From: Prevotella intermedia ATCC 25611 = DSM 20706
GTDB taxonomy: Bacteria > Bacteroidota > Bacteroidia > Bacteroidales > Bacteroidaceae
DNA: 64,000 nucleotides
Direction of reading: 5' to 3'
NCBI RefSeq assembly: GCF_001953955.1
Contig: NZ_CP019300.1
Location: 1,798,001-1,862,000, forward strand
The notes under the pieces are model-generated. The model saw only the letters and a program-made list of their open reading frames with translations. It was not told the origin of the DNA and did not search any database. Positions 1-64,000 of the stretch are shown in pieces (the first letter of the stretch is position 1; the number at the start of each line of letters is the position of its first letter). The translations under genes were made by a program, and so were the position numbers.

Positions 1-122
1 TCTCGCAATATAGAAATTGCGTCAACATTGAGAAGCATTGATGCAAAATCGACAATGAGTTATCAATATTAGAATTACTCAACAGCCAAAAGCAATATTT
101 GCTCCGTCAGATGTTCATATGA
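1..122 (+). pseudogene. hsdS: 3' end of a second, convergent hsdS (specificity subunit) gene
   Basis: The plus strand reads as the C-terminal coiled-coil region of a type I specificity subunit and ends in the same residues (QKQYLLRQMFI then stop at 120-122) as the minus-strand hsdS it faces. The frame opens in frame 1 (SRNIEIASTLRSIDAK) and moves by one base at the A-run 45-48: four A's are present where five would keep the frame. The gene enters from outside the window, so its target-recognition domains are not visible. Convergent hsdS copies with identical 3' ends are typical of shufflable type I loci; the assignment is by sequence reading and context. Confidence 0.7.
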
Positions 123-150
123 ACATCTGACGGAGCAAATATTGCTTTTG
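87..150. repeat. 64-bp perfect palindrome at the junction of two convergent hsdS genes
   Basis: Positions 87-118 and 119-150 are perfect reverse complements (32-bp arms, no loop, centre ATAT). Each arm encodes the last 11 codons and stop of one hsdS gene, so the two coding regions overlap tail to tail by 8 bp (115-122). It may act as a hairpin terminator for both genes and gives a short homologous crossover site for inversion. Confidence 0.9.
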
Positions 151-1302
151 TGAATTGTAAGTTTTATAAGTAAATTAGCATTCTCTAATTGAGATTTCAA
201 TAAAGAGATAACATGACCTATTTCTTGTTGCTTATTAAGTGAGGGTATTTTGAATACTAACTGTTCAAAAGCTTCATAATTTAAATTTCTTCTAACAATA
301 CTTGCCCTTGTTCAGATACCAGCATGTAGTTGTATAAGGCATGATGCGTCTTTAGTAAAGCAGCAACATATTTTTTGTCAAAACCATCTGCTATCGAAAA
401 GACCTTATAGGAGGGTGAAACAATTCCTATATCGAATTTGTCATTGAAATTGATATTTCCCATCCATAAATTTTGGGGCTAAGTACTATATCATGGAGAT
501 GAATAATCTTGTACCCTACATTATTATCACTTGCTATATCTTTAGAGAAATAGTCTCGTTGTGAAAATATTCCATTCACAGTAGAACTTAAAATCTCATA
601 TTGATTATTTTCTTTGTTCTTTCCGAGCGTTCTATTAACATCTCTTCAATCCGAATAGACATACTATTATCAGCATAGAGTAGTCTATTACTTATTCCTT
701 GATTAGGGATTGCAACTTGTCAATGATTTTGTTTTGGGTAGAGATGCGGTCGTCAAGGAGGGATAGTAACTTGGCAATTTTGTTTTCTTCCTGTATTGAT
801 GTTGTAAAAACTGGGAAAGAGGAATATTCTTGCGAGTTGATACCTGGTTGTCCAGAACGTGCAGACATGATAGATACCCATCTCCAATATCTATGTGTAT
901 GTAATTGGGAAAACACAAAATAAGGATTGTGCGTTGTTACATTTGCCCTAATCAGGAAACCAGCATAATACAATTTTCCATCGGATTTTCTATAAAGATA
1001 AGTTTTACCAGTGCTTGCTCCTGTTCTTGCCAATAGAATGTCTCGCTCCTTTACTAGATAGTTATCCGACAACGTTCCATCTGGTGAAACAATATCTTTG
1101 TCATCATAAGTTGATGATGATTCGTCAATATCTGTGATACGAATATATTTGTTTTCCCCATCATAGGATTTCGCAGCAGCGTTCATACCATAATCGAGCC
1201 CTGTTGCAATATTCCCAAATGTTGTTTTTTCCCACTCCCCTTGAAACTCGGGAATCTCAGATTTGGGACATTGAGGACTTTTTTATCTTTATTTTCTGCC
1301 AT
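115..1302 (-). pseudogene. hsdS: Type I restriction specificity subunit HsdS, frame broken at several one-base deletions
   Basis: DNA-recognition subunit of the type I R-M complex. Read across frames it gives a full two-TRD HsdS: start at 1302 (MAENKDKKVLNVPNLRFP), TRD1 with YGMNAAAKSYDGENKYIRITDID and LLARTGASTGKTYLY, a central conserved helix (EENKIAKLLSLLDDRI), TRD2 with KNKENNQYEILSST and NLWMGNINFND, and a distal helix ending QKQYLLRQMFI. The frame is lost near 1250-1252, 696-700, 641-646, 471-474, 305-307 and 162-165; each is repaired by adding one base, nearly always to a mononucleotide run. The start lies 5 bp after the small upstream ORF. Either a decayed gene or a poor consensus over a locus of mixed alleles; the HsdS identity itself is secure. 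Confidence 0.8.
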
Positions 1303-1307
1303 AGTCA

Positions 1308-1471
1308 TTATTCTTTAATTTTCTTGATGAGTTCAGTTGCTGCAATGTCATGCATGAGAGTAAAGCCGAACCACTTTTTACCCAAGTCCTTGATAGAAGC
1401 TCCAATATGAGGTCGCAATTTGCGACCGATTCAGTTGATTGTCGTTTTGTATTTTCCTTATCTTTCGCCAT
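1308..1471 (-). pseudogene. Small basic ORF between hsdM and hsdS, one frameshift
   Basis: The ATG at 1471 opens MAKDKENTKRQSTES; the frame then appears to slip at the CC run 1426-1427 into RKLRPHIGASIKD followed by LGKKWFGFTLMHDIAATEL and a stop at 1308-1310. Adding one base gives a basic protein of roughly 54 residues. It lies 39 bp after hsdM and 5 bp before hsdS in the same orientation, so it belongs to the R-M operon. I do not recognise the family. The alternative reading, a 60-residue product in the original frame ending at 1289, overlaps the hsdS start and is less convincing. Confidence 0.45.
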
Positions 1472-1510
1472 AACTTCTTATTTTGAAATTATAAATTGAG
1501 ACCCAATATT

Positions 1511-3064
1511 TTACATTATTCCCAATTCTTTCAAATAACCTTCAATTTCTTTGTCAAGGTCGGCACGCTTGGCTTCCAGATCCTTGATTTCCTTCATTAC
1601 GGCATGGATGTCAATAGGTTCTTCCTCCTCGAAAGTATCAACATAACGAGGAATGTTGAGGTTGTAGTTGTTTTCGGCTATCTCCTCCAAAGTGGCAAGG
1701 TGGCTGTATTTCTCAATCTCCTTGCGATCACGGTAGGTGTCAACAATCTTCTGTATATGCTGTGGGCGCAGCTTGTTCTGTGTCTTTATCTTCTCAAAAT
1801 CCTTGCTGGCATCAATGAAGAGAATACTGTCGTCTTCCTTACGGCATTTCTTAAATACCAGAATACAGGTAGGGATGCTTGTGCCATAGAAGATGTTGGC
1901 AGGCAGGCCGATGATAGCATCCACATAGTTTTTCTTCTCAATGAGGAAGCGGCGGATTACACCCTCAGCATTTCCACGGAAGAGAACACCATGAGGAGCA
2001 ACGCAAGCCATAGTTCCACCCTCGTTTAAGTGATAAAGCATGTGGAGTATGAACGCATAATCAGCTGTCTTGCGTGGAGCAAGCCGTCCTGCCTTGCTGA
2101 AACGGTCATCATTGTTGAACTTATCAGCAGCACTCCACTCTGCAGAGAACGGAGGGTTGGCAACAACGGCATCAAACTGAGAGTCACCAAAAGCATCAGC
2201 TTCGAGTGTGTCGCCATTCTCAATACGGAAGTTGCTGAATTTGATGCCATGAAGGAGCATATTCATGCGGGCAAGATTGTAGGTCGTGGGATTCTTCTCC
2301 TGTCCGAATATCTCATTAGCATGTCCTATACTTGCTGCACGGAGCAGTAAAGAGCCGCTACCGCAGGTTGGATCATAAACATTGCGAAGGCGTGCATGGC
2401 CGAGGGTTACAATTTCAGCCAAGATACGGCTAACTTCCTGCGGAGTGTAAAACTCACCGGCTTTCTTTCCTGCACCGGCGGCAAACTGGCTGATCATATA
2501 CTCATAGGCATCGCCAAGAATATCAATCTCTTGTGAAGCCTCCACACCAAAGTCAATATCATCAAGAGCAAGAAGAACGTTGCTTACCAATGTATTCTTG
2601 TCATCGGCTGTTTTGCCCAACTTAGGTGAAGCAAGGTCTATGTCAGAAAAGAGTCCACCAAAATCCTCTTCGCTATCCTGTCCAAGCGTGCTGTCCTCTA
2701 TACGCTTCAATGAACGCTCAAGTATCGGCAGAATATTTTTTTTCTTTTTAATACTCTCAATAACGGATGAGAATAAGAAGCTGGGTTCTATGAAATAGCC
2801 AATGTTTTCGATACATTCGGTCTTTACGCTCTCCTGTAGCTCTTCTATATCAGCATCTTTCTCCATTGCCCATAATTCCTTGAACGTGACCTCATCATCC
2901 ACCAATGCATCATTGGCGTGTTTCTCTATCTTCTCCGACAAATACTTGTAGAAGATAAAGCCAAGGGTGAAATACATGAAGTCACTTGCCGACATATTGC
3001 CACGCAGTTTGTTAGCAACTTCCCAAAGTTGGTCACGGAGTTTCTGTTGTAATTCTTCGCTCAT
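1511..3064 (-). CDS. hsdM: Type I restriction-modification system, DNA methyltransferase subunit
   Basis: N6-adenine methyltransferase subunit; with HsdS it methylates the recognition site, and with HsdR it forms the restriction complex. 517 residues, the usual HsdM length. An N-terminal helical domain (LRDQLWEVANKLRGNMSASD) is followed by the SAM-binding motif I DPTCGSGSLL at about 231-240 and the catalytic NPPF at 303-306. The gene follows the peptidase gene with a 4-bp gap (3065-3068), which implies translational coupling. The frame is intact, in contrast to hsdS directly downstream. Identity is firm; whether the enzyme is active depends on hsdS. Confidence 0.97.
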   Translation of the reverse strand: MSEELQQKLRDQLWEVANKLRGNMSASDFMYFTLGFIFYKYLSEKIEKHANDALVDDEVTFKELWAMEKDADIEELQESVKTECIENIGYFIEPSFLFSSVIESIKKKKNILPILERSLKRIEDSTLGQDSEEDFGGLFSDIDLASPKLGKTADDKNTLVSNVLLALDDIDFGVEASQEIDILGDAYEYMISQFAAGAGKKAGEFYTPQEVSRILAEIVTLGHARLRNVYDPTCGSGSLLLRAASIGHANEIFGQEKNPTTYNLARMNMLLHGIKFSNFRIENGDTLEADAFGDSQFDAVVANPPFSAEWSAADKFNNDDRFSKAGRLAPRKTADYAFILHMLYHLNEGGTMACVAPHGVLFRGNAEGVIRRFLIEKKNYVDAIIGLPANIFYGTSIPTCILVFKKCRKEDDSILFIDASKDFEKIKTQNKLRPQHIQKIVDTYRDRKEIEKYSHLATLEEIAENNYNLNIPRYVDTFEEEEPIDIHAVMKEIKDLEAKRADLDKEIEGYLKELGIM

Positions 3065-3068
3065 ATCG

Positions 3069-3707
3069 TTATTTCTTTTTTTCGATTTTTATGGCATCAG
3101 CCAATGTAACTTTATTGACGTTTCCATTTGCCGTGAAATATGAATCACGGTATTTCGTATTTGAATGTTCATCAATAGAAATGACAGCATTCCAATAAGA
3201 AACTGGGGTAATGTCACTTCCTGGGTCTAAACAAAAGATTTTTTTTATTTTGTCATTTCGGGTTTCATATCCTATTGCTAACAAAGCGTGTCCGTCAACT
3301 TTATTATAATCAACCCCTATCATTAACGGTTTGTTGTCATCAATGCATCTTTTTAATGTTTCTATTGTTTCTTGTCGGCTTGCAATATAATTGCAATCGA
3401 CAATACTTTTTGCAGCAAATTGCAGTCCGTCTTTTATATCATCGGCAAAACCAAGCCCTTTTCTGATAAGTCCATCTTGCCTTTCAAGAAAATTTCTAAT
3501 AATACGTCCCTTTGAAGTGGAACGCTTAATATTATTTCCTTCTGTCACCTGTTTGTATGTAAATATGCGCAATATAATCAAATACATCATTAGAGAATAT
3601 ACTGCACAAGCACCATCAAGTTCACCTTGTCGCAGATGAACTTTTGAGGTGCCTCCTAATCTTACACCATCAGGCGTAAGTTCTAATGTATCTATTATTT
3701 TAATCAT
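3069..3707 (-). CDS. Papain-fold (C39-like) cysteine peptidase candidate inside the R-M operon
   Basis: 212 residues. A complete set of papain/C39-type active-site residues can be placed: Gln27 and Cys34 in RQGELDGACAVYSLM, His140 in DGHALLAIGYE, and Asp161 in FCLDPGSD. There is no signal peptide and no transporter domain, so it is probably cytosolic, unlike bacteriocin-processing C39 domains. It sits 1 bp after the hsdR stop and 4 bp before hsdM, on the same strand. Its base composition is visibly more AT-rich than hsdR and hsdM, as expected for inserted cargo. The peptidase fold is inferred from motifs only. Function is unknown; control of the restriction complex or a separate defence step would both fit the position. 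Confidence 0.6.
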   Translation of the reverse strand: MIKIIDTLELTPDGVRLGGTSKVHLRQGELDGACAVYSLMMYLIILRIFTYKQVTEGNNIKRSTSKGRIIRNFLERQDGLIRKGLGFADDIKDGLQFAAKSIVDCNYIASRQETIETLKRCIDDNKPLMIGVDYNKVDGHALLAIGYETRNDKIKKIFCLDPGSDITPVSYWNAVISIDEHSNTKYRDSYFTANGNVNKVTLADAIKIEKKK

Positions 3708-3708
3708 T

Positions 3709-6552
3709 CTATTCCCAACTAAATGTTCTTATAATAGAACGCAATTTATCGAGTATTCTTGTTAATACCTTGCGTCTTTTTATCAGTCCCAAGTGTTTAT
3801 CTTTCAATGCCTCTTGTATGATTTCTGGTTGTTCTTTTTGCAAGTAATCATATTCAGACAGGTAATGATTGAGAACCGTTACATCCAAGCCCTCTTCTTT
3901 TGCAAGTTTATCTACAGCATTGTTCCGCTCAGTCGTGATATAGTTGTTCAATCGTTCTTCAAGGTCGCTTGTACCATCAGACTGTTGTTTGCGTGCCATA
4001 AAGTTGTCTCGGTCATCATCCACATTCTGCTGTATAAAGCCATCAATCAGTTTTGCCTTGTTGCGTAACTCGGCATCTTTAATCATCGTATCAATAATAT
4101 ATGTACGTTTTTCCTTATAATCCACGCTATAAGGATTGAGATCAGCAATCAGTTCAAGTATGTAAGTTACATTGATAATATCACTATGCAACAATTCCAG
4201 ACAGAAATCAATATCATCAATACCTGACTCTGTTGAAGTTTCCGTGGGCTCTGCATCTTCGTCGGGCATCTGATTCTCTTCTGAAGGACTGCTACCCCCA
4301 GCAAATGTATCGTAAATATCAAGGTATTTGCTTCGGAAGTCCATAAACTGCTGCTCTGTCATACCAAGATCTGCAGCATCTTCTTCAAATTCATCGTAAA
4401 CCTGAATCTCTGCATGTTTCTTAATGACATCACGGAATGCAAGGATAAACAGCTTTTTATCTTTCTCGCTCTGCAGCAAATCTATGCTACTGGGAGTTGG
4501 GTATTGTTCTAAGAAGTTTGTCGTAAGTTCCTGATAATTCTTCTTGACTTCATTAAAAGGCGGACGGACAATATCTTCAAGGTTATTGCTGTTGCTGAAA
4601 AGCTTGATAGAAGCATCCACATTGCTTTTCAAATCACGGAAGCAAACAATCTTTCCAAAGCGTTTCTTTTCATTCAATACACGGTTTGTACGGCTGAATG
4701 CTTGTAACAATCCATGATAATCCATGTTCTTGTCCACATAGAGTGTGTTGAGTTTCTTGCTGTCAAAGCCCGTTAGGAACATACCGACTACCAGACAAAG
4801 GTCAAGCGACTTCATGTCTGCTTTCTTTTTCTTCATACGAAGATTGATGTCATCATAATATGCTCGGAAATTCTCTGTTGTAAAACTTGTACCGAACATA
4901 TCATTGTAATCATCCATAATAGCCTGTAGCTCATCTGCTTCGCCCGTGCTTTCACTCACATAGCTACCAGTGTTCATACCTGTAAGAGCGTCGTCCTGAC
5001 TGCTGTTGGATGCGTATGTAAACACGGCTCCGATTCTAATTTTGGGATCAAGGCTCTTGAATATTTTATAATATCGAATAAGCGTTGGCACAGACTGCAC
5101 GGCAAACAAAGCATCAAACTCACCGTCAAATGTTGACTTATTGAAATTATTAAGGATGAACTTGGCAATTTCCGTCATACGATTTTGGTCGGCGTTATCT
5201 ACATCTGCATTGCCATGATAATATTCTACGAGGAAACCAAGTACATTTTCATCAGCAATAGCATCCTTTATCAGATACTTATGAAGGCAGTTGCCGAAGA
5301 TTTCCTTTGTGGTGTGCCCATCCACAGCATTCTCAACAAAGATTGGTGTACCTGTAAATCCGAAGATTTGTGTATTGTCGAAAAACCTGACAATATTCTT
5401 ATGGCAATCTCCGAAATGACTGCGATGACACTCATCAAAAATCATCACAATACGAGAATGACGGATTTCTTCAATCCGATTGCTATACCACTGCTTACTG
5501 ACAGCAGCATTGAGCTTCTGGATGGTGGTGATGATAATTTTAGAATTTCCATGGAGACGCTTCACAAGTTCATCTGTGTTATCGGTACTGTCAACAGCAC
5601 CCGGCTCAAATGCCTCATATTCGGATTGCGTCTGTGTATCAAGGTCGTGCCTGTCAACCACAAACATGACTTTATCCACATCGTCCGATTCGGCTACAAG
5701 CTGGGCAGCCTTAAATGAAGTAAGCGTTTTTCCGGCACCAGTTGTATGCCATATATAGCCATTGCTATTGGAGTTCTTCACACGGTCAAGTATCTTCTCA
5801 ACGGCATAAAACTGGTAAGGACGCAACACCATCAGGCATTTATCTCCTTCGTGCAGTACGATATACTTGCCTATTATCTTGCCTAACGTGCATTTATCAA
5901 AGAAGTTGGTGGCAAACTTTTCCAGTTCATTGAAAGGGAGATTAGCCGCGTCTGTCCAATTGAACGTGAATTTGTAGCCACTATTCGGGTTGTTAGCAAA
6001 ATAGCGAGTATTAACGCCATTGGATATGACGAACAACTGGATGTAATCAAACAGACCGTGGAAAGAAGTCTTGTGGTAACGTTGTATCTGGTTGTATGCC
6101 TGTTTCAACTCTACCCCCCTACGCTTCAGCTCTATCTGAACCAAAGGTAAACCGTTTATCAGTATCGTCACGTCATAACGACACTTCTTTCTCCCTTCAA
6201 CTGTAATCTGATGGGAAACCTGAAACTCGTTCTGACACCAGTGGCTGCGGTTCAGGAATTCCACCCACAGGCGTTCTCCGCCATCCAGTTCAAGCGGAAA
6301 GAGGTCACGAAGTTTCTTTGCCTTTTCAAAACGTGTGCCACCCTCAAGATAAATCAGGATTTTCTCAAATTCGGCTTCGGTAAACTCGGTGCGTCCGGTT
6401 TCTTCCAGTCTCTTCCTGTTATGTTTCTCAAGTTGACTTTTGAAATTTGTCCGGAGATTTTTCTCTTCTTCAATCTGTACATATTCATAGTTCATTTGCT
6501 GAAGAGTAGCAATAAGTCCGTCCTCTAGAGCAGCTTCACTTTGTACTGGCAT
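3709..6552 (-). CDS. hsdR: Type I restriction system, endonuclease/translocase subunit
   Basis: Motor and nuclease subunit that translocates DNA and cuts away from unmethylated sites. 947 residues. The N-terminal PD-(D/E)xK nuclease shows Asp127 (RYDVTI) and Glu141/Lys143 (VQIELKRRG). A superfamily-2 helicase follows, with Walker A TTGAGKT ending at about 276 and the DEAD-type box DECH at 373-376. Further helicase motifs include FGFTGTPI and AFSRTNRVLN. The C-terminal part is helical and should contact HsdM. First large gene of the operon after the XRE regulator (about 40-bp gap). All expected motifs are intact. Confidence 0.96.
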   Translation of the reverse strand: MPVQSEAALEDGLIATLQQMNYEYVQIEEEKNLRTNFKSQLEKHNRKRLEETGRTEFTEAEFEKILIYLEGGTRFEKAKKLRDLFPLELDGGERLWVEFLNRSHWCQNEFQVSHQITVEGRKKCRYDVTILINGLPLVQIELKRRGVELKQAYNQIQRYHKTSFHGLFDYIQLFVISNGVNTRYFANNPNSGYKFTFNWTDAANLPFNELEKFATNFFDKCTLGKIIGKYIVLHEGDKCLMVLRPYQFYAVEKILDRVKNSNSNGYIWHTTGAGKTLTSFKAAQLVAESDDVDKVMFVVDRHDLDTQTQSEYEAFEPGAVDSTDNTDELVKRLHGNSKIIITTIQKLNAAVSKQWYSNRIEEIRHSRIVMIFDECHRSHFGDCHKNIVRFFDNTQIFGFTGTPIFVENAVDGHTTKEIFGNCLHKYLIKDAIADENVLGFLVEYYHGNADVDNADQNRMTEIAKFILNNFNKSTFDGEFDALFAVQSVPTLIRYYKIFKSLDPKIRIGAVFTYASNSSQDDALTGMNTGSYVSESTGEADELQAIMDDYNDMFGTSFTTENFRAYYDDINLRMKKKKADMKSLDLCLVVGMFLTGFDSKKLNTLYVDKNMDYHGLLQAFSRTNRVLNEKKRFGKIVCFRDLKSNVDASIKLFSNSNNLEDIVRPPFNEVKKNYQELTTNFLEQYPTPSSIDLLQSEKDKKLFILAFRDVIKKHAEIQVYDEFEEDAADLGMTEQQFMDFRSKYLDIYDTFAGGSSPSEENQMPDEDAEPTETSTESGIDDIDFCLELLHSDIINVTYILELIADLNPYSVDYKEKRTYIIDTMIKDAELRNKAKLIDGFIQQNVDDDRDNFMARKQQSDGTSDLEERLNNYITTERNNAVDKLAKEEGLDVTVLNHYLSEYDYLQKEQPEIIQEALKDKHLGLIKRRKVLTRILDKLRSIIRTFSWE

Positions 6553-6592
6553 ATTTATTATTCTTTAGTTATTATTTGTTTGACATATAAGG

Positions 6593-6811
6593 TTATTCTT
6601 TGGTTGACCTAAGTAATTCTCTCACATCAACCTTTAGCACCTTGGCGATTTCAAGAAGGTTCTCAAGGGACGGCTGCACTTTATTGGAACACCACCGAGA
6701 AACGGTATTCTCTGTACGACCTATTTCATTCGCCAGCCATTTGCCAGACAATTGTTTTTCTGCTAAAACAGCTTTAATCCTATTTATCGCCTTTTTCTGT
6801 TGATTTATCAT
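6593..6811 (-). CDS. XRE/Cro-type helix-turn-helix regulator of the R-M operon
   Basis: Small DNA-binding protein of 72 residues from the ATG at 6811 (MINQQKKAINRIKAVLAEKQ). The helix-turn-helix is SGKWLANEIGRTENTVSRWCSNKVQPSLENLLEIAKVL with a C-terminal extension. A longer frame starting at a TTG at 6838 would begin inside the promoter's TATCTTTG element, so I reject it. It is the first gene of the R-M operon and probably a controller-type repressor of its own promoter and of hsdR, by analogy with other XRE genes placed first in R-M operons. No operator could be defined. Confidence 0.85.
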   Translation of the reverse strand: MINQQKKAINRIKAVLAEKQLSGKWLANEIGRTENTVSRWCSNKVQPSLENLLEIAKVLKVDVRELLRSTKE

Positions 6812-6835
6812 TGTATATTGCAGAATACGTAAGTA

Positions 6836-6867
6836 CAAAGATACACTTTTAAGGTTATTTTTCCAAA
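6836..6867 (-). promoter_or_regulatory. Bacteroidetes-type promoter of the XRE-hsdR operon
   Basis: On the minus strand TTTG (6864-6867) is followed after 20 nt by TATCTTTG (6836-6843), the -33 and -7 elements of Bacteroidetes sigma-A promoters. Transcription should start near 6830, about 20 nt before the chosen XRE start at 6811. Confidence 0.7.
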
Positions 6868-6937
6868 CATAATTAAAAGTAATTGATTTTTCCGTATAAA
6901 ATTCTTGCTTTAGAATTGTATTTCAGCGGAAAATAAT

Positions 6938-7050
6938 TATCTTTGCACTATAAGATTAAGTGGTCTTTGAAGTAATGCAGAATAAAGAATTGGAAAGAAA
7001 CGCACTCGTTTCCAAGTCGTAACCCTTTTATCCTTTATTATTTCTTATTC
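6938..7050 (+). ncRNA. Candidate small RNA after an orphan promoter
   Basis: TATCTTTG at 6938-6945 is a good plus-strand -7 element, but the next gene starts at 7298 and has its own promoter at 7247. The transcript can fold: AATAAAG (6981-6987) pairs with CTTTATT (7033-7039), TTGG (6990-6993) with CCAA (7012-7015), and an inner AAACG/CGTTT hairpin closes a short loop. T-rich sequence follows. No family is recognised. The rest of 7050-7246 shows nothing I can call. Confidence 0.3.
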
Positions 7051-7246
7051 TATTGATTATCTGATAGATACAATATTTTTGAATCTTTTGCGAGCATATT
7101 GTCTACATACATAAATGAATAACACCTTCTTAGTCTAACTTCGATAATGGTATAATCTTACATTTCTACTACTTTTATCGGCCTGCTTATTCTTAAAAAA
7201 TACAAAAAGAGCATAATACAATAAGGAGTTTCCTGAGAAATTTAGT

Positions 7247-7254
7247 TATATTTG
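7247..7254 (+). promoter_or_regulatory. -7 element (TATATTTG) of the M6 protease gene
   Basis: Matches TAnnTTTG 44 bp before the ATG at 7298. The leader is AT-rich. Confidence 0.55.
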
Positions 7255-7297
7255 TGCCTCCATTAACAAAATTAAGTAATAATACAATTTATATCAA

Positions 7298-9049
7298 ATG
7301 AAAAAAATCTTATTCTCAATGCTTTTGTCGGTAACATTTACACTTCCGACACTTGCAATTCGTCCATTACAAAAGGTATGGACTGTTAAACAAAGCGACA
7401 GCACCAGCATCAAGATTCTTGTACATGGTGAAGGTGGTCGTACAGTGTTTTTCACATCACTCGATGGTAAAATCATCGTAAAAGGTGCTGACAACAATTT
7501 CTATCACGCAATTATACGCGATGGAGAACTTCACCCTTCAACTTACCTCGCGCACGAAGCGGGCGACCGTACAGCAGAAGAAAAGGCATTCTTGGCCGAA
7601 ACCAGAACCGAGAAGAATATGCACTTGCTAAAGCCTGTATCTGCACACGCTTCACACAAGGCACCACACAAGGCTATCAGCGCTTCTACTGAAGACGGTT
7701 TAGGCGCATTCAACAAGTCGGGTGTGGGCGGTATCAAGAGTATCGGAAAACCTCTCGTGCCTGCCATCATGGTAGAGTTTACAAACAAGAAGTTTCTACA
7801 AACGACGACTCCAGAGAAGATGACACGCTATTGCAACGAACCTGGCTACAACGAAGAAAAACTCTGCGTGGGTTCTGTAAAAGACTTCTTCGAATCTCAG
7901 AGCCGTGGTATGTTTGTACCAACCTTCGAGATAATAGGCCCTATCAAGGTAGACCACGCCTATTCATACTATGGCAAAAACGAGAACGTTGCACAGTTGC
8001 TGAGAGACGTTGTGAAGAAAGCCACAGAACAAGGCATCAGTTTCGACAAGTTCAAAGACCCCACTTCAGGCAAGGTAGAGCTTATCTGCTTGTTCTATGC
8101 AGGTCGCGGACAGGCTACCGAAGACCCAAACGACCCTCTTTACGAGAACTATATCTGGCCACAAGAGCAGGACATTGAAGAAAATATAGAAGGCACACAC
8201 TTCAATTCTTTCTTTGTTGGAAACGAGCTTGACCATTATGGAAAGCTCATGGGTATGGGTATCTTCTGCCACGAATTGGGGCATGCATTGGGCTTGCCAG
8301 ACTTCTACAACACCAATCCATACGTTACGCTACCTCGCAACCCATTCGGTTTCTGGTCTATCATGGACGCTGGTCCTTACGTGAACCGTGCAAACGCACC
8401 AATCGGTTACACAGCTTACGAACGTTCTTACTTAGGCTGGTTGAAGATAAAAGAACTCACAGAACCAGAGACTGTCAAGCTCGACCCAGTGTCAAACAAG
8501 GAAGGACAGTTGGCAGCAATCGTACGTTCACCCAACAGTCGTTTGGAGTATTTCATTCTTGAAAACAGAACTTCAGACACTTGGTATCCAAAAGAATACA
8601 AAGAAAACAGAGGCGGTGGTTACGAAACATTCACCTTCGGCGATGGCTTGATGTTGAGCCACTATGCTTACGACAAATATACTTGGGCAAGCAACAACGT
8701 GAACACCAATGCACAGAAGATGCGTGCATATATGATTCCTGCCGATGGCGAAAAGCTTAACTATAGCGCACACAGAGAAAACCTCTATGGTGTGAACAAG
8801 ATGAACATCGATAAGCTGACGTTCTACGACAAGACTTCGATTGAAAACGCTGTGCAAGACATCAAGGTTCACGAAGATGGAACCATTACTTTCGGTTACA
8901 GACAGCAGCCAAACAGCATTGAAAACATAACCGACAAGACAAAAGAGAGCGTGGGCGACGGCTACTACTACGACTTACAAGGACGCAGAGTGCTGAACCC
9001 AACACGCGGTATCTATATCCACAATGGCAAGAAAATCGTGGTGAAGTAA
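7298..9049 (+). CDS. Secreted M6-family zinc metalloprotease with Por-like C-terminal tail
   Basis: 583 residues. A signal peptide (MKKILFSMLLSVTFTLPTLA) is followed by a propeptide-like region and a metalloprotease domain with the zinc motif HELGHALGLPD; His325, Glu326 and His329 are the metal and catalytic residues, and the DFY that follows is typical of the M6 (immune inhibitor A-like) family. The last 35 or so residues (YYYDLQGRRVLNPTRGIYIHNGKKIVVK, with key residues GRR, NP, RGIYI and the basic end) resemble Prevotella T9SS sorting tails. Export through the T9SS pore SprA, also encoded here, is therefore likely. Single gene: own promoter before it, terminator after it. Substrate unknown; host protein degradation is plausible. 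Confidence 0.88.
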   Translation: MKKILFSMLLSVTFTLPTLAIRPLQKVWTVKQSDSTSIKILVHGEGGRTVFFTSLDGKIIVKGADNNFYHAIIRDGELHPSTYLAHEAGDRTAEEKAFLAETRTEKNMHLLKPVSAHASHKAPHKAISASTEDGLGAFNKSGVGGIKSIGKPLVPAIMVEFTNKKFLQTTTPEKMTRYCNEPGYNEEKLCVGSVKDFFESQSRGMFVPTFEIIGPIKVDHAYSYYGKNENVAQLLRDVVKKATEQGISFDKFKDPTSGKVELICLFYAGRGQATEDPNDPLYENYIWPQEQDIEENIEGTHFNSFFVGNELDHYGKLMGMGIFCHELGHALGLPDFYNTNPYVTLPRNPFGFWSIMDAGPYVNRANAPIGYTAYERSYLGWLKIKELTEPETVKLDPVSNKEGQLAAIVRSPNSRLEYFILENRTSDTWYPKEYKENRGGGYETFTFGDGLMLSHYAYDKYTWASNNVNTNAQKMRAYMIPADGEKLNYSAHRENLYGVNKMNIDKLTFYDKTSIENAVQDIKVHEDGTITFGYRQQPNSIENITDKTKESVGDGYYYDLQGRRVLNPTRGIYIHNGKKIVVK

Positions 9050-9077
9050 ACACCATTAATCTGTAAACACCAAAATC

Positions 9078-9114
9078 CTCCCTGTCCGATAAACATCGAG
9101 CAGGGAGGTTTTTT
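9078..9114 (+). terminator. Terminator after the M6 protease gene
   Basis: 8-bp perfect stem CCTCCCTG (9078-9085) / CAGGGAGG (9101-9108) followed by TTTTTT. Confidence 0.85.
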
Positions 9115-9156
9115 ATTATTGTTACTCTGCAACCTGCTTATGCACGCACTAAAAAC

Positions 9157-9190
9157 AAGGCTGAATTATAACATTGAAATTCAGCCTTTT
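9157..9190. terminator. Second, bidirectional hairpin
   Basis: AAGGCTGAATT (9157-9167) pairs with AATTCAGCCTT (9178-9188), with A-run before and T-run after. It isolates the protease gene from array A. Confidence 0.7.
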
Positions 9191-9218
9191 ATCGGCTTTA
9201 AAAGCAAGCTGTCGAATT

Positions 9219-9306
9219 ATCTACACGTTGAGAAATATTTACTTACATGTAAATAAATTCTTACTTACACGTAGAAAAATATTTATTTACACGTAAATAA
9301 TTTGCC
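9219..9306. repeat. Array A: four 22-bp units, ACRYGT family
   Basis: Units begin at 9219, 9241, 9263 and 9285, each exactly 22 bp. Each has a dyad core of the form ATTTACACGTAAAT (variants cTTACATGTAAAT, cTTACACGTAGAA) and an AT spacer close to AAATATTT. The array is framed by CGAATT on the left and AATTTGCC on the right. It lies between a terminator and the men promoter. Same family as the arrays at 19179, 25776 and 43021. Confidence 0.9.
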
Positions 9307-9434
9307 GTACTGCCGAAAAACGGCGAACGACAAGCGGTTTAAAGGCTATTTTACAGATGTTTCGGTAAGCTCAAAGTTTTACCGAACGGCAATAGAATTT
9401 CATATATTAGTTTCGTTATCTGATAGTTTATTGC

Positions 9435-9442
9435 TAACTTTG
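9435..9442 (+). promoter_or_regulatory. -7 element (TAACTTTG) of the menaquinone operon
   Basis: TAACTTTGC lies about 69 bp before the first gene of the operon (ATG 9511); no other promoter-like site is seen until the end of menE. Confidence 0.6.
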
Positions 9443-9510
9443 CAGTAGTTAGCTGCTATCAGCTATGAAGTATTAGTCATTAAACACATCTATTTATACA
9501 TAAAAAAGTA

Positions 9511-9933
9511 ATGAACGTAGACAAGTACAGTGCCCGTTTAGAGAACGAAGAGGGGTTGAGCCGCACCTTGGGTATGCGCTTCATATCAACTCCTGAGCCC
9601 GATACACTGATGGCAAAAATGGCTGTTGATGATAGAAACAAGCAGACATTCGGATTCCTTTCGGGTGGTGCCACGTTGGCATTGGCAGAGAATGTGGCAG
9701 GCGTAGGGTCTATGGCACTTTGCGACGGCAAAATGGCTTTGGGCATAAACGTAAGCGGAAACCACGTTCAGGCTATGCCCTATGGCGGTACGGTTACGGC
9801 TTATGCACGCATTCTGCACCAAGGGCATAAGTTGCACGTATGGCACATAGACGTAAAGAACGATGAAGGAGAACTCATTTCGTCGGTGCAGGTTACGAAC
9901 TATATCGTTCATTCACAAAAGAAAGAGGAGTAA
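9511..9933 (+). CDS. menI: Hotdog thioesterase, probable DHNA-CoA thioesterase
   Basis: 140 residues, single hotdog domain of the PaaI/YdiI type. The core GGATLALAENVAGVGSMA carries the expected catalytic Glu60, followed by LGINVSGNHVQAM and HVWHIDVKNDEGELI, a pattern close to the E. coli DHNA-CoA thioesterase YdiI (MenI). It is the first gene of the menaquinone operon, 16 bp before menF. Hydrolysis of 1,4-dihydroxy-2-naphthoyl-CoA to DHNA is the natural role; the specific substrate is inferred from gene order, the fold is not in doubt. Confidence 0.8.
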   Translation: MNVDKYSARLENEEGLSRTLGMRFISTPEPDTLMAKMAVDDRNKQTFGFLSGGATLALAENVAGVGSMALCDGKMALGINVSGNHVQAMPYGGTVTAYARILHQGHKLHVWHIDVKNDEGELISSVQVTNYIVHSQKKEE

Positions 9934-9948
9934 AGAAGAGTCTTGACT

Positions 9949-10965
9949 ATGCGTTCGTTTGCTATTTACCGATTGCCTTTTGCCGAAGAATGTACAATGT
10001 TGGTGCAGCATTCCGCACCTTCAGAGTTGTCGTCGCTTACCGAATTAGACGGCAAGGAAGGCTTTGTAATTGCACCGTTCAGTCCGTCAGCCGATTGTCC
10101 CATACTACTTTTGCAGCCCGACGAAGTGCGTACGATGCCTGTAAAGGAGGTGCAGTCTTTAGCAAAAAAGGAAGAAGAAGTAAACGAAAAAGAAGCAGAC
10201 AGAACCAAATATCACAGAGATTTTGCTGCCTTTCATAAAGAATTAGCAAACAACAAGTTTGCTAAAATAGTGCTCTCGCGTTGTGTGCAGGAGCAAATTT
10301 CCCACGATTTACAACCCGAAGAGGTGTTTTGGCAGGCTTGCAAGAAGTATCCACGCCAGTTTGTAGCCCTCTTTTCCACCCCACAATCGGGCATTTGGCT
10401 GATGGCAACGCCCGAAATACTGCTCGATGGCAATGGTAAGGAATGGCGGACTATGGCTTTGGCAGGCACAATGCCTTACAATGAGAACGGAGTAGAATGG
10501 TCGGCAAAGAACAAGGCAGAGCAACAGTACGTTTCTCTCTATATAAAAAGGTGCTTGGAACGCTGTGCCGATGAGATAAAGGAAGAAGGAGCATACACCA
10601 CGCAGGCTGCCGATTTGGTGCATCTGCGCACCGACTTCAGTTTCAAGCTACGCCCCGATGCAGCCATAGGACAACTTCTGTCCGACCTTCACCCAACACC
10701 TGCGGTTTGCGGAATGCCCAAAGACGAAACAAAGGCATTCATTCTTGCCAACGAATCGAACAAAAGACTTTATTACAGTGGCTTTGCAGGACCGCTAAAC
10801 CTACAAGGCAACACGCACATTTATGTATCGTTGCGCTGTATGCAGATGCAAACAGGGGTATGCAACCTGTATGCCGGTGGCGGGATACTGAAAGAAAGCA
10901 CGGAAGAAAGCGAATGGAAAGAAACCGAAGCCAAGCTATCGACAATGCGACAACTACTTCGTTAA
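9949..10965 (+). CDS. menF: Isochorismate synthase (menaquinone pathway)
   Basis: Converts chorismate to isochorismate. 338 residues from the ATG at 9949; a TTG two codons earlier (9943) is the only alternative. Chorismate-binding enzyme signatures are present: FAKIVLSRCV, WLMATPEILL, TMALAGTMPYN, and the C-terminal HPTPAVCGMPKDET and YAGGGILKESTEESEWKETE with the metal-binding glutamates. It is shorter at the N-terminus than E. coli MenF, as is usual in Bacteroidetes. Followed by menD after 15 bp. Confidence 0.93.
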   Translation: MRSFAIYRLPFAEECTMLVQHSAPSELSSLTELDGKEGFVIAPFSPSADCPILLLQPDEVRTMPVKEVQSLAKKEEEVNEKEADRTKYHRDFAAFHKELANNKFAKIVLSRCVQEQISHDLQPEEVFWQACKKYPRQFVALFSTPQSGIWLMATPEILLDGNGKEWRTMALAGTMPYNENGVEWSAKNKAEQQYVSLYIKRCLERCADEIKEEGAYTTQAADLVHLRTDFSFKLRPDAAIGQLLSDLHPTPAVCGMPKDETKAFILANESNKRLYYSGFAGPLNLQGNTHIYVSLRCMQMQTGVCNLYAGGGILKESTEESEWKETEAKLSTMRQLLR

Positions 10966-10980
10966 AACGCAAAAATAAAG

Positions 10981-12651
10981 ATGTTCAGTAACAAAGAAAA
11001 CGTAAATATCCTGACGGCGTTGCTCGTTCAGCACGGCATAACGCAGGCTGTGGTGTGCCCTGGTTCGAGAAACTCGCCGCTTGTGCACAATCTTTGTGAA
11101 TGCAAAGAGATAAAATGCTATCCTGTAACCGATGAGCGTTCGGCAGCATTCTTTGCTTTAGGCGTCGCTATGAGTACCCATTCGCCCGTTGTTATTTGCG
11201 TTACGTCGGGGTCGGCACTGCTGAATGTTGCGCCTGCCGTGGCAGAAGCGTATTACCAAAACCTACCTTTGATAGTTGTTTCAGCCGACCGCCCCCAGCA
11301 ATGGATAGGGCAATCGGACGGACAAACCATGCCACAAGCCAACGCACTCGCTCCGTTTGTACGCAAGAGCGTCCACCTTATCGAACCCAAAACGAAGGAA
11401 GAACATTGGTATTGCGACCGTTTGGTAAACGAAGCTCTCATAGAATGCAAGCGATTTGCGTATGCCCCAGTGCATATCAACGTACCAATAAGCGAGCCGT
11501 TATTCGATTACAATATGGCAACCTTGCCCACAGAACGACATATTTCTGCAACATCTGTCTGCAACGACAATGCAGCCGTAGCCGATATTGTAACAATGGT
11601 GCGACAGGCGCAACGCCCTTTGCTCATCATCGGGCAGGAAGCGTGGGCTGATATGGCAGAAGTGAAGGCGGAATTAGTAAGGTTGCGCCAACGAATCGTG
11701 GTGATACAAGACAAGCTTTCCGATGTTACTGACACCGCACCGCAGCTTGTCGATGCGGCAATAGCTATTGCAGAAGACACGGAAGCATTGCGCCCAGACC
11801 TTATTATATATATAGGCGGCACGTTGGTGAGCAAGCTGTGCAAACAGTTCTTGCGGAGTTGCACCCCAACAGATTCTATTTTGATAGACCCACGTGGCGA
11901 TATTCGCGACACATTCACCAACCTTACCGCCATAGTGCAGTGCCAGAGCAATGCTTTCATCAAGGCGTTGGCAAACGGTTTGGAAGATTTTGCCACTTCA
12001 AAATTCTATCACGGTTGGCAAAAGGCTTTAAACGATGCCACAACCAGTGCGCAAATGTACGTTCCAGCCTATTCGCAGATGTTGGCAGTGAAGCGTTTTC
12101 ACACGCTGTTGCAACAGAACAACGATGCCAAAGCATTGGTTTACGGGAACAGTTCGGCAGTTCGCTTGGGCAATTTCTGCTCGTCCGACTATATATTCGT
12201 AAACCGTGGGGTAAACGGAATAGAAGGAACGCTCTCCACTGCAGTAGGTATGGCAGCGGCAAACAAAAACAAACGTGTGTTCTGCGTTATAGGCGACTTG
12301 AGCTTTTTCTACGACCAGAACGCCTTGTGGAACAGCAATTTGGGCGACAATCTATCCATATTGCTGCTCAACAACAGTGGTGGCGGCATCTTTCGGCAGC
12401 TGTCAGGATTGGAAAAATCGGCACACCGAGCTGCGATAATGGGTGCTGGTGCAAGCGTTACCGCCGAAGGTGTATGCCAGACACATAACATAGGCTACCT
12501 TTCGGCAACCAATTCGGAAGAGTTGGAAAGTAGTTTGACAGCGTTTCTCAACATCAGAAACACTTCCGTACTATTGGAAGTGTTCACCGATTCCGAAGAA
12601 GATGCCAAGGCGTGGAGCACATTTTACAAGCAATTAGAAAAGAAACAATAA
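10981..12651 (+). CDS. menD: SEPHCHC synthase (thiamine diphosphate enzyme)
   Basis: Condenses isochorismate with 2-oxoglutarate. 556 residues, the normal MenD length. N-terminal pyrimidine-binding domain with [14 protein letters not shown] and [13 protein letters not shown]-terminal ThDP/metal motif beginning [14 protein letters not shown] at 438 and ending [11 protein letters not shown]. Directly upstream of menB (17-bp gap). The pathway's next hydrolase MenH is not encoded in this cluster. Confidence 0.96.
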
Positions 12652-12668
12652 ATAAAAACAATCATAAT

Positions 12669-13496
12669 ATGGCTAACAGAGAATGGAAAACCATCGAAGG
12701 TTTCGACTTTAAGGAAATCCTTTTTGAGGAATACAACCACATAGCAAAGATAACAATCAATCGCCCACGCTATCGAAATGCGTTCACACCGCTAACGGTT
12801 TGGGAGATTTCGCAGGCGTTTTCGTACTGTCGTGAGGCTTTAAACATTCGTGTAGTGCTACTTACAGGTGCGGGCGACAAGGCCTTTTGCGCAGGTGGCG
12901 ATATGAATGTGAAGGGTCGTGGCGGCTATGTCGGTGGCGACGGAGTACCCCGTCTGAATGTGTTAGATGTACAAATGCAAATCCGCCGCTTACCCAAGCC
13001 AGTCATTGCTATGGTAAACGGCTTCGCAATCGGTGGCGGACACGTGCTCCACGTTATGTGCGACCTAAGCATTGCATCAGAAAATGCAATCTTTGGGCAG
13101 ACTGGACCAAAGGTAGGTTCGTTCGATGCAGGCTTCGGAGCATCGTATCTTGCACGCATAGTAGGACAGAAGAAGGCACGCGAAATATGGTTCTTGTGCC
13201 GTCAATACTCTGCGGCTGAGGCTGAACGTATGGGTTTGGTAAACAAGGTGGTACCTTTCGAAAAGCTCGAAGATGAGTGCGTGGAGTGGGCAGAAACCAT
13301 GATGGAGCGTTCGCCGTTGGCTTTGCGTATGATAAAAGCAGGACTGAATGCCGAGTTAGACGGTCAGGCGGGCATTCAGGAACTTGCTGGCGATGCCACA
13401 ATGCTTTATTATACAATGGACGAAGCGCAAGAAGGAGGACGTGCTTTCTTGGAAAAACGCAAGCCAGACTTCGACAAATACCCTCAATTTCCATAA
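12669..13496 (+). CDS. menB: 1,4-dihydroxy-2-naphthoyl-CoA synthase
   Basis: Ring-closing enzyme of menaquinone synthesis, crotonase fold, 275 residues. Start chosen at ATG 12669 (MANREWKTI); a longer frame begins with GTG inside menD and adds nothing recognisable. Landmarks: CoA-binding loop [15 protein letters not shown], oxyanion-hole region [23 protein letters not shown], and [21 protein letters not shown], the last being characteristic of MenB among crotonases. The C-terminus ends EKRKPDF, also typical. menC follows 6 bp later. Confidence 0.96.
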
Positions 13497-13502
13497 GCAG
13501 CA

Positions 13503-14540
13503 ATGCGCAAAATAACGATTACTTCCAAGCTGTTGCACTTTCTTCAGCCTGCAGGAACATCGCGTGGAGTATATAATACACGTCTTAGTTTCTACTTGAA
13601 ACTTACTTCTGACGAGCAACCCGATGTAGTCGGAGTGGGCGAATGTGCCACGCTGCCCGACCTTTCTTGCGATGCGATGCCACTAAACGAATACGAACGC
13701 AAGCTGAGAACGTTCTGCGATGAGTACGAACGCACAGGAGTAATCGATTATGAAGCAATGCGCGCCTATCCATCTATGCTCTTTGGGCTTGAAACGGCAG
13801 TGGCGCAGCTCAACGCTAAAGGCAGTTTAAACTTCTTCGATACACCTTTCGGACGTGGCGAAGAAGGCATTCCAATCAATGGTTTGGTATGGATGGGAAC
13901 GTTCGAGAAAATGTTTGAACGTTTGGAAGCCAAGCTAAAAGCAGGCTTCCGCTGCATAAAGATAAAGATTGGAGCGATTGATTTCGACCGAGAACTGCAA
14001 CTCATACGCCACATTCGTTCCACTTTCAGCCGCAAAAACGTCGAGTTGAGGGTGGACGCAAATGGCGGTTTCACACCCGAAGAGGCACTTTCGCGAATGG
14101 AAGCGTTGGTTCAATACGACATTCATTCCATTGAGCAACCCATAAAGCAGCACCAATGGACGGAAATGGCACGCCTTTGCGCTGCGACACCTTTACCAAT
14201 AGGGCTCGACGAAGAACTGATTGGGGTGAACGAAAGGCAGAAAAAGATTGAATTATTAGACACTATCCGTCCTCAATACATTATTTTGAAACCCAGTTTG
14301 CACGGCGGAATGGCTGGAACGGAGGAGTGGATACAACTCGCTCGTGAAAGAAACATCGGCTCTTGGATTACTTCTGCCCTCGAAAGCAACGTTGGTCTTA
14401 ACGCCATAGCGCAACTAACAGCAAGCATTTACGGCACAAACATACGCCACGCTCAAGGTTTAGGCACGGGACAACTGTTCGCCGACAACATAGAAATGCC
14501 TTTAAAAGTTCTCGGCGACAAGCTTTGGATAGTGCAATAA
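13503..14540 (+). CDS. menC: o-succinylbenzoate synthase
   Basis: Enolase-superfamily dehydratase that makes o-succinylbenzoate from SHCHC. 345 residues. The catalytic lysine motif is KIKIG, the metal ligands are in RVDANGG, IEQPI and LDEELI, and the second catalytic lysine is in ILKPSLHGG. Starts 6 bp after menB, so probably co-translated. menE follows after 70 bp with no terminator. Confidence 0.93.
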   Translation: MRKITITSKLLHFLQPAGTSRGVYNTRLSFYLKLTSDEQPDVVGVGECATLPDLSCDAMPLNEYERKLRTFCDEYERTGVIDYEAMRAYPSMLFGLETAVAQLNAKGSLNFFDTPFGRGEEGIPINGLVWMGTFEKMFERLEAKLKAGFRCIKIKIGAIDFDRELQLIRHIRSTFSRKNVELRVDANGGFTPEEALSRMEALVQYDIHSIEQPIKQHQWTEMARLCAATPLPIGLDEELIGVNERQKKIELLDTIRPQYIILKPSLHGGMAGTEEWIQLARERNIGSWITSALESNVGLNAIAQLTASIYGTNIRHAQGLGTGQLFADNIEMPLKVLGDKLWIVQ

Positions 14541-14610
14541 CCGCATAATTGAGCATAAACAGATAAGAAAGAAGGGCTTGACAGTGGGACTTTAAAACAA
14601 GAAAACAGCA

Positions 14611-15627
14611 ATGACTTTAGAGCAATTTCTTAGCGAATGGCACAGCGAAGACCCCACTTTGCTTGTTCATACGAGTGGTTCGACAGGGCAGCCGAAGCCG
14701 TTGCGTGTCGAAAAAGCACGTATGCTGAACTCTGCACGCATCACTTGCGACTTTCTCAAGCTACGCCCCAACGATACAGCCTTGCTGTGTATGCCACTTG
14801 ATTACATTGCTGGGAAGATGGTTGTGGTACGTAGCATAGAGCGAAAGCTGCGTCTGCTGAGCGTGAAACCATCAGGAAACCCACTTTCCGATGCTTCGCT
14901 TGCTCAGCTTTCAAACCCCGATGAGCCTATTACCTTTGCAGCAATGGTGCCTTTGCAGGTATTCAACACACTGCAAAACAGCAAGGAACGCAAACGATTG
15001 CAGCGCATTCGCCATTTAATAATAGGTGGTGGAAGCATCGACAATGAACTTTCTGCACAGCTAAAAGACTTCCCAAACGCGGTATGGAGCACTTACGGTA
15101 TGACGGAAACACTATCGCACATTGCCCTTCGTCGCTTAAACGGAAGCGAACGTAGCGATTGGTACATGCCATTCGACGGCGTGGAGGTGTCGCTGAACGA
15201 CGATGGCTGTCTCGTAATTAATGCGCCAGCCGTCTGTTCACAACATTTGGAGACCAACGACATAGCCGAATTGCGCCTGACAGAGGCAGGACGAACCGAG
15301 TTCCGTATATTAGGACGCAAAGACAACACTATCAATACGGGCGGAATAAAGGTGCAAATGGAGGAAGTGGAACAGGCATTGCGCCCTCATCTCGCTGTTC
15401 CATTCGTGATAACGAAGCGTAAAAACAAGAAGTTTGGTGAAGAAATAGTACTCCTGACCGAAGCTAATGACTTGGAAGAAGTACGTGCCGCCTGTGTGAA
15501 AGCATTGCCACGATACTGGCAACCTGCGCATTATCAGCACACAGAACAACTTCCAACCACCGAAACAGGTAAGATTGCCCGTGCAAAAGCCTTGCAAATG
15601 GTAGACCAACCCAGCGATATGGAATAA
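14611..15627 (+). CDS. menE: o-succinylbenzoate-CoA ligase, short form
   Basis: Acyl-adenylating enzyme that activates o-succinylbenzoate. 338 residues, clearly shorter than the 450-490 of classical MenE; the N-terminal part upstream of the P-loop is missing. Core motifs remain: HTSGSTGQPKPLRV (P-loop), STYGMTET, RILGRKDNTINTGGIKV, and the C-terminal TGKIARAK with the catalytic lysine. Such short forms occur in Bacteroidetes and are probably active. Last gene of the men operon, convergent with aroB. Confidence 0.9.
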   Translation: MTLEQFLSEWHSEDPTLLVHTSGSTGQPKPLRVEKARMLNSARITCDFLKLRPNDTALLCMPLDYIAGKMVVVRSIERKLRLLSVKPSGNPLSDASLAQLSNPDEPITFAAMVPLQVFNTLQNSKERKRLQRIRHLIIGGGSIDNELSAQLKDFPNAVWSTYGMTETLSHIALRRLNGSERSDWYMPFDGVEVSLNDDGCLVINAPAVCSQHLETNDIAELRLTEAGRTEFRILGRKDNTINTGGIKVQMEEVEQALRPHLAVPFVITKRKNKKFGEEIVLLTEANDLEEVRAACVKALPRYWQPAHYQHTEQLPTTETGKIARAKALQMVDQPSDME

Positions 15628-15684
15628 CCCCACTTGGGCAAAAGCGTTGCAAGCAACCTACAACCCAATCTCCAAAGCCCAGCT

Positions 15685-16731
15685 CTACCCCTCTCTTAAA
15701 AAGTCTAAGGCTTCTTTTATCTCGTCTTCTGTCGCTGTCTGATTGATGGAAATCCTGCCCAAATCTTGCAATAAAGTAAAGTTAATCGTGCTGCTCACAT
15801 TCTTTTTATCATGCTTCATAAGGTCGATTAACGCATCGTAGTCGTTACAGGAAATAGCAAATTCTCCATAATTAGCTTTGATAAAATTAACCGTTTTCCG
15901 CATTATATCAGTCGGAAAACCTTGTTTTACAACCGAAAGATAAAGCTCGCAGACAATTCCGTATGCCACTACATAGCCGTGAAGAATAGGTTCTCGCGTC
16001 ATTGCCCACGCTTCAAAGCTATGCCCAAACGTATGTCCGAAGTTCAAAGCCTTCCTTATATGCTTCTCGTGGGGGTCTTGTTCCACTATCTTTTCTTTTA
16101 TTCCGACACTCTCTTTCAGCATTTCGGCAAGCTGTCGTAAGTCGAACGTATCGATGTCGAAAGCCAATAGCATTGCCAATGCTCCCTTTTCGGCTATCAA
16201 TGCGTGCTTCAGCATTTCGGCATAACCGCTCAACAGATTTTCACGGTCGAGCGTTTGCAGCCACATCGTGTCGATAATAACAGATTCAGCCTGGCAGAAC
16301 ACCCCTATTTCGTTCTTCAAACCACCGAAGTTAATGCCTGTCTTGCCACCCACACTCGCATCTACCATAGCCAACAGCGTGGTGGGCACGTTGATGAAAC
16401 AGATGCCACGCTTAAACGTAGCAGCTGCAAAGCCACCAAGGTCGGTTACCATTCCACCGCCAAGATTGATAAGCAGCGAGTGGCGAGTGGCTTTCTCTGC
16501 CTGCAAAATCGTCCAAACGTGGGTGAGCGAAGCAAAGTCTTTGTTGGCATCGGAACTCGGAATAGTAATCAGCTGCGCACCTTTAAGACAATCAAAGTCT
16601 TTAATTCTGTTGTAACACACACGGGCAGTGGTGTCGTCGGCAAGGACAAACACCTTGTCGGGATTGCATTTTGCAATGGCTTCTGAAAGACTTTGCTCGA
16701 ACTGATGAGTAAAAACAACTTGCTGCTCCAT
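15685..16731 (-). CDS. aroB: 3-dehydroquinate synthase
   Basis: Second step of the shikimate pathway, which feeds chorismate to the menaquinone genes next door. 348 residues, NAD-dependent. Motifs: LINLGGGMVTDLGGFAAATFKRG (nucleotide binding), VPTTLLAMVDASVGGKTGIN, and the zinc-binding histidines in NFGHTFGHSFE. Transcribed toward menE; the 57-bp convergent gap has no strong hairpin. Confidence 0.96.
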   Translation of the reverse strand: MEQQVVFTHQFEQSLSEAIAKCNPDKVFVLADDTTARVCYNRIKDFDCLKGAQLITIPSSDANKDFASLTHVWTILQAEKATRHSLLINLGGGMVTDLGGFAAATFKRGICFINVPTTLLAMVDASVGGKTGINFGGLKNEIGVFCQAESVIIDTMWLQTLDRENLLSGYAEMLKHALIAEKGALAMLLAFDIDTFDLRQLAEMLKESVGIKEKIVEQDPHEKHIRKALNFGHTFGHSFEAWAMTREPILHGYVVAYGIVCELYLSVVKQGFPTDIMRKTVNFIKANYGEFAISCNDYDALIDLMKHDKKNVSSTINFTLLQDLGRISINQTATEDEIKEALDFLREG

Positions 16732-16755
16732 AGTTTTTCTTGTTCTAAGTGCTTA

Positions 16756-16763
16756 CAAATATA
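16756..16763 (-). promoter_or_regulatory. -7 element (TATATTTG) of aroB
   Basis: Minus-strand TATATTTG 25 bp before the aroB start. Confidence 0.5.
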
Positions 16764-16827
16764 GTGTTTTTCTTTTTATCTGCGATGGTTTTAAACCGAT
16801 TTTTAGCACGCTACCCTGCATAAACTA

Positions 16828-16872
16828 AATGGGAAACAATGTTCCTTTCGGTTCATTGTTTCCCATTTTTAT
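16828..16872. terminator. Strong hairpin between the nlpE-like gene and aroB
   Basis: AATGGGAAACAATG (16828-16841) pairs perfectly with CATTGTTTCCCATT (16854-16867), then T-run. It lies 22 bp past the end of the minus-strand lipoprotein gene. Confidence 0.85.
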
Positions 16873-16893
16873 TTCTTTTCCTATCAGGATTGA

Positions 16894-17349
16894 TTATCTA
16901 ACCAACTTCAAATCGTAGTTGAGTTCCTTTGTTACGCTCTCTTCCAACTCTTCGTTTACCATACGGAGAGTAGAGTCGTTTGCTTGGAGGAAGTAAACTG
17001 CGCCGTCCTTACCAGTAGCAAACTTATAAGCTACTTTCTTTGCACCGTTTACGTCTTTCTCTATTTTCTCTGCGTTACCGCTGTAGTTGCTCACCTTGTC
17101 CTTGCCGTTTTCAGCTTCAAGATAGGTTTCCTTCATACTGAAACCATTGGTGCTGTCAGCTGCCAATGCTATTTCGTAACGAATGCCAGGACCGTCAGCT
17201 GCTGCTACTACACCTTCGTAGTGCATAGTGTCTGCTGCTACTTCTGTCTGTGCTGTATCACCTGCCTTTGCTTCGGCATCTGCTTTCCCTTTTTGCTGGC
17301 ATGCTACCATTGTGGCGCAAGCTGCCATTAAAACGAATACTTTCTTCAT
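16894..17349 (-). CDS. Lipoprotein with NlpE-N-like domain
   Basis: 151 residues. Lipoprotein signal with lipobox MVACQQ (Cys17) followed by an Ala/Lys/Asp-rich linker. The rest (MHYEGVVAAADGPGIRYEIALAADS, with AADGPGI as the key turn) resembles the N-terminal domain of the copper/envelope-stress lipoprotein NlpE. In E. coli NlpE signals to Cpx, but Cpx is not a Bacteroidetes feature, so only an envelope role is inferred. Monocistronic, with its own promoter at 17377 and a terminator after it. Confidence 0.7.
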   Translation of the reverse strand: MKKVFVLMAACATMVACQQKGKADAEAKAGDTAQTEVAADTMHYEGVVAAADGPGIRYEIALAADSTNGFSMKETYLEAENGKDKVSNYSGNAEKIEKDVNGAKKVAYKFATGKDGAVYFLQANDSTLRMVNEELEESVTKELNYDLKLVR

Positions 17350-17376
17350 TTTTTACCTTTTTATAAATTAACGATG

Positions 17377-17384
17377 CAAAGATA
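17377..17384 (-). promoter_or_regulatory. -7 element (TATCTTTG) of the NlpE-like gene
   Basis: Minus-strand TATCTTTGC 28 bp before the start codon. Confidence 0.65.
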
Positions 17385-17506
17385 AGCGATAACTTTTTAT
17401 ATCGTCAAAGTATTTGTGTTAAATTCTTCTAATCTTATAAAAGTTATAGCAAACAACCGCCAATACAGCCGATATGCCTGGTCACTACACAATATTTATA
17501 TATGGC

Positions 17507-17692
17507 TTACTTGTTGCGATTGGCACGTTGCTGACGGTATTTCGCCTTCTGCTTGGCACTGCCAGAGCCGTGTGCCCCCGTTATATACTTCTTTTTCTTG
17601 GCTTTGGTCTTCACTTTTCCGTCGTCTACCTTTGGTTTTGGCGCACCTCGGAAAACCATTCCGCTTTCAATTATCTCGTCTATTTCGCTCAT
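17507..17692 (-). CDS. Small basic hypothetical protein downstream of the AICAR transformylase
   Basis: 61 residues, strongly basic: acidic N-terminus (MSEIDEIIESGMVF), then PKPKVDDGKVKTKAKKKK and a basic, Gln-rich tail (SAKQKAKYRQQRANRNK). No signal peptide or membrane segment. It starts 37 bp after the upstream gene in the same orientation, so co-transcription is likely. Nucleic-acid binding is suggested only by charge; the family is not recognised. Confidence 0.55.
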   Translation of the reverse strand: MSEIDEIIESGMVFRGAPKPKVDDGKVKTKAKKKKYITGAHGSGSAKQKAKYRQQRANRNK

Positions 17693-17729
17693 ATCGTTTG
17701 CTTTTAGGTTGGTTCAGAACATTCTTTCA

Positions 17730-18911
17730 TCAATGGTGGAACAAGCGTACGCCTGTAAATGCCATTGCTATGCCATACTTGTCGCAGGTGTCTATAACGT
17801 GGTCGTCGCGTATGCTGCCGCCTGCTTGCGCAATATACTCCACCCCACTCTTATGCGCACGTTCTATATTGTCGCCGAAAGGGAAGAATGCGTCAGAGCC
17901 CAATGCCACCTTCGTGTTCTGCGAAAGCCACGCCTTGCGCTCGTCTGTGGTCAGCGGTTCGGGCTTTTCGGTAAAGAACAGTTGCCACGTGCCTTCCTGC
18001 AAGAGGTCTTCGTATTCGTCGGAAATATAGATGTTGATAGAGTTGTCGCGGTCGGCACGGCGTATTCCTTCCTTGAAAGGCAGGTTCATCACCTTGGGAC
18101 ACTGTCGCAACCACCACTCATCAGCCTTGCTTCCTGCCAGTCGTGTGCAGTGAATGCGGCTCTGCTGCCCTGCCCCGATGCCGATAGCCTGTCCGTCTTT
18201 CACGTAGCATACAGAGTTGCTCTGTGTATATTTCAATGTTATGAGCGCAATAATGAGGTCGCGTTTCGCCTCTTCGGTAAAGGTCTTATTCTTAGTTGGC
18301 ATATTCTCGAACAGCTTTGGGTCGTCGAGTTTTATCTCGTTGCGCCCCTGTTCGAAGGTTATGCCAAACACCTGCTTGCGTTCTATCGGCGCAGGCTGAT
18401 AGTTTGGGTCTATCTTGATAACGTTATAATTGCCTTTGCGCTTCGTTCTGAATATTTCGAGGGCCTCTGGTGTGTAGTCGGGAGCTATCACGCCGTCGCT
18501 CACCTCGCGGTTGATGAGTCGGGCAGTAGCCTCGTCGCAAGTGTCGCTCAAAGCGCAGAAGTCGCCATACGAACACATACGGTCGGCACCTCTCGCACGA
18601 GCGTAAGCCGAAGCAAGGGGCGTAAGTTCAAAGTCAATATCGTCTACGAAGTAAATCTTCTTCAGCGTGTCGCTAAGTGGCAAACCTACGGCTGCACCAG
18701 CAGGGCTGACGTGCTTGAACGATGCTGCGGCAGGCAAGCCCGTAGCGGCTTTCAGTTCCTTGACAAGTTGCCAACTGTTGAGTGCATCGAGGAAGTTGAT
18801 GTAGCCTGGGCGACCGTTCAGCACTTCGATAGGCAGTTCTCCTTCGTCCATAAAAATGCGCGAAGGTTTCTGATTGGGATTGCAACCATACTTGAGTTCC
18901 AATTCTTTCAT
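17730..18911 (-). CDS. AICAR transformylase, stand-alone (lacks the IMP cyclohydrolase domain)
   Basis: Formylates AICAR with 10-formyl-THF late in purine synthesis. 393 residues from ATG 18911 (MKELELKYGCNPNQKPSR); the longer frame would start upstream of the promoter at 18956. The C-terminal PurH domain is complete: AAASFKHVSPAGAAVG with the catalytic Lys-His pair, NSVCYVKDGQAIGIGAGQQSR, SDAFFPFGDNIE and SIRDDHVI. The N-terminal IMP cyclohydrolase (MGS-like) domain of normal bifunctional PurH is absent. The final ring closure therefore needs another protein not in this window. Confidence 0.92.
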   Translation of the reverse strand: MKELELKYGCNPNQKPSRIFMDEGELPIEVLNGRPGYINFLDALNSWQLVKELKAATGLPAAASFKHVSPAGAAVGLPLSDTLKKIYFVDDIDFELTPLASAYARARGADRMCSYGDFCALSDTCDEATARLINREVSDGVIAPDYTPEALEIFRTKRKGNYNVIKIDPNYQPAPIERKQVFGITFEQGRNEIKLDDPKLFENMPTKNKTFTEEAKRDLIIALITLKYTQSNSVCYVKDGQAIGIGAGQQSRIHCTRLAGSKADEWWLRQCPKVMNLPFKEGIRRADRDNSINIYISDEYEDLLQEGTWQLFFTEKPEPLTTDERKAWLSQNTKVALGSDAFFPFGDNIERAHKSGVEYIAQAGGSIRDDHVIDTCDKYGIAMAFTGVRLFHH

Positions 18912-18955
18912 ATTGCTTATGGTGTATGTGTGTGTATAGACTTTTATTACAGCTG

Positions 18956-18963
18956 CAAAGATA
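18956..18963 (-). promoter_or_regulatory. -7 element (TATCTTTG) of the AICAR transformylase gene
   Basis: Minus-strand TATCTTTGC 45 bp before the chosen start; it decides against the longer open frame. Confidence 0.65.
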
Positions 18964-18986
18964 GACAAATAAAATGAGATTTTAAG

Positions 18987-19175
18987 CTATCGTTCTATAT
19001 TTTTCGACCTCGTTCTTTTAATATTCAGAAGTCTGATTGCCAACAGAATAAAACTTGCAATAATCGGCAACCACAGTGTCCAAGCGTCATCTACGTGTAA
19101 ATTCGGCAATGTTTCCCCTATGCGTTTTCCTGCTCTTTTCCAATGTTTTACGTTGTTTTTACAACAACACGACAA
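18987..19175 (-). CDS. Doubtful small membrane ORF
   Basis: 62 codons with one plausible membrane segment (LWLPIIASFILLAIRLL) after a Cys/Lys-rich head, ending in basic residues. It runs from the edge of array B toward the AICAR transformylase promoter. No promoter or homologue is evident; it may be chance coding in an AT-rich gap. Confidence 0.25.
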   Translation of the reverse strand: MSCCCKNNVKHWKRAGKRIGETLPNLHVDDAWTLWLPIIASFILLAIRLLNIKRTRSKNIER

Positions 19176-19178
19176 ATT

Positions 19179-19266
19179 ATTTACGTGTAAATAAATATTT
19201 TTCTACACGTAAATAATAATTTCCATACACGTAAATAAATATTTCTTTACGTGTAAGTAATTCGGC
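19179..19266. repeat. Array B: four 22-bp units, ACRYGT family
   Basis: Units begin at 19179, 19201, 19223 and 19245. Cores alternate between TTTACGTGTAAAT and CTACACGTAAAT orientations with spacers such as AAATATTT. Framed by GACAAATT (left) and AATTCGGC (right). It lies upstream of both divergent promoters (18956 minus, 19428 plus). Confidence 0.9.
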
Positions 19267-19427
19267 TGACAACAATTTTTGTGGGTATAAGCCTATATGA
19301 ACGCAAGAAAAAGGGTACGACAGCAAGCAGGCAATTATATTCTGCTGAAAGGGGCAACGGCAACTAAGAAACAGCAAAGAATATTGAAATAATTATAAAA
19401 TATAGTGGTAAGGTCTGAAATTATGCT

Positions 19428-19435
19428 TATCTTTG
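19428..19435 (+). promoter_or_regulatory. -7 element (TATCTTTG) of the small exported protein gene
   Basis: TATCTTTGC 32 bp before ATG 19468. Confidence 0.65.
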
Positions 19436-19467
19436 CAGAAGATATACATTGAATAAAAAACGCTAAT

Positions 19468-19827
19468 ATGAAAAAATATTTTAAGATTGGTATGTTGTTG
19501 GTGGGCTTTTTGTTTGTCCAATCGACAATTGCGTCTGCACAATGCCCTATAAAAGAACAGATTATGGGCAGCGGCGACGAAGACAGTGGCTCGGAACAAG
19601 CAAGCCACACATTGATAATTTATTACGACAAGGCGAAAGGCGACAAGGCTTTGATGAAGGCGATTGAAAAGAAGGACTGTGTGATACTGAACGAACACAA
19701 GAACTTGAACAGAGTTACGATTAAGACTCCGCAAGGCTGGGACATCGAGAAAGCGGTGGCTTACTTCAACAAAGTAAAAGGCGTTACGGCAGTAAACAGA
19801 AATGGTATAAGTTTGCTGAACAGATAA
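19468..19827 (+). CDS. Exported hypothetical protein, small alpha/beta domain
   Basis: 119 residues. Signal peptide MKKYFKIGMLLVGFLFVQST ending near IASAQ, then a mature domain of about 90 residues with a beta-alpha-beta rhythm (HTLIIYYDKAKGDKALMKAI ... VTIKTPQGWDIEKAVAYFNK ... VTAVNRNGISLLN). The pattern recalls ferredoxin-like folds of protease-propeptide (I9) inhibitors, but no diagnostic motif supports that. Two cysteines (CPIKE and KKDC) could form a disulfide. Single gene with promoter and terminator. Confidence 0.75.
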   Translation: MKKYFKIGMLLVGFLFVQSTIASAQCPIKEQIMGSGDEDSGSEQASHTLIIYYDKAKGDKALMKAIEKKDCVILNEHKNLNRVTIKTPQGWDIEKAVAYFNKVKGVTAVNRNGISLLNR

Positions 19828-19850
19828 ACTGCGGTTACAACATAAATAAT

Positions 19851-19894
19851 AAAAGTCAGACAACAACGCTTTTTCGCATTGTTGCCTGACTTTT
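19851..19894 (+). terminator. Terminator after the small exported protein gene
   Basis: AAAAGTCAG(A/G)CAACAA arms (19851-19866 / 19878-19893) around a CTTTTTCGC-type loop, ending in TTTT. Confidence 0.8.
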
Positions 19895-20029
19895 GCTTAT
19901 TGGTTTACCACCACATTGTTACGTTGCAATGGCACGCTGCCACGCACATCGTGCGAAGGTGTTCATCATTTTAGGGAAATTCCCCTTCTTTGGTAGGGAT
20001 TTTATCTTTTTGCATTCGCTGTTTTGTTC

Positions 20030-20037
20030 TATCTTTG
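20030..20037 (+). promoter_or_regulatory. -7 element (TATCTTTG) of the glycine-zipper lipoprotein gene
   Basis: TATCTTTGC 23 bp before ATG 20061. Confidence 0.65.
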
Positions 20038-20060
20038 CATTATCAAACAAAAGATAAGAT

Positions 20061-20882
20061 ATGAAGAAGATAGTAGTATTAGGAGTTGCTACAACTCTCT
20101 TGTTAAGCAGTTGCGATACTTATATGCGCCACACCTATGCAGGCGCATCGTTGGGTGGCGTGCTCGGCAGTGCGGTAGGCGGCATAGCAGGAGGCGCACG
20201 TGGCTCTGATATAGGTACAATTATCGGAATGGTAGGCGGTGCAGCCGTAGGGTCAGCAATGGACGCCAATGAACAGAAAAAGACCGAAGAGGCTGTTCGC
20301 GAGCATTACGAACGGGTGCAACGAAACAAAGCAAGGGGGCACAATCCTTACAGACAGCAGGATTTTGAAGCACAAACGGGAGATGAAAGTGGCTTTGACG
20401 GTACGAATTCGGGCGACGACCGACTCTACGATTTGCAAATGGGGGCTGGCGATTATCCTACCGAAATGGAGGCGAACCCCATGGAATTTAGCAACGAAGC
20501 AAGCGTTGAACGGCTCACACAGATTACAAAAGAAATGCCGAATATAGAAGTAGGCAACTTGGTATTTACGGATAACAATGGAAACAATATACTGTCGCGT
20601 GGCGAAGTGGGACAGATTGCTTTTGAAATACACAACAGAGGCACTCAACCGATTAGCAATTTGTACCCAACAATAACCGAAGCAACAAACTCAAACCGCT
20701 TCAGAATAAGTCCGACAACACGCATCGACGTGCTGATGCCAGGCGAAACGGTAAGATACACAGCTACGATAGTGGCAGACAGGAAGGTAAAAACAGGAGA
20801 ATATAGCTTTGCCATTGCAATATTGAAGGATAACAGAAGCATAGCAAGAGTAACAGAACTACGTCTGAAGACGCAAAAATAG
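20061..20882 (+). CDS. Glycine-zipper lipoprotein with C-terminal beta-sandwich domain
   Basis: 273 residues. Lipobox LLLSSCD (Cys18). Residues about 27-70 form a glycine zipper (GGVLGSAVGGIAGGARGSD, then IGMVGGAAVGSAMDA), a membrane-associating motif of outer-membrane lipoproteins. A charged linker follows, then about 100 residues with the look of a CARDB/Ig-like sandwich (IAFEIHNRGTQPISNL, MPGETVRYTATIVAD). Probably an outer-membrane-anchored structural lipoprotein. Monocistronic. Confidence 0.8.
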   Translation: MKKIVVLGVATTLLLSSCDTYMRHTYAGASLGGVLGSAVGGIAGGARGSDIGTIIGMVGGAAVGSAMDANEQKKTEEAVREHYERVQRNKARGHNPYRQQDFEAQTGDESGFDGTNSGDDRLYDLQMGAGDYPTEMEANPMEFSNEASVERLTQITKEMPNIEVGNLVFTDNNGNNILSRGEVGQIAFEIHNRGTQPISNLYPTITEATNSNRFRISPTTRIDVLMPGETVRYTATIVADRKVKTGEYSFAIAILKDNRSIARVTELRLKTQK

Positions 20883-20991
20883 GAAGAAACAATATACGAT
20901 AATTGGAAAAAGAGAAAAGGATAAAAAGGTCGGAAGACGCAAAATAAGAAAAGGCAAAATACCACTACAACCGACTAAATAACTCAAGGTA

Positions 20992-21019
20992 GGCGCATCG
21001 GAAACGGTGCGTCTTTTTT
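20992..21019 (+). terminator. Terminator after the glycine-zipper lipoprotein gene
   Basis: GGCGCATCG / CGGTGCGTC stem with G-T pairs around GAAA, then TTTTTT. Confidence 0.75.
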
Positions 21020-21073
21020 CGTTTCTGCGCTTTATTATGTTTATGAAAGACTTTATTCGGTATGGGTTGGAGG

Positions 21074-21293
21074 GCTGCAGACGGTTTATAATGGCAATTT
21101 AGTAAATCTGTAATACTGCTTTGGTAAATCTACAAAGCTGCTTTACTGAATCCATAATGTTGCTTTGGCAAATCAACAATACCGATTTGCTGAAGCTATC
21201 ATAACATCTTAATAAATCGACAGCAACGCTTTGTTGAATCTATAACATCACTTTAGTAAACCGATAACAACGCTTTGCCGATTCTATAATCCC
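21074..21293. repeat. Array G: ten degenerate 22-bp units, GCTTTG family
   Basis: Units start every 22 bp from 21074 to 21272. A typical unit reads GCTTTGGTAAATCTACAA then AGCT; others diverge (GCTTTACTGAATCCATAA, GCTTTGTTGAATCTATAA) but keep GCTTT at the start and AATC in the middle. Some have terminal GCTTTG/CAAAGC pairing. The array lies between a terminator and the 3' end of rlpA, in a convergent gap. No open frame spans it convincingly. Confidence 0.8.
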
Positions 21294-21369
21294 TCATCTC
21301 GCTGAATAAAGAAAACTTATGCTATCGGCAAACAGTCGCTTTTGGTGCATTGAGCGATACACATTGGCA

Positions 21370-22062
21370 TTATTCAAACAAGCTGGTTATGCCCTTCTTT
21401 ACGTTTTTAAAGAAGTTCGTCCAACTCTTTGAATTTGTTTTTTGTTGTGTCGGACGTTTGTTCTCGACAGGCTTCTGTGCTGGTTTAGTGTTGTTGTTCG
21501 CCTTTGTCGGTGGCGTTACAGTGTGCGTATTCTTCTTTGGTTGCAACGAAGTTTTTACCTTTCGTTCTATCGTCTTCGGCTTATCGTCCTTGCCTTGCGC
21601 CTCCCATTCAGGTATAAACTCGTAGCAAACACCAGCAAAACCATACTCCACCTCTGGCATCTTCAAGCTATTCTCCTCCGCTGCATAAGGTATTTCGGTT
21701 TCTTTTGGCAGCACTTCCACTTTAATATAAGCCACCCCACTGGCTATCATACCTATTTCTCGGGCTGCTGCATACGATAAATCGACGATTCTGCCATGCG
21801 AATAAGGGCCTCGGTCGGTAACTCGTACCTCTACTTCTTTACCATTCTTGGTATTCGTAACCCTTAGTCGAGTGCCGAAAGGCAATGTTCGATGCGCACA
21901 CGTAAAGTCGTTTCGGTCGTATCGTTCGCCATTGCTCATTTTCCGACCATGCAGGTCGTTACTATAATAAGAGGCTTTACCACTCGACTGTGCTGAACAC
22001 TCTGTCGAGGCGGTAAAGCCCATTATTGTTGTTATTAAAAGGAGATTTCCGATTTTATTCAT
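21370..22062 (-). CDS. rlpA: RlpA-like double-psi beta-barrel protein
   Basis: 230 residues. Signal peptide MNKIGNLLLITTIMGFTAST, then the RlpA domain: GKASYYSNDLHGRKMSNGERYD, FTCAHRTLPFGTRLRVTN, VTDRGPYSHGRIVDLSYAAA, with the conserved D/H positions of this fold. E. coli RlpA is a septal lytic transglycosylase acting on denuded glycan. The tail here is Lys/Thr/Pro-rich with no SPOR domain, so septal targeting would need another means. Signal peptide and fold are clear; enzymatic activity is inferred from family. Confidence 0.88.
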   Translation of the reverse strand: MNKIGNLLLITTIMGFTASTECSAQSSGKASYYSNDLHGRKMSNGERYDRNDFTCAHRTLPFGTRLRVTNTKNGKEVEVRVTDRGPYSHGRIVDLSYAAAREIGMIASGVAYIKVEVLPKETEIPYAAEENSLKMPEVEYGFAGVCYEFIPEWEAQGKDDKPKTIERKVKTSLQPKKNTHTVTPPTKANNNTKPAQKPVENKRPTQQKTNSKSWTNFFKNVKKGITSLFE

Positions 22063-22107
22063 ATAAATATGCGTTTGTATTCGTCCTCCCCTTCCGTAAA
22101 TATCTAT

Positions 22108-22144
22108 TTCCCTTTTCCCACAAACAGCGTGGAAAAAGGGAAAG
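22108..22144. terminator. Hairpin downstream of gdhA
   Basis: TTTCCCTTTTCCCAC pairs with GTGGAAAAAGGGAAA around AAACAGC. It serves the minus-strand gdhA, which ends at 22158. Confidence 0.75.
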
Positions 22145-22157
22145 GAGAAAACTTTTA

Positions 22158-23501
<1,344 letters not shown>

Positions 23502-23553
23502 AGTAATTTTGATAAAACGTTTATGTTAGTGTCTTTGTTTTTAAATTCTACCG

Positions 23554-23561
23554 CAAATGTA
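23554..23561 (-). promoter_or_regulatory. -7 element (TACATTTG) of gdhA
   Basis: Minus-strand TACATTTG 52 bp before the gdhA start. The remaining 23562-23840 is AT-rich and I see nothing else in it. Confidence 0.45.
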
Positions 23562-23840
23562 TTCATTTTATATTAGAATGCCAAATAAAACTATGTCTTT
23601 TTATTTACTTACTAACAAATTTTAAAGTCTCAAAGTTTTTATTTCCCCCAAACACGTTGCAAAATAGCCCATTAATGCTTGCTTTTTGCTACTTTAAGAG
23701 TAGTAAGACATATATATTATAATACTTTTGTCATTTTTCGGGTTTTATACTTATACATTTGCTTATTTGCCCAATATTAATCTTTTTAACTTATAAATCC
23801 AATTCAAAGATGAATTTATTGCGGTTAAGATTATTTTGTC

Positions 23841-23848
23841 TATCTTTG
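23841..23848 (+). promoter_or_regulatory. -7 element (TATCTTTG) almost touching the MutS-like start codon
   Basis: TATCTTTG ends 4 nt before ATG 23853, so the transcript should be leaderless or nearly so. Confidence 0.65.
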
Positions 23849-23852
23849 CAAC

Positions 23853-25658
23853 ATGAATGAAAACTTGAACAAATTATATAAGGAGCAAATTGCCGCCTTG
23901 GCGCAAAGCATTGGCAGTTTGCGTGCGAAAAGTCGTGCATTTGTAATGGCAGAAGTGCTGTCGTTTGCCGTTTCCATTGGTTTCGTGGTGCTTTTCACGG
24001 TTCTCAACGATGCTTCGTGGACTTTGGGCGTGGCACTATGCGTGCTATTCCTTTATTTCTATATTCGGAATTTAGACATAAAGAACGACAGAAAGATTAC
24101 CGACGCATTGGCTTTGAAGCTTGTTTACGAAAAGGAAGTAGCCTACCAGACGGGCGACTACACGAAATTCGATGCTGGCGAACGCCACCTTCAGCCTACA
24201 CACCCGTTTACTTTCGACCTTGACGTCTTCGGGCAAGGCTCGCTGTTCCAACGCATCAACCGCACCATATCTTCGGGAGGAAGCGACTATTTAGCCGAAA
24301 GCCTGTCGGGAAAGTGGGAATCCTTGCCTACTACGGAACTCCTAAAGCACATAGAACAACGTGTGGAAGCCATCGCCGAAATCGCCAAGAACGAGCCATT
24401 CCTGTCGCAGTTCAAGGCACAGGGAGCGGAAAAGCCGATAGATACCGCTGCCGTGAAAGAAGCTTTTGGAAGCATTCACGCATTGCAGATACCTTCCTAC
24501 TTCGGCAATCCTACCTTCCGAATACTTCTCTACGCCAATCTTGTGGGCTTTTACCTCAGCATTTTCCTCTCTATCGGCAACTTTGTGCCTGCGTTTCTTC
24601 CGCTTTGGTGGGGCATTTTCAACTTTTTCCTTGCCACATTCTGCACCCACAAGTACATAAAATTGGTGAACGAAGCCATCTCTAAACTGAAAGACCAAGT
24701 GCGCGGCTACGTGAATATGGCGTCGCTGATAGAAAAACAATCGTTTACAGCTGCTCATTTATGCGAGCTGAAAGCCAATTTGTCGGGCGCAATGGCATCG
24801 TTCGGACAATTAGAGCGCATTCTTCAGAAGATAGACAATCGGAGCAACGAAATAGGTATCGTACTTTTCAACTGCTTCGGGCTGTTAGACATAACCATCA
24901 TTCGCCATTTCCTGCGTTGGCAACGCACCTACGAGCCAATTACCGACCAATGGATTGGCGCATCGAGCGTGTTCGACGCACTTGTGTCGATGGCGACTTT
25001 CCGCCTCAATGAAGACAAGGCGGAAGAGGCTACGGTGGTCGGCGACAACGAAGTGAGCTACAAGGCACGCAGTATTTACCACCCTTTCTTGGGCGAAAAG
25101 GCTGTGCGCAACAACTTCGACATACAAAACCACGAGTACTACATTATAACGGGAGCGAACATGGCAGGCAAGAGCACCTTCCTGCGAACGCTGGGCGTGA
25201 ACTACATTCTTGCCATGAACGGACTGCCCGTGTTTGCCGAAGAGATGCGCGTTTCGGTATTCCGCCTTTTCACCAATATGCGCACAACCGACGACCTTAC
25301 ACACGGCATAAGCTACTTCAATGCCGAACTGCTCCGACTAAAACAACTCATTGCGAGTTTAGACCCCAATGTTCCGAGCCTAATCATACTCGACGAGATA
25401 CTGAAAGGTACAAACTCGCTGGACAAGCTCAACGGTTCGCGCCTGTTCTTGGAGTATATTTCCGAACGAAACGTTACGGGCGTCATTGCCACACACGACT
25501 TAGAACTGTCTAAACTCGAAGACGAGAACCCGCAACGCTTCCACAACTATTCGTTTGAAATAGAACTTGGCACCGATGTTACCTATACATATAAGATAGG
25601 TAGAGGCGTGGCACGAAACCAAAATGCCACCTTCCTGCTGAAGCAGATACTCGTCTGA
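23853..25658 (+). CDS. Membrane-anchored MutS-family ATPase
   Basis: 601 residues. Two hydrophobic segments near 30-72 (FVMAEVLSFAVSIGFVVLF, LGVALCVLFLYFYI) and two near 225-265 (LLYANLVGFYLSIFLSIG, FLPLWWGIFNFFLATF) flank a MutS core-like helical region. The C-terminal ABC-type ATPase is complete: Walker A GANMAGKST at about 435-443, the DDLTHGISYFNAEL signature, Walker B LIILDEILKGTNS, and the switch His in IATHDLEL. The mismatch-recognition domain and connector are absent, so this is not a classical repair MutS. Membrane-bound MutS relatives are known in Bacteroidetes without assigned function. Confidence 0.88.
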   Translation: MNENLNKLYKEQIAALAQSIGSLRAKSRAFVMAEVLSFAVSIGFVVLFTVLNDASWTLGVALCVLFLYFYIRNLDIKNDRKITDALALKLVYEKEVAYQTGDYTKFDAGERHLQPTHPFTFDLDVFGQGSLFQRINRTISSGGSDYLAESLSGKWESLPTTELLKHIEQRVEAIAEIAKNEPFLSQFKAQGAEKPIDTAAVKEAFGSIHALQIPSYFGNPTFRILLYANLVGFYLSIFLSIGNFVPAFLPLWWGIFNFFLATFCTHKYIKLVNEAISKLKDQVRGYVNMASLIEKQSFTAAHLCELKANLSGAMASFGQLERILQKIDNRSNEIGIVLFNCFGLLDITIIRHFLRWQRTYEPITDQWIGASSVFDALVSMATFRLNEDKAEEATVVGDNEVSYKARSIYHPFLGEKAVRNNFDIQNHEYYIITGANMAGKSTFLRTLGVNYILAMNGLPVFAEEMRVSVFRLFTNMRTTDDLTHGISYFNAELLRLKQLIASLDPNVPSLIILDEILKGTNSLDKLNGSRLFLEYISERNVTGVIATHDLELSKLEDENPQRFHNYSFEIELGTDVTYTYKIGRGVARNQNATFLLKQILV

Positions 25659-25775
25659 CGCCTTCTTCAACCCTACTTTCCCAAGAAGTAAAAAGCGGAA
25701 CAAGCCCCTTGAAAACGCCATAACCCTTTGACGCAGAGCCATTATATTGTAATTAAAACGCTTGTCGGACAAATT

Positions 25776-25863
25776 ATTTACACGTAAAGAAATATTTATT
25801 TACGTGTAAGTAAATTATTATTTACGTGTAGAAAAATATTTATTTACACGTAAATAATTTGCC
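25776..25863. repeat. Array C: four 22-bp units, ACRYGT family
   Basis: Units begin at 25776, 25798, 25820 and 25842, all opening ATTTAC(AC/GT)GTA. Framed by GACAAATT and AATTTGCC, an imperfect inverted pair shared with arrays A and B. Located between the MutS-like gene and the tRNA-Val promoter; 25864-26133 holds nothing else I can support. Confidence 0.9.
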
Positions 25864-26133
25864 AGACTTATACTAAGCCACCTTTTCCCGATTAGAACAA
25901 ACACCTTTTACCTTCATTGGCTAACTCAGTAGACACATCTTTTATACTCATACGAGATAGACAGATGTAAGCCTAAAAAGTTGCGCCGACGAAGCAAATG
26001 CTTGGTCTGACATTCAGCACACAGCACTTTGGTTTGACAAAGGCGCACAAAACGGATTGCGCCCGACAATCTATTTTTTCAGAAATAACAAATAAAAACG
26101 AATTAAAAATTTGGTGGTTAAATAATTTATGTT

Positions 26134-26141
26134 TACCTTTG
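26134..26141 (+). promoter_or_regulatory. -7 element (TACCTTTG) of the tRNA-Val genes
   Basis: TACCTTTGC 20 bp before the first tRNA. Confidence 0.65.
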
Positions 26142-26161
26142 CACTCGCTTACGAAAAGTAA

Positions 26162-26236
26162 GGGCGTTTAGCTCAGCTGGTTTAGAGCATCTGCCTTACA
26201 AGCAGAGGGTCGGCGGTTCGAATCCGTCAACGCCCA
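26162..26236 (+). tRNA. tRNA-Val (anticodon TAC), copy 1
   Basis: 75 nt. Acceptor GGGCGTT pairs with AACGCCC, discriminator A; D-arm GCTCAGCTGGTTTAGAGC; anticodon stem CTGCC...GCAG with loop CTTACAA giving TAC; T-arm with GGTTCGAATCC. No encoded CCA. Confidence 0.95.
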
Positions 26237-26247
26237 CAGGGGTGTTT

Positions 26248-26281
26248 CCCTGTAACCTTTCGGGGTTGCGGGGAGTTTTTT
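26248..26281 (+). terminator. Hairpin between the two tRNA-Val copies
   Basis: CCCTGTAACC / GGTTGCGGGG (two G-T pairs) around TTTCGG, then AG and six T's. It should end most transcripts after copy 1. Confidence 0.7.
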
Positions 26282-26284
26282 AGA

Positions 26285-26359
26285 GGGCGTTTAGCTCAGC
26301 TGGTTTAGAGCATCTGCCTTACAAGCAGAGGGTCGGCGGTTCGAATCCGTCAACGCCCA
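26285..26359 (+). tRNA. tRNA-Val (anticodon TAC), copy 2
   Basis: Identical to copy 1 over all 75 nt. It begins 4 nt after the T-run of the preceding hairpin and has no promoter of its own that I can see. Confidence 0.95.
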
Positions 26360-26376
26360 CAAGAAGACGAGGATAG

Positions 26377-26412
26377 CCTTGCAACGTTGAGTTGTGAGGT
26401 GTTTTTGTTTTT
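26377..26412 (+). terminator. Terminator after tRNA-Val copy 2
   Basis: CCTTGCAAC / GTTGTGAGG stem followed by TGTTTTTGTTTTT. Confidence 0.7.
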
Positions 26413-26482
26413 ATAAGCAACCTTTAACCTTTAAAATACAAAGATTATAGCAAAACTTTGCTTACATATCGATTTAAAACAC

Positions 26483-26490
26483 TAAATTTG
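26483..26490 (+). promoter_or_regulatory. -7 element (TAAATTTG) of purB
   Basis: TAAATTTGC 21 bp before ATG 26512. Confidence 0.55.
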
Positions 26491-26511
26491 CAATTGAATA
26501 AATAAAAAACT

Positions 26512-27858
26512 ATGGTTCTTGATGTTTTAACCGCCGTATCGCCAGTAGATGGCCGTTATAGAGGCAAAACCGAAAAACTCGCAAATTATTTCTCCGAATT
26601 TGCTCTCATAAAGTACAGAGTGCGTGTGGAGATTGAATACTTCATATCGCTGTGCGAGCTGCCTTTGCCACAGTTGGCATCGTTCGACAAACAGCTGTTC
26701 GGAAAGTTACGCAATATCTACGATAACTTTACGGAAGAAGATGCGGCAAGAGTGAAAGAGATAGAAAGCATCACAAACCACGATGTAAAAGCCGTAGAAT
26801 ACTTCATTAAGGAACAATTCGACAAGATTGGCGGCTTGGACGCCTACAAGGAATTCATACACTTCGGGCTTACATCGCAAGACATCAACAACACCAGTGT
26901 GCCCCTGTCTATACTGGAAGCACTGAAAGATGTATATTATCCACAAGTTGAAGAACTTATCGCACAGCTCCAGCAATATGCCGACGAATGGAAAGACGTT
27001 CCGATGTTGGCTAAAACGCACGGACAACCTGCCTCGCCAACTCGTTTGGGCAAGGAGATAGAAGTGTTCGTATATCGTTTGCAGGAGCAATTGGAAAGTT
27101 TGAAGGCTTGCAAACTTACAGCAAAGTTTGGTGGCGCAACGGGTAACTTCAACGCACACCACGTGGCTTACCCTGAATACGACTGGAAAGCATTCGGCAA
27201 CAAGTTCGTAAACGAACATCTCGGATTGCAGCGCGAGCAATGGACAACGCAGATTAGCAACTACGACCATCTCGGCAGCATATTCGATGCAATGCGCCGA
27301 ATCAACACCATCATCATCGACTTGGACCGCGATTTCTGGTTGTACATCTCTATGGAATACTTCAAACAGAAGATTAAGGCGGGCGAAGTTGGGTCGAGTG
27401 CAATGCCCCACAAGGTGAATCCTATCGACTTTGAAAACAGCGAGGGCAACCTTGGCATTGCAAACGCCGTATTGCAGTTCCTTGCACAGAAACTTCCCGT
27501 GAGCCGTTTGCAGCGCGACCTTACCGACTCTACCGTATTGCGCAACATCGGTGTGCCATTCGGACACGGTGTCATCTCTATTCAGAGTACGCTGAAGGGG
27601 CTCCGTAAGCTCATCTTGAATCAAGAAAGACTGAATGCCGACTTGGAAAATACGTGGGCAGTAGTGGCAGAAGCCATTCAGACCATACTCCGTCGCGAGG
27701 CATACCCACACCCATACGAAGCATTGAAAGCGCTGACGCGTACCAATACGCAAATGACCGCTGAGAGCATTCACGACTTTATACAGACATTGAACGTGAG
27801 CGAGGAAGTGAAAGCCGAACTTATGGCTATCACACCGCTCAACTACACAGGAATATAA
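26512..27858 (+). CDS. purB: Adenylosuccinate lyase
   Basis: Cleaves SAICAR and adenylosuccinate in purine synthesis. 448 residues; the long (E. coli-like) PurB form. Motifs: TSQDINNTS, the catalytic His region KTHGQPASPTRLGKE, and the fumarase-superfamily signature GSSAMPHKVNPIDFEN starting at 294, which holds the catalytic serine loop. It makes the AICAR that the stand-alone transformylase at 17730 uses, although the two are not linked. Ends in a hairpin. Confidence 0.97.
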   Translation: MVLDVLTAVSPVDGRYRGKTEKLANYFSEFALIKYRVRVEIEYFISLCELPLPQLASFDKQLFGKLRNIYDNFTEEDAARVKEIESITNHDVKAVEYFIKEQFDKIGGLDAYKEFIHFGLTSQDINNTSVPLSILEALKDVYYPQVEELIAQLQQYADEWKDVPMLAKTHGQPASPTRLGKEIEVFVYRLQEQLESLKACKLTAKFGGATGNFNAHHVAYPEYDWKAFGNKFVNEHLGLQREQWTTQISNYDHLGSIFDAMRRINTIIIDLDRDFWLYISMEYFKQKIKAGEVGSSAMPHKVNPIDFENSEGNLGIANAVLQFLAQKLPVSRLQRDLTDSTVLRNIGVPFGHGVISIQSTLKGLRKLILNQERLNADLENTWAVVAEAIQTILRREAYPHPYEALKALTRTNTQMTAESIHDFIQTLNVSEEVKAELMAITPLNYTGI

Positions 27859-27897
27859 TATAAGGCGAAACGACAACATATCACACCTTATTATATA
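27854..27897 (+). terminator. AT-rich hairpin overlapping the purB stop
   Basis: TATAATATAAGG pairs with CCTTATTATATA; the left arm includes the stop codon. Weak T-run, so termination is uncertain. Confidence 0.45.
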
Positions 27898-27984
27898 TAT
27901 AAGAGAAGTATAAACAAAACATAAATATAAGTATAGTTAAGTTTCGACCGTGAGGTTAAGTATTATTTTAAAAGGATTAAAATT

Positions 27985-29490
27985 ATGACAGAAGAACTCG
28001 AGAACAAAGAAAATCAGTCTGGACAGACTGAGAATAGCCGAGAAGGCTACTCAACTGCCGGACAAGGAAGTTATTACGAAAGAAGCTATCACAGCACAGG
28101 ACGCCCACAACGTCCCCGCATTCAAGCACAACGTGCCTACGGAACTGACCGTGAAAACAATAATGAAGAAGGAGGATTTCGTCCTGAGGGCTTCGGTTCT
28201 AATCTACAAGGAGGTGGCTCAGCCGAACGCAAGACAGGCTATCGCCCACGTACCAGCAGCTATGGCAACAGCTATCAGAACCGCCAACAGCAAGGCGGCT
28301 ATCGCCCACGCTACAACAACGGCGGCGAAGAAGGTGGCTACCAAAGTCGTGGCGGCTACCAGAACAGACAAAACAATTACAACAACCGTGGTGGCTACCG
28401 TCCTCACTACAATACGAACGAGGGCGAAGAAGGAGGCTACCAGAATCGCCAACAGCAAGGCGGTTATCGCCCACGCTACAACAACAATGGCGAAGAAGGT
28501 GGTTACCAGAGCCGTGGCGGATATCAGAACAACCGTCAAGGCGGTTATCAGAGCCGTGGCGGATACAACAACAACCGCCAAGGTGGCTATCAGAGCCGTG
28601 GCGGATACAACAACCGTGGCTATCAGAACAACCGTCAGGGTGGCTACAACAACCGCCAAGGTGGTTACGGACAGCAAGGTGGCTATCGCCCACACAATGC
28701 CAACTACGACCCAAATGCAAAATATTCGCTCAAGAAGCGCATAGAATATAAGGAGGAGAACATCGACCCGAACGAACCATTGCGTTTGAACAAATACCTC
28801 GCAAATGCAGGTGTTTGCTCACGTCGTGAGGCTGATGAGTTTATCCAAGCAGGTGCAGTAACTGTGAATGGTGAAGTAGTAACAGAACTCGGAACAAAGA
28901 TTTTGCGTGCCGACGAAGTGAAATTCAAAGACCAACCAGTTTCTCTCGAAAAGAAGGTATATGTTCTTTTGAACAAGCCAAAGGACTATGTTACCACAAG
29001 CGACGACCCACAACAGCGTAAAACCGTCATGGACCTCGTGAAAGGTATCTGCCCAGAGCGCATCTACCCAGTAGGACGCCTCGACCGCAATACTACGGGT
29101 GTGCTGCTGCTTACCAACGATGGCGACCTTGCAAGCAAGCTTACTCACCCTAAGTTCTTGAAGAAGAAGGTTTACCACGTATTCCTCGACAAGCCTGTAA
29201 CACCACAGACGCTTCAGCAAATATCTGACGGTATTGAACTTGAAGATGGAGAAATCAAGGCTGATGCGATTGAATACGCCGACGAACGCGACCAAAGTCA
29301 GGTGGGAATCGAAATCCACAGTGGCAAGAACCGCATTGTTCGCCGCATCTTCGAGAGCCTCGGCTACCGCGTTGTAAAGCTCGACCGCGTACAGTTTGCA
29401 GGTCTTACAAAGAAGAATCTCCGTCGTGGCGATTGGCGTTACCTCACCGAACAAGAGGTAGATATGCTTCGTATGGGAGCTTTTGAATAA
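27985..29490 (+). CDS. rluB: RluB/RsuA-type pseudouridine synthase with long RGG/YN-rich N-terminus
   Basis: Pseudouridylates rRNA. 501 residues. Residues about 20-245 are low complexity: dozens of GGY, NRQ, SRGGY and YRPRYNN units built from Gly, Arg, Tyr, Asn and Gln. The enzyme begins near 260 with an S4 RNA-binding domain (LRLNKYLANAGVCSRREADEFI), then the catalytic motif VGRLDRNTTGVLLL with Asp367 and the C-terminal KNRIVRRIFESLGYRVVKLDR. The head resembles eukaryotic RGG/prion-like RNA-binding regions and probably binds RNA or favours condensation. Glycine-rich heads are known on Bacteroidetes RluB proteins, but the length here is striking. Function beyond the synthase is inferred. Confidence 0.9.
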   Translation: MTEELENKENQSGQTENSREGYSTAGQGSYYERSYHSTGRPQRPRIQAQRAYGTDRENNNEEGGFRPEGFGSNLQGGGSAERKTGYRPRTSSYGNSYQNRQQQGGYRPRYNNGGEEGGYQSRGGYQNRQNNYNNRGGYRPHYNTNEGEEGGYQNRQQQGGYRPRYNNNGEEGGYQSRGGYQNNRQGGYQSRGGYNNNRQGGYQSRGGYNNRGYQNNRQGGYNNRQGGYGQQGGYRPHNANYDPNAKYSLKKRIEYKEENIDPNEPLRLNKYLANAGVCSRREADEFIQAGAVTVNGEVVTELGTKILRADEVKFKDQPVSLEKKVYVLLNKPKDYVTTSDDPQQRKTVMDLVKGICPERIYPVGRLDRNTTGVLLLTNDGDLASKLTHPKFLKKKVYHVFLDKPVTPQTLQQISDGIELEDGEIKADAIEYADERDQSQVGIEIHSGKNRIVRRIFESLGYRVVKLDRVQFAGLTKKNLRRGDWRYLTEQEVDMLRMGAFE

Positions 29491-29500
29491 TAAAAAACTA

Positions 29501-29552
29501 AACTCCTCGCACATAGTTGTAGCGTAAAGCCGTGGCTATGTATGAGGAGTTT
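29501..29552 (+). promoter_or_regulatory. Long hairpin in the rluB-asnS gap
   Basis: AACTCCTC (29501-29508) pairs with GAGGAGTT (29544-29551), and CATAG (29512-29516) with CTATG (29536-29540), leaving a loop of about 19 nt. It ends 19 bp before the asnS start and lacks a proper T-run. It could be a weak terminator or an asnS leader structure. Confidence 0.45.
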
Positions 29553-29570
29553 ATCAATAAACAAGCAATA

Positions 29571-30962
29571 ATGAAAAGAACAAAAGTCGTCGATGCTTTA
29601 AGTTGCACCGACTTTGGAAAAGATATAAACGTTAGAGGATGGGTACGTTCTCATCGTAGCAGTAAAGCTGTCGATTTCATTGCGTTGAACGACGGTTCTA
29701 CCATTAATAACATTCAGGTGGTTGTAGATCCAGCTTCTGTGGACGCCGAAATACTAAAAAGCATAACAACAGGTGCTTGTATCAGCGCAACAGGTGTGCT
29801 CGTAGAGAGCCAAGGTAAGGGACAGACTTCTGAAATTCAGTGTAAGGAAATAGAAGTATATGGTCTTTGCCCAAGCGACTACCCTATGCAGAAGAAGGGA
29901 CAGAGCTTCGAATATATGCGTAAATATGGGCACATGCGCCTTCGCACCAATACTTTCGGTGCCGTATTCCGCATTCGCCACCACATGGCAATAGCCATTC
30001 ACCAGTACTTCCACGAACACGGATTCTACTATTTCCACACACCGCTCATCACAGGTAGCGATGCTGAAGGTGCAGGAAATATGTTCCAAGTAACCACACT
30101 CGACTTAGACCGTGTGGCAAAATCGGACGAAGTGGATTACAGTGCTGACTTCTTTGGCAAGAAAACCCATCTTACCGTATCGGGACAGTTGGAAGGCGAA
30201 CTCGGTGCAACAGCACTCGGAGCTATCTATACGTTCGGTCCTACGTTCCGTGCAGAAAACTCTAATACGCCAAGACACTTGGCAGAGTTCTGGATGATAG
30301 AACCCGAAGTGGCTTTTATCGACCAGCAAGAATTGATGGACTTGGAAGAAGACTTCATTAAATATTGCGTTCGTTGGGCATTGGAGAATTGTAAGGACGA
30401 CCTTGAGTTCCTCAACCAAATGATTGACAAGGAACTTATTGCCCGCCTCGAAGGTGTTTTGAAAGATACTTTCGTGCGCCTTACCTACACAGAAGGCTTC
30501 GAAATATTGAAGAAAGCACAAGAAGATGGTGTTAAATTCGAGTTTCCAGTAGCTGAATGGGGAATGGACTTAAGCAGCGAACACGAACGCTACTTGGTGG
30601 AAGAACACTTCAAACGCCCAGTAATTATGACCGACTACCCAAGTCAGATTAAGTCTTTCTATATGAAGAAGAACGAAGACGGAAAGACTATGCAGGGCAC
30701 CGACGTACTCTTCCCACGCATTGGCGAAATCATTGGTGGTTCTGTTCGTGAGGAAAGCTACGAAAAGCTGCTCGAAGAAATCCACAATCGCGGTATGAAG
30801 GAAGAAGTTTACGATTGGTATCTTGACACCCGCAAGTATGGAACATGCCCTCACGGCGGTTTCGGACTTGGTTTCGAGCGTCTCATTCTCTTCGTAACGG
30901 GTATGCAGAACATTCGCGACGTTATTCCATTTGCACGCACACCAAAGAACGCAGAGTTCTAA
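29571..30962 (+). CDS. asnS: Asparaginyl-tRNA synthetase
   Basis: Class IIb aminoacyl-tRNA synthetase, 463 residues from ATG 29571 ([12 protein letters not shown]). An in-frame GTG at 29532 falls inside the upstream hairpin and is rejected. N-terminal OB-fold anticodon-binding domain ([24 protein letters not shown]), then motif 2 ([25 protein letters not shown]) and motif 3 ([25 protein letters not shown]). Asn specificity rather than Asp follows from overall resemblance and from the Asn-type motif 2. Confidence 0.95.
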
Positions 30963-31043
30963 TCAAAGGTTAGAGAAGGTCTGATTAGGAATTGAAAAGC
31001 TCTAATCGGGATTAGCAAACAAAAGGAAACAACAGATAAATTT

Positions 31044-31080
31044 CAGCCTGCAAGAAATCTTTTCTTGCAGGCTGTCTATT
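31044..31080 (+). terminator. Terminator after asnS
   Basis: CAGCCTGCAAGAAA pairs with TTTCTTGCAGGCTG; T-rich after. A CTAATC/GATTAG dyad just before it (30960-31015) may add to the structure. Confidence 0.8.
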
Positions 31081-31124
31081 TCTATGCCATAATCTGACAT
31101 CTTATGAACTTCTATATAGCCAAT

Positions 31125-31155
31125 GCGGGGCAGCAAATTATTCTTGCTGCCCCGC
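31125..31155. terminator. GC-rich hairpin below the SUMF1-like gene
   Basis: GCGGGGCAGCAA pairs perfectly with TTGCTGCCCCGC around 7 nt, 24 bp past the end of the minus-strand gene. No strong T-run on the minus strand. Confidence 0.6.
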
Positions 31156-31178
31156 ATCTTTCGCATTCTTTCTGTCTT

Positions 31179-32060
31179 TTACTTCACCAATACTACACGG
31201 AAGCCAGCATCGTCCAAGCGGCTGCTGGGTTCGATGCCACCACGATAAGCACTGCGGCACTGCATAGCACGAGTGGTCCAACTGCCACCACGCAATATGC
31301 GATATGTACCGTTATCGGGACCTTTCGGGTCGGTAACGACTTCGTCTGCTGCACTATATTCAGCGTACCAATCGGAACACCATTCTTGTATGTTGCCATG
31401 CATATCACAGAGCCCCCAAGCGTTGGGCTTACCTAACGTTCCAACAGGCACAGTTTTCTTACGATAAGTTCCTTTCTCATTATTGTTGTAAGGATAATTG
31501 CCATCGTAGTTGGCTTCGTCTGTTGTCAGGTTGTCGCCAGTATTAAACGGAGTAGTTGTTCCTGCCTTGCAGGCATATTCCCATTCGGCTTCGGTCGGTA
31601 AGCGGCAGCCAATCCATTCGCAAAAGGCTACGGCATCGTCCCAACTTACGTCGATAACAGGGCGGTTCTCGCGTCCCCAAGTGTAATCGTCAGGCTTTTG
31701 GCGACCTGTCGCCTCGCAGAACTTATCATACTGTTTGAAAGTAATGGGGTATTTGCTCATATAAAAATCCTTGCTCAGCTCAACCCTATGCTGTATTTCG
31801 CCAGATTCGCGTTGCGGTTCTTCCAGAGGACTACCCATTAGGAAAGAGCCTGCTGGTATTTTCACAAATTCAATGCCCAATTCTTTTGGGTCTGGAGTTC
31901 CCGAGTTGCCTTTGAAAAACGTTACCTCTTTAACCTTTTCTACGGCGATTGTGTCGAACGTGTTGTCGGTGTGCGCTACAACCATTTTCCATTCCTGAGC
32001 GCAAACATTTGCAACGAGAGCAAAAGCAGCCATCGTGCAGAGTAAGAGTCTCTTTTTCAT
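31179..32060 (-). CDS. Secreted SUMF1/FGE-domain protein
   Basis: 293 residues. Signal peptide MKKRLLLCTMAAFALVANVCAQ, a short beta-rich spacer ending VKEVTFFKG, then a full formylglycine-generating-enzyme-like domain: FVKIPAGSFLMGSP, YPITFKQYDKFCEATG, RPVIDVSWDDAVAFCEWIGCRLPTEAEWEYA, GNIQEWCSDWYAEY and LRGGSWTTRAMQCRSAYR. In Bacteroidetes this domain is often a non-catalytic carbohydrate or protein ligand module on secreted proteins. The catalytic cysteine pair of true FGE was not confirmed, so sulfatase maturation is not claimed. Follows the 32162 gene by about 100 bp, possibly one unit. Confidence 0.85.
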   Translation of the reverse strand: MKKRLLLCTMAAFALVANVCAQEWKMVVAHTDNTFDTIAVEKVKEVTFFKGNSGTPDPKELGIEFVKIPAGSFLMGSPLEEPQRESGEIQHRVELSKDFYMSKYPITFKQYDKFCEATGRQKPDDYTWGRENRPVIDVSWDDAVAFCEWIGCRLPTEAEWEYACKAGTTTPFNTGDNLTTDEANYDGNYPYNNNEKGTYRKKTVPVGTLGKPNAWGLCDMHGNIQEWCSDWYAEYSAADEVVTDPKGPDNGTYRILRGGSWTTRAMQCRSAYRGGIEPSSRLDDAGFRVVLVK

Positions 32061-32161
32061 AATTCAGATGTTTTAAGAACCCAGTGGCGGAATTAAATCA
32101 GTATGTATTCAATTCTACTGATGGGTTTGTTGTTAATATTATTGGGATTTAGATTTAGTTA

Positions 32162-32692
32162 TTAGTTCTTCAACCACTTAAAGGAACGTTTCCCTACGTT
32201 GATGATATAAATTCCAGCTGGTTGCTCGCGCATATCAAGCTGCGCACAGCCTTCTTTGTCTGTTACGACGGTAGCTACTCGGTGTCCTTCGCTCGTAAAG
32301 ACTGTAATTCGACAGCCTGCCGGATAGTTTCTAAAGATAACAAGACTTTGCGAGAAGTTGGTTTGCCCCTGCTGCACGCCCTGTTCTTTTATCTGACCAA
32401 TTCCCGTTGGTTCACGCTCTTCGAAGTGATAATCCTTGAGGTCTTCCAACGCGAAATTCAATTGCTGGTCGTGATAAACAACCGCCAAACTGTCGGCAAA
32501 ATACGATAACTTGGGCTTTTCTCCCAAAAAGAAGATACTTTCGCCCCCTGCCTGCAACTTAACGACAAGACAAAGCGACTTTTCATACTCGTCCTGCGAC
32601 TTATTTTGAGCAACTGACGCATTGACTACGCTTAGCGCACCGCTCCACAAGCCGAGCACTAAAGTAAATAAGAGTTTTGTTTTAACTTTCAT
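32162..32692 (-). CDS. Exported protein with Por-like (T9SS type A) C-terminal domain
   Basis: 176 residues. Signal peptide MKVKTKLLFTLVLGLWSGAL, a short domain with LKLQAGG-type strand pattern (LCLVVKLQAGGESIFFLGEKPKLSYFADSL, with the recurrent ADS and DLKDYHF elements), and a C-terminal beta sandwich (VTVFTSEG-like CRITVFTSEGHRVATVV, then REQPAGIYIINVGKRSFKWLKN). The GIYII and basic end match T9SS sorting tails. It looks like a minimal carrier of the recurrent Prevotella tail module. The role is unknown. Confidence 0.7.
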   Translation of the reverse strand: MKVKTKLLFTLVLGLWSGALSVVNASVAQNKSQDEYEKSLCLVVKLQAGGESIFFLGEKPKLSYFADSLAVVYHDQQLNFALEDLKDYHFEEREPTGIGQIKEQGVQQGQTNFSQSLVIFRNYPAGCRITVFTSEGHRVATVVTDKEGCAQLDMREQPAGIYIINVGKRSFKWLKN

Positions 32693-32757
32693 GTAACTAA
32701 AGATTTATAATAATACAATAAGTTTGATATTAGTAGTTGATTGCTTCTTTCTATTTA

Positions 32758-32765
32758 CAAATATA
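32758..32765 (-). promoter_or_regulatory. -7 element (TATATTTG) of the two secreted-protein genes
   Basis: Minus-strand TATATTTG 66 bp before the start at 32692. Confidence 0.5.
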
Positions 32766-32945
32766 TACATTATAGTTCTAACAAACAAGCAAACTCTTCT
32801 GATTTTATTGTTTTTAACACTCCTTTCTTCTTCAAGCCAGTACGGTAAAACATCTTCCTCATAGAGCGTCAGCCGTCATAAAAGGTGCTATGCGACTGCA
32901 TTTCTACAAGAGGTCATTATCCATTCCTATAATACTTATAATATT

Positions 32946-33077
32946 GGACACGTTTGTCCAATAAGTTGGATTCATTTGTCCAACTAATTAGACTCGTCTG
33001 TCCAATAGATTGGACAAGTGTGTCCAATTAACTATACTCGTTTGTCCAATTAGTTACACGCATTTGTATTATACAGC
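32946..33077. repeat. Array F: six 22-bp units, GGACA/TGTCC family
   Basis: Units start at 32946, 32968, 32990, 33012, 33034 and 33056. The first is GGACACGTTTGTCC plus the spacer AATAAGTT; GGACA/TGTCC form a 5-bp dyad around 4 nt. Later units keep TTTGTCCAA or a close variant and drift elsewhere. The array sits between two divergent promoters (32758 minus, 33164 plus). Confidence 0.85.
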
Positions 33078-33163
33078 CTATTAAAGTTTCCAAAAGCTCA
33101 ATATGTATCTTTTTGTCGGAAAAATCATCATTTTTAGCTATTGCAGTATTATAAGAATTGTTG

Positions 33164-33171
33164 TATCTTTG
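33164..33171 (+). promoter_or_regulatory. -7 element (TATCTTTG) of the ICMT-like gene
   Basis: TATCTTTGC about 99 bp before ATG 33270, leaving a long leader. Confidence 0.6.
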
Positions 33172-33269
33172 CACCCAACTAAAATTAAAACGTAAAAACA
33201 GGGTGTCCTATTCTACAACGAGTGACTTCCTGATTAGCTAAAAAAATATTATATCAATTCATTAAAATT

Positions 33270-33791
33270 ATGGAATACATTATTATTACATTCATTTTTT
33301 TCTTTGCTTTGCGATTAGTTTCCCTTTCGTTTTCTATTCGTAACGAAAAACTCCTGCAAAAAAAGGGAGCAAAACAATATGGTAAATTCAACTCGCTTCT
33401 GCTGACATTGGCACATATAGCCTATTATTTTGGCGCACTCTACGAAGCGCATACAAAAGGAACCGATTTCAATACTGTTTCGATTACAGGAGTAAGCATC
33501 ATGGCATTTGCCTATGGAATGCTGTTCTATGTCATCTATAAATTGAGAGACGTATGGACGGTAAAACTTTATATTGTTCCCAACCAACGCATCGAGCGGA
33601 GCTTCCTGTTCAGGACAGTACGCCACCCCAACTACTTTTTGAACATCATGCCTGAACTTGTCGGCGTGGCACTACTCTGCAACGCATGGATAACCCTTTG
33701 TATAGGATTTCCATTGTATTTGTGCCTGCTCATTGTTCGCATCAGACAAGAGGAAGATGCGATGAAAGAACTTTGGAGCACAGCAGATTAG
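33270..33791 (+). CDS. ICMT-like integral membrane methyltransferase
   Basis: 173 residues, about four hydrophobic segments (IIITFIFFFALRLVSLSF, LTLAHIAYYFGALY, GVSIMAFAYGMLFYVIYKL, PELVGVALLCNAW plus CIGFPLYLCLLIV). The cytosolic motif TVRHPNYFLNIMPE and the C-terminal RIRQEEDAM match the isoprenylcysteine carboxyl-methyltransferase family, which methylates membrane-embedded small molecules or lipids with SAM. Bacteria lack prenylated CAAX proteins, so the substrate is probably a lipid or quinone-like molecule; that is inference. Monocistronic. Confidence 0.85.
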   Translation: MEYIIITFIFFFALRLVSLSFSIRNEKLLQKKGAKQYGKFNSLLLTLAHIAYYFGALYEAHTKGTDFNTVSITGVSIMAFAYGMLFYVIYKLRDVWTVKLYIVPNQRIERSFLFRTVRHPNYFLNIMPELVGVALLCNAWITLCIGFPLYLCLLIVRIRQEEDAMKELWSTAD

Positions 33792-33844
33792 AGAATTACC
33801 CTCAAATTCTTTTCGTAGAAACAATACCTTAACTTATAACAGAA

Positions 33845-33884
33845 CTCCCCTTGCAAGCTGAATAAAACTTGCAAGGGGAGTATT
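33845..33884. terminator. Bidirectional terminator between the ICMT-like gene and sprA
   Basis: CTCCCCTTGCAAG pairs perfectly with CTTGCAAGGGGAG around 10 nt, then TATTT. Confidence 0.85.
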
Positions 33885-33935
33885 TCGTTAAATCAGAAAA
33901 ATATAAATCAACTCTGCGTCTTCGTTCTAAACACT

Positions 33936-36900
33936 TCATCGGGTGAGGCTAAGCTTCAGGCTGACACCGAAGTCGTGGGTCGTTGTAGGATAGCTGCTCG
34001 AAGAAAGCAACGGCGTATTGATTTGAATGTCGTAATAAATGCTTGCCGTGATAAGGCGGCTCAACGTGTAATCACCAACGAAGGAAGCCTTGAAAGCAGT
34101 GTTTCCACTTGATGCAGCTGATGTAATCGTTGCAATGTCGCGGGTGATAGAGGCTTGTTTGCGATAGCTTAAATCGAGGCGAAGGTTCAGGTCGCGGTTG
34201 ATACCGCCGCTGTTCTTGCTGCTCACGCTCTGCGTGTTGCTATTCTGTTGGTCTTGCTGATTGCCTTTCTTCTTCGTGTTCTTGACCAATCGTGAGTTGC
34301 GACCGCCAAACAAATTCACGTTATTGATGCGATAGCCGAAGCCGACAACCCAGTCTTTCGACATTGCTTCGTTTACCTGAACACTCGTCATAGAGAGCGA
34401 CAGAACACGCGTCTGGCGATATTCCAAACGAGCCGTAAGATTGTTCTGCAAGGTAACATCAATACCGAGCAACGGCGAGAACGCCTCGTTTATGCTCACT
34501 TGCGAAATGTTATACATCGAACTTGGTATGGGTGCGCCCGATGTAGCATCTTTCACAAATCCCAAACCGTTCATATATTCCTGCCACGTGCTGAAACTTT
34601 GATAAGAGCCAATGGCAAAAATGCTCTTGTAAGAGTGGTTGATATTGACGCTCTTGAAGATATTCTGGAAGAACGGCAAGCGTGAAAGTCCGCTGTAACG
34701 AATGGTCCAGTTAGGCAGCAAGCTCTTCAGTTTAGGGAAAATGTTCAGTCCGTTGCCGCTCATACTTGTATAAGAGTTCAGGAAAGCGGGTATCATTACA
34801 TCGGAACTATACTTATTTACCGTTCCCACACGTGGGTCGAACTTGCCTCCACCCATTGACATCGGATAGTTGGCACCGATGTAACGAGCCTCTACACGGC
34901 TGCGATAATCATCGAGCGACTTGGCAAACTTCTCGAAAGTAGCACTGTGATAGCCGTTGTTGGCATTGCCCTGACTCTCGAAAGCCGTACCGATTGAGAT
35001 TGTTGTCATCGTCAGCGTACCGCTTTGCGTGGTAGGATTGCCTGCATACATATATTGCACACTCTTTGAAACCGTTTCCATACGGCTTGCGTTGAGGTCT
35101 ATCTTCAAGTCGCGGATAGGCTCGAGCGTTGCACGAAGCTGCAAGTCTTCCGTCTTGTTTGTCGATGCGGGCGTGGCAATACTGTCTGAAACAAGTAGCC
35201 AACCTCTCTCTCTTGCACGTTCGATATAGCTGTCGTCGATAGCACCAAAAGCAAAATTCAGACCCGGAGACATCACTCCGCTTCGGCGAGTCTGTCCGAA
35301 CGCATCGCCAATCATCGGCATGAAGCCCGGCAACGACATAGAGTACTGGTTGCGATAAGATATGCTGGCAGTGCGCACCATCATCAAAGCACGCGCCACG
35401 CATTGCGCTGTCTTGTACCAACCCTTGTTGTCAAGCGGTTCCTTCGGTGTAACGGTGAGTTTCAAACGCATGATAGAATCGGTCTTGTTGTACAATTTCA
35501 GTCTATTTTCGTCCATCTTCTTCCACTTCAATTTCACCGAATGTCCGTCAGCATCTTTCAACGAAACAACAATACGCTTGGTCTTCTTCGAGTGCGAAAC
35601 AACAATCGTCGTATCGGCAGGAATCGTTACTTCTTGCTCGAAACTCTTTGCGTTCTTAGGCAAAGCCTTCTTCTTTTCAGTTTCACTGTCTTTCTTTTTC
35701 TTGGTATCTCCTCCCAGTTCCTTGTTCAGCTGCTCGGCTAAGTTGCCAGTATCAATGCGACCTCGCCCTTCAAGCGAGCCACTCTTGTTAATGCTCGGAC
35801 GCGACTTGTTAAACCTTTCATTGGTCTTTTTCAAGAAAGGAATATGGTTGTAGAGTCGCTCCAAGTTGAGCGTACCGTTTATATTCAATGTGCGATTGGT
35901 CGTAATCGTGTTGCCCAACGATGTACCGTTCTCCTGTTTTGCACCACGCACCCAAGTGTAGGCAGAATTGTAATTCGCATCGGCGTTCACCCAATCGAAT
36001 ATAGGCAGCATATTAAGCGGCAACTGATAAGAAAGCGTGAAGTTCTGTTGGTAGTCTAACGGCGTACCAAAATTCTTCAAGCTCGTCCATACCGAATCCT
36101 TCCACGCCTCGTAACGGTCTGGATAAAGGTCTTTATTGATTGGTGTGTAAGGCTCTTCTATCTCTGCGTGTGTAGCACTCTGGAAGTTTAAGTGCAGGTT
36201 GCGTGTCAAATCCCAACGCACGGCAAAGTCGCGGTTCCACAAGAACTGCTCGCTAAACGTTAGCGGCAACATATTCTTCTCAGCCGAATCCATATCGCGT
36301 TGTTGCAACTCGTAGTAGTTACGGGTAATTTCCGTATTGAAAGCAACATTCTGTGGCAACCAATTCATCTCGAAACGCTTTACTATGTCGAACCATTTCG
36401 ATTTGCTCTTGATGAGTTTCTTGAAAGGACTCAATGACTTGTAGACTGGCGTCCAGTTGTAGTTCATCGCACCACGCCAGTTGTCTTCATTCTCGTACAC
36501 GGTTGTTTCGCCCGTCGTATGTGCGTGCGAATGACTGTAAGAGAACGAGAAGTTGGCAGGGTCGTAAGGCATTGGGTGGCGTTTGTTCTGTATTCCCACA
36601 CGCGCATTCGACAGCGAGAAGTTGGTCGTTGTACGTTTCGTAACGGCGATAGACTCTATCGAGTCGCGCTCGTGTTGGTTCGCAGCACCATCAAGCGCAG
36701 CGTCTAACTGCATATCCGTATCGAGCGGATTGTACTTCGGACGGCTTTCGTTCTTCGTTACACTATAATATAAAGGTGCGGTAACCTTCGCCTTGTCGGG
36801 GAAGAACTTACCCAACTCAAGGCTTGTAGTAACCGTAACATCGGTATTGGTTTCCTTCTTGCGTGCATTTACACCTTGTTCAAGACCGCCAAAGCCGTCG

Positions 36901-39900
36901 GTGCTGTGGCTGGCATTGATGTCTACCGTACCGAAATCCGACAGTTGAATGTTGAGTTGCCCACGTGCAGCCCAACCACCTTCATTGTTGAACTCGAGCA
37001 AACGCATTTCGTTCACCCACACTTCACCGCTCTTCTCGCTGTTCGAGAGGTTGCGTACACCGATTATCATCGTCTTTATCTCACCCAATGTTGGATTACC
37101 CATCACGCTGACACGGTTGGCAGGGCGTTTATCGTCGTACACAGAGAACTCCTTATTATAGCTTGCCGTGCCGTTTCCGCGTCCCTCGTTGCGTTTCTTC
37201 TTCACATCTGTGAACACCGAAATAGGCACATCGAGCATATTTTCTATTGGCCAAACCGCCTCACAATCCTGTCGCGAATACTTGTCGTACTGCTTTTCGG
37301 GCGTCAGTTTCAACGGTATTTCGTATTCATAGTAGTTGTTCTTGTAGTCGGAACCCAAACGAACAAACACCGCCAACTGATTGTCGGCAAGATTAGTAAC
37401 GTTCGGTTTGAGCGCATTGGCGTGCACAAACATCTGCAAACGCTTGTATTGGCGAATGTCGAGCGTAGTGTTTTTATAAACCGCTTTCGATTCCTTGTTG
37501 CCCAAATTGTGTACCGTCATTGCCAACGCCTGCTCGTTGCTCTGCACAAGTTGTGGCTGTGAAGGGTCTTGCTCGCGCGAAATACCCGGAGGAAGCACAT
37601 AGTTTACAGGCGTTTTGTCGTTGTTTTCCTCAATGCTCACCGCACCAACAGACATTGTTCCTGATGTTGAAGCAGAGTTGGTAAGGTTTTGCTGATACTG
37701 ACGCCACTCTCCACGCACGAGGTCGAGCGTTGCAAAGCGCATCACGATAGGCTTCTCAAAGTTTGTAAGGAACATACGCATAAAGCGAATGCTCGTGAAA
37801 TCGTTGATGCCACCTACACGTTTCTGATATTCTCGCACAGGAATGCGGAACTGATACCACGTAACAGGTGCGCTTCCGCCTTTGCGCAGCGGTGCGACAG
37901 TTTCTCTCTTATCAACGATATAGTTTTGTCCTACCACCAAATCTTCCGGTCGAATGCTTATCTTATACTGATAGTACTTTTCGTATTCGTTGAGCGTATA
38001 GTCTTGATTTATATCTTCAACATCGGGTCCTGCCTTGTACGATGTGTCGTAACGTTCGTTGCGGCTGTCGCTATCGGGCGAGTTTCCTTGCGGATTGTTG
38101 ATATACTTGTAGCGTTGAAGTATGGGTGCTTGTATTCTATCCCAGTCTGATCCACGGAAATAATGGTAGTTGTCGTTGGCAGGGTCAGCCCAGATAGAGT
38201 CGAACACAGCCTGATTGGTGTGGCTGCGAGCGTATGTCAGGAACGCCTGATAAGAAGGGAAGTTACGTTCTTCCTCGTCGTTGAGTCCGTTGAAACCAAC
38301 ATCTTGCAAAGCACGACTGCCACTTGTTGTCGCAAAAGCGTATGTTACAGTCGTCTGTGTCGGTATCTTACCCCATTGAGTGGTTGTCCACGCCTGACTG
38401 CCATCTACTGGCATACCGCTTTCATAGAACTTCTTGCCGTCGCGCAGCACATCTTCCGAAACCTCACCAAGGTTTATGTAGAAGTCGCCACCGTAGAGAT
38501 TGCCATCAGCCTGTTTGCTTGAATAGATGAATGGGTCGAGCAACCAGAACTCAATGTATTCGATATTCGCCATCTCAAAGTCATTCGTATCGAGCTTGCG
38601 CATCATACCACCCCACTTCTGGCGTGGGTTTGGCAAGCGTCCGTTGATGTCGAGCGTCGGACTGAAGTTGTAAGGACCACGCTCTGTCGGATAGTAAGCA
38701 AGGTTAAGAACAGACAACGTAGATGTTGAACCGTTGTAATTGCTTTGTTCGCGGTTAGGGAACAACTCACGCGTGTAAACCTCTCGGACGTAGAAGTTCG
38801 ACAATTGTTCAAGGTCGCTCTTGATATGGGCAGGCGTCAGCGAACTGCTGATACGTGTAAACAGTGGGTCGATGTTGTACCACGCCAACAAACTGCGGTT
38901 GAAACCACTGCGAAGTGTTGCCTTATCGGTAGATTCAGGGAAGTCGGAAGGCACGCTCGATATAATCCAAGTAGTAGGTTGGCTTACATCGATTGTATTC
39001 TTTGCATTCTCGAAGTCGTCCAAATACGACGCCCTGTCTTGTGTTCCGCTGCTCTGTCCTGCTATCAACTGTGCAAATTCGGCAGAGAACGAGATATGAG
39101 AAGGTTGCGTAAGATGCAGGAAAGGAATCTTGTCGAGCATATTCGTGAGCCACTGGCTTTCCTTCTTCCAACTCATATTGAGTCCCCAAATAGTGTTGTT
39201 GAGCGGTTCGGCACCCATATTCACCTTTGTCGTCAGTGCCTGTTCAGACAGGTGCATAAACGTACCGCCAATCATAAAGTTCTTCGAGAAGTCGTATTCC
39301 CAGTTCAAACCGAACATCGTTTTGCGCTGTTGCCCATAATCGCTTTGGCTTTCCAACGAAACGTTTACCGATGTACCCGCATCTATAATGCTCTGATTCA
39401 ATATCGTAACCTCGCCCGCATTGTAATCGACGCTATAATCCGAGCCTTCCGTCAGACGTACACCGCCTGCCGTTACCACCACCGAACCTTGCGGAACGTT
39501 GTATGCACCCAGCGAAATAACGTTGGCACTTGTTCCCCGATACTGTCCCACAAGCTGGTATTTGTCTTTCTCTGCAATTTGCTTTGCTATGGTTTTGGTC
39601 GAATCGTACAGCTCTGTGAAGGCATACTTGCTTGCCTTTTCAGCTGCAACACCTTTTGAAACCAAGTAGTTATACATATATTCGCCAAAAGGTTCGGCTG
39701 CTGGAAAGAACACACGACCGTTAGAAATCGTGTAGCCTTCTACATAGTCGAAGTATCCGTTCGGGTGTGGATTGTTGTTGTTATCCAAGCGGTCTGCCCC
39801 TAATACCTTTATCAAAGTCTGGCTTTTCACCTGTGGTTCGGGGATATAAGGAAGGTAAACGCCTGCCGTATCGCTCTGAAACTTAACGTCCAAGCGGAAC

Positions 39901-41546
39901 TTGTCGCGTTCAACCGTTGAGGCAAGATAATAAACGTTCTTCATCATCAAGTCCCAGTTGGCTTGCTTTGGATTGTTGCTTGTGTTCTTCAACGACTTCA
40001 CAAACAACGCTTCCGAAACATCGGTGCGGTCGCTTGAAAACTCTCCGACTTGGTAGGTTACGCCTCCAGAGGTGTATTCGTAGGCGATGGCAAGCACTTG
40101 GTCGGTCTGCAATCCTGTACGCAAAGACACATAGCCCAATGCCTGATTGACGGTGTATTCTGAACTGTTGAGCAAACGGGCACTCGATAACTTCTCGTAG
40201 TCGGTACCACCCACAAGTCCTAAACCGTCGAGCACGGTAGACGTTTGGTCTATGTTGCGGGCTTGCGGGTGCCCCTGTGCAATGGTGCTGTATTCGCTGT
40301 TGGCATTGTTCGATGGCACGTTGCCACTTCCGACGCCCCACAAATCGGTACGGCTCACCTTTGCATTCTCTCCCAAATCGCTCAGTGCCACGATGTTTCG
40401 GGTATTGCTGCTTACGCCTGTCTTATTGGTTACCCATATCTCCACACGGTTTATGGTGATGCCAGTGGTTAGGTTGGGCAGGGTTTTCATTGCGTCGTCG
40501 TAACGCGAGCGGAACGTATGAGCCAAAAAGAAGTGTCGGTTTTCCTCGTAGTCGGCAGCTGAAATCTCGAACGGTGTGAGCTGCTTACCGCCTTTCGAGC
40601 TTACGCTCTTGTTGGAAGACTTCTTCTGCGACAACACCGTTTGCAGCTTCAGCTTGCCAAACTGCATATCGGTTCTGATACCAAAGAGCGACGATGCGCC
40701 CTGTACCAACGAGTTGTTCGACGGAAACGACACGTTACCGCCTTCCACAAGTTTTATTATTTCGTCTTCCTTGCCTTCGTAACGCAGCTTGAAGTTTTGC
40801 GCATCAAAGTCGAATGTAGCGTCGGTGTTGTAGTTAAGGTTCATATTCACCTTGTCGCCAACCTTTCCGTTCACATTCAAATTTATCTTTTCGTCGAAGT
40901 TCATCGTTGTCATCTTGCGGTTTCTGATGGGCAACGATGGGTTGTCGATGTTTTTCAGCGTAGCACCAAAGCGCAGTTCGGCTGTTCCCTGCGTTCTTAC
41001 ACGCACGCCACCGGGACCGAATATCTTCTCTGCAGGACCGAGTGCGAAGTGCATATCCGTAAAGTCGAACTTCTCTTTTCCTTTCTTTTCTAATATCTCC
41101 TTGTTCTTCTGGCGATAGTAATCGGCAAAACTGCGCTTCTCGCTCCACGCCCTGTACTCTTCGGGCGTCATCATAATAGGTGTTGTAATATAGGTGTCGC
41201 CTATCTTGTTGCCTATTATATACATGTTGAGCGTGTCGTTGTATTCCACGCTCTGCTTCAGATTTTCGGGACGAGCGAGGTCGTAAGAGCCTTGCTCTAA
41301 GTCGTCGTGGGTTATGGGTGTGGTGCGTTGCACCTTCCAACGTGGGTGCAGCAGCGAGTCGGGAATGTCCTCGTTCTCCAATTCAACGTCCAATACATTT
41401 GCCTTCTTCGTTGTGTCGGGTGGCGCAACCATCGTCTGCAATGCGCTTACAAATGGCAACACATTCGCAAACGAGCGTCCCAAAGCCAACAGACTGATGC
41501 CTGCAAGCAACATAAGAATGGATAATATGTATTTTCTTTGTTTCAT
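33936..41546 (-). CDS. sprA: SprA/Sov, outer-membrane translocon pore of the type IX secretion system
   Basis: Giant beta-barrel that moves T9SS cargo across the outer membrane. 2536 residues, matching the 2300-2500 of Flavobacterium SprA and Porphyromonas Sov. N-terminal membrane/signal segment (YILSILMLLAGISLLALG). Throughout are alternating polar/hydrophobic barrel strands and SprA-type stretches such as FGPGGVRVRTQGTAELRFGAT, the DKVNMNLNYNTDATFDFDAQ region, and SQPTTWIISSVPSDFPES. The C-terminus ends on a strand (HDFGVSLKLSLTR), the typical barrel end. Directly downstream of ruvA (76-bp gap), an order often seen in Bacteroidales. Its likely cargo in this window is the M6 protease and the 32162 protein. 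Confidence 0.96.
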   Translation of the reverse strand: MKQRKYILSILMLLAGISLLALGRSFANVLPFVSALQTMVAPPDTTKKANVLDVELENEDIPDSLLHPRWKVQRTTPITHDDLEQGSYDLARPENLKQSVEYNDTLNMYIIGNKIGDTYITTPIMMTPEEYRAWSEKRSFADYYRQKNKEILEKKGKEKFDFTDMHFALGPAEKIFGPGGVRVRTQGTAELRFGATLKNIDNPSLPIRNRKMTTMNFDEKINLNVNGKVGDKVNMNLNYNTDATFDFDAQNFKLRYEGKEDEIIKLVEGGNVSFPSNNSLVQGASSLFGIRTDMQFGKLKLQTVLSQKKSSNKSVSSKGGKQLTPFEISAADYEENRHFFLAHTFRSRYDDAMKTLPNLTTGITINRVEIWVTNKTGVSSNTRNIVALSDLGENAKVSRTDLWGVGSGNVPSNNANSEYSTIAQGHPQARNIDQTSTVLDGLGLVGGTDYEKLSSARLLNSSEYTVNQALGYVSLRTGLQTDQVLAIAYEYTSGGVTYQVGEFSSDRTDVSEALFVKSLKNTSNNPKQANWDLMMKNVYYLASTVERDKFRLDVKFQSDTAGVYLPYIPEPQVKSQTLIKVLGADRLDNNNNPHPNGYFDYVEGYTISNGRVFFPAAEPFGEYMYNYLVSKGVAAEKASKYAFTELYDSTKTIAKQIAEKDKYQLVGQYRGTSANVISLGAYNVPQGSVVVTAGGVRLTEGSDYSVDYNAGEVTILNQSIIDAGTSVNVSLESQSDYGQQRKTMFGLNWEYDFSKNFMIGGTFMHLSEQALTTKVNMGAEPLNNTIWGLNMSWKKESQWLTNMLDKIPFLHLTQPSHISFSAEFAQLIAGQSSGTQDRASYLDDFENAKNTIDVSQPTTWIISSVPSDFPESTDKATLRSGFNRSLLAWYNIDPLFTRISSSLTPAHIKSDLEQLSNFYVREVYTRELFPNREQSNYNGSTSTLSVLNLAYYPTERGPYNFSPTLDINGRLPNPRQKWGGMMRKLDTNDFEMANIEYIEFWLLDPFIYSSKQADGNLYGGDFYINLGEVSEDVLRDGKKFYESGMPVDGSQAWTTTQWGKIPTQTTVTYAFATTSGSRALQDVGFNGLNDEEERNFPSYQAFLTYARSHTNQAVFDSIWADPANDNYHYFRGSDWDRIQAPILQRYKYINNPQGNSPDSDSRNERYDTSYKAGPDVEDINQDYTLNEYEKYYQYKISIRPEDLVVGQNYIVDKRETVAPLRKGGSAPVTWYQFRIPVREYQKRVGGINDFTSIRFMRMFLTNFEKPIVMRFATLDLVRGEWRQYQQNLTNSASTSGTMSVGAVSIEENNDKTPVNYVLPPGISREQDPSQPQLVQSNEQALAMTVHNLGNKESKAVYKNTTLDIRQYKRLQMFVHANALKPNVTNLADNQLAVFVRLGSDYKNNYYEYEIPLKLTPEKQYDKYSRQDCEAVWPIENMLDVPISVFTDVKKKRNEGRGNGTASYNKEFSVYDDKRPANRVSVMGNPTLGEIKTMIIGVRNLSNSEKSGEVWVNEMRLLEFNNEGGWAARGQLNIQLSDFGTVDINASHSTDGFGGLEQGVNARKKETNTDVTVTTSLELGKFFPDKAKVTAPLYYSVTKNESRPKYNPLDTDMQLDAALDGAANQHERDSIESIAVTKRTTTNFSLSNARVGIQNKRHPMPYDPANFSFSYSHSHAHTTGETTVYENEDNWRGAMNYNWTPVYKSLSPFKKLIKSKSKWFDIVKRFEMNWLPQNVAFNTEITRNYYELQQRDMDSAEKNMLPLTFSEQFLWNRDFAVRWDLTRNLHLNFQSATHAEIEEPYTPINKDLYPDRYEAWKDSVWTSLKNFGTPLDYQQNFTLSYQLPLNMLPIFDWVNADANYNSAYTWVRGAKQENGTSLGNTITTNRTLNINGTLNLERLYNHIPFLKKTNERFNKSRPSINKSGSLEGRGRIDTGNLAEQLNKELGGDTKKKKDSETEKKKALPKNAKSFEQEVTIPADTTIVVSHSKKTKRIVVSLKDADGHSVKLKWKKMDENRLKLYNKTDSIMRLKLTVTPKEPLDNKGWYKTAQCVARALMMVRTASISYRNQYSMSLPGFMPMIGDAFGQTRRSGVMSPGLNFAFGAIDDSYIERARERGWLLVSDSIATPASTNKTEDLQLRATLEPIRDLKIDLNASRMETVSKSVQYMYAGNPTTQSGTLTMTTISIGTAFESQGNANNGYHSATFEKFAKSLDDYRSRVEARYIGANYPMSMGGGKFDPRVGTVNKYSSDVMIPAFLNSYTSMSGNGLNIFPKLKSLLPNWTIRYSGLSRLPFFQNIFKSVNINHSYKSIFAIGSYQSFSTWQEYMNGLGFVKDATSGAPIPSSMYNISQVSINEAFSPLLGIDVTLQNNLTARLEYRQTRVLSLSMTSVQVNEAMSKDWVVGFGYRINNVNLFGGRNSRLVKNTKKKGNQQDQQNSNTQSVSSKNSGGINRDLNLRLDLSYRKQASITRDIATITSAASSGNTAFKASFVGDYTLSRLITASIYYDIQINTPLLSSSSYPTTTHDFGVSLKLSLTR

Positions 41547-41622
41547 TGATGAAAACTTTGCCCGCCGCTTTTTCTTTCCGAAAATCTTTCAACGATGAAA
41601 AAACGAACGCGCAACGGTTTGT

Positions 41623-42240
41623 CTATTTTATTTGCTTCAACGCTAATTTCACCACCTGTTCCACTGGTAAATCGGGCTGTTCGGTCAAGATAGCTACCAC
41701 AACCTTTGCCGATGGTGCAGGCGAGAAGCCCAACATCGTGAGTGCTCCCACTGCTTCGTCTTTTACAGCATTGTTTACGTTCGCCGTGACTGGTTGGCTG
41801 CTGACGTGCAATTCTTCGGCTATACCGCTTTGCACTATCTTGTCTTTTAAGTCTACGATGATGCGTTGTGCCGTCTTCAGACCGATGCCCTTTACGGTTT
41901 TCAGCATCTTGTCGTCGCCGTTGGCTATCACGTTGCACAGTTCGGCAGGCGTGAGCGACGACAGTATCATACGTGCGGTGTTCGCTCCCACCCCCGACAC
42001 GGTGATGAGCAGTCGGTAGAGCGAACGTTCCTGCTTTGTGGCAAAGCCGTAAAGCGTATAGTTATCGTCGCGTCCGCCCGTCATAATGGCTTCGTGTACA
42101 AACAACTTTACGCTTTGCTTGCCCTGGATTACACTGTAAGTATTCAGCGAAATGTTCAGTCCGTAGCCCACGCCATGCGCTTCTACGACTGCCAATGCCG
42201 GCGAAAGCTCGACAAGTTCACCCTTTATATATTCTATCAT
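41623..42240 (-). CDS. ruvA: Holliday junction branch-migration protein RuvA
   Basis: Binds four-way junctions and loads RuvB. 205 residues from ATG 42240 ([14 protein letters not shown]); the longer frame uses a non-ATG start and adds only basic residues. N-terminal OB fold, two helix-hairpin-helix motifs ([15 protein letters not shown] and [20 protein letters not shown]), and a C-terminal RuvB-contact domain ([21 protein letters not shown]). ruvB is not adjacent. Confidence 0.95.
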
Positions 42241-42360
42241 AAAAACTTTTCTTTGTCTTTGCCTGCTCAAGCAGGGCTTTGTATATACATCTTTATAAAC
42301 GATGTGCCCTGCCTTTTATTGCATTCGAGCCGTAAAAAGCTGTGTTTCGCTGCAATACGC

Positions 42361-42963
42361 TTACTTCTTTCCTCTTGTATAGAGCTTTCTGTATCGCGTA
42401 CCCACGCTGCGAAGCTTACCCTCTGCTTCCAAGCGGGCAGACAGTTGATAGGCATACGATTGGGAAAGACCGAGCTTTTGGCGCAGGTCGGCAACGGTGA
42501 TGATAGGGTTTTCGGTGAACAACTCGTCGATTGCGGAATCGACAACTTCGGTTGTGGGAACCGACGAGGTGCCAAAACGGTAGGTCATATTCTCGAACTG
42601 GGTGTCGTCGAGCGACTCAAGAAACTCCGTATCGGGGCGGAACTTCACCGTTCTCACCTTCGGATTGTTCAATCTACGGTGGTGTGTGTGCGGGTCTTCG
42701 TAGATGTCGCCTTTCACAGCGAGCGAAAAGTAGCCCAATCCCGGCAGATGGACATTGTTGCCCATCTTCAATTCCGCTGCCATTTCGTCTTTCAAGGCAC
42801 TTACAGCTGCAACCACGTCGCTTGGCGTAAGCGATGTAGCCTCCTGTATGCGTTGAGCAAGGTGTTTCACTCCTACGGTTTCGTTCTCTACCGCAACAAC
42901 TCTGTACTCTGCATTCTTTGGCAAAGCACCGTGTGTCTTTATCAACTTATAAAATACTGCCAT
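42361..42963 (-). CDS. HU-related DNA-binding protein (HU-rel family)
   Basis: 200 residues from ATG 42963 (MAVFYKLIKTHGALPKN); the longer frame begins 54 bp earlier and overlaps the AT-rich leader. The first 120 residues are an HU/IHF-like fold (VKHLAQRIQEATSLTPSDVVAAVSAL, GNNVHLPGLGYFSLAVKG). The last 60 look like a helix-turn-helix (ITVADLRQKLGLSQSYAYQLSARLE) with a basic tail. Nucleoid or regulatory role is likely. First gene of the unit with ruvA (120 bp downstream) and sprA; its leader contains array D. Confidence 0.87.
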   Translation of the reverse strand: MAVFYKLIKTHGALPKNAEYRVVAVENETVGVKHLAQRIQEATSLTPSDVVAAVSALKDEMAAELKMGNNVHLPGLGYFSLAVKGDIYEDPHTHHRRLNNPKVRTVKFRPDTEFLESLDDTQFENMTYRFGTSSVPTTEVVDSAIDELFTENPIITVADLRQKLGLSQSYAYQLSARLEAEGKLRSVGTRYRKLYTRGKK

Positions 42964-43020
42964 AGTTTTTCTCCTGATTTTAAGGGGTTTATACTTATAT
43001 TTTCTTTTGTCTGCCAAATT

Positions 43021-43174
43021 ACTTACACGTAGAGAAATATTTACTTACGCGTAAAGAAATATTTATTTACGTGTAGAGAAATTCTTATTTACGTGTAGAG
43101 AAATTCTTATTTACGTGTAGAGAAATTCTTATTTACGTGTAGAGAAATTCTTATTTACGTGTAAAAAAATTACA
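43021..43174. repeat. Array D: seven 22-bp units, ACRYGT family, in the HU-ruvA-sprA leader
   Basis: Units start every 22 bp from 43021 to 43153. The four starting at 43065, 43087, 43109 and 43131 are identical (ATTTACGTGTAGAGAAATTC then TT), a sign of recent tandem amplification; the outer units are divergent and include one ACGCGT variant. The array fills nearly all the sequence between the promoter at 43184 and the start codon at 42963. Confidence 0.92.
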
Positions 43175-43183
43175 GTTGTAGTG

Positions 43184-43191
43184 CAAAGATA
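43184..43191 (-). promoter_or_regulatory. -7 element (TATCTTTG) of the HU-ruvA-sprA unit
   Basis: Minus-strand TATCTTTGC with TTG 20 nt upstream as a -33 element. Transcription from here would carry the whole of array D in a leader of about 215 nt. Confidence 0.65.
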
Positions 43192-43231
43192 ATAAATTCT
43201 CTTAGCAAATGCAAGAGAAAACAGAAAGAAA

Positions 43232-43270
43232 AACGCTCTCAAAACCGTTGGAATAAGTTTTGAGAGCGTT
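43232..43270. terminator. Hairpin downstream of rsmD
   Basis: AACGCTCTCAAAAC pairs perfectly with GTTTTGAGAGCGTT around 11 nt. It follows the minus-strand rsmD and precedes the HU promoter. Confidence 0.8.
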
Positions 43271-43337
43271 TGCTGTAACTGCTGTTTTCTATAAGAAACA
43301 AGCGTTTGTGTGGGGTTTGGATAAACATGAACGACGG

Positions 43338-43868
43338 CTATCGGAAGATAGAGAAGTTCACGCTGCCATAGCTGCGGTGCTCTTTAAAGCGTGGGTGAGC
43401 CGAGAAATTGTTGTGCTTACCGTGCTCAAAGACGAACACACCATCGGCTGCGAGCAGGTCGTGCTCGAATACGAGGTCGGGAAGGGTGTCGAGTTCGGGC
43501 AGCGCATACGGCGGGTCGGCAAAGATGAGGTCGAACTTCTGGTGGCAAGACTTGAGAAAACGGAACACGTCGCCACGTATGAGAATGTCGTTTTCGGCAT
43601 TTATCTTCTTCATACACTCGGCTATGAAGCGTGCGTGGTCGCGGTCTTTCTCTACGCTCACCACTTCTTTGCAGCCTCTTGAGACAAGTTCCAAACTGAT
43701 GCTTCCCGTGCCTGCAAAGAGGTCGAGTGCGGTAATGCCGTCGAAGTCGATATATCCGTTGAGCACGTTGAAGATGTTTTCCTTTGCGAAATCGGTGGTC
43801 GGACGTGCCTTGAAGGTACGTGGAATGTCGAAATGTCTGCCTTTGAACTGTCCTGTTATTATGCGCAT
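43338..43868 (-). CDS. rsmD: 16S rRNA (guanine-N2) methyltransferase RsmD
   Basis: Methylates G966 (E. coli numbering) of 16S rRNA. 176 residues. Typical N-terminus MRIITGQFKGRHFDIPRTFKARPTTD, SAM motif ALDLFAGTGSISLELVSRG, and catalytic LIFADPPYALPELD. It starts 22 bp after the DUF3822-like gene, a pairing common in Bacteroidales. Confidence 0.95.
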   Translation of the reverse strand: MRIITGQFKGRHFDIPRTFKARPTTDFAKENIFNVLNGYIDFDGITALDLFAGTGSISLELVSRGCKEVVSVEKDRDHARFIAECMKKINAENDILIRGDVFRFLKSCHQKFDLIFADPPYALPELDTLPDLVFEHDLLAADGVFVFEHGKHNNFSAHPRFKEHRSYGSVNFSIFR

Positions 43869-43890
43869 AGGGTGTTCTTTATCGTTTCTT

Positions 43891-44703
43891 TTAATCCAAA
43901 TACAACGCTTTCAGGTCGTAGGGTATATCGTTTCGCTTTGCCATTTCAGCATTGTTGAAATCGGTTTCTATGTTCATGATGTAGTTCCGACTGATGAATT
44001 GCTGCAACTCGCCACGCATTTCGTCGCGGTTGGGAACGTTGCCCACCATATAGAGTTCGTTGTCGCCACGGTCCATTCCCATCAGTTTCCACACGTAAAG
44101 CAGGAAATAGAGAATGTCGCTCGTACCTGTTGCCTCATACGAATTGCTGAATTCGAACCTGTTGCGCTGAAATCTCATCACCTCCATACGCTTGTCGTGG
44201 AAGTAGGCAAAGAGCTTTTGGCGGGTGCCCGTGAACGCACGTCGATACAAATGTGTCCATACCGCCTGCATCAGGGGTTGCACGCGTATGTCGGCGAAGT
44301 GGTCGTCTACCACCATCTTCAGGTCTTTGTTCACCGCAAACACCGCTACGGCATTCAGCTCGGGCAGTATGCTCGTTACAATGTCCTCGCTGCGCTGCCA
44401 TTTAAAAGTGTGCTTGTAGAGCGTTTCCACGTCTTGTTCACGATATTCGTCTAACGGAACAAGCATTGCGGGCGTGTCTACCACCAACAATACACGCTTA
44501 TAGCCACTCTGCAAGAGTTCCGATTTCTTGAAAGCCTCGCGCAGATTGGCGGCTATGGATATGCTGTTGTTCAGCTCGTAAGGCTCAAACACGATGTTGT
44601 CATCGGCTTGTGGGTCGCCAACGGCGAACATCATACTGCCCTCGCCAATGCGTATGGTGAGGCGTATGCGTTTATCGGATATGTTGTTGTCTATCTGAAC
44701 CAT
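43891..44703 (-). CDS. DUF3822-like protein
   Basis: 270 residues, no signal peptide. The sequence (KRIRLTIRIGEGSMMFAVGD, LLVVDTPAMLVPLDEY, VFAVNKDLKMVVDDHF, VLFYDGKL-type LFAYFHDKRMEVMRFQ) has the look of an actin/hexokinase-like ATPase relative, the fold proposed for DUF3822. It is constantly paired with rsmD in this group. No function is established; I assign the family by resemblance only. Confidence 0.7.
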   Translation of the reverse strand: MVQIDNNISDKRIRLTIRIGEGSMMFAVGDPQADDNIVFEPYELNNSISIAANLREAFKKSELLQSGYKRVLLVVDTPAMLVPLDEYREQDVETLYKHTFKWQRSEDIVTSILPELNAVAVFAVNKDLKMVVDDHFADIRVQPLMQAVWTHLYRRAFTGTRQKLFAYFHDKRMEVMRFQRNRFEFSNSYEATGTSDILYFLLYVWKLMGMDRGDNELYMVGNVPNRDEMRGELQQFISRNYIMNIETDFNNAEMAKRNDIPYDLKALYLD

Positions 44704-44718
44704 CGTTTATAAGTGCTG

Positions 44719-44726
44719 CAAACTTA
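44719..44726 (-). promoter_or_regulatory. -7 element (TAAGTTTG) of the DUF3822-rsmD unit
   Basis: Minus-strand TAAGTTTGC 15 bp before the start codon; divergent from the promoter at 44835. Confidence 0.5.
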
Positions 44727-44834
44727 CGCATTTTTTTCCGATTATGCTGCCTTTCGCATTATAAATATTGTATATAAGGAGTGCTTCGGGAGTAATTTCC
44801 TGCACAAATGGAAAGCTGCCGAATAAAAAATGGC

Positions 44835-44842
44835 TAACTTTG
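44835..44842 (+). promoter_or_regulatory. -7 element (TAACTTTG) of the RecD-like gene
   Basis: TAACTTTGC 27 bp before ATG 44870. Confidence 0.6.
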
Positions 44843-44869
44843 CACGGCGAGAAATAAGCACATCAAAGA

Positions 44870-46291
44870 ATGATACAAGACGAATTGGTTTACCAAATAC
44901 TGCAAGACTTCGGCTTTGAACCCACGCAAGACCAACGGAACGCCTTGCACATCTTTGCCCGTTTTATGACCGACAGAAGCGAAAACGCAGCGATGATACT
45001 GCGTGGAAGCGCGGGTACGGGCAAGACTTCGCTTGCCGGAGCCATTGTAAGAGCCGTGAACCGACTACGCATTAAGGTGTCGTTGCTGGCACCTACGGGC
45101 AGGGCGGCAAAGGTTTTCTCGCTCAATGCTGGCTTGGCAGCCTCCACCATTCACCGCAAAATCTATCGGGAGAAGGCTTTCAACGGTGCCGATGGGCAGT
45201 TTCAGCTGAACAACAATATGTTCCGCGATATGCTGTTTATGGTAGACGAGGCATCGATGATTAGCCTTTCGCAAAGCAACACCACCTTTGGCAGTGGCAG
45301 ATTGCTCGACGATTTGGTGCAATATGTCTACAGCAGCGGGGCTAACTGCCGTCTGTTGCTCATCGGCGACAAGGCTCAGCTACCCCCAGTGGGCGAACAG
45401 GAAAGCCCTGCACTGCGTGCCGACGTGTTGAAAGCTTACGGCTTGCAAGTCTACGAATGCGATTTAGACGAGGTGTTGCGGCAAAGTCAGCATTCGGGAA
45501 TACTGTGGAATGCCACCGCCATTCGCGAAATGATAACCTACAACACGGCGACACAGCTGCCCCAAATACACCTAAAAGGGTTTGCCGACATCTCTATCGT
45601 ACAGGGCAACGAGCTGATTGAGAGTCTTGCATCGAGCTATTCGGCAGTGGGAATGGACGAAACAATGGTGATAACACGGTCGAACAAGCGGGCAAACATC
45701 TTCAATCAAGGTATTCGCAACACCATTCTCGGACGCGAGGAAGAGCTTACGACGGGCGATTTGGTAATGGTAGTGAAGAACAAATACTTGGAAAAAGACC
45801 GCAGCACCGATATTTCGTTTATTGCAAATGGCGACCACGCCGTGGTGCGGCGCGTGCGCAACATTCGCGAACTGTATGGTTTCCGCTTTGCCGATGTCGC
45901 TTTGGAGTTTCCCGACTACAACAATACCGAACTGGATACGGTTGTTGTGCTCGACACGCTCACGACGGAAGCCCCTGCACTGACACACGAACAGAACGAC
46001 AAACTGTTTCAAAGCGTAATGGAAGACTATGCCGACGTGCCCCGAAAAGCCGACCGCATGAAGCAATTGCGCGAAGACGAATACTTCAACGCCATGCAAA
46101 TAAAGTTCGGCTATGCCGTTACGTGCCACAAAGCGCAGGGCGGACAGTGGGCGCACATCTATCTCGACCAAGGCTATATGACTGACGAAATGCTCACACC
46201 CGACTATATTCACTGGCTCTACACCGCCTTCACACGTGCCACCGAGCACCTTTACTTGGTGAATTGGAGTCAGAAACAAACCGCAGAATAA
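44870..46291 (+). CDS. RecD-like superfamily 1 DNA helicase
   Basis: 473 residues, 5'-3' SF1B type. Walker A RGSAGTGKTSLAGAI near 45, motif II MLFMVDEASMIS, motif III LLLIGDKAQLPPVGEQESPAL, and the C-terminal UvrD_C_2 motif YAVTCHKAQGGQWAHIYLD. It lacks the long N-terminal region of RecD2 and the RecB-binding context of RecD, so a stand-alone repair helicase is most likely. Stop and next start overlap (TAATG), giving translational coupling with the SprT gene. Confidence 0.88.
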   Translation: MIQDELVYQILQDFGFEPTQDQRNALHIFARFMTDRSENAAMILRGSAGTGKTSLAGAIVRAVNRLRIKVSLLAPTGRAAKVFSLNAGLAASTIHRKIYREKAFNGADGQFQLNNNMFRDMLFMVDEASMISLSQSNTTFGSGRLLDDLVQYVYSSGANCRLLLIGDKAQLPPVGEQESPALRADVLKAYGLQVYECDLDEVLRQSQHSGILWNATAIREMITYNTATQLPQIHLKGFADISIVQGNELIESLASSYSAVGMDETMVITRSNKRANIFNQGIRNTILGREEELTTGDLVMVVKNKYLEKDRSTDISFIANGDHAVVRRVRNIRELYGFRFADVALEFPDYNNTELDTVVVLDTLTTEAPALTHEQNDKLFQSVMEDYADVPRKADRMKQLREDEYFNAMQIKFGYAVTCHKAQGGQWAHIYLDQGYMTDEMLTPDYIHWLYTAFTRATEHLYLVNWSQKQTAE

Positions 46292-46956
46292 TGGAAATTA
46301 CAGTAGCGTATCTTCAGGAAGCCTTCAGAAAATACAACGAAGAGATTTTCGGAAACGCCCTTCCTATGCCCAACTTGAGGGTGTCGAACGCCAAGCGGAG
46401 ATTGGGTTCGATGCACTGTCGCATACAAAAAACATGGGGAAAGACGCACCGCAGTTTCACCATCGTGGTGTCGAACTATTACGATGTGCCACTATCGCTT
46501 ATCGAAGACACCCTTATTCACGAAATGGTACACTACGAAATTGCATACAAAAAGCTGAAAGACACATCGGCACACGGCACGTTGTTCCGCCAAAGAATGG
46601 ACGAAATAAACCGAAAATACCATCGCAACATTACCATAAGCAAACGAATGACAGACTATGCGCCACGCAAGAACGACCCAACGGAAACCTATTTGGTGTT
46701 GGCAATAGAGATGAACGATGGCTCACACCTGCTTAGTTCCGTAGCCCGCACAGTATTGGCAGACTTGGAAAGGCAAATAAAAAGAGTGGAAAAGATAAGC
46801 AACTTCTGCTGGTATGTTACGCAAAATGCCTATTTCCGCAACTTCCCGAAGGTGCGAACCCTCCGTGCCCGCTCGGTTTCCACAGAGGTTTTTACCAACC
46901 TTACTGCGCAAATGACACCTGTAAGAGATAAAAATGGGTGGGTTGAAATGCTGTAA
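46291..46956 (+). CDS. SprT-like zinc metalloprotease domain protein
   Basis: 221 residues from ATG 46291. Zinc motif HEMVHYEIAYK with a later His (SAHGTLFRQRM) matches the SprT/Spartan fold, which in eukaryotes digests DNA-protein crosslinks. Coupling to a DNA helicase by a one-base overlap supports a joint role in DNA repair; that is inference. The gene's stop codon lies inside the left end of repeat element E1. Confidence 0.85.
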   Translation: MEITVAYLQEAFRKYNEEIFGNALPMPNLRVSNAKRRLGSMHCRIQKTWGKTHRSFTIVVSNYYDVPLSLIEDTLIHEMVHYEIAYKKLKDTSAHGTLFRQRMDEINRKYHRNITISKRMTDYAPRKNDPTETYLVLAIEMNDGSHLLSSVARTVLADLERQIKRVEKISNFCWYVTQNAYFRNFPKVRTLRARSVSTEVFTNLTAQMTPVRDKNGWVEML

Positions 46957-47137
46957 ATATTTTTCATAAAAATAACTATCACTTAACTCTCTTTCTATCA
47001 ACGCATTACAAAACCTATTGTTTTGCATTGCAAAAGCGGCTGTTTTGCACGGTAAAAGCGTAGGTTTTGCGTTGCAAAAGAGCCACTTTCGCAACGTCAA
47101 ATCGAAATTATCATTTTCCCTCAGAATTATCTTTACA
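46952..47137 (+). repeat. Element E1: TGTAAA-ended element with five 22-bp units, TTTTGC family
   Basis: About 186 bp. Core array 46999-47108: five 22-bp units, the middle ones TTTTGCATTGCAAAAGCGG, TTTTGCACGGTAAAAGCGT and TTTTGCGTTGCAAAAGAGC plus 3 nt each; TTTTGC/GCAAAA form a 6-bp dyad around 3 nt. Left flank TGTAAATATTTTTCAT, right flank AATTATCTTTACA; the ends match as inverted repeats at 10 of 13 positions. In the convergent gap of sprT and the C1 peptidase gene. Confidence 0.85.
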
Positions 47138-47261
47138 AAATGAAGCCTATGTTTTTGCGGTATTGAAGATGCTTTCAGTAACTGCCTTAATCGGGAAGAA
47201 GAAAAACAAATCCTTATCGTATAGCTTTTGACTGCACCTGTTGCGCGCGTACATTATAAAT

Positions 47262-47295
47262 ATAAAAGCCCCTGCTCGATGATACGAGCAAGGGC
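47262..47295 (-). terminator. Terminator of the C1 peptidase gene
   Basis: Minus strand: GCCCTTGCTCG pairs with CGAGCAGGGGC (one mismatch), then TTTTATATTTA. Confidence 0.75.
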
Positions 47296-47371
47296 AAGTA
47301 TGATAGAATTTGAAGTAAAAAGGAGAGCACTCATACAGGCAGATGCCCTACCCTCCTTTATCGGAATTATT

Positions 47372-48775
47372 TTAATTGTCCTCTTGGAACAATGGGTCGT
47401 CATGCGTAAGCATAATAGGCTTTTGGTCGTATGCCTTCAATATGTTTTCTGGGACATACTTCTTGTCTATCACAAGACGGAAGGTGTACTCGTTGAACCA
47501 TGGGTTTGACATTATCAAACAACCATTGTGGCCGTTTGTTGGGCCCCAGCTGTTCTCTACCATCCACTTCTTTGGCTGTCCGTTCTCGTCAAGGTCTACA
47601 GCTGTAAGTGTCATAGCGTGGGTAGAACCGCTATCGAATGTAGAGATGCGTTCTGCCTTGTTCATTGGGAAAGATGTGCCAAAGAGCGTGCCATAATCGT
47701 AGTTGTCCAAATCCAAGTAACCACGCTTGCGGTCCAACTGCTTGCCTACGTCATAGCTTGTATACATCTTTGTATTGTCCTTCAGAGATGCAATAGACAT
47801 CTTTGCAATGTCTTCCATAGGAAGGTTGATGTACTTCCAGTTCTGTCCGTCGTAGGTATGGCGGTCGTATTCCACTTCGTAAGTCTTGTAGTACTCACGG
47901 CGTGGGTCGTTCATTGCCATAATGAAGGTACCGTTGAGCTTATTTCCCATCACTTCGTCACGGAACGATTGTGGAGTATAAGTCTTTGGTTTGCCAACGC
48001 TGTTGCCGTTCTTATCCTTGAAAGCATACTCGAAAGTCTTTACAGGCTCACCCAACGAGAGGGTAAGAATGCGATAGACATCGCCCAACATTTCTGTTTT
48101 GCGCGCCTTAATCGCTGCTGCCGACTTCTTGTTAGCTACCATCTTACGAAGTTCCAATCCAAATTCGCGGAGCTTAGAAGATATGATTGATGCCATACGA
48201 GAAGTGTTTTCAGCTGAATAACTCTCTGGCATTGCTTCCATAGGAACAAGTCCGTACTTATCAACGAGGTCTGAAACGCCACAGAAAGTACCACCATCAT
48301 TTATCGGATGCTTAAAGAAGAACTGCACAGTAGGGTCTTCTATTGGTTTGTTGGCATTGTCGATAACGCCTTGAAGCATAAGGTTGGACTTCTCCAACTG
48401 GTCGTGGAGACTCAAGTAAACGTGTGAGAACTCTACTCGAAGAGTATCTTTGTGCTTGCTCGCAAAGTTGGAACGCAACACATTTAAACCAGTAAAGAGC
48501 CAGCAACGACCCGAGCTTTTCTGGTCGTGAATATTCTGCTTGGTTGTCTCAACGCTGAAATGACTATCAATCTTGCCTGCTTTCTTGAAGTTACGAGCAA
48601 GGTCGTCGATAGAGTTTGTTGCAATAGCGTTTGCAAGAGCACGATTAGCAGTTGATGAATGTCCTGCGGTGATTTTCTCCATCATCTGCTTGTCAATTCC
48701 ACCACCCTTTGTCTGTGCCTGCATTGAAAGCGAGAGGCTAATCAAGCCACAGACCATTAAAGTCTTTTTGTTCAT
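47372..48775 (-). CDS. Exported C1-family (bleomycin hydrolase-type) aminopeptidase
   Basis: 467 residues. Papain-like C1B peptidase: catalytic Cys in QKSSGRCWLFTGLNVLRS, His in DSGSTHAMTLTAVDLD, Asn in WMVENSWGPTNGHNG. Unlike the cytosolic PepC/bleomycin hydrolases it begins with a signal peptide (MNKKTLMVCGLISLSLSMQAQ), so it probably works in the periplasm on peptides, which suits a proteolytic, amino-acid-fermenting oral species. Monocistronic, with promoter at 48892 and a terminator. Confidence 0.92.
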   Translation of the reverse strand: MNKKTLMVCGLISLSLSMQAQTKGGGIDKQMMEKITAGHSSTANRALANAIATNSIDDLARNFKKAGKIDSHFSVETTKQNIHDQKSSGRCWLFTGLNVLRSNFASKHKDTLRVEFSHVYLSLHDQLEKSNLMLQGVIDNANKPIEDPTVQFFFKHPINDGGTFCGVSDLVDKYGLVPMEAMPESYSAENTSRMASIISSKLREFGLELRKMVANKKSAAAIKARKTEMLGDVYRILTLSLGEPVKTFEYAFKDKNGNSVGKPKTYTPQSFRDEVMGNKLNGTFIMAMNDPRREYYKTYEVEYDRHTYDGQNWKYINLPMEDIAKMSIASLKDNTKMYTSYDVGKQLDRKRGYLDLDNYDYGTLFGTSFPMNKAERISTFDSGSTHAMTLTAVDLDENGQPKKWMVENSWGPTNGHNGCLIMSNPWFNEYTFRLVIDKKYVPENILKAYDQKPIMLTHDDPLFQEDN

Positions 48776-48891
48776 AGAATTTGCTTGTAAATTTTAGATT
48801 ATTTCTGTATTTATAGTATTCCGATTGTTGTCGCTGCCTGCTTCTGTCCGTGCTGAAAACGCAAAGACGACCGCCAAAACTGACGACCGTG

Positions 48892-48899
48892 CAAAGATA
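48892..48899 (-). promoter_or_regulatory. -7 element (TATCTTTG) of the C1 peptidase gene
   Basis: Minus-strand TATCTTTGC about 117 bp before the start codon. Confidence 0.55.
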
Positions 48900-48955
48900 G
48901 CTAAAAAACTTTAATCCCACAACTTTATAAGGAACAATAGTTAAAGTATGTGATA

Positions 48956-48983
48956 GGAAAAGAGTGCAGACGTATCTGCACTC
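48956..48983 (-). terminator. Terminator of mnmA
   Basis: Minus strand: GAGTGCAGA pairs perfectly with TCTGCACTC around 4 nt, then TTTTCC. Confidence 0.85.
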
Positions 48984-49001
48984 CGTATTTGCGCTTTTCC
49001 A

Positions 49002-50132
49002 TTATACTGTAATCTCTGCCGAACCGAAGCAGCGGTTGTGGTCTTTGTCGTAGATAACGCAGAACTGACCAGGTGCCACGCCGTGTATCTTGTCTTCAGA
49101 ATGTACGATTGCTTCTGTCGGTTCGCCATTATCAGCAGCAGGAAGCAGTTCCAAATAGCCCTTGTGGAACTCTGGCGTGTGCCTGATTTTAAAGCAGATG
49201 GAAATCTTTCCAGCCGTTTCGGCATCACTGTCGCTTGCTTCGGGGCGGGGCATTTCGGTGAGCCAATGCAAGCCGTGCACCTTAAAGTCTTTCTTGTACG
49301 CCGTTTCAGGGTCGTAGCCGTGGCTGACAAACAACACATTGGCAGCTACGTCTTTCTTCACAACAAACCACGGTCCGCCGCCAAAGCCCAAGCCCTTGCG
49401 CTGTCCGATGGTGTGGAACCACAGTCCTTTGTGCTGTCCTATCTTCTTTCCGGTCTCAAGTTCCACCACATCGCCTACCTGTTCGCCAAGATAACGGCGC
49501 ACATATTCGTTGTAGTCGATGTTGCCCAAGAAGCAAATACCTTGCGAATCCTTACGCTTGGCATTGATTAGGTGTTCGCGTTCGGCTATCTCGCGCACCT
49601 CGTTCTTTGCATAATGACCTATCGGGAATATGGCTTTTCTAAGTTGCCAGTCGTATATCTGTGCCAGAAAGTCGGTCTGGTCTTTCACTGGGTCGGGACT
49701 TGTGCAGAGCCATTTCTTTCCGTCAATCCACTTGGTTTGTGCATAGTGCCCCGTAGCAATGAGGTCGTAGTCGTGTCCGCACTTCTCGTCGAAGGCACCG
49801 AACTTAATGATGCGGTTGCACATAACGTCGGGATTGGGCGTAAGACCTGCACGCACCTTATCCATTGTGTACTTCGTTACCTGACTCCAGTATTCCTTAT
49901 GACAGTCTATCACACTGAATCGGCAGCCATAACGCCGTGCCACAGCCGTTGCCATCTCCACGTCTTCTTCCGAATTGCAGTCCCATTCTTCTTTCTCTTC
50001 GGGACCGATGCGGATATAAAAGCAGTCGGGGGTAAGCCCTAACCGTGCAAATTCGTAGACAACAACTGAACTATCGACACCGCCCGAAAGCAGTACCGCA
50101 ATGCGCTTATCCTTTATTTCATCATAATTCAT
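49002..50132 (-). CDS. mnmA: tRNA 2-thiouridylase MnmA
   Basis: Thiolates U34 of Lys/Glu/Gln tRNAs. 376 residues. PP-loop AVLLSGGVDSSVVVYE, the first catalytic cysteine in NPDVMCNRIIKFG, the second in KDSQGICFLGNI, and the C-terminal beta barrel with YDPETAYKKDF. TAACTTTG at 50137-50144 ends 5 nt before the ATG, so the mRNA is probably leaderless. Bacteroidetes can have two MnmA-type paralogues; this could be either. Confidence 0.93.
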   Translation of the reverse strand: MNYDEIKDKRIAVLLSGGVDSSVVVYEFARLGLTPDCFYIRIGPEEKEEWDCNSEEDVEMATAVARRYGCRFSVIDCHKEYWSQVTKYTMDKVRAGLTPNPDVMCNRIIKFGAFDEKCGHDYDLIATGHYAQTKWIDGKKWLCTSPDPVKDQTDFLAQIYDWQLRKAIFPIGHYAKNEVREIAEREHLINAKRKDSQGICFLGNIDYNEYVRRYLGEQVGDVVELETGKKIGQHKGLWFHTIGQRKGLGFGGGPWFVVKKDVAANVLFVSHGYDPETAYKKDFKVHGLHWLTEMPRPEASDSDAETAGKISICFKIRHTPEFHKGYLELLPAADNGEPTEAIVHSEDKIHGVAPGQFCVIYDKDHNRCFGSAEITV

Positions 50133-50136
50133 ACTG

Positions 50137-50144
50137 CAAAGTTA
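50137..50144 (-). promoter_or_regulatory. -7 element (TAACTTTG) overlapping the end of the yitT gene and abutting mnmA
   Basis: Minus-strand TAACTTTGC; its end is 4-5 nt from the mnmA start. It overlaps the last codons of the upstream YitT-family gene. Confidence 0.55.
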
Positions 50145-51068
50145 CTGATTTTCATTAACTTTTGCATCATCATCGGCTATCTTTTTGCGACTTCCCACCT
50201 TCATTTTGTCGAACCCAATGCCATAAACGCCGTTTACAGCACTCTGCGAAACAAAGGCTTCGGGGTCTATCTCGTCGATAACACGGAATATATCGCGGGT
50301 TTCGGAACGGCGCGCAAGTATGAAAAGCATACCCAATTCCTTGCCCGTATAGAAGCCGCGGGCGTCGATAAGCGTACAACCACGCTCCACATCGCTGTTA
50401 ATGGCATTGCCAATTTCCTTCCATTTGTCGGAAACGACGAAGAACTGAACCGACCCACGCATACCATTGACGACATAATCGACCACTCCCGTCATGATGA
50501 AAAGCGTGATGTAGCCATATATAATATTCTCCCAATTGTGCAGAACCAAGTAGCCAGACGTAATTATAACAAGGTCGCAACCCAATATTATCTTACCCAA
50601 CGATACATCGTGGTGCTTGTTTATCATTGCTGCAATTACGTCCGAGCCGCCCGTACTGGCGTTGTATTGCAAGGCTATGCCCGTGCCGAACCCTAAAAGC
50701 ACGCCACCAATAACGCTGGCAAGGAAAGGTTCGTTGGGGAAAAGAGTGTTTCCTGCCATCATTTCCTGAAAGATAGTGCTGGTAACGGTAAACACCACCA
50801 CGGCAAAAATGGTGTGAATGCAAAACCGCCAGCCCAAGGTTTTCAGTGCAACCAACAGCAACGAGATGTTCAGCACGAAGTAAGTAATCTGCACAGGAGT
50901 TTCCGTGCCCCAGTAAAGCACCGATGAAAGACCTGCAATGCCACCGATAGGAATCTTGTGGGGCAATACAAATGCACACCAACCAAAGCACCCTATGGAT
51001 ATGGCAATGGCAATTACTAAGAAGTTTTTAATCTCTCTGAAAAGCTGTTTTTGTGTAATTCCGTTCAT
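50142..51068 (-). CDS. YitT-family membrane protein, copy 1
   Basis: 308 residues from ATG 51068 (MNGITQKQLFREIKNF); a start 63 bp earlier (MEEQIFCFNT) is possible. About five membrane segments (LVIAIAISIGCFGWCAFVL, ITYFVLNISLLLVAL, TIFAVVVFTVTSTIF, VIGGVLLGFGTGIALQY, plus IIYGYITLFIMTGVVDYVV), the conserved NASTGGSDVIAAMINK, and a C-terminal cytosolic DUF2179 domain (GCTLIDARGFYTGKELGMLFILARR). Transport function is assumed, substrate unknown. Paralogue at 55299. Confidence 0.85.
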   Translation of the reverse strand: MNGITQKQLFREIKNFLVIAIAISIGCFGWCAFVLPHKIPIGGIAGLSSVLYWGTETPVQITYFVLNISLLLVALKTLGWRFCIHTIFAVVVFTVTSTIFQEMMAGNTLFPNEPFLASVIGGVLLGFGTGIALQYNASTGGSDVIAAMINKHHDVSLGKIILGCDLVIITSGYLVLHNWENIIYGYITLFIMTGVVDYVVNGMRGSVQFFVVSDKWKEIGNAINSDVERGCTLIDARGFYTGKELGMLFILARRSETRDIFRVIDEIDPEAFVSQSAVNGVYGIGFDKMKVGSRKKIADDDAKVNENQ

Positions 51069-51195
51069 TGTTATACGCTCATTTACCTTTAATTCATATT
51101 GTGTATTAAAACAAAATATTTGTTCTTCCAAAATAAGAAAGCACTACTTTGCTGCAGAAACCGTTTAATCAATCCTGCTTGTCGGTCGCTTTGTT

Positions 51196-51849
51196 TTATT
51201 CCTCGTATTCCGTTGGGTCTGCCAATCCTGCTTCTCCGAAGGCTTCGTGCCGTTCGATACAAGTGCCGCACTTACCGCAATGGTGCTTGCCCGCTTTGTA
51301 GCAACTCCACGTTTCGGCATAGTTTATGCCGAGTTTTGTACCGATACGCACAATATCAGCTTTTGTTATGTTGGTAAAGGCAGCTTCTATGCGTGTGTTG
51401 TTGAATGTGCCTGCTTCGGTGGCAGCAGTCATTGCGTCGATAAAATCGGGACGACAATCGGGGTAAATGGTGTGGTCGCCACCGTGGTTGGCAATGTAAA
51501 TGCGGTTGAGATTATGGCTTTCGGCAATGCCTGCTGCGATGGCGAGCATAATGCCGTTGCGGAATGGCACCACCGTCGATTTCATATTCTCCTCTTCGTA
51601 ATGCCCTTCAGGAATCTTGTCCGACCCTTCCAAGAGCGAACTCTTGAAGTATTGCTGCATGAACTGCAAAGGAATAACAATGTGGCGTATGCCCAAGCGT
51701 TTGCAATGCAATGCCGCAAAAGGCAATTCCTTGCAGGCGTGGTTCTGCCCGTAATCGAACGAAACGGCTAAGGCAATAGTTTCAGCCTTGTCGTATAAGA
51801 GCGTAATGGAGTCGAGTCCACCGCTAACGATAATAATAGAATCTTTCAT
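51196..51849 (-). CDS. queC: 7-cyano-7-deazaguanine synthase
   Basis: Makes preQ0 for queuosine. 217 residues. ATP pyrophosphatase loop IIVSGGLDSITLLYDKA, FDYGQNHACKELPFA, PFRNGIMLAIAAGIAE, and the zinc-binding cysteines in CYKAGKHHCGKCGTC. Own promoter at 51869. Other que genes are not in the window. Confidence 0.94.
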   Translation of the reverse strand: MKDSIIIVSGGLDSITLLYDKAETIALAVSFDYGQNHACKELPFAALHCKRLGIRHIVIPLQFMQQYFKSSLLEGSDKIPEGHYEEENMKSTVVPFRNGIMLAIAAGIAESHNLNRIYIANHGGDHTIYPDCRPDFIDAMTAATEAGTFNNTRIEAAFTNITKADIVRIGTKLGINYAETWSCYKAGKHHCGKCGTCIERHEAFGEAGLADPTEYEE

Positions 51850-51868
51850 TTATGTCAGTTTGTTACTG

Positions 51869-51876
51869 CAAAATTA
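51869..51876 (-). promoter_or_regulatory. -7 element (TAATTTTG) of queC
   Basis: Minus-strand TAATTTTGC 19 bp before the queC start; divergent from the pgk promoter. Confidence 0.5.
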
Positions 51877-51919
51877 CAAAAAAGATTGTGTTTCGTTTCC
51901 CTGATAAAATATTTTTTCG

Positions 51920-51927
51920 TATTTTTG
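51920..51927 (+). promoter_or_regulatory. -7 element (TATTTTTG) of pgk
   Basis: TATTTTTGC 42 bp before ATG 51970. Confidence 0.55.
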
Positions 51928-51969
51928 CCGTAGGAATGTATTCATTATAATTATATAAAAATCAATCAA

Positions 51970-53220
51970 ATGAAGATTAATGATTTCAACTTCGCTGGAC
52001 AGAAAGCAATTGTTCGCGTGGATTTTAATGTGCCATTGGACGAGAATGGTAATGTAACAGACGACACACGTATCCGTGGTGCCTTACCAACTTTGAAGAA
52101 AGTGCTTGCTGACGGTGGCGCACTCATTATGATGAGCCACATGGGTAAGCCTAAAGGCAAGGTGAAGGCTGAACTCTCATTGAGCCAGATAGTGAAAAAC
52201 GTAAGCGAAGCACTTGGCGTAACCGTTAAATTTGCCAAGGACGCAGGCAACGCTGAAGCCGAAGTTGCAGCTTTGAAGAACGGAGAAGCACTCTTGTTGG
52301 AGAACCTTCGCTTCTACGCTGAAGAAGAAGGCAAGCCTGTCGGTGTAGAAAAAGGCACACCAGAATACGACGCTGCCAAGAAAGAAATGAAGACACGTCA
52401 GGCTGATTTCGCAAAGAAATTGGCTTCATACGCTGACGTATATGTGAACGACGCTTTCGGTACAGCTCACCGCAAGCACGCTTCAACAGCCGTAATTGCC
52501 GACTACTTCGATGCCGAACACAAGATGTTGGGCTTCCTTATGGAAAAAGAAGTAACCGCAATCGACAATGTCTTGAAGAACGCACAGCACCCTTTCACCG
52601 CCATTATCGGAGGTTCAAAGGTCAGCTCTAAGCTCGGCGTCATCAAAAACCTGCTCGATAAGGTAGACAACCTCATCATCGGTGGCGGTATGGGCTACAC
52701 TTTCATCAAGGCACAAGGCGGAAACGTAGGTTTGTCGCTACACGAAGACGACCTGATGCCTGAAGCATTGAACGTAATGGCAGCAGCAAAGAAAAAGGGC
52801 GTAAACCTCTCGCTCTCTATCGCATCTATCTGCGCACAACAGTTCTCTAACGATGCAGAGCGCAAGGAGTTCCCTATCAACCAGATTCCAAACGATTGGG
52901 AAGGTATGGACGCTGCCCCCGAAAGTCTTGAAATATGGAAGAAGATTATTCTCGACTCAAAGACTATCCTTTGGAACGGTCCTGTTGGCGTGTTCGAATT
53001 CGAGAACTTTGCTCACGGTACAGGCGAAATTGCAAAGTATGTTGCCGAAGCTACACAGAATAACGGTGCGTTCTCGCTCGTTGGTGGTGGCGACTCGGTA
53101 GCTGCCGTAAACAAGTTTGGCTTGGCAGACAAGGTTTCTTATGTTTCAACAGGTGGCGGTGCAATGCTCGAAGCTATCGAGGGCAAAGTGTTGCCAGGCG
53201 TTGCAGCAATTGAGAAATAG
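51970..53220 (+). CDS. pgk: Phosphoglycerate kinase
   Basis: ATP-forming glycolytic step from 1,3-bisphosphoglycerate. 416 residues, full length. N-domain substrate site [38 protein letters not shown] and [13 protein letters not shown]-domain nucleotide site [21 protein letters not shown] and [14 protein letters not shown]. Monocistronic with a strong terminator. Confidence 0.98.
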
Positions 53221-53265
53221 ACTTTTCGTTCAAGCGAAATAGAATATTCGATAAACTAAAGAAAG

Positions 53266-53300
53266 AAGAAAGGAAGCCCATATCGGGTTTCCTTTCTTTG
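53266..53300 (+). terminator. Terminator after pgk
   Basis: AAGAAAGGAAGCCC pairs with GGGTTTCCTTTCTT (one bulge), then TTTT after a short gap. Confidence 0.75.
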
Positions 53301-53396
53301 CTTTTATTCCCTATCTGAACGTGAATTCGTCATAAGAAACACGCCAGTATATTACAAACTCACATTATTCTACGAACGAAAATGAGGCGATAAATA

Positions 53397-53582
53397 TGTA
53401 AATATTTTTCATAGTCATAATCATCGCTTAATCATCTAACTATCAATACGTTACAAAACCTATTGTTTTGCGTTCCAAAAGCGGCTCTTTTGCACGGTAA
53501 AAGCGTAGGTTTTGCAACGCAAAAGAGCCGCTTTCGCAATGTCAAAACGCAGTTGTCATTTTTTAAGAGAATTATCTTTACA
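53397..53582 (+). repeat. Element E2: TGTAAA-ended element with five 22-bp units, TTTTGC family
   Basis: Core array 53444-53553: units with TTTTGCGTTCCAAAAGCGG, TTTTGCACGGTAAAAGCGT and TTTTGCAACGCAAAAGAGC as their first 19 nt, with degenerate outer units. Left flank TGTAAATATTTTTCATA, right flank AATTATCTTTACA as in E1. Between pgk and the fabI promoter; 53583-53789 shows nothing else I can support. Confidence 0.85.
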
Positions 53583-53789
53583 AAACTAAACCGAAAAAGC
53601 CTCACAGTTTCATCGGTGAGTTTGATAAAAAATATCTATGAGATTGCGTGCTTAACCTATTTTCTTATGCCAAGCCAACGCCTACTTGAAGACTTCGCAC
53701 ATCGTTCTTAGATACGCACGGATAGGGTGAGGTGAAGTGGGAAAACCCTATTTAACAATCAAATAGGTTAGTTTTCCAACAATTTTTAG

Positions 53790-53797
53790 TACCTTTG
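53790..53797 (+). promoter_or_regulatory. -7 element (TACCTTTG) of fabI
   Basis: TACCTTTG 26 bp before ATG 53824. Confidence 0.6.
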
Positions 53798-53823
53798 AAC
53801 CCAATTTAGAAGGATAATTAATT

Positions 53824-54684
53824 ATGAGTAACAACTTATTAAAAGGTAAAAGAGGCATTATTTTCGGTGCCTTAAACGAGCAGTCAATCGCATGGAAAGT
53901 TGCTGAAAGAGCAGTAGAGGAAGGAGCAACGATAACACTTTCAAATACTCCGGTAGCCGTGAGAATGGGTACTGTAAGCGCATTGGCTGAGAAATTGAAT
54001 TGTGAAGTAATTGCAGCTGATGCAACAAGTGTAGAGGATTTGGAGAATGTTTTCAATCGTTCGGTGGAGATTTTAGGTGGAAAGATTGATTTCGTGTTGC
54101 ACTCTATCGGTATGTCGCCAAATGTTCGCAAGCACCGTACATACGACGACTTGGACTACAATATGCTGGGCACGACGCTCGATATTTCGGCAATGTCGTT
54201 CCACAAGATGATTCAGAGTGCGAAGAAGCTCGACGCTATCAACGAGTATGGCTCAATCTTGGCTTTGTCGTACATTGCTGCACAGCGTACATTCTTCGGT
54301 TACAACGATATGGCTGATGCCAAAGCTCTCTTGGAAAGCATTGCGCGCAGCTTCGGTTACATCTACGGTCGCGAAAAGAACGTGCGTATCAACACCATCT
54401 CGCAATCGCCAACGATGACCACAGCTGGTCAAGGCGTGAAGGGTATGGACAAGTTGTACGACTTCGCCAACCGTATGTCGCCACTCGGTAACGCTTCGGC
54501 AGCCGAATGTGCAGACTACTGCATCGTTATGTTCTCTGACTTAACGAAAAAGGTAACCATGCAAAACCTCTACCACGACGGTGGTTTCTCTAACATTGGT
54601 ATGAGCCTTCGTGCCATGTCTACCTACGAAAAGGGTATCGGCGACGAATATAAAGACGAGAACGGAAAAATCATTTACGGATAA
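53824..54684 (+). CDS. fabI: Enoyl-ACP reductase FabI
   Basis: NADH-dependent last step of fatty-acid elongation. 286 residues. N-terminal dinucleotide motif GIIFGALNEQSIAWKVAE, SIGMSP loop, and the catalytic Tyr-x6-Lys in FGYNDMADAKALLE. The QSPTMTTAGQGVKGMD stretch is the substrate-binding loop. Single gene with a strong terminator. Confidence 0.95.
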   Translation: MSNNLLKGKRGIIFGALNEQSIAWKVAERAVEEGATITLSNTPVAVRMGTVSALAEKLNCEVIAADATSVEDLENVFNRSVEILGGKIDFVLHSIGMSPNVRKHRTYDDLDYNMLGTTLDISAMSFHKMIQSAKKLDAINEYGSILALSYIAAQRTFFGYNDMADAKALLESIARSFGYIYGREKNVRINTISQSPTMTTAGQGVKGMDKLYDFANRMSPLGNASAAECADYCIVMFSDLTKKVTMQNLYHDGGFSNIGMSLRAMSTYEKGIGDEYKDENGKIIYG

Positions 54685-54704
54685 ATCTCCGCACTCCAAA
54701 ACAC

Positions 54705-54753
54705 ATAAAACGACACGGGGCGACACGCATAGTGCCACCCCGTGTTGTTTTAT
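54705..54753. terminator. Strong terminator after fabI
   Basis: ATAAAACGACACGGGG pairs with CCCCGTGTTGTTTTAT (one mismatch); T-run within the right arm. Confidence 0.85.
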
Positions 54754-55174
54754 CTTCCTTACAAGTATCGCCATTACGATATAAAACAACCACACAATTG
54801 CTTATAAATTATAACTTACGCATCTACCCAATACCTTAAAAACCTATTTTAAACACCTTTTTCATTGATTATTGATTGATATTTGCGTATTCTGCAAGAT
54901 GAAACTTATAATCTAAAAGCACCGTGTTTATCACATTGCCACACTTCCGTTCTGTTTTTACAGCATCGCTGCACAACCGTTGCTACAAGGCGGTAAGCAG
55001 CAAAATATCAGCAAGTAAGCAACACCTTATTATATAATAAAGGTACGAACAAATTTGCCTTTGAATGGTCTTATTCTCCCCTGTTGCTGATAAAAAAGTA
55101 GAGAATAAGTAAAAAATTACAAGGTAAGAAGTGATTTTTGAGTATTAAAAATTTGTTATGTCATTTAATTAGTG
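54754..55174. other. Gene-free AT-rich stretch
   Basis: About 420 bp between the fabI terminator and the promoter of the second yitT gene. I see no open frame, 22-bp array or strong hairpin. Confidence 0.5.
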
Positions 55175-55182
55175 TAATTTTG
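55175..55182 (+). promoter_or_regulatory. -7 element (TAATTTTG) of the second yitT gene
   Basis: TAATTTTG followed by a leader of about 110 nt that is A-rich near the start codon at 55299. Confidence 0.45.
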
Positions 55183-55298
55183 TACCGCATTTGGAGCAGC
55201 CTTGTCTTAATAACCATAAAGGTTTGAAAGGCGAATGCATACAAACAGAGAAAACAAAAAAAATATAAAAAACAATCTAACTTAAATCGAATTTAATT

Positions 55299-56267
55299 AT
55301 GAATCAAGATTCTAAGAAAGTCAGTCCATTCTCATCTGAAGGCATTAATCAAGGTCTTTCTAAAGTTGGAGGATTGCTGAAGACAAGAAAGTTTTGGGTA
55401 GAGCTGGTTATCATGACCCTTGGTATGTTCGTTGCAGCCCTCGGCGTCTACTTCTTCCTTATCCCAAGTAAGCTCATTGTAGGTTCTATTACTGGTCTTT
55501 CACTGGTAATCTCCCAGCTTTTACCATTCATTTCAGTTGGTAATGTTATCTTCATTATCAACGCAATCTTGTTAGTATTGTCGTTTATTCTGATAGGAAA
55601 CGAGTTTGGTGCCAAGACTGTTTACACTGCACTTATACTTGGTCCGATGATTGACTTCCTTGGAACAATCTTTCCGATGTCAGAATCTATGTTCACACAG
55701 CATGTTGCTGGTGGTATAATAACAAATCCTTGGTTCGACTTGCTTTGCTTCGTACTGATTCTGCGTGCTTCTCAAAGTATTCTTTTCAGTATCAACGCAT
55801 CTACAGGTGGACTCGATATTCTTGCAAAGATTATCAATAAGTACACAGGTGTAAGCCTTGGTACATCGGTAACATTCGCAGGTGGTGCCATTTGCTGTAC
55901 TGCTTTTGCCATCAACCCTCCCTATCTTGTTATCATCGGTCTTATCGGTACATGGATGAACGGCCTTATCTTGAACCACTTTATGTTGGGTATGAACATG
56001 CGAAACCGTGTATTTGTTATTTCAAAAGACTACGAACGGATTCAAGACTATGTTATCAACACCCTTCACCGTGGCGTAACCATGCACGAGGTTATTGGTG
56101 GTTTCAGCCATCAGAAGAACGTACAGTTGGAGATTATCTTAACCAACGAAGAGTTGTCTAACTTCATGGCGTTCCTTGCTAAAGAAGAAATCGATTCGTT
56201 CTGCACCACCGACACTGTCAGCGAAGTACGCGGTTTGTGGAACAAGAATAAAAAACATAAACACTAA
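55299..56267 (+). CDS. YitT-family membrane protein, copy 2
   Basis: 322 residues. Five or so membrane segments (VIMTLGMFVAALGVYFFLI, IIGSITGLSLVISQLL-like LIVGSITGLSLVISQLLPF, VIFIINAILLVLSFILIG, then a pair near 150-215), the INASTGGLDILAKIINKY signature, and a C-terminal DUF2179 domain (GVTMHEVIGGFSHQKNVQLEIILTN). Same architecture as copy 1 but divergent in sequence, so an older duplication. Substrate unknown. Confidence 0.87.
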   Translation: MNQDSKKVSPFSSEGINQGLSKVGGLLKTRKFWVELVIMTLGMFVAALGVYFFLIPSKLIVGSITGLSLVISQLLPFISVGNVIFIINAILLVLSFILIGNEFGAKTVYTALILGPMIDFLGTIFPMSESMFTQHVAGGIITNPWFDLLCFVLILRASQSILFSINASTGGLDILAKIINKYTGVSLGTSVTFAGGAICCTAFAINPPYLVIIGLIGTWMNGLILNHFMLGMNMRNRVFVISKDYERIQDYVINTLHRGVTMHEVIGGFSHQKNVQLEIILTNEELSNFMAFLAKEEIDSFCTTDTVSEVRGLWNKNKKHKH

Positions 56268-56313
56268 CAATTAGGAAAAAGGGGGCAAGTTACATTGTAT
56301 CCGAAACTAAAAA

Positions 56314-56348
56314 TAAAGAGACGGCATAACAAATATGCCGCCTCTTTA
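56314..56348 (+). terminator. Terminator after the second yitT gene
   Basis: TAAAGAGACGGCATA pairs with TATGCCGCCTCTTTA (one mismatch) around 5 nt. Confidence 0.75.
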
Positions 56349-56393
56349 TAATGTATAAAAGCACATTGAAATAAAGTTTATTCATTATTAATT

Positions 56394-57419
56394 ATGAAAA
56401 TCAAAAGCATTATCGCATTATTATTATTGAGTTCGACAACCGTAATGGCGCAAGAAACAAAGCCTGTAAACTTGCAGGTCGAGGCAAGAGCCGACTATCA
56501 GCGCATAAACATTGACGGCAAGAAGATTAAAGAAGGAAGCGGATTCAAGGGAAATGTTGTAAATATCATCTTGAAAGGCGACATTTCGCCAAAGTTCTCG
56601 TATGCTTTCCGCAACCGCCTGAACGGTATCAACAAAGACTACAACTTCTTCAACTCTACCGACTGGTTGTACTTGAAGTATAAACCCAACAAGAATGTAG
56701 CCCTTATAGCAGGTAAATACATTGTAATGGTGGCAGGCTACGAATTGTTGCCCGCTCCAATCGACTGCTATTTCCTATCAGAATTCTGCTACAACTTCCC
56801 TTGCTACCAATGGGGACTTGTAGGCGAGCTCACCACCAACAGCGGAAACGATGTCTTCTCGGCACAGATTTGCCAAAGTCCATACCAGAAAGTCTACGAA
56901 AACAAAGCAGGCAAGGCAGCAGAAATGTATGCCTACAACGTAGCGTGGAATGGTCGCCACGGCTTCTGGGAACCTTTTTGGTCGGTAAATATGTCGGAAT
57001 ATGCACCCCATAAGTTCATCAACTACATTTCGTTAGGCAACAAATTCCACCTTGCCGACAACCTTCAATTAGAGTTAGATTATTGGAACCGTGCCGCTTC
57101 AGGACAAGGTTTTATCGGCAAAGACTGCTCAGTTATCGGTCAAATATCTTACCAACCTACCGAAAAACTGAACGTTTTTGCAAAGACAAGCTACGAAGTG
57201 AACCACGCAGGAACCGATGCTGACGTTGCCGTAATGGACGGAACAGAACTCACCCGCGTTGGTAGCGGTGTAGAATACTACCCATTGAAAGAGAAGAACG
57301 TCAGAATACACGGCTATTACAGCTACTCATTTGGCAAGAACGCCAACCCTGCAGGTGTGGTTCAAGACAAGATGTCGGAACTTAACATAGGTGTAACTTG
57401 GCGTGGCAAAGTGCTCTAA
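56394..57419 (+). CDS. Porin-like outer-membrane beta-barrel protein
   Basis: 341 residues. Signal peptide MKIKSIIALLLLSSTTVMAQ, then alternating amphipathic strands (VVNIILKGDISPKFSYAFRNRL, NVALIAGKYIVMVAGYEL, FHLADNLQLELDYWNRA) and a last strand MSELNIGVTWRGKVL. This resembles the OprO/OprP-like porin group of Bacteroidetes. Diffusion of small anionic solutes is a guess from that group. Flanked by terminators on both sides, so monocistronic. Confidence 0.78.
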   Translation: MKIKSIIALLLLSSTTVMAQETKPVNLQVEARADYQRINIDGKKIKEGSGFKGNVVNIILKGDISPKFSYAFRNRLNGINKDYNFFNSTDWLYLKYKPNKNVALIAGKYIVMVAGYELLPAPIDCYFLSEFCYNFPCYQWGLVGELTTNSGNDVFSAQICQSPYQKVYENKAGKAAEMYAYNVAWNGRHGFWEPFWSVNMSEYAPHKFINYISLGNKFHLADNLQLELDYWNRAASGQGFIGKDCSVIGQISYQPTEKLNVFAKTSYEVNHAGTDADVAVMDGTELTRVGSGVEYYPLKEKNVRIHGYYSYSFGKNANPAGVVQDKMSELNIGVTWRGKVL

Positions 57420-57467
57420 TACATCTTTGTAATTGCAGTTGAGCCGAATGGCTCATACGAAATAGAA

Positions 57468-57505
57468 GCGAACCAATGCTTGCAGTGAGCGTTGGTTCGC
57501 TTTTT
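57468..57505 (+). terminator. Terminator after the porin gene
   Basis: GCGAACCAA / TTGGTTCGC perfect stem, then TTTTT. Confidence 0.85.
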
Positions 57506-57566
57506 CGTATTCATTCACTGCCACTAAAAAGGCAACAGAACTTAGGCGGAAACAAGGTAATAAAAG

Positions 57567-57753
57567 TGTAAACATTTTTCATAAGCATAACTTTCACGCA
57601 ACCACTTAATTATCAACGTTTTGCAAAACCTATTGTTTTGCATTCCAAAAGCGTAGGTTTTGCACGGTAAAAGCGGCTCTTTTGCATCGCAAAACCTACG
57701 CTTTCGCAACGTCAAAGCGCAATTACCATTTTTCAATAGATTTTTTCTTTACA
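57567..57753 (+). repeat. Element E3: TGTAAA-ended element with five 22-bp units, TTTTGC family
   Basis: Core array 57614-57723. The order of the spacer words GCGTAGG and GCGGCTC is swapped relative to E1 and E2, and the last inner unit ends CCTACGC. Left flank TGTAAACATTTTTCATAA, right flank TTCTTTACA. Lies between the porin terminator and the next promoter. Confidence 0.85.
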
Positions 57754-57868
57754 AAACAGAGCGTATTTTTGTTAAAATCAGACCGAAACAATAAAAAGAG
57801 ATTTGCCCACTACCGAAGTTCCGTCAAACACCTATAAGGCTCGCAATAAGCAAAAAAATGGTGAAATA

Positions 57869-57901
57869 GTTTGGGCATTCACACCTTTTAATGTAACTTT
57901 G
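57869..57901 (+). promoter_or_regulatory. Promoter abutting the start of the 57907 gene
   Basis: TTTG (57869-57872), 21 nt, then TAACTTTG (57894-57901), 5 nt before ATG 57907: a probable leaderless transcript if this ATG is used. Confidence 0.6.
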
Positions 57902-57906
57902 TAGCA

Positions 57907-58527
57907 ATGAATACACAAAATTCACAGAACATAAAAATGAGCGAAAACATCATCATTGTCGATGGCGACTATATCGACAGAGTGGCGTTCAACCTCATTG
58001 TGAACTTCGAGCGAATGCTCAACAGAAAGATTCCAGCTGCCGACTTCAGCCAATGGGTGGTGGATATAGCACTCGACGGACGGCTGAAAGCAGGCAATCA
58101 CGAAACCCAAGTAGTGGTATTGCACGATAAGAACAAAGCAAAATTAGAGAACTTCGTGCCTTCCGACTTTCAGAAAGAGCTTGACAAGCAAGCATTTACC
58201 GATAAACAGTTGGGCGAATTTATTATAAACACCATTGCTACGGGCAGTGCGCTGACCGAGAAAGACGATGTATTGCTCGACGTATTGCGCATTGCGCTGA
58301 GCCACGACGAAGTTCGCCGCATAATGATAGTGCCGAATGCAGAAGACAGCAACATTTACAGCGTTATCCGAAATACGCTGAAAGATGTGGACGACGAGCA
58401 GAAACACATCACCATGTTCGCTATGATGCCTATGGAAGGCGGCAACTTCAAGCAACAAATATTAGGTTATCCGCTCATGAATGCTATGGGCATAACCGCA
58501 GAGGAAATAGATAAAAACATAGAATAA
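57907..58527 (+). CDS. Conserved hypothetical cytosolic protein
   Basis: 206 residues; an ATG 33 bp further in (MSENIIIVDGDYIDRVAFNL) is an equally good start, since the first 11 residues are polar filler. No signal peptide. The opening IIIVDGDYIDRVAFNLIVNFERML and the regular hydrophobic spacing suggest an alpha/beta fold. I believe it belongs to a Bacteroidales-specific DUF family but cannot name it with certainty. Followed after 13 bp by the saccharopine-dehydrogenase-like gene, so probably co-transcribed. Confidence 0.75.
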   Translation: MNTQNSQNIKMSENIIIVDGDYIDRVAFNLIVNFERMLNRKIPAADFSQWVVDIALDGRLKAGNHETQVVVLHDKNKAKLENFVPSDFQKELDKQAFTDKQLGEFIINTIATGSALTEKDDVLLDVLRIALSHDEVRRIMIVPNAEDSNIYSVIRNTLKDVDDEQKHITMFAMMPMEGGNFKQQILGYPLMNAMGITAEEIDKNIE

Positions 58528-58540
58528 AAGAAATAAGAAA

Positions 58541-59779
58541 ATGGGAAGAGTACTTATGATTGGCGCAGGTGGCGTTGCCACGGTAGCCGCATTTAAGATT
58601 GTTCAGAATCAGGACGTGTTTACTGAGTTTATGATTGCAAGTCGCCGTAAGGAGAAATGCGACGAGTTGGTGAAGTCGATTCACGACAAAGGCTACAAAG
58701 CCGACATTAAAACAGCGCAGGTAGACGCAGACGATGTAGAACAATTAAAGGCACTTTTCAATTCGTTCAAGCCAGAATTGGTGGTAAACCTTGCGTTGCC
58801 ATACCAAGACCTCACCATTATGGAGGCTTGTTTGGCATGCGATTGCAACTATTTGGATACTGCTAACTACGAGCCAAAGGACGAAGCGCACTTTGAGTAC
58901 AGCTGGCAGTGGGCTTACAAAGAGAAGTTCGAGCAAGCAGGACTCACTGCAATCCTTGGTTGTGGGTTCGACCCAGGTGTGTCGCAGGTATTCACAGCCT
59001 ACGCAGCAAAGCACCATTTTGACGAAATTCACTACCTCGACATCGTGGATTGTAACGCAGGCAACCACCACAAAGCATTTGCAACAAACTTCAATCCTGA
59101 AATAAACATTCGCGAAATCACCCAAAAGGGATTATATTACGAGAACGGCGAATGGATAGAAACTGAACCGCTGAAGGTGCATCAGGACTTAACGTATCCT
59201 AATATCGGCCCTCGCGATTCTTATTTGATGCACCACGAGGAGTTGGAATCGCTCGTTAAGAACTTCCCAACCATCAAGCGTGCACGCTTCTGGATGACTT
59301 TCGGACAGCAATACCTTACTTATTTGGATTGCATACAGAATCTCGGAATGAGCCGTATCGACGAAATCGAGTACGAAGCACCATTGGCTGACGGTTCAGG
59401 AAAGACCGTAAAAGTGAAGATTGTACCACTTCAGTTCCTCAAAGCCGTATTGCCAAACCCACAAGACTTGGGCGAAAACTACGACGGAGAGACTTCAATC
59501 GGTTGCCGTATTCGTGGTATCAAGGACGGAAAAGAGCAGACTTACTACGTTTACAACAACTGCAAGCACCAAGAAGCCTACGAAGAAACAGGCATGCAAG
59601 GCGTCAGCTATACAACTGGCGTGCCTGCAATGATTGGCGCAATGATGTTCTTCAAGGGCATTTGGCGTAAGCCAGGCGTGTGGAACTTGGAAGATTTCGA
59701 CCCAGACCCATTCATGGAGCAACTCAACAAGCAAGGTTTGCCTTGGCACGAAGTGTTCGGAGGCGATTTGGAGTTGTAG
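58541..59779 (+). CDS. Saccharopine dehydrogenase-family enzyme, probable carboxynorspermidine dehydrogenase
   Basis: 412 residues. Rossmann fold MGRVLMIGAGGVATVAAFKI, NLALPYQDLTIMEACLACDCNYLDTANYEP, GLTAILGCGFDPGVSQVFTAYA and DIVDCNAGNHHKAFATNFN. This length and pattern match bacterial carboxyspermidine/carboxynorspermidine dehydrogenases, which reductively join a diamine to aspartate semialdehyde for spermidine synthesis without decarboxylated SAM. The matching decarboxylase is not in this window, so the specific substrate is inferred. Lysine biosynthesis by saccharopine is less likely in this group. Confidence 0.85.
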   Translation: MGRVLMIGAGGVATVAAFKIVQNQDVFTEFMIASRRKEKCDELVKSIHDKGYKADIKTAQVDADDVEQLKALFNSFKPELVVNLALPYQDLTIMEACLACDCNYLDTANYEPKDEAHFEYSWQWAYKEKFEQAGLTAILGCGFDPGVSQVFTAYAAKHHFDEIHYLDIVDCNAGNHHKAFATNFNPEINIREITQKGLYYENGEWIETEPLKVHQDLTYPNIGPRDSYLMHHEELESLVKNFPTIKRARFWMTFGQQYLTYLDCIQNLGMSRIDEIEYEAPLADGSGKTVKVKIVPLQFLKAVLPNPQDLGENYDGETSIGCRIRGIKDGKEQTYYVYNNCKHQEAYEETGMQGVSYTTGVPAMIGAMMFFKGIWRKPGVWNLEDFDPDPFMEQLNKQGLPWHEVFGGDLEL

Positions 59780-59816
59780 GATTTGAAACAGCAAAGAAAC
59801 GAAACAGCAAAACAAA

Positions 59817-60137
59817 ATGGCGTGTTCTTTAGACTTCATTGAGTTTGTTTGCCGACAGATAGAAGCTGTTGGAGCAATCAGATACCGCAAGATGTTTGGC
59901 GACTATATGATATATGCCAACGAAAAACCTGTCATCATAGCTTGCGACAACATAGCCTTCGTAAAGCAACACGAGGCTATTGAGGCTTTAATGGCAGAGG
60001 CTGAAAAAGGTTATCCATACGAAGGAGCAAAAGAACACTACATACTCGACGTTTCAAGAGCAGACCACGCAACAAAGGTTGTTGCAATCTTGGCAGAGGT
60101 GTTGCCCTATCCTAAGAAGCGAAAGAAGAAGGAATGA
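59817..60137 (+). CDS. TfoX N-terminal domain protein
   Basis: 106 residues. The single domain (FVCRQIEAVGAIRYRKMFGDYMIYANEKPVIIACDN, key residues KMFGDY) is the N-terminal half of the competence regulator TfoX/Sxy; the C-terminal half is absent. Stand-alone versions are frequent in Bacteroidales with no proven link to competence. Downstream of the dehydrogenase gene by 37 bp, upstream of the terminator that precedes recA. Confidence 0.8.
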   Translation: MACSLDFIEFVCRQIEAVGAIRYRKMFGDYMIYANEKPVIIACDNIAFVKQHEAIEALMAEAEKGYPYEGAKEHYILDVSRADHATKVVAILAEVLPYPKKRKKKE

Positions 60138-60202
60138 ACGGCAAAGCATTGCACAACAAAGAATGAACATACACAAACTTTTAAATGTTTAGCAGCGAAT
60201 AA

Positions 60203-60233
60203 AAAGCCCGAAAGTGAAACTTTTGGGCATTTT
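60203..60233 (+). terminator. Terminator after the TfoX-N gene
   Basis: GCCCGAAAG / CTTTTGGGC stem (one G-T pair) with A-run before and ATTTT after. Confidence 0.75.
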
Positions 60234-60347
60234 AGCACTCCATATAGGCAGGCGAAGATAGTTTGTTATCAACATAAAACCTGTACTGGCGCACAACGTT
60301 TGCTAATAAAAGGTTTAAATTACAAGATAAAATAGATTAATTAATAT

Positions 60348-61370
60348 ATGACTAAAGAAGAAGCACAAAACCCTGCTGAAGGCAAACTGAAGGCCTTGCA
60401 AGCAGCGATGTCGAAGATAGAAAAAGACTTTGGTAAAGGTTCTATCATGCGTATGGGTGATGAACAGATAGAAAACGTGGAAGTAATACCAAGCGGCAGC
60501 ATCGGTCTTGATGTTGCTTTAGGCGTAGGCGGCTACCCACGTGGACGCATTATAGAGATTTATGGTCCCGAAAGCTCGGGTAAAACAACCCTTGCTATCC
60601 ACGCCATTGCCGAAGCACAGAAGGCTGGCGGCATAGCTGCATTCATCGATGCAGAGCACGCTTTCGACCGTTTCTATGCTCAAAAGTTAGGCGTAGATGT
60701 AGATAACTTGTGGATTTCGCAACCCGACAACGGCGAACAAGCGTTGGAAATAGCCGACCAACTTATTCGTTCTTCAGCCATCGACATTCTCGTTGTAGAC
60801 TCTGTGGCTGCGCTTACACCTAAGAAGGAAATAGAAGGCGATATGGGAGACTCTAACGTTGGCTTGCAGGCGCGCCTTATGAGCCAGGCTTTGCGCAAAC
60901 TTACATCTACCATCAGCAAGACAAACACTTGCTGTATCTTCATCAATCAGTTGCGCGAAAAGATTGGTGTGATGTTCGGAAACCCCGAAACAACAACGGG
61001 TGGCAACGCTTTGAAGTTCTACAGCTCGGTGCGTTTAGATATTCGTCGCGTTACTTCCATCAAGGACGGCGACAATGTTATCGGCAACCAAGTTCGTGTA
61101 AAGGTTGTGAAAAACAAGGTTGCGCCTCCTTTCCGTAAGGTAGAATTCGATATTCTCTTCGGCGAAGGCATCTCTAAAGTGGGCGAAATACTCGACTTGG
61201 GTGTAGAATACAACATCATTCAGAAGAGCGGAAGCTGGTTCAGCTATGGCGGAACAAAGCTCGCACAAGGGCGTGATGCTACCAAGACCATGCTGAAAGA
61301 CAATCCTGAACTTGTAGAAGAGATTACAGCACTGATACAACAAGCCATTACTGCAAAGCAAAACGCATAA
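60348..61370 (+). CDS. recA: Recombinase RecA
   Basis: Strand exchange and SOS co-protease. 340 residues. Walker [20 protein letters not shown], Walker [23 protein letters not shown]2 loop [19 protein letters not shown] and the C-terminal ending [11 protein letters not shown]. Full length, no intein. I see no clear SOS box or -7 element in the 210-bp gap upstream. Confidence 0.98.
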
Positions 61371-61383
61371 TGGAAACATCGAG

Positions 61384-61432
61384 ACAGGGCGAAGAAAGCT
61401 ACTGAAAAGTGGGCTTGCTTCGCCCTGTTTTC
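61384..61432 (+). terminator. Terminator after recA
   Basis: ACAGGGCGAAG / CTTCGCCCTGT perfect 11-bp stem with a 23-nt loop, then TTTTCT. Confidence 0.8.
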
Positions 61433-61455
61433 TATTCAGAAAAGAAGAAAAGACA

Positions 61456-61998
61456 ATGGAAAAAAACACAACAACCAACTTTGAAACTATCTTCAAAGAC
61501 GACCTTTATCAATATTTGCTATCACACAACGAGGTAGACGAGCGGTTGCCCGAAGCTCCCGACTTGGACGAACTGTGGCAGAAAATAGCCGAAGCCTATA
61601 TGCCCGATGCCATACGCGAGTTTCCCAACTACCCAACGGTTGCACTTGGGTGGATAATGTACGTCGGAATGGCAGTTGCAAAATACTGGGACGAGGACTG
61701 GGAACTATACAGCAAGGTAGAAAACCTGTATGCCTACCTGCGCGACCAAACCGATTTCGACCATACCGACGACTATATTCGCGAAAAGGTTCTACTGCTC
61801 AATGCCGAAGAAGCCAACGCCTTGGAACGTCTTGTGGGCGAATGTGCCGCACGAACTTACAGCCAGTTGCGCCGTTTAAACATCGAGCCAAGTACCAAAG
61901 AGGCTTACCGTACATTTGTAGAAGCACTTCATCAGCTTTACAATTTCGGTGTAGCCATAGAGTTGAAGCGATTAGGCTACCGTATGACGGCTATGTAA
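61456..61998 (+). CDS. Conserved hypothetical helical protein
   Basis: 180 residues, acidic, no signal peptide, largely helical (FETIFKDDLYQYLLSHNEV, YPTVALGWIMYVGMAVAKYWDEDWELY, LNAEEANALERLVGECAA, YRTFVEALHQLYNFGVAIELKRLG). It starts 85 bp after recA, beyond that gene's terminator. Seen beside recA in related genomes as far as I recall; family and function not identified. Confidence 0.75.
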   Translation: MEKNTTTNFETIFKDDLYQYLLSHNEVDERLPEAPDLDELWQKIAEAYMPDAIREFPNYPTVALGWIMYVGMAVAKYWDEDWELYSKVENLYAYLRDQTDFDHTDDYIREKVLLLNAEEANALERLVGECAARTYSQLRRLNIEPSTKEAYRTFVEALHQLYNFGVAIELKRLGYRMTAM

Positions 61999-62007
61999 TA
62001 AAAGAGC

Positions 62008-62066
62008 CAAAACTACAATCATACAGGCTGAAACATGCAGCAAGCTGACGGTGTAGTTTTGTTCTA
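62008..62066 (+). terminator. Terminator after the 61456 gene
   Basis: CAAAACTACA / TGTAGTTTTG with a long loop, then TTCTATTTTT. Confidence 0.7.
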
Positions 62067-62077
62067 TTTTTCCTTAA

Positions 62078-62243
62078 ACAATTCTGTTAAAAAGTGATAA
62101 CTGCGCTTTGACTTTGCAAAAGCGTAGGTTTTGCGTTGCAAAAGAGCCGCTTTTACCGTGCAAAACCTACGCTTTTGGAACGCAAAACAACTGGTTCTGC
62201 AAAGCGTTGATAATAAAGAAGTTACACAACAGATATTTTTACA
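62078..62243 (-). repeat. Element E4: inverted copy of the TTTTGC-family element
   Basis: Reverse complement orientation of E1-E3. Core array 62100-62209; read on the minus strand the units contain TTTTGCGTTCCAAAAGCGT, TTTTGCACGGTAAAAGCGG and TTTTGCAACGCAAAACCTA, the same order as E3. The distal end TGTAAAAATATCTG is diverged. It lies in the convergent gap before the GH25 gene. Confidence 0.82.
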
Positions 62244-62311
62244 CAGGATTTTTGCACTATTGTCCTATTTTTCCTGTCCTCTCAACAACATACGTTGCTG
62301 CATTTCAAACG

Positions 62312-64000
62312 TCAGCGAACAGCAATATTTTTCTTTATACAATGCTTGCGCAAGAAGTCCTCGTACTGGTTTTTATAGCCATTAAAGACATTTATATCAA
62401 CGTCGCCGTGTATGCCGCTGACCTTCCCATCGGGACTTAATTGCCAGTAAGTCAGCTTCAGTTCGGGCTTATACTCGCCATAACGGGCTATCCACACGAA
62501 GTATTCGCCTTGCAAATCGACAGCCAACGGCAAGTATTTCTTTGTAAACATCTGACTGATATAAAGAATAGGGCGCACGCCTGTGGCACGATGAACCGCA
62601 ACAAGCCAATTGCGAACGTGCTTGAACAAGACTTCGGCACCGCCCATCTTTTCTATTTGCTCGTCAGAAGGCTCAACATCGAGTACAGCGGGTAGGTCGC
62701 CTTTGCTGAAAATGCTGTTCTTCAGGAAGTAGCGAGCCTGCTCTATGCCCGCCGAAGTGGTGGAAAAGAAATGATATGCCCCCACCTTGATGCCGTGTTT
62801 GCGTGCCTGCGCATAGTCGTCCTTGTAGTATGGGTTCAGCACCGTGCAGCCTTCTGTAGACTTTATATACATGAATGCAATGGGGTAATCCACCTTTCCG
62901 CGTATCTTCTTTGCACTTATCTTTCCCAAACCTGTGATACGGAGCTTCTCCCAATCAATGGCGAACTTCTGTTTGTTCTTCTCGTGCTGATGTTTGGAGA
63001 TGTCTATGCCATAGATACGCTCGTGGTGGTGGCTGATTCGTTCGCCTTTAAACACGCCGTCTTTCCACTCTCCCACCTGTAAATATTCGTGTGGTGCAAT
63101 GTAGAAGCCGAATCCGTTGCGCTTTCCGTCGTCCCAATGACCGTCGTAGAAGCTGCCGTTATTGCCGAAATGCTGTCCGTAGCCATTCGGTTTTCCGTGT
63201 TTCATCTCGCCGACATAGTAGCCCAACGAATCAGGAACGCCCATTTGAAACGGCTTGTTCAGTGCCACTTCGGTGCGCTGCGACACCTTTGCCAACTCTT
63301 CCTGTGCCCTTTCGGCACCCATTACAGCAATTGTGCCGATGGGTGTGAACTTGTTATGCGTCTGCAACAGTAGGTTTCCGCTGTCCTTGTATATGGCAAT
63401 GCGGTTGCAGACTGTCGTTTTAGCCGAACCGTTGCGCAACACGGTGTAGCGATTAATCTGCTTTATGCGCAGTTGGGCATCGTTTGGAATGCTCACCAAC
63501 ACACCAATGACTGTTCGGAGCGAGTCGCGTTGGCGTTCAAGATGTCGGTGATAGTCAGCTACTTTGTTGTATCCGTAATCGCTTACGTTGTGCACACGCA
63601 TATAATAAGTAAGCTCGTTGTGCTGCGTTTGCAAGTCTGCCAGCTCGTCGTCGGCAGTTTTCAGCTTGTTGGCTAACAGCTTGTGCAAGGCATTGCTGTT
63701 GAGATTCAAGATGATTGAGGGCTTGTTAGCCCACTTTGTTACGATGCGACCGAAGCAACTGGGCCAGATTGGAAAAGCATTTACCCAATAGCCACGTGTG
63801 CGAACTTTACGTGTGCGGATTAATTCCTTCTGTATAACACCGCCAACGAGTTTCGAGTTCTTGTAATCGGTAAAGTAAACGGTGGGCTTTCCGTTTACTT
63901 CAAGTTGGTAGTAGGCTTGCTGCTCCACCACTACAGCACAGCCATCAATGTCTTCTTGCGTGGGTGGGAGCATTCGATAAACCACAAATGCGAGTAAAAA
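62312..64000 (-). CDS. GH25 lysozyme-type muramidase with MORN repeats, 5' end cut by the window
   Basis: At least 562 residues; the frame stays open to the window edge. The codons before the GTG at 63985 read FLLAF and continue into VVYRMLPP, a hydrophobic segment, so the true start lies outside and the protein is probably membrane-anchored by its N-terminus. Then a coiled-coil-like region (LKTADDELADLQTQHNEL), MORN repeats near 255-315 (GYYVGEMKHGKPNGYGQHF, GHWDDGKRNGFGFY, GEWKDGVFKG), and a GH25 domain (IYGIDISKHQ, AFMYIKSTEGC, AVLDVEPSDEQ with the acidic active-site residues, ending DVDINVFNGY). A cell-wall hydrolase tethered at the membrane is the likely role. Confidence 0.87.
   Translation of the reverse strand, partial: FLLAFVVYRMLPPTQEDIDGCAVVVEQQAYYQLEVNGKPTVYFTDYKNSKLVGGVIQKELIRTRKVRTRGYWVNAFPIWPSCFGRIVTKWANKPSIILNLNSNALHKLLANKLKTADDELADLQTQHNELTYYMRVHNVSDYGYNKVADYHRHLERQRDSLRTVIGVLVSIPNDAQLRIKQINRYTVLRNGSAKTTVCNRIAIYKDSGNLLLQTHNKFTPIGTIAVMGAERAQEELAKVSQRTEVALNKPFQMGVPDSLGYYVGEMKHGKPNGYGQHFGNNGSFYDGHWDDGKRNGFGFYIAPHEYLQVGEWKDGVFKGERISHHHERIYGIDISKHQHEKNKQKFAIDWEKLRITGLGKISAKKIRGKVDYPIAFMYIKSTEGCTVLNPYYKDDYAQARKHGIKVGAYHFFSTTSAGIEQARYFLKNSIFSKGDLPAVLDVEPSDEQIEKMGGAEVLFKHVRNWLVAVHRATGVRPILYISQMFTKKYLPLAVDLQGEYFVWIARYGEYKPELKLTYWQLSPDGKVSGIHGDVDINVFNGYKNQYEDFLRKHCIKKNIAVR

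Follow-up and report, generated by a model that had tools for sequence, protein, structure and literature searches.

The window analysed here, a stretch of 64,000 nucleotides from Prevotella intermedia ATCC 25611 = DSM 20706 (contig NZ_CP019300.1, positions 1,798,001 to 1,862,000), contains ten intergenic arrays of short tandem units. The ACRYGT family is represented by arrays of four units at 9219..9306 (identified by TRF and a 22-nt row print) and 19179..19266, by a four-unit element at 25764..25867 (previously placed at 25776) that is an inverted repeat throughout, with 50-nt arms that are 80% complementary, and by an array of seven units, four of them identical, at 43021..43174. A GCTTTG-family array of about nine units lies at 21096..21293 (previously 21074) and a GGACA/TGTCC-family array of five to six units at 32946..33077; the arrays of these three families are given without strand. 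Copies of the TTTTGC family are found on the forward strand at 46954..47140 (previously 46999; located by profile search), at 53399..53586 (53444) between the genes for phosphoglycerate kinase and enoyl-ACP reductase, and at 57569..57757 (57614), with a further copy in reverse orientation at 62074..62253 (62100). The first-pass annotation had read a 22-bp period in all ten, and this is borne out: TRF reports period 22 in nine (score at least 40), and in the tenth, at 53444, the period is clear in a print of 22-nt rows and the profile search recovers a full copy. The pattern is in fact wider than claimed, as the four families proposed are all present in the window but the genome holds more, including TGACGTCA and AAGCTT types. 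The description of each unit as a dyad plus spacer suits the TTTTGC family (a 15-bp dyad and a 7-bp spacer), whereas the ACRYGT unit reads as a palindrome over nearly its whole length.

The larger families are dispersed through the genome. The ACRYGT family occupies 40 distinct places genome-wide, window included (both-strand matches merged by us, 40 of 44 candidates scored), compared with five for the GGACA family and one for the GCTTTG family, again counting the window arrays. For the TTTTGC family, a profile of 188 positions gave 35 matches of at least 150 bp in 464 kb, or about 200 intergenic copies per genome by extrapolation, and 725 adjacent unit pairs were counted genome-wide; the conserved stretch may extend further left than the profile. 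An array typically has four units: this holds for 35 of the 45 TTTTGC runs and 14 of the 24 ACRYGT runs with at least two units. In the TTTTGC family the units are flanked on both sides by conserved stretches, a leader and a tail. One full-length copy (L188:975-1161) lies downstream of a PF01212-matching gene that presumably encodes tryptophanase, the tnaA label being our own. The TTTTGC family is PINSR, a previously described intergenic repeat of 188 bp that is reported in 177 and 184 copies, one of them downstream of tnaA, and as specific to a small group (Naito et al.). The term “22-bp” does not occur in the main text of that paper, and its passages available to us describe neither 22-bp units, unit palindromes and compensatory spacers nor the other families and their shared register (Naito et al.).

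The period is exact and nearly exclusive. Across the intergenic DNA sampled from this genome (N excluded), 65 arrays were detected at lag 22 and no more than two at any other lag from 16 to 40. A sequence-blind self-match scan of 61.5 kb of intergenic DNA, out of 464 kb of the genome, returned 30 places at lag 22, six at lag 44, one at lag 23 and none at the remaining lags from 8 to 60, and one first-order shuffle of the same DNA returned no places. Across five motif scans in two genomes, with distances of up to 70 bp, successive motif copies were 22 bp apart in 237 of 249 cases and 44 bp apart in seven, with other values in five and neither 21 nor 23 in any. Perfect 8-bp intergenic palindromes, also paired blind to sequence with N runs left out, lay 22 bp apart 16 times in this genome and 89 times in P. 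pallens, and 44 bp apart 22 and 65 times, against maxima of 7 and 12 at other distances from 8 to 48. We looked for three patterns that would speak against a common rule: a broad distribution of periods, a single drifting family, and absence from other strains without family structure. Instead, 22 is nearly the only period in the sampled intergenic DNA, the unit letters do not show one family, and families recur in relatives.

Prevotella as a whole and some closely related genera show the 22-bp period too, on units of unrelated sequence; other Bacteroidales loci and 100 kb of E. coli almost lack it (N excluded). Units are palindromic (p ≤ 0.05) in 124 of 161 arrays from Prevotella and some close genera; the other 37 do not reach this level, the palindromic fraction being 27 of 48 in P. 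pallens and one of four in G317. In P. pallens, one family has a recurring leader and tail, judged by eye. The comparison with relatives that the first-pass annotation had proposed showed that arrays persist at orthologous gaps in a genome of about 90% identity (G025), among them the gap of the 19179..19266 array, while the ortholog of the GCTTTG array has different units. Length changes are losses of whole units, such as the three (66 bp) missing from the G025 ortholog of the copy at 57569..57757, and other indels are few: in the comparison with G025, arrays carry two in 944 bases and the remaining intergenic DNA 76 in 6,137, and in that with G344 the counts are none in 279 and 65 in 5,514. 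The core of the 35 PINSR copies likewise holds 409 differences from consensus and a single indel, an exact loss of 22 bp. The PINSR leader, at 24% divergence, has no indel in these copies, so that spacing holds even where the letters vary freely, and the lack of indels is not peculiar to the array. Array identity to G025 (0.847) lies between that of near flanks (0.82) and other intergenic DNA (0.897), and so the letters are not clearly conserved, although five of seven arrays exceed their own flanks.

Gaps orthologous between this genome and P. pallens tend to share array occupancy. In a first set of 47 gap sides the odds ratio was 5.0 (p = 0.014), but permutation within bins of raw gap length gave no excess (16 vs. 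15.3 expected, 1649/5000). As raw gap length contains the array itself, a second test, redesigned after this negative result had been seen, was run on a larger set after deduplication of gaps, with length taken free of arrays; it gave 19 vs. 14.4 expected with class strata only (64/5000) and 19 vs. 14.5 with class and array-free length (18/5000). By gap class, the odds ratio was 18 for tandem (p = 0.0005), 1.36 for convergent (p = 0.53) and 6.3 for divergent gaps (p = 0.31), with some gaps of this genome counted twice because P. pallens has their flanks split. The excess is also subject to further confounders, e.g., a general tolerance of gaps. In none of 19 orthologous gap pairs do the two gaps share a family (two unclassed). 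It is conceivable, although we consider it unlikely, that the palindrome register is an architecture read independently of base sequence in Prevotella and close genera, and that families are replaced wholesale within gaps, so that orthologous gaps would come to carry unrelated arrays of the same geometry.

Several known systems resemble these arrays in part. REP/BIME elements are dispersed intergenic palindromes accompanied by RAYT transposases. The likeness lies in the dispersed intergenic palindromes, but the arrays here stand in strict 22-bp tandem register, and a REP/RAYT system was rejected because no Y1/RAYT transposase (PF01797) match was found in the genome, with a control positive in five of 14 genomes. 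Plasmid iterons of Rep_3 initiators share a tandem unit of about 22 bp, or two helical turns, but are direct repeats at an origin. These were rejected because Rep_3 genes do not track with the arrays: Rep3_N (PF01051) is matched in seven of 40 genomes, and G024, a single contig with arrays, has no match. This genome has one PF01051 match; it lies on the second contig, next to a full PINSR copy. The copying enzyme suggested in the first-pass annotation was not found in either family tested. A CRISPR array was rejected because PINSR spacers, 7 nt long, are not unique but drawn from a few words that recur and are exchanged whole among copies. The kinship that the first-pass annotation suggested with BrickBuilt of Porphyromonas gingivalis, a 23-nt unit in up to 22.8 copies with 19 elements in the genome (PMC4596501), is one of kind only: both combine an intergenic leader, short tandem units and a tail with long predicted stem-loops, but the unit is 23 nt, a distance seen in none of our 249, and the portion of that paper available does not describe families replacing one another over a single register. 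Among the literature matches listed, none described the families other than TTTTGC or the common 22-bp rule, with most subscription journals outside the scope of the search.

Since an exact period is shared over unrelated sequences and non-unit indels are rare, one constraint or mechanism likely lies behind it, as had been proposed; phased protein binding would be one form of it. The reading that we favor, tentatively and with just short of even confidence, is that the arrays belong to dispersed non-autonomous intergenic elements built around a helically phased array, usually of four palindromes spaced exactly 22 bp, bound by a putative dimeric protein. Twenty-two base pairs is about two helical turns, and almost two whole turns in supercoiled DNA in cells, which has about 11 bp per turn. 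Each palindrome would be occupied by a dimeric protein, or by a member of a family of such DNA-binding proteins, all on one face of the helix, and the dimers may bind cooperatively. Selection would then be the cause of the missing indels, with spacing changes of a few bases removed and whole units lost or gained, while recognition sequences would turn over fast and leave each species with its own dominant family in the same register. The different unit sequences within one genome would require several such proteins, or one tolerating many sequences. The 37 arrays below the palindrome threshold, the absence of indels from the PINSR leader as well, the letters that are not clearly conserved and the failure of Rep_3 initiators to track with arrays also count against this reading. 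The elements could serve either the host, in DNA organisation or insulation, or their own spread.

A rather unlikely alternative is that these are MITE- or REP-like selfish elements, each folding into a long hairpin with the 22-nt repeat in its arms, and that a recombinase or nuclease reads the folded strand and spreads the element, the register serving mobilisation only. The dispersed copies of the ACRYGT and PINSR elements and of the P. pallens leader-and-tail family are consistent with this, as are the folds of the arrays, on average more stable than those of shuffles (z −3.2 to −6.7 as DNA, five sequences; z −4.8 to −9.0 as RNA, six sequences). In 26 of 35 PINSR copies, six or seven of the seven positions of spacer 1 are complementary to spacer 3, and among the five copies with a match of 3/7 four fully pair another two spacers; in the long hairpin that joins spacers 1 and 3, 19 of 27 double changes fall in these spacers. 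Such compensatory exchange of spacers points to a folded strand and away from duplex binding. However, hairpin pairs with double changes do not exceed shuffles (8 vs. 7.3, 225/500), and folding alone fixes no unit length of 22. For the runs of small hairpins put forward in the first-pass annotation, no covariation excess was seen within single units, whereas the long hairpin shows some. The ACRYGT element at 25764 is an inverted repeat over its full extent. The ends of PINSR, which in the consensus read by eye form an imperfect inverted repeat with 11 of 14 positions matching, would also fit, but the available passages of Naito et al. state that PINSR lacks terminal inverted repeats, and place about three quarters of PINSR regions in common between two strains, which suggests little recent movement. 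Target-site duplication of PINSR was not convincing (best of 1,568 offset/length combinations, four of 35 copies vs. 0.7 expected), and the lack of a Y1/RAYT match also counts against mobilisation of this kind.

We regard as improbable a mutational process without selection, in which arrays arise and become uniform through slippage and template switching at palindromes, with 22 bp as the step size of an enzyme. The four identical units at 43021, the unit-wise losses, the changed units of the GCTTTG array in G025 and the whole-word exchange of PINSR spacers would all fit it, but the divergent PINSR leader keeps its length without being a tandem repeat, slippage would not keep the unit number at exactly four, as seen in most runs, and we know of no enzyme with 22-bp steps. 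More improbable still are bidirectional transcription terminators or 3'-end RNA hairpins between genes. Stable RNA folds agree with such a role, as does the excess of PINSR in convergent gaps (17 of 35 copies vs. 38 of 157 gaps of at least 120 bp) and its deficit in divergent gaps (5 of 35 vs. 41 of 157), both by crude gene calls. Yet, some arrays touch a stop codon and others lie up to several hundred bp past it, PINSR copies show no relation between their orientation and that of the genes (five same and eight opposite in tandem gaps), an Rfam search of the window matched two tRNAs and no array, and 22 is left without explanation. The phosphoglycerate kinase gene also appears to have its own 15-pair terminator-like hairpin (53265-53299) before the PINSR copy, a weak single match given 25 in the scan overall vs. 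21.2 in shuffles. PINSR orientation followed no clear rule relative to the GC skew of the stretch either (14 and 6 of 20; 7 and 8 of 15). That the arrays stay clear of coding DNA, as first described, holds for long genes; 15 of 35 PINSR copies overlap crude ORFs of at least 80 codons with arrays unmasked, and none overlaps genes once arrays are masked. Small CDSs overlapping PINSR were judged not to be real in the passages available (Naito et al.).

Repeats are usually catalogued by sequence, whereas here a one-geometry rule emerges from a sequence-blind test, in a bacterial group of the mouth, gut and rumen. This rule predicts a specific and findable protein or enzyme. If the arrays are selfish, the Prevotella group would carry a mobilising activity beyond those covered by the searches made. 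Were the register indeed read independently of base sequence, it would define a class of bacterial non-coding elements whose spacing and symmetry, but not sequence, are conserved, and to which homology search is blind. If the arrays are functional, part of the intergenic DNA of Prevotella would be under a constraint that alignment misses.

The ten intergenic arrays of 22-bp units that the first-pass annotation had placed between 9219 and 62100 in the window are all present, with TRF giving a period of 22 for nine of them and the tenth (53444) being clear in printed rows and in a profile search. In a motif-free self-match of intergenic DNA over 66 nt, run on evenly spaced 20-kb stretches of the genome containing the window (G000; 2.67 Mb, two contigs), 61.5 kb at lags 8-60 gave 30 places at lag 22, 6 at lag 44, 1 at lag 23 and 0 at all other lags, and one shuffle of the same DNA gave 0 places. 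A second scan, with a looser threshold, more sequence and lags 16-40 (44 thus being outside its range), gave 65 places at lag 22 in G000 (every other lag ≤2) and 41 in G391, treated here as P. pallens ATCC 700821 (every other lag ≤1). At lag 22 there were 19 places in 12 of 21 stretches (419 kb) from seven more Prevotella genomes, 10 in 9 of 18 loci flanking the phosphoglycerate kinase (PGK) gene in Prevotella and close genera, and 5 in 3 of 18 loci that bear a Prevotella or Prevotellaceae label but are more distant, other lags reaching at most 2 in each set. Samples from outside Prevotella were small, each with 9 to 64 kb of intergenic sequence. Other genera of the family (n = 20) gave 3, in 2 stretches (other lags ≤1), and 43 other Bacteroidales loci gave 1 (other lags ≤2); eight other families of the order and 100 kb of E. 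coli gave 0 at lag 22 in the looser scan, with other lags ≤1 in both. A 23-bp array of AATTTGCACAA units was seen at L083:152 in a genome of another Bacteroidales family (G013), its period being equal to that of BrickBuilt from Porphyromonas gingivalis.

The register is strict. Among 249 successive motif distances of up to 70 bp, from three motif scans of G000 and two of P. pallens, 237 were 22 and 7 were 44; the five off-register distances were one each of 6, 34, 40, 55, and 62, genes having been called with lag-22 arrays masked and a few off-register cases possibly being hidden inside spurious ORFs. Pairs of perfect 8-bp palindromes of any letters were in excess at distances 22 and 44 only. 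Palindromic units (p ≤ 0.05) were found in 124/161 arrays from 13 genomes, part of the loci having been chosen for matches to PINSR, the published 188-bp repeat of Naito et al.; by genome, these were 62/67 in G000, 14/16 in a close relative (G025), 27/48 in P. pallens and 21/30 in the other ten.

The families had been held to be unrelated, and no obvious sequence in common was found among the unit types compared. Unit families elsewhere include CAGATATCTG in P. pallens, GGGAATGACATTCCC in P. multiformis and AGTACT in Hoylesella enoeca (both by eye), TGCATCAAATTGTGGTGCAATC in G024 and AAACGG-CCGTTT types in G202, two other genomes. Some families reach beyond one species, ACRYGT units being shared by G000 and P. 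pallens and TTTTGC-type units by several species. The GCTTTG array is in G000 and G025 alike, but its units differ in G025. PINSR and BrickBuilt are already published; searches of open-access literature turned up neither the remaining families nor a 22-bp rule common to all.

The TTTTGC family is PINSR, equated by length and by a tryptophanase-side copy. Its profile has 188 positions and a profile search found 35 long copies in 464 kb of G000; one complete copy is found downstream of a gene resembling tryptophanase, and the available text of Naito et al. places a copy at this same site. Together with the two-chromosome layout in Naito et al., PINSR suggests the Prevotella intermedia group. In G025, the stretch around PINSR is longer than 188 bp, at ~300 bp (window 53357-53671; e.g., L125:15941-16255), with at least 32 matches of at least 280 bp in the best 40 of 374 candidates, and 6/38 matches >120 bp to it in the G000 sample extend equally far right, the query itself counted. 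On the second contig (L187, near 377912), a full copy lies ~475 bp upstream of a Rep_3-like initiator gene. By crude gene calls, PINSR gaps (n = 35) were 17 convergent, 13 tandem and 5 divergent, compared to 38, 78, and 41 for all gaps of at least 120 bp (n = 157) and 6, 10, and 4 for other arrays (n = 20). A terminator-like hairpin lies between the PGK gene and its PINSR, a single hit in a scan whose total was near the shuffled mean.

Within PINSR, dyad units alternate with 7-nt spacers. Of the 35 copies, 26 have spacers 1 and 3 complementary at 6-7 of 7 positions, four have them so at 5 and five at 3; in four of the last group two other spacers pair fully. Spacer words are exchanged as whole blocks (GCGGCTS/SAGCCGC or GCGTAGG/CCTACGC). 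In alignment A1, the covariation score of the long hairpin was 0.093 vs. 0.073 in shuffles (matched by 0/500), although kinship among sequences can by itself produce such an excess. Cells with changes on both sides numbered 27 vs. 19.5 (7/500), 19 of the 27 being in spacers, and the number of pairs so changed was not above shuffles (8 vs. 7.3; 225/500). The runs of small hairpins proposed in the first-pass annotation are not supported for PINSR, hairpins within its units having no covariation excess. Considering the spacer pairing and the covariation of the long hairpin, with no excess within single units, folding of the strand, as DNA or as RNA, may be relevant to PINSR.

One PINSR copy is short by exactly one unit, the G025 ortholog of the PINSR at 57569 has three units fewer (66 bp; read from the alignment), and the array at 43021 has seven units, not four. 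Tallied per copy and not per event, differences from consensus across the 35 copies numbered 409 in the core, with one 22-bp loss, 372 in the leader, with 0 indels, and 153 in the tail, with 4 small indels. In alignments of at least 700 bp to G025, arrays had 2 indels in 944 bases and other intergenic DNA had 76 in 6,137; for another genome, G344, aligned under the same length limit, the counts were 0 in 279 and 65 in 5,514. Array letters are not specially conserved, since array identity to G025 (0.847) lies between that of near flanks (0.82) and other intergenic DNA (0.897).

Comparison of orthologous gaps, which had been suggested as a check, gave a divided outcome. Among 93 gap pairs of G000 and P. 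pallens, 48 were filled in neither, 20 in G000 alone, 6 in P. pallens alone and 19 in both (OR 7.6, p 6.7e-5); where both flanking genes were orthologous (39 gaps), the counts were 28, 4, 2, and 5 (OR 17.5, p 0.004). The excess stood in the 93-pair set when stratified by gap class and array-free length (19 shared vs. 14.5 expected; 18/5000 permutations reach 19), and there was no excess of shared arrays in the smaller set stratified by raw gap length or in convergent gaps taken alone. A simple alternative is that tolerant gaps were filled again by independent insertions. In 17/19 shared pairs a TTTTGC, ACRYGT or GGACA array in G000 faces a AGATATCT array in P. pallens; in the other two, one side lies outside all motifs used. 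The PGK gap holds PINSR in G000, AGATATCT units in P. pallens, GGGAATGACATTCCC units in P. multiformis and a further family in MAG SUG711, with an array present at 3/19 close loci.

Several synteny breaks coincide with array gaps. Blocks beside array-bearing gaps (window 53225-53748, 57423-57845, and 32076-33949) lie apart from one another in P. pallens, and in G025 sequence from near window 53741 is fused to the array at 25861; the available text of Naito et al. ties the repeats to rearrangement. Other features of the window include two tandem tRNA-Val (tac) genes (26162-26360), 47 bp apart with equal Rfam scores, an ORF (27985-29490) that is glycine/asparagine/arginine-rich by eye with internal 42-bp and 21-bp tandem repeats (28496-28668), and a minus-strand ORF of 2536 aa (33936-41546) conserved in P. 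pallens at ~81% DNA identity.

Any mechanism must cover units that are palindromic, few in number and spaced at exactly two turns, a length maintained even where the sequence is free to vary, and the multitude of unrelated families. Mutation, transcription ends and unforeseen causes share what the two following readings leave. A hairpin-reading mobile element without phased binding is rather unlikely as the cause, although mobilization of folded strands accounts for the dispersal and the spacer covariation. Phased binding has close to an even chance of being the reason for the register: a putative dimeric protein, phased on the array, would account for spacing and palindromy. Palindromy in P. 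pallens is weaker than the total suggests, and we therefore give phased binding marginally less weight, and the hairpin-reading element and mutation marginally more. Phased binding and mobilization may both hold, if the binding protein is itself the mobilizing enzyme.
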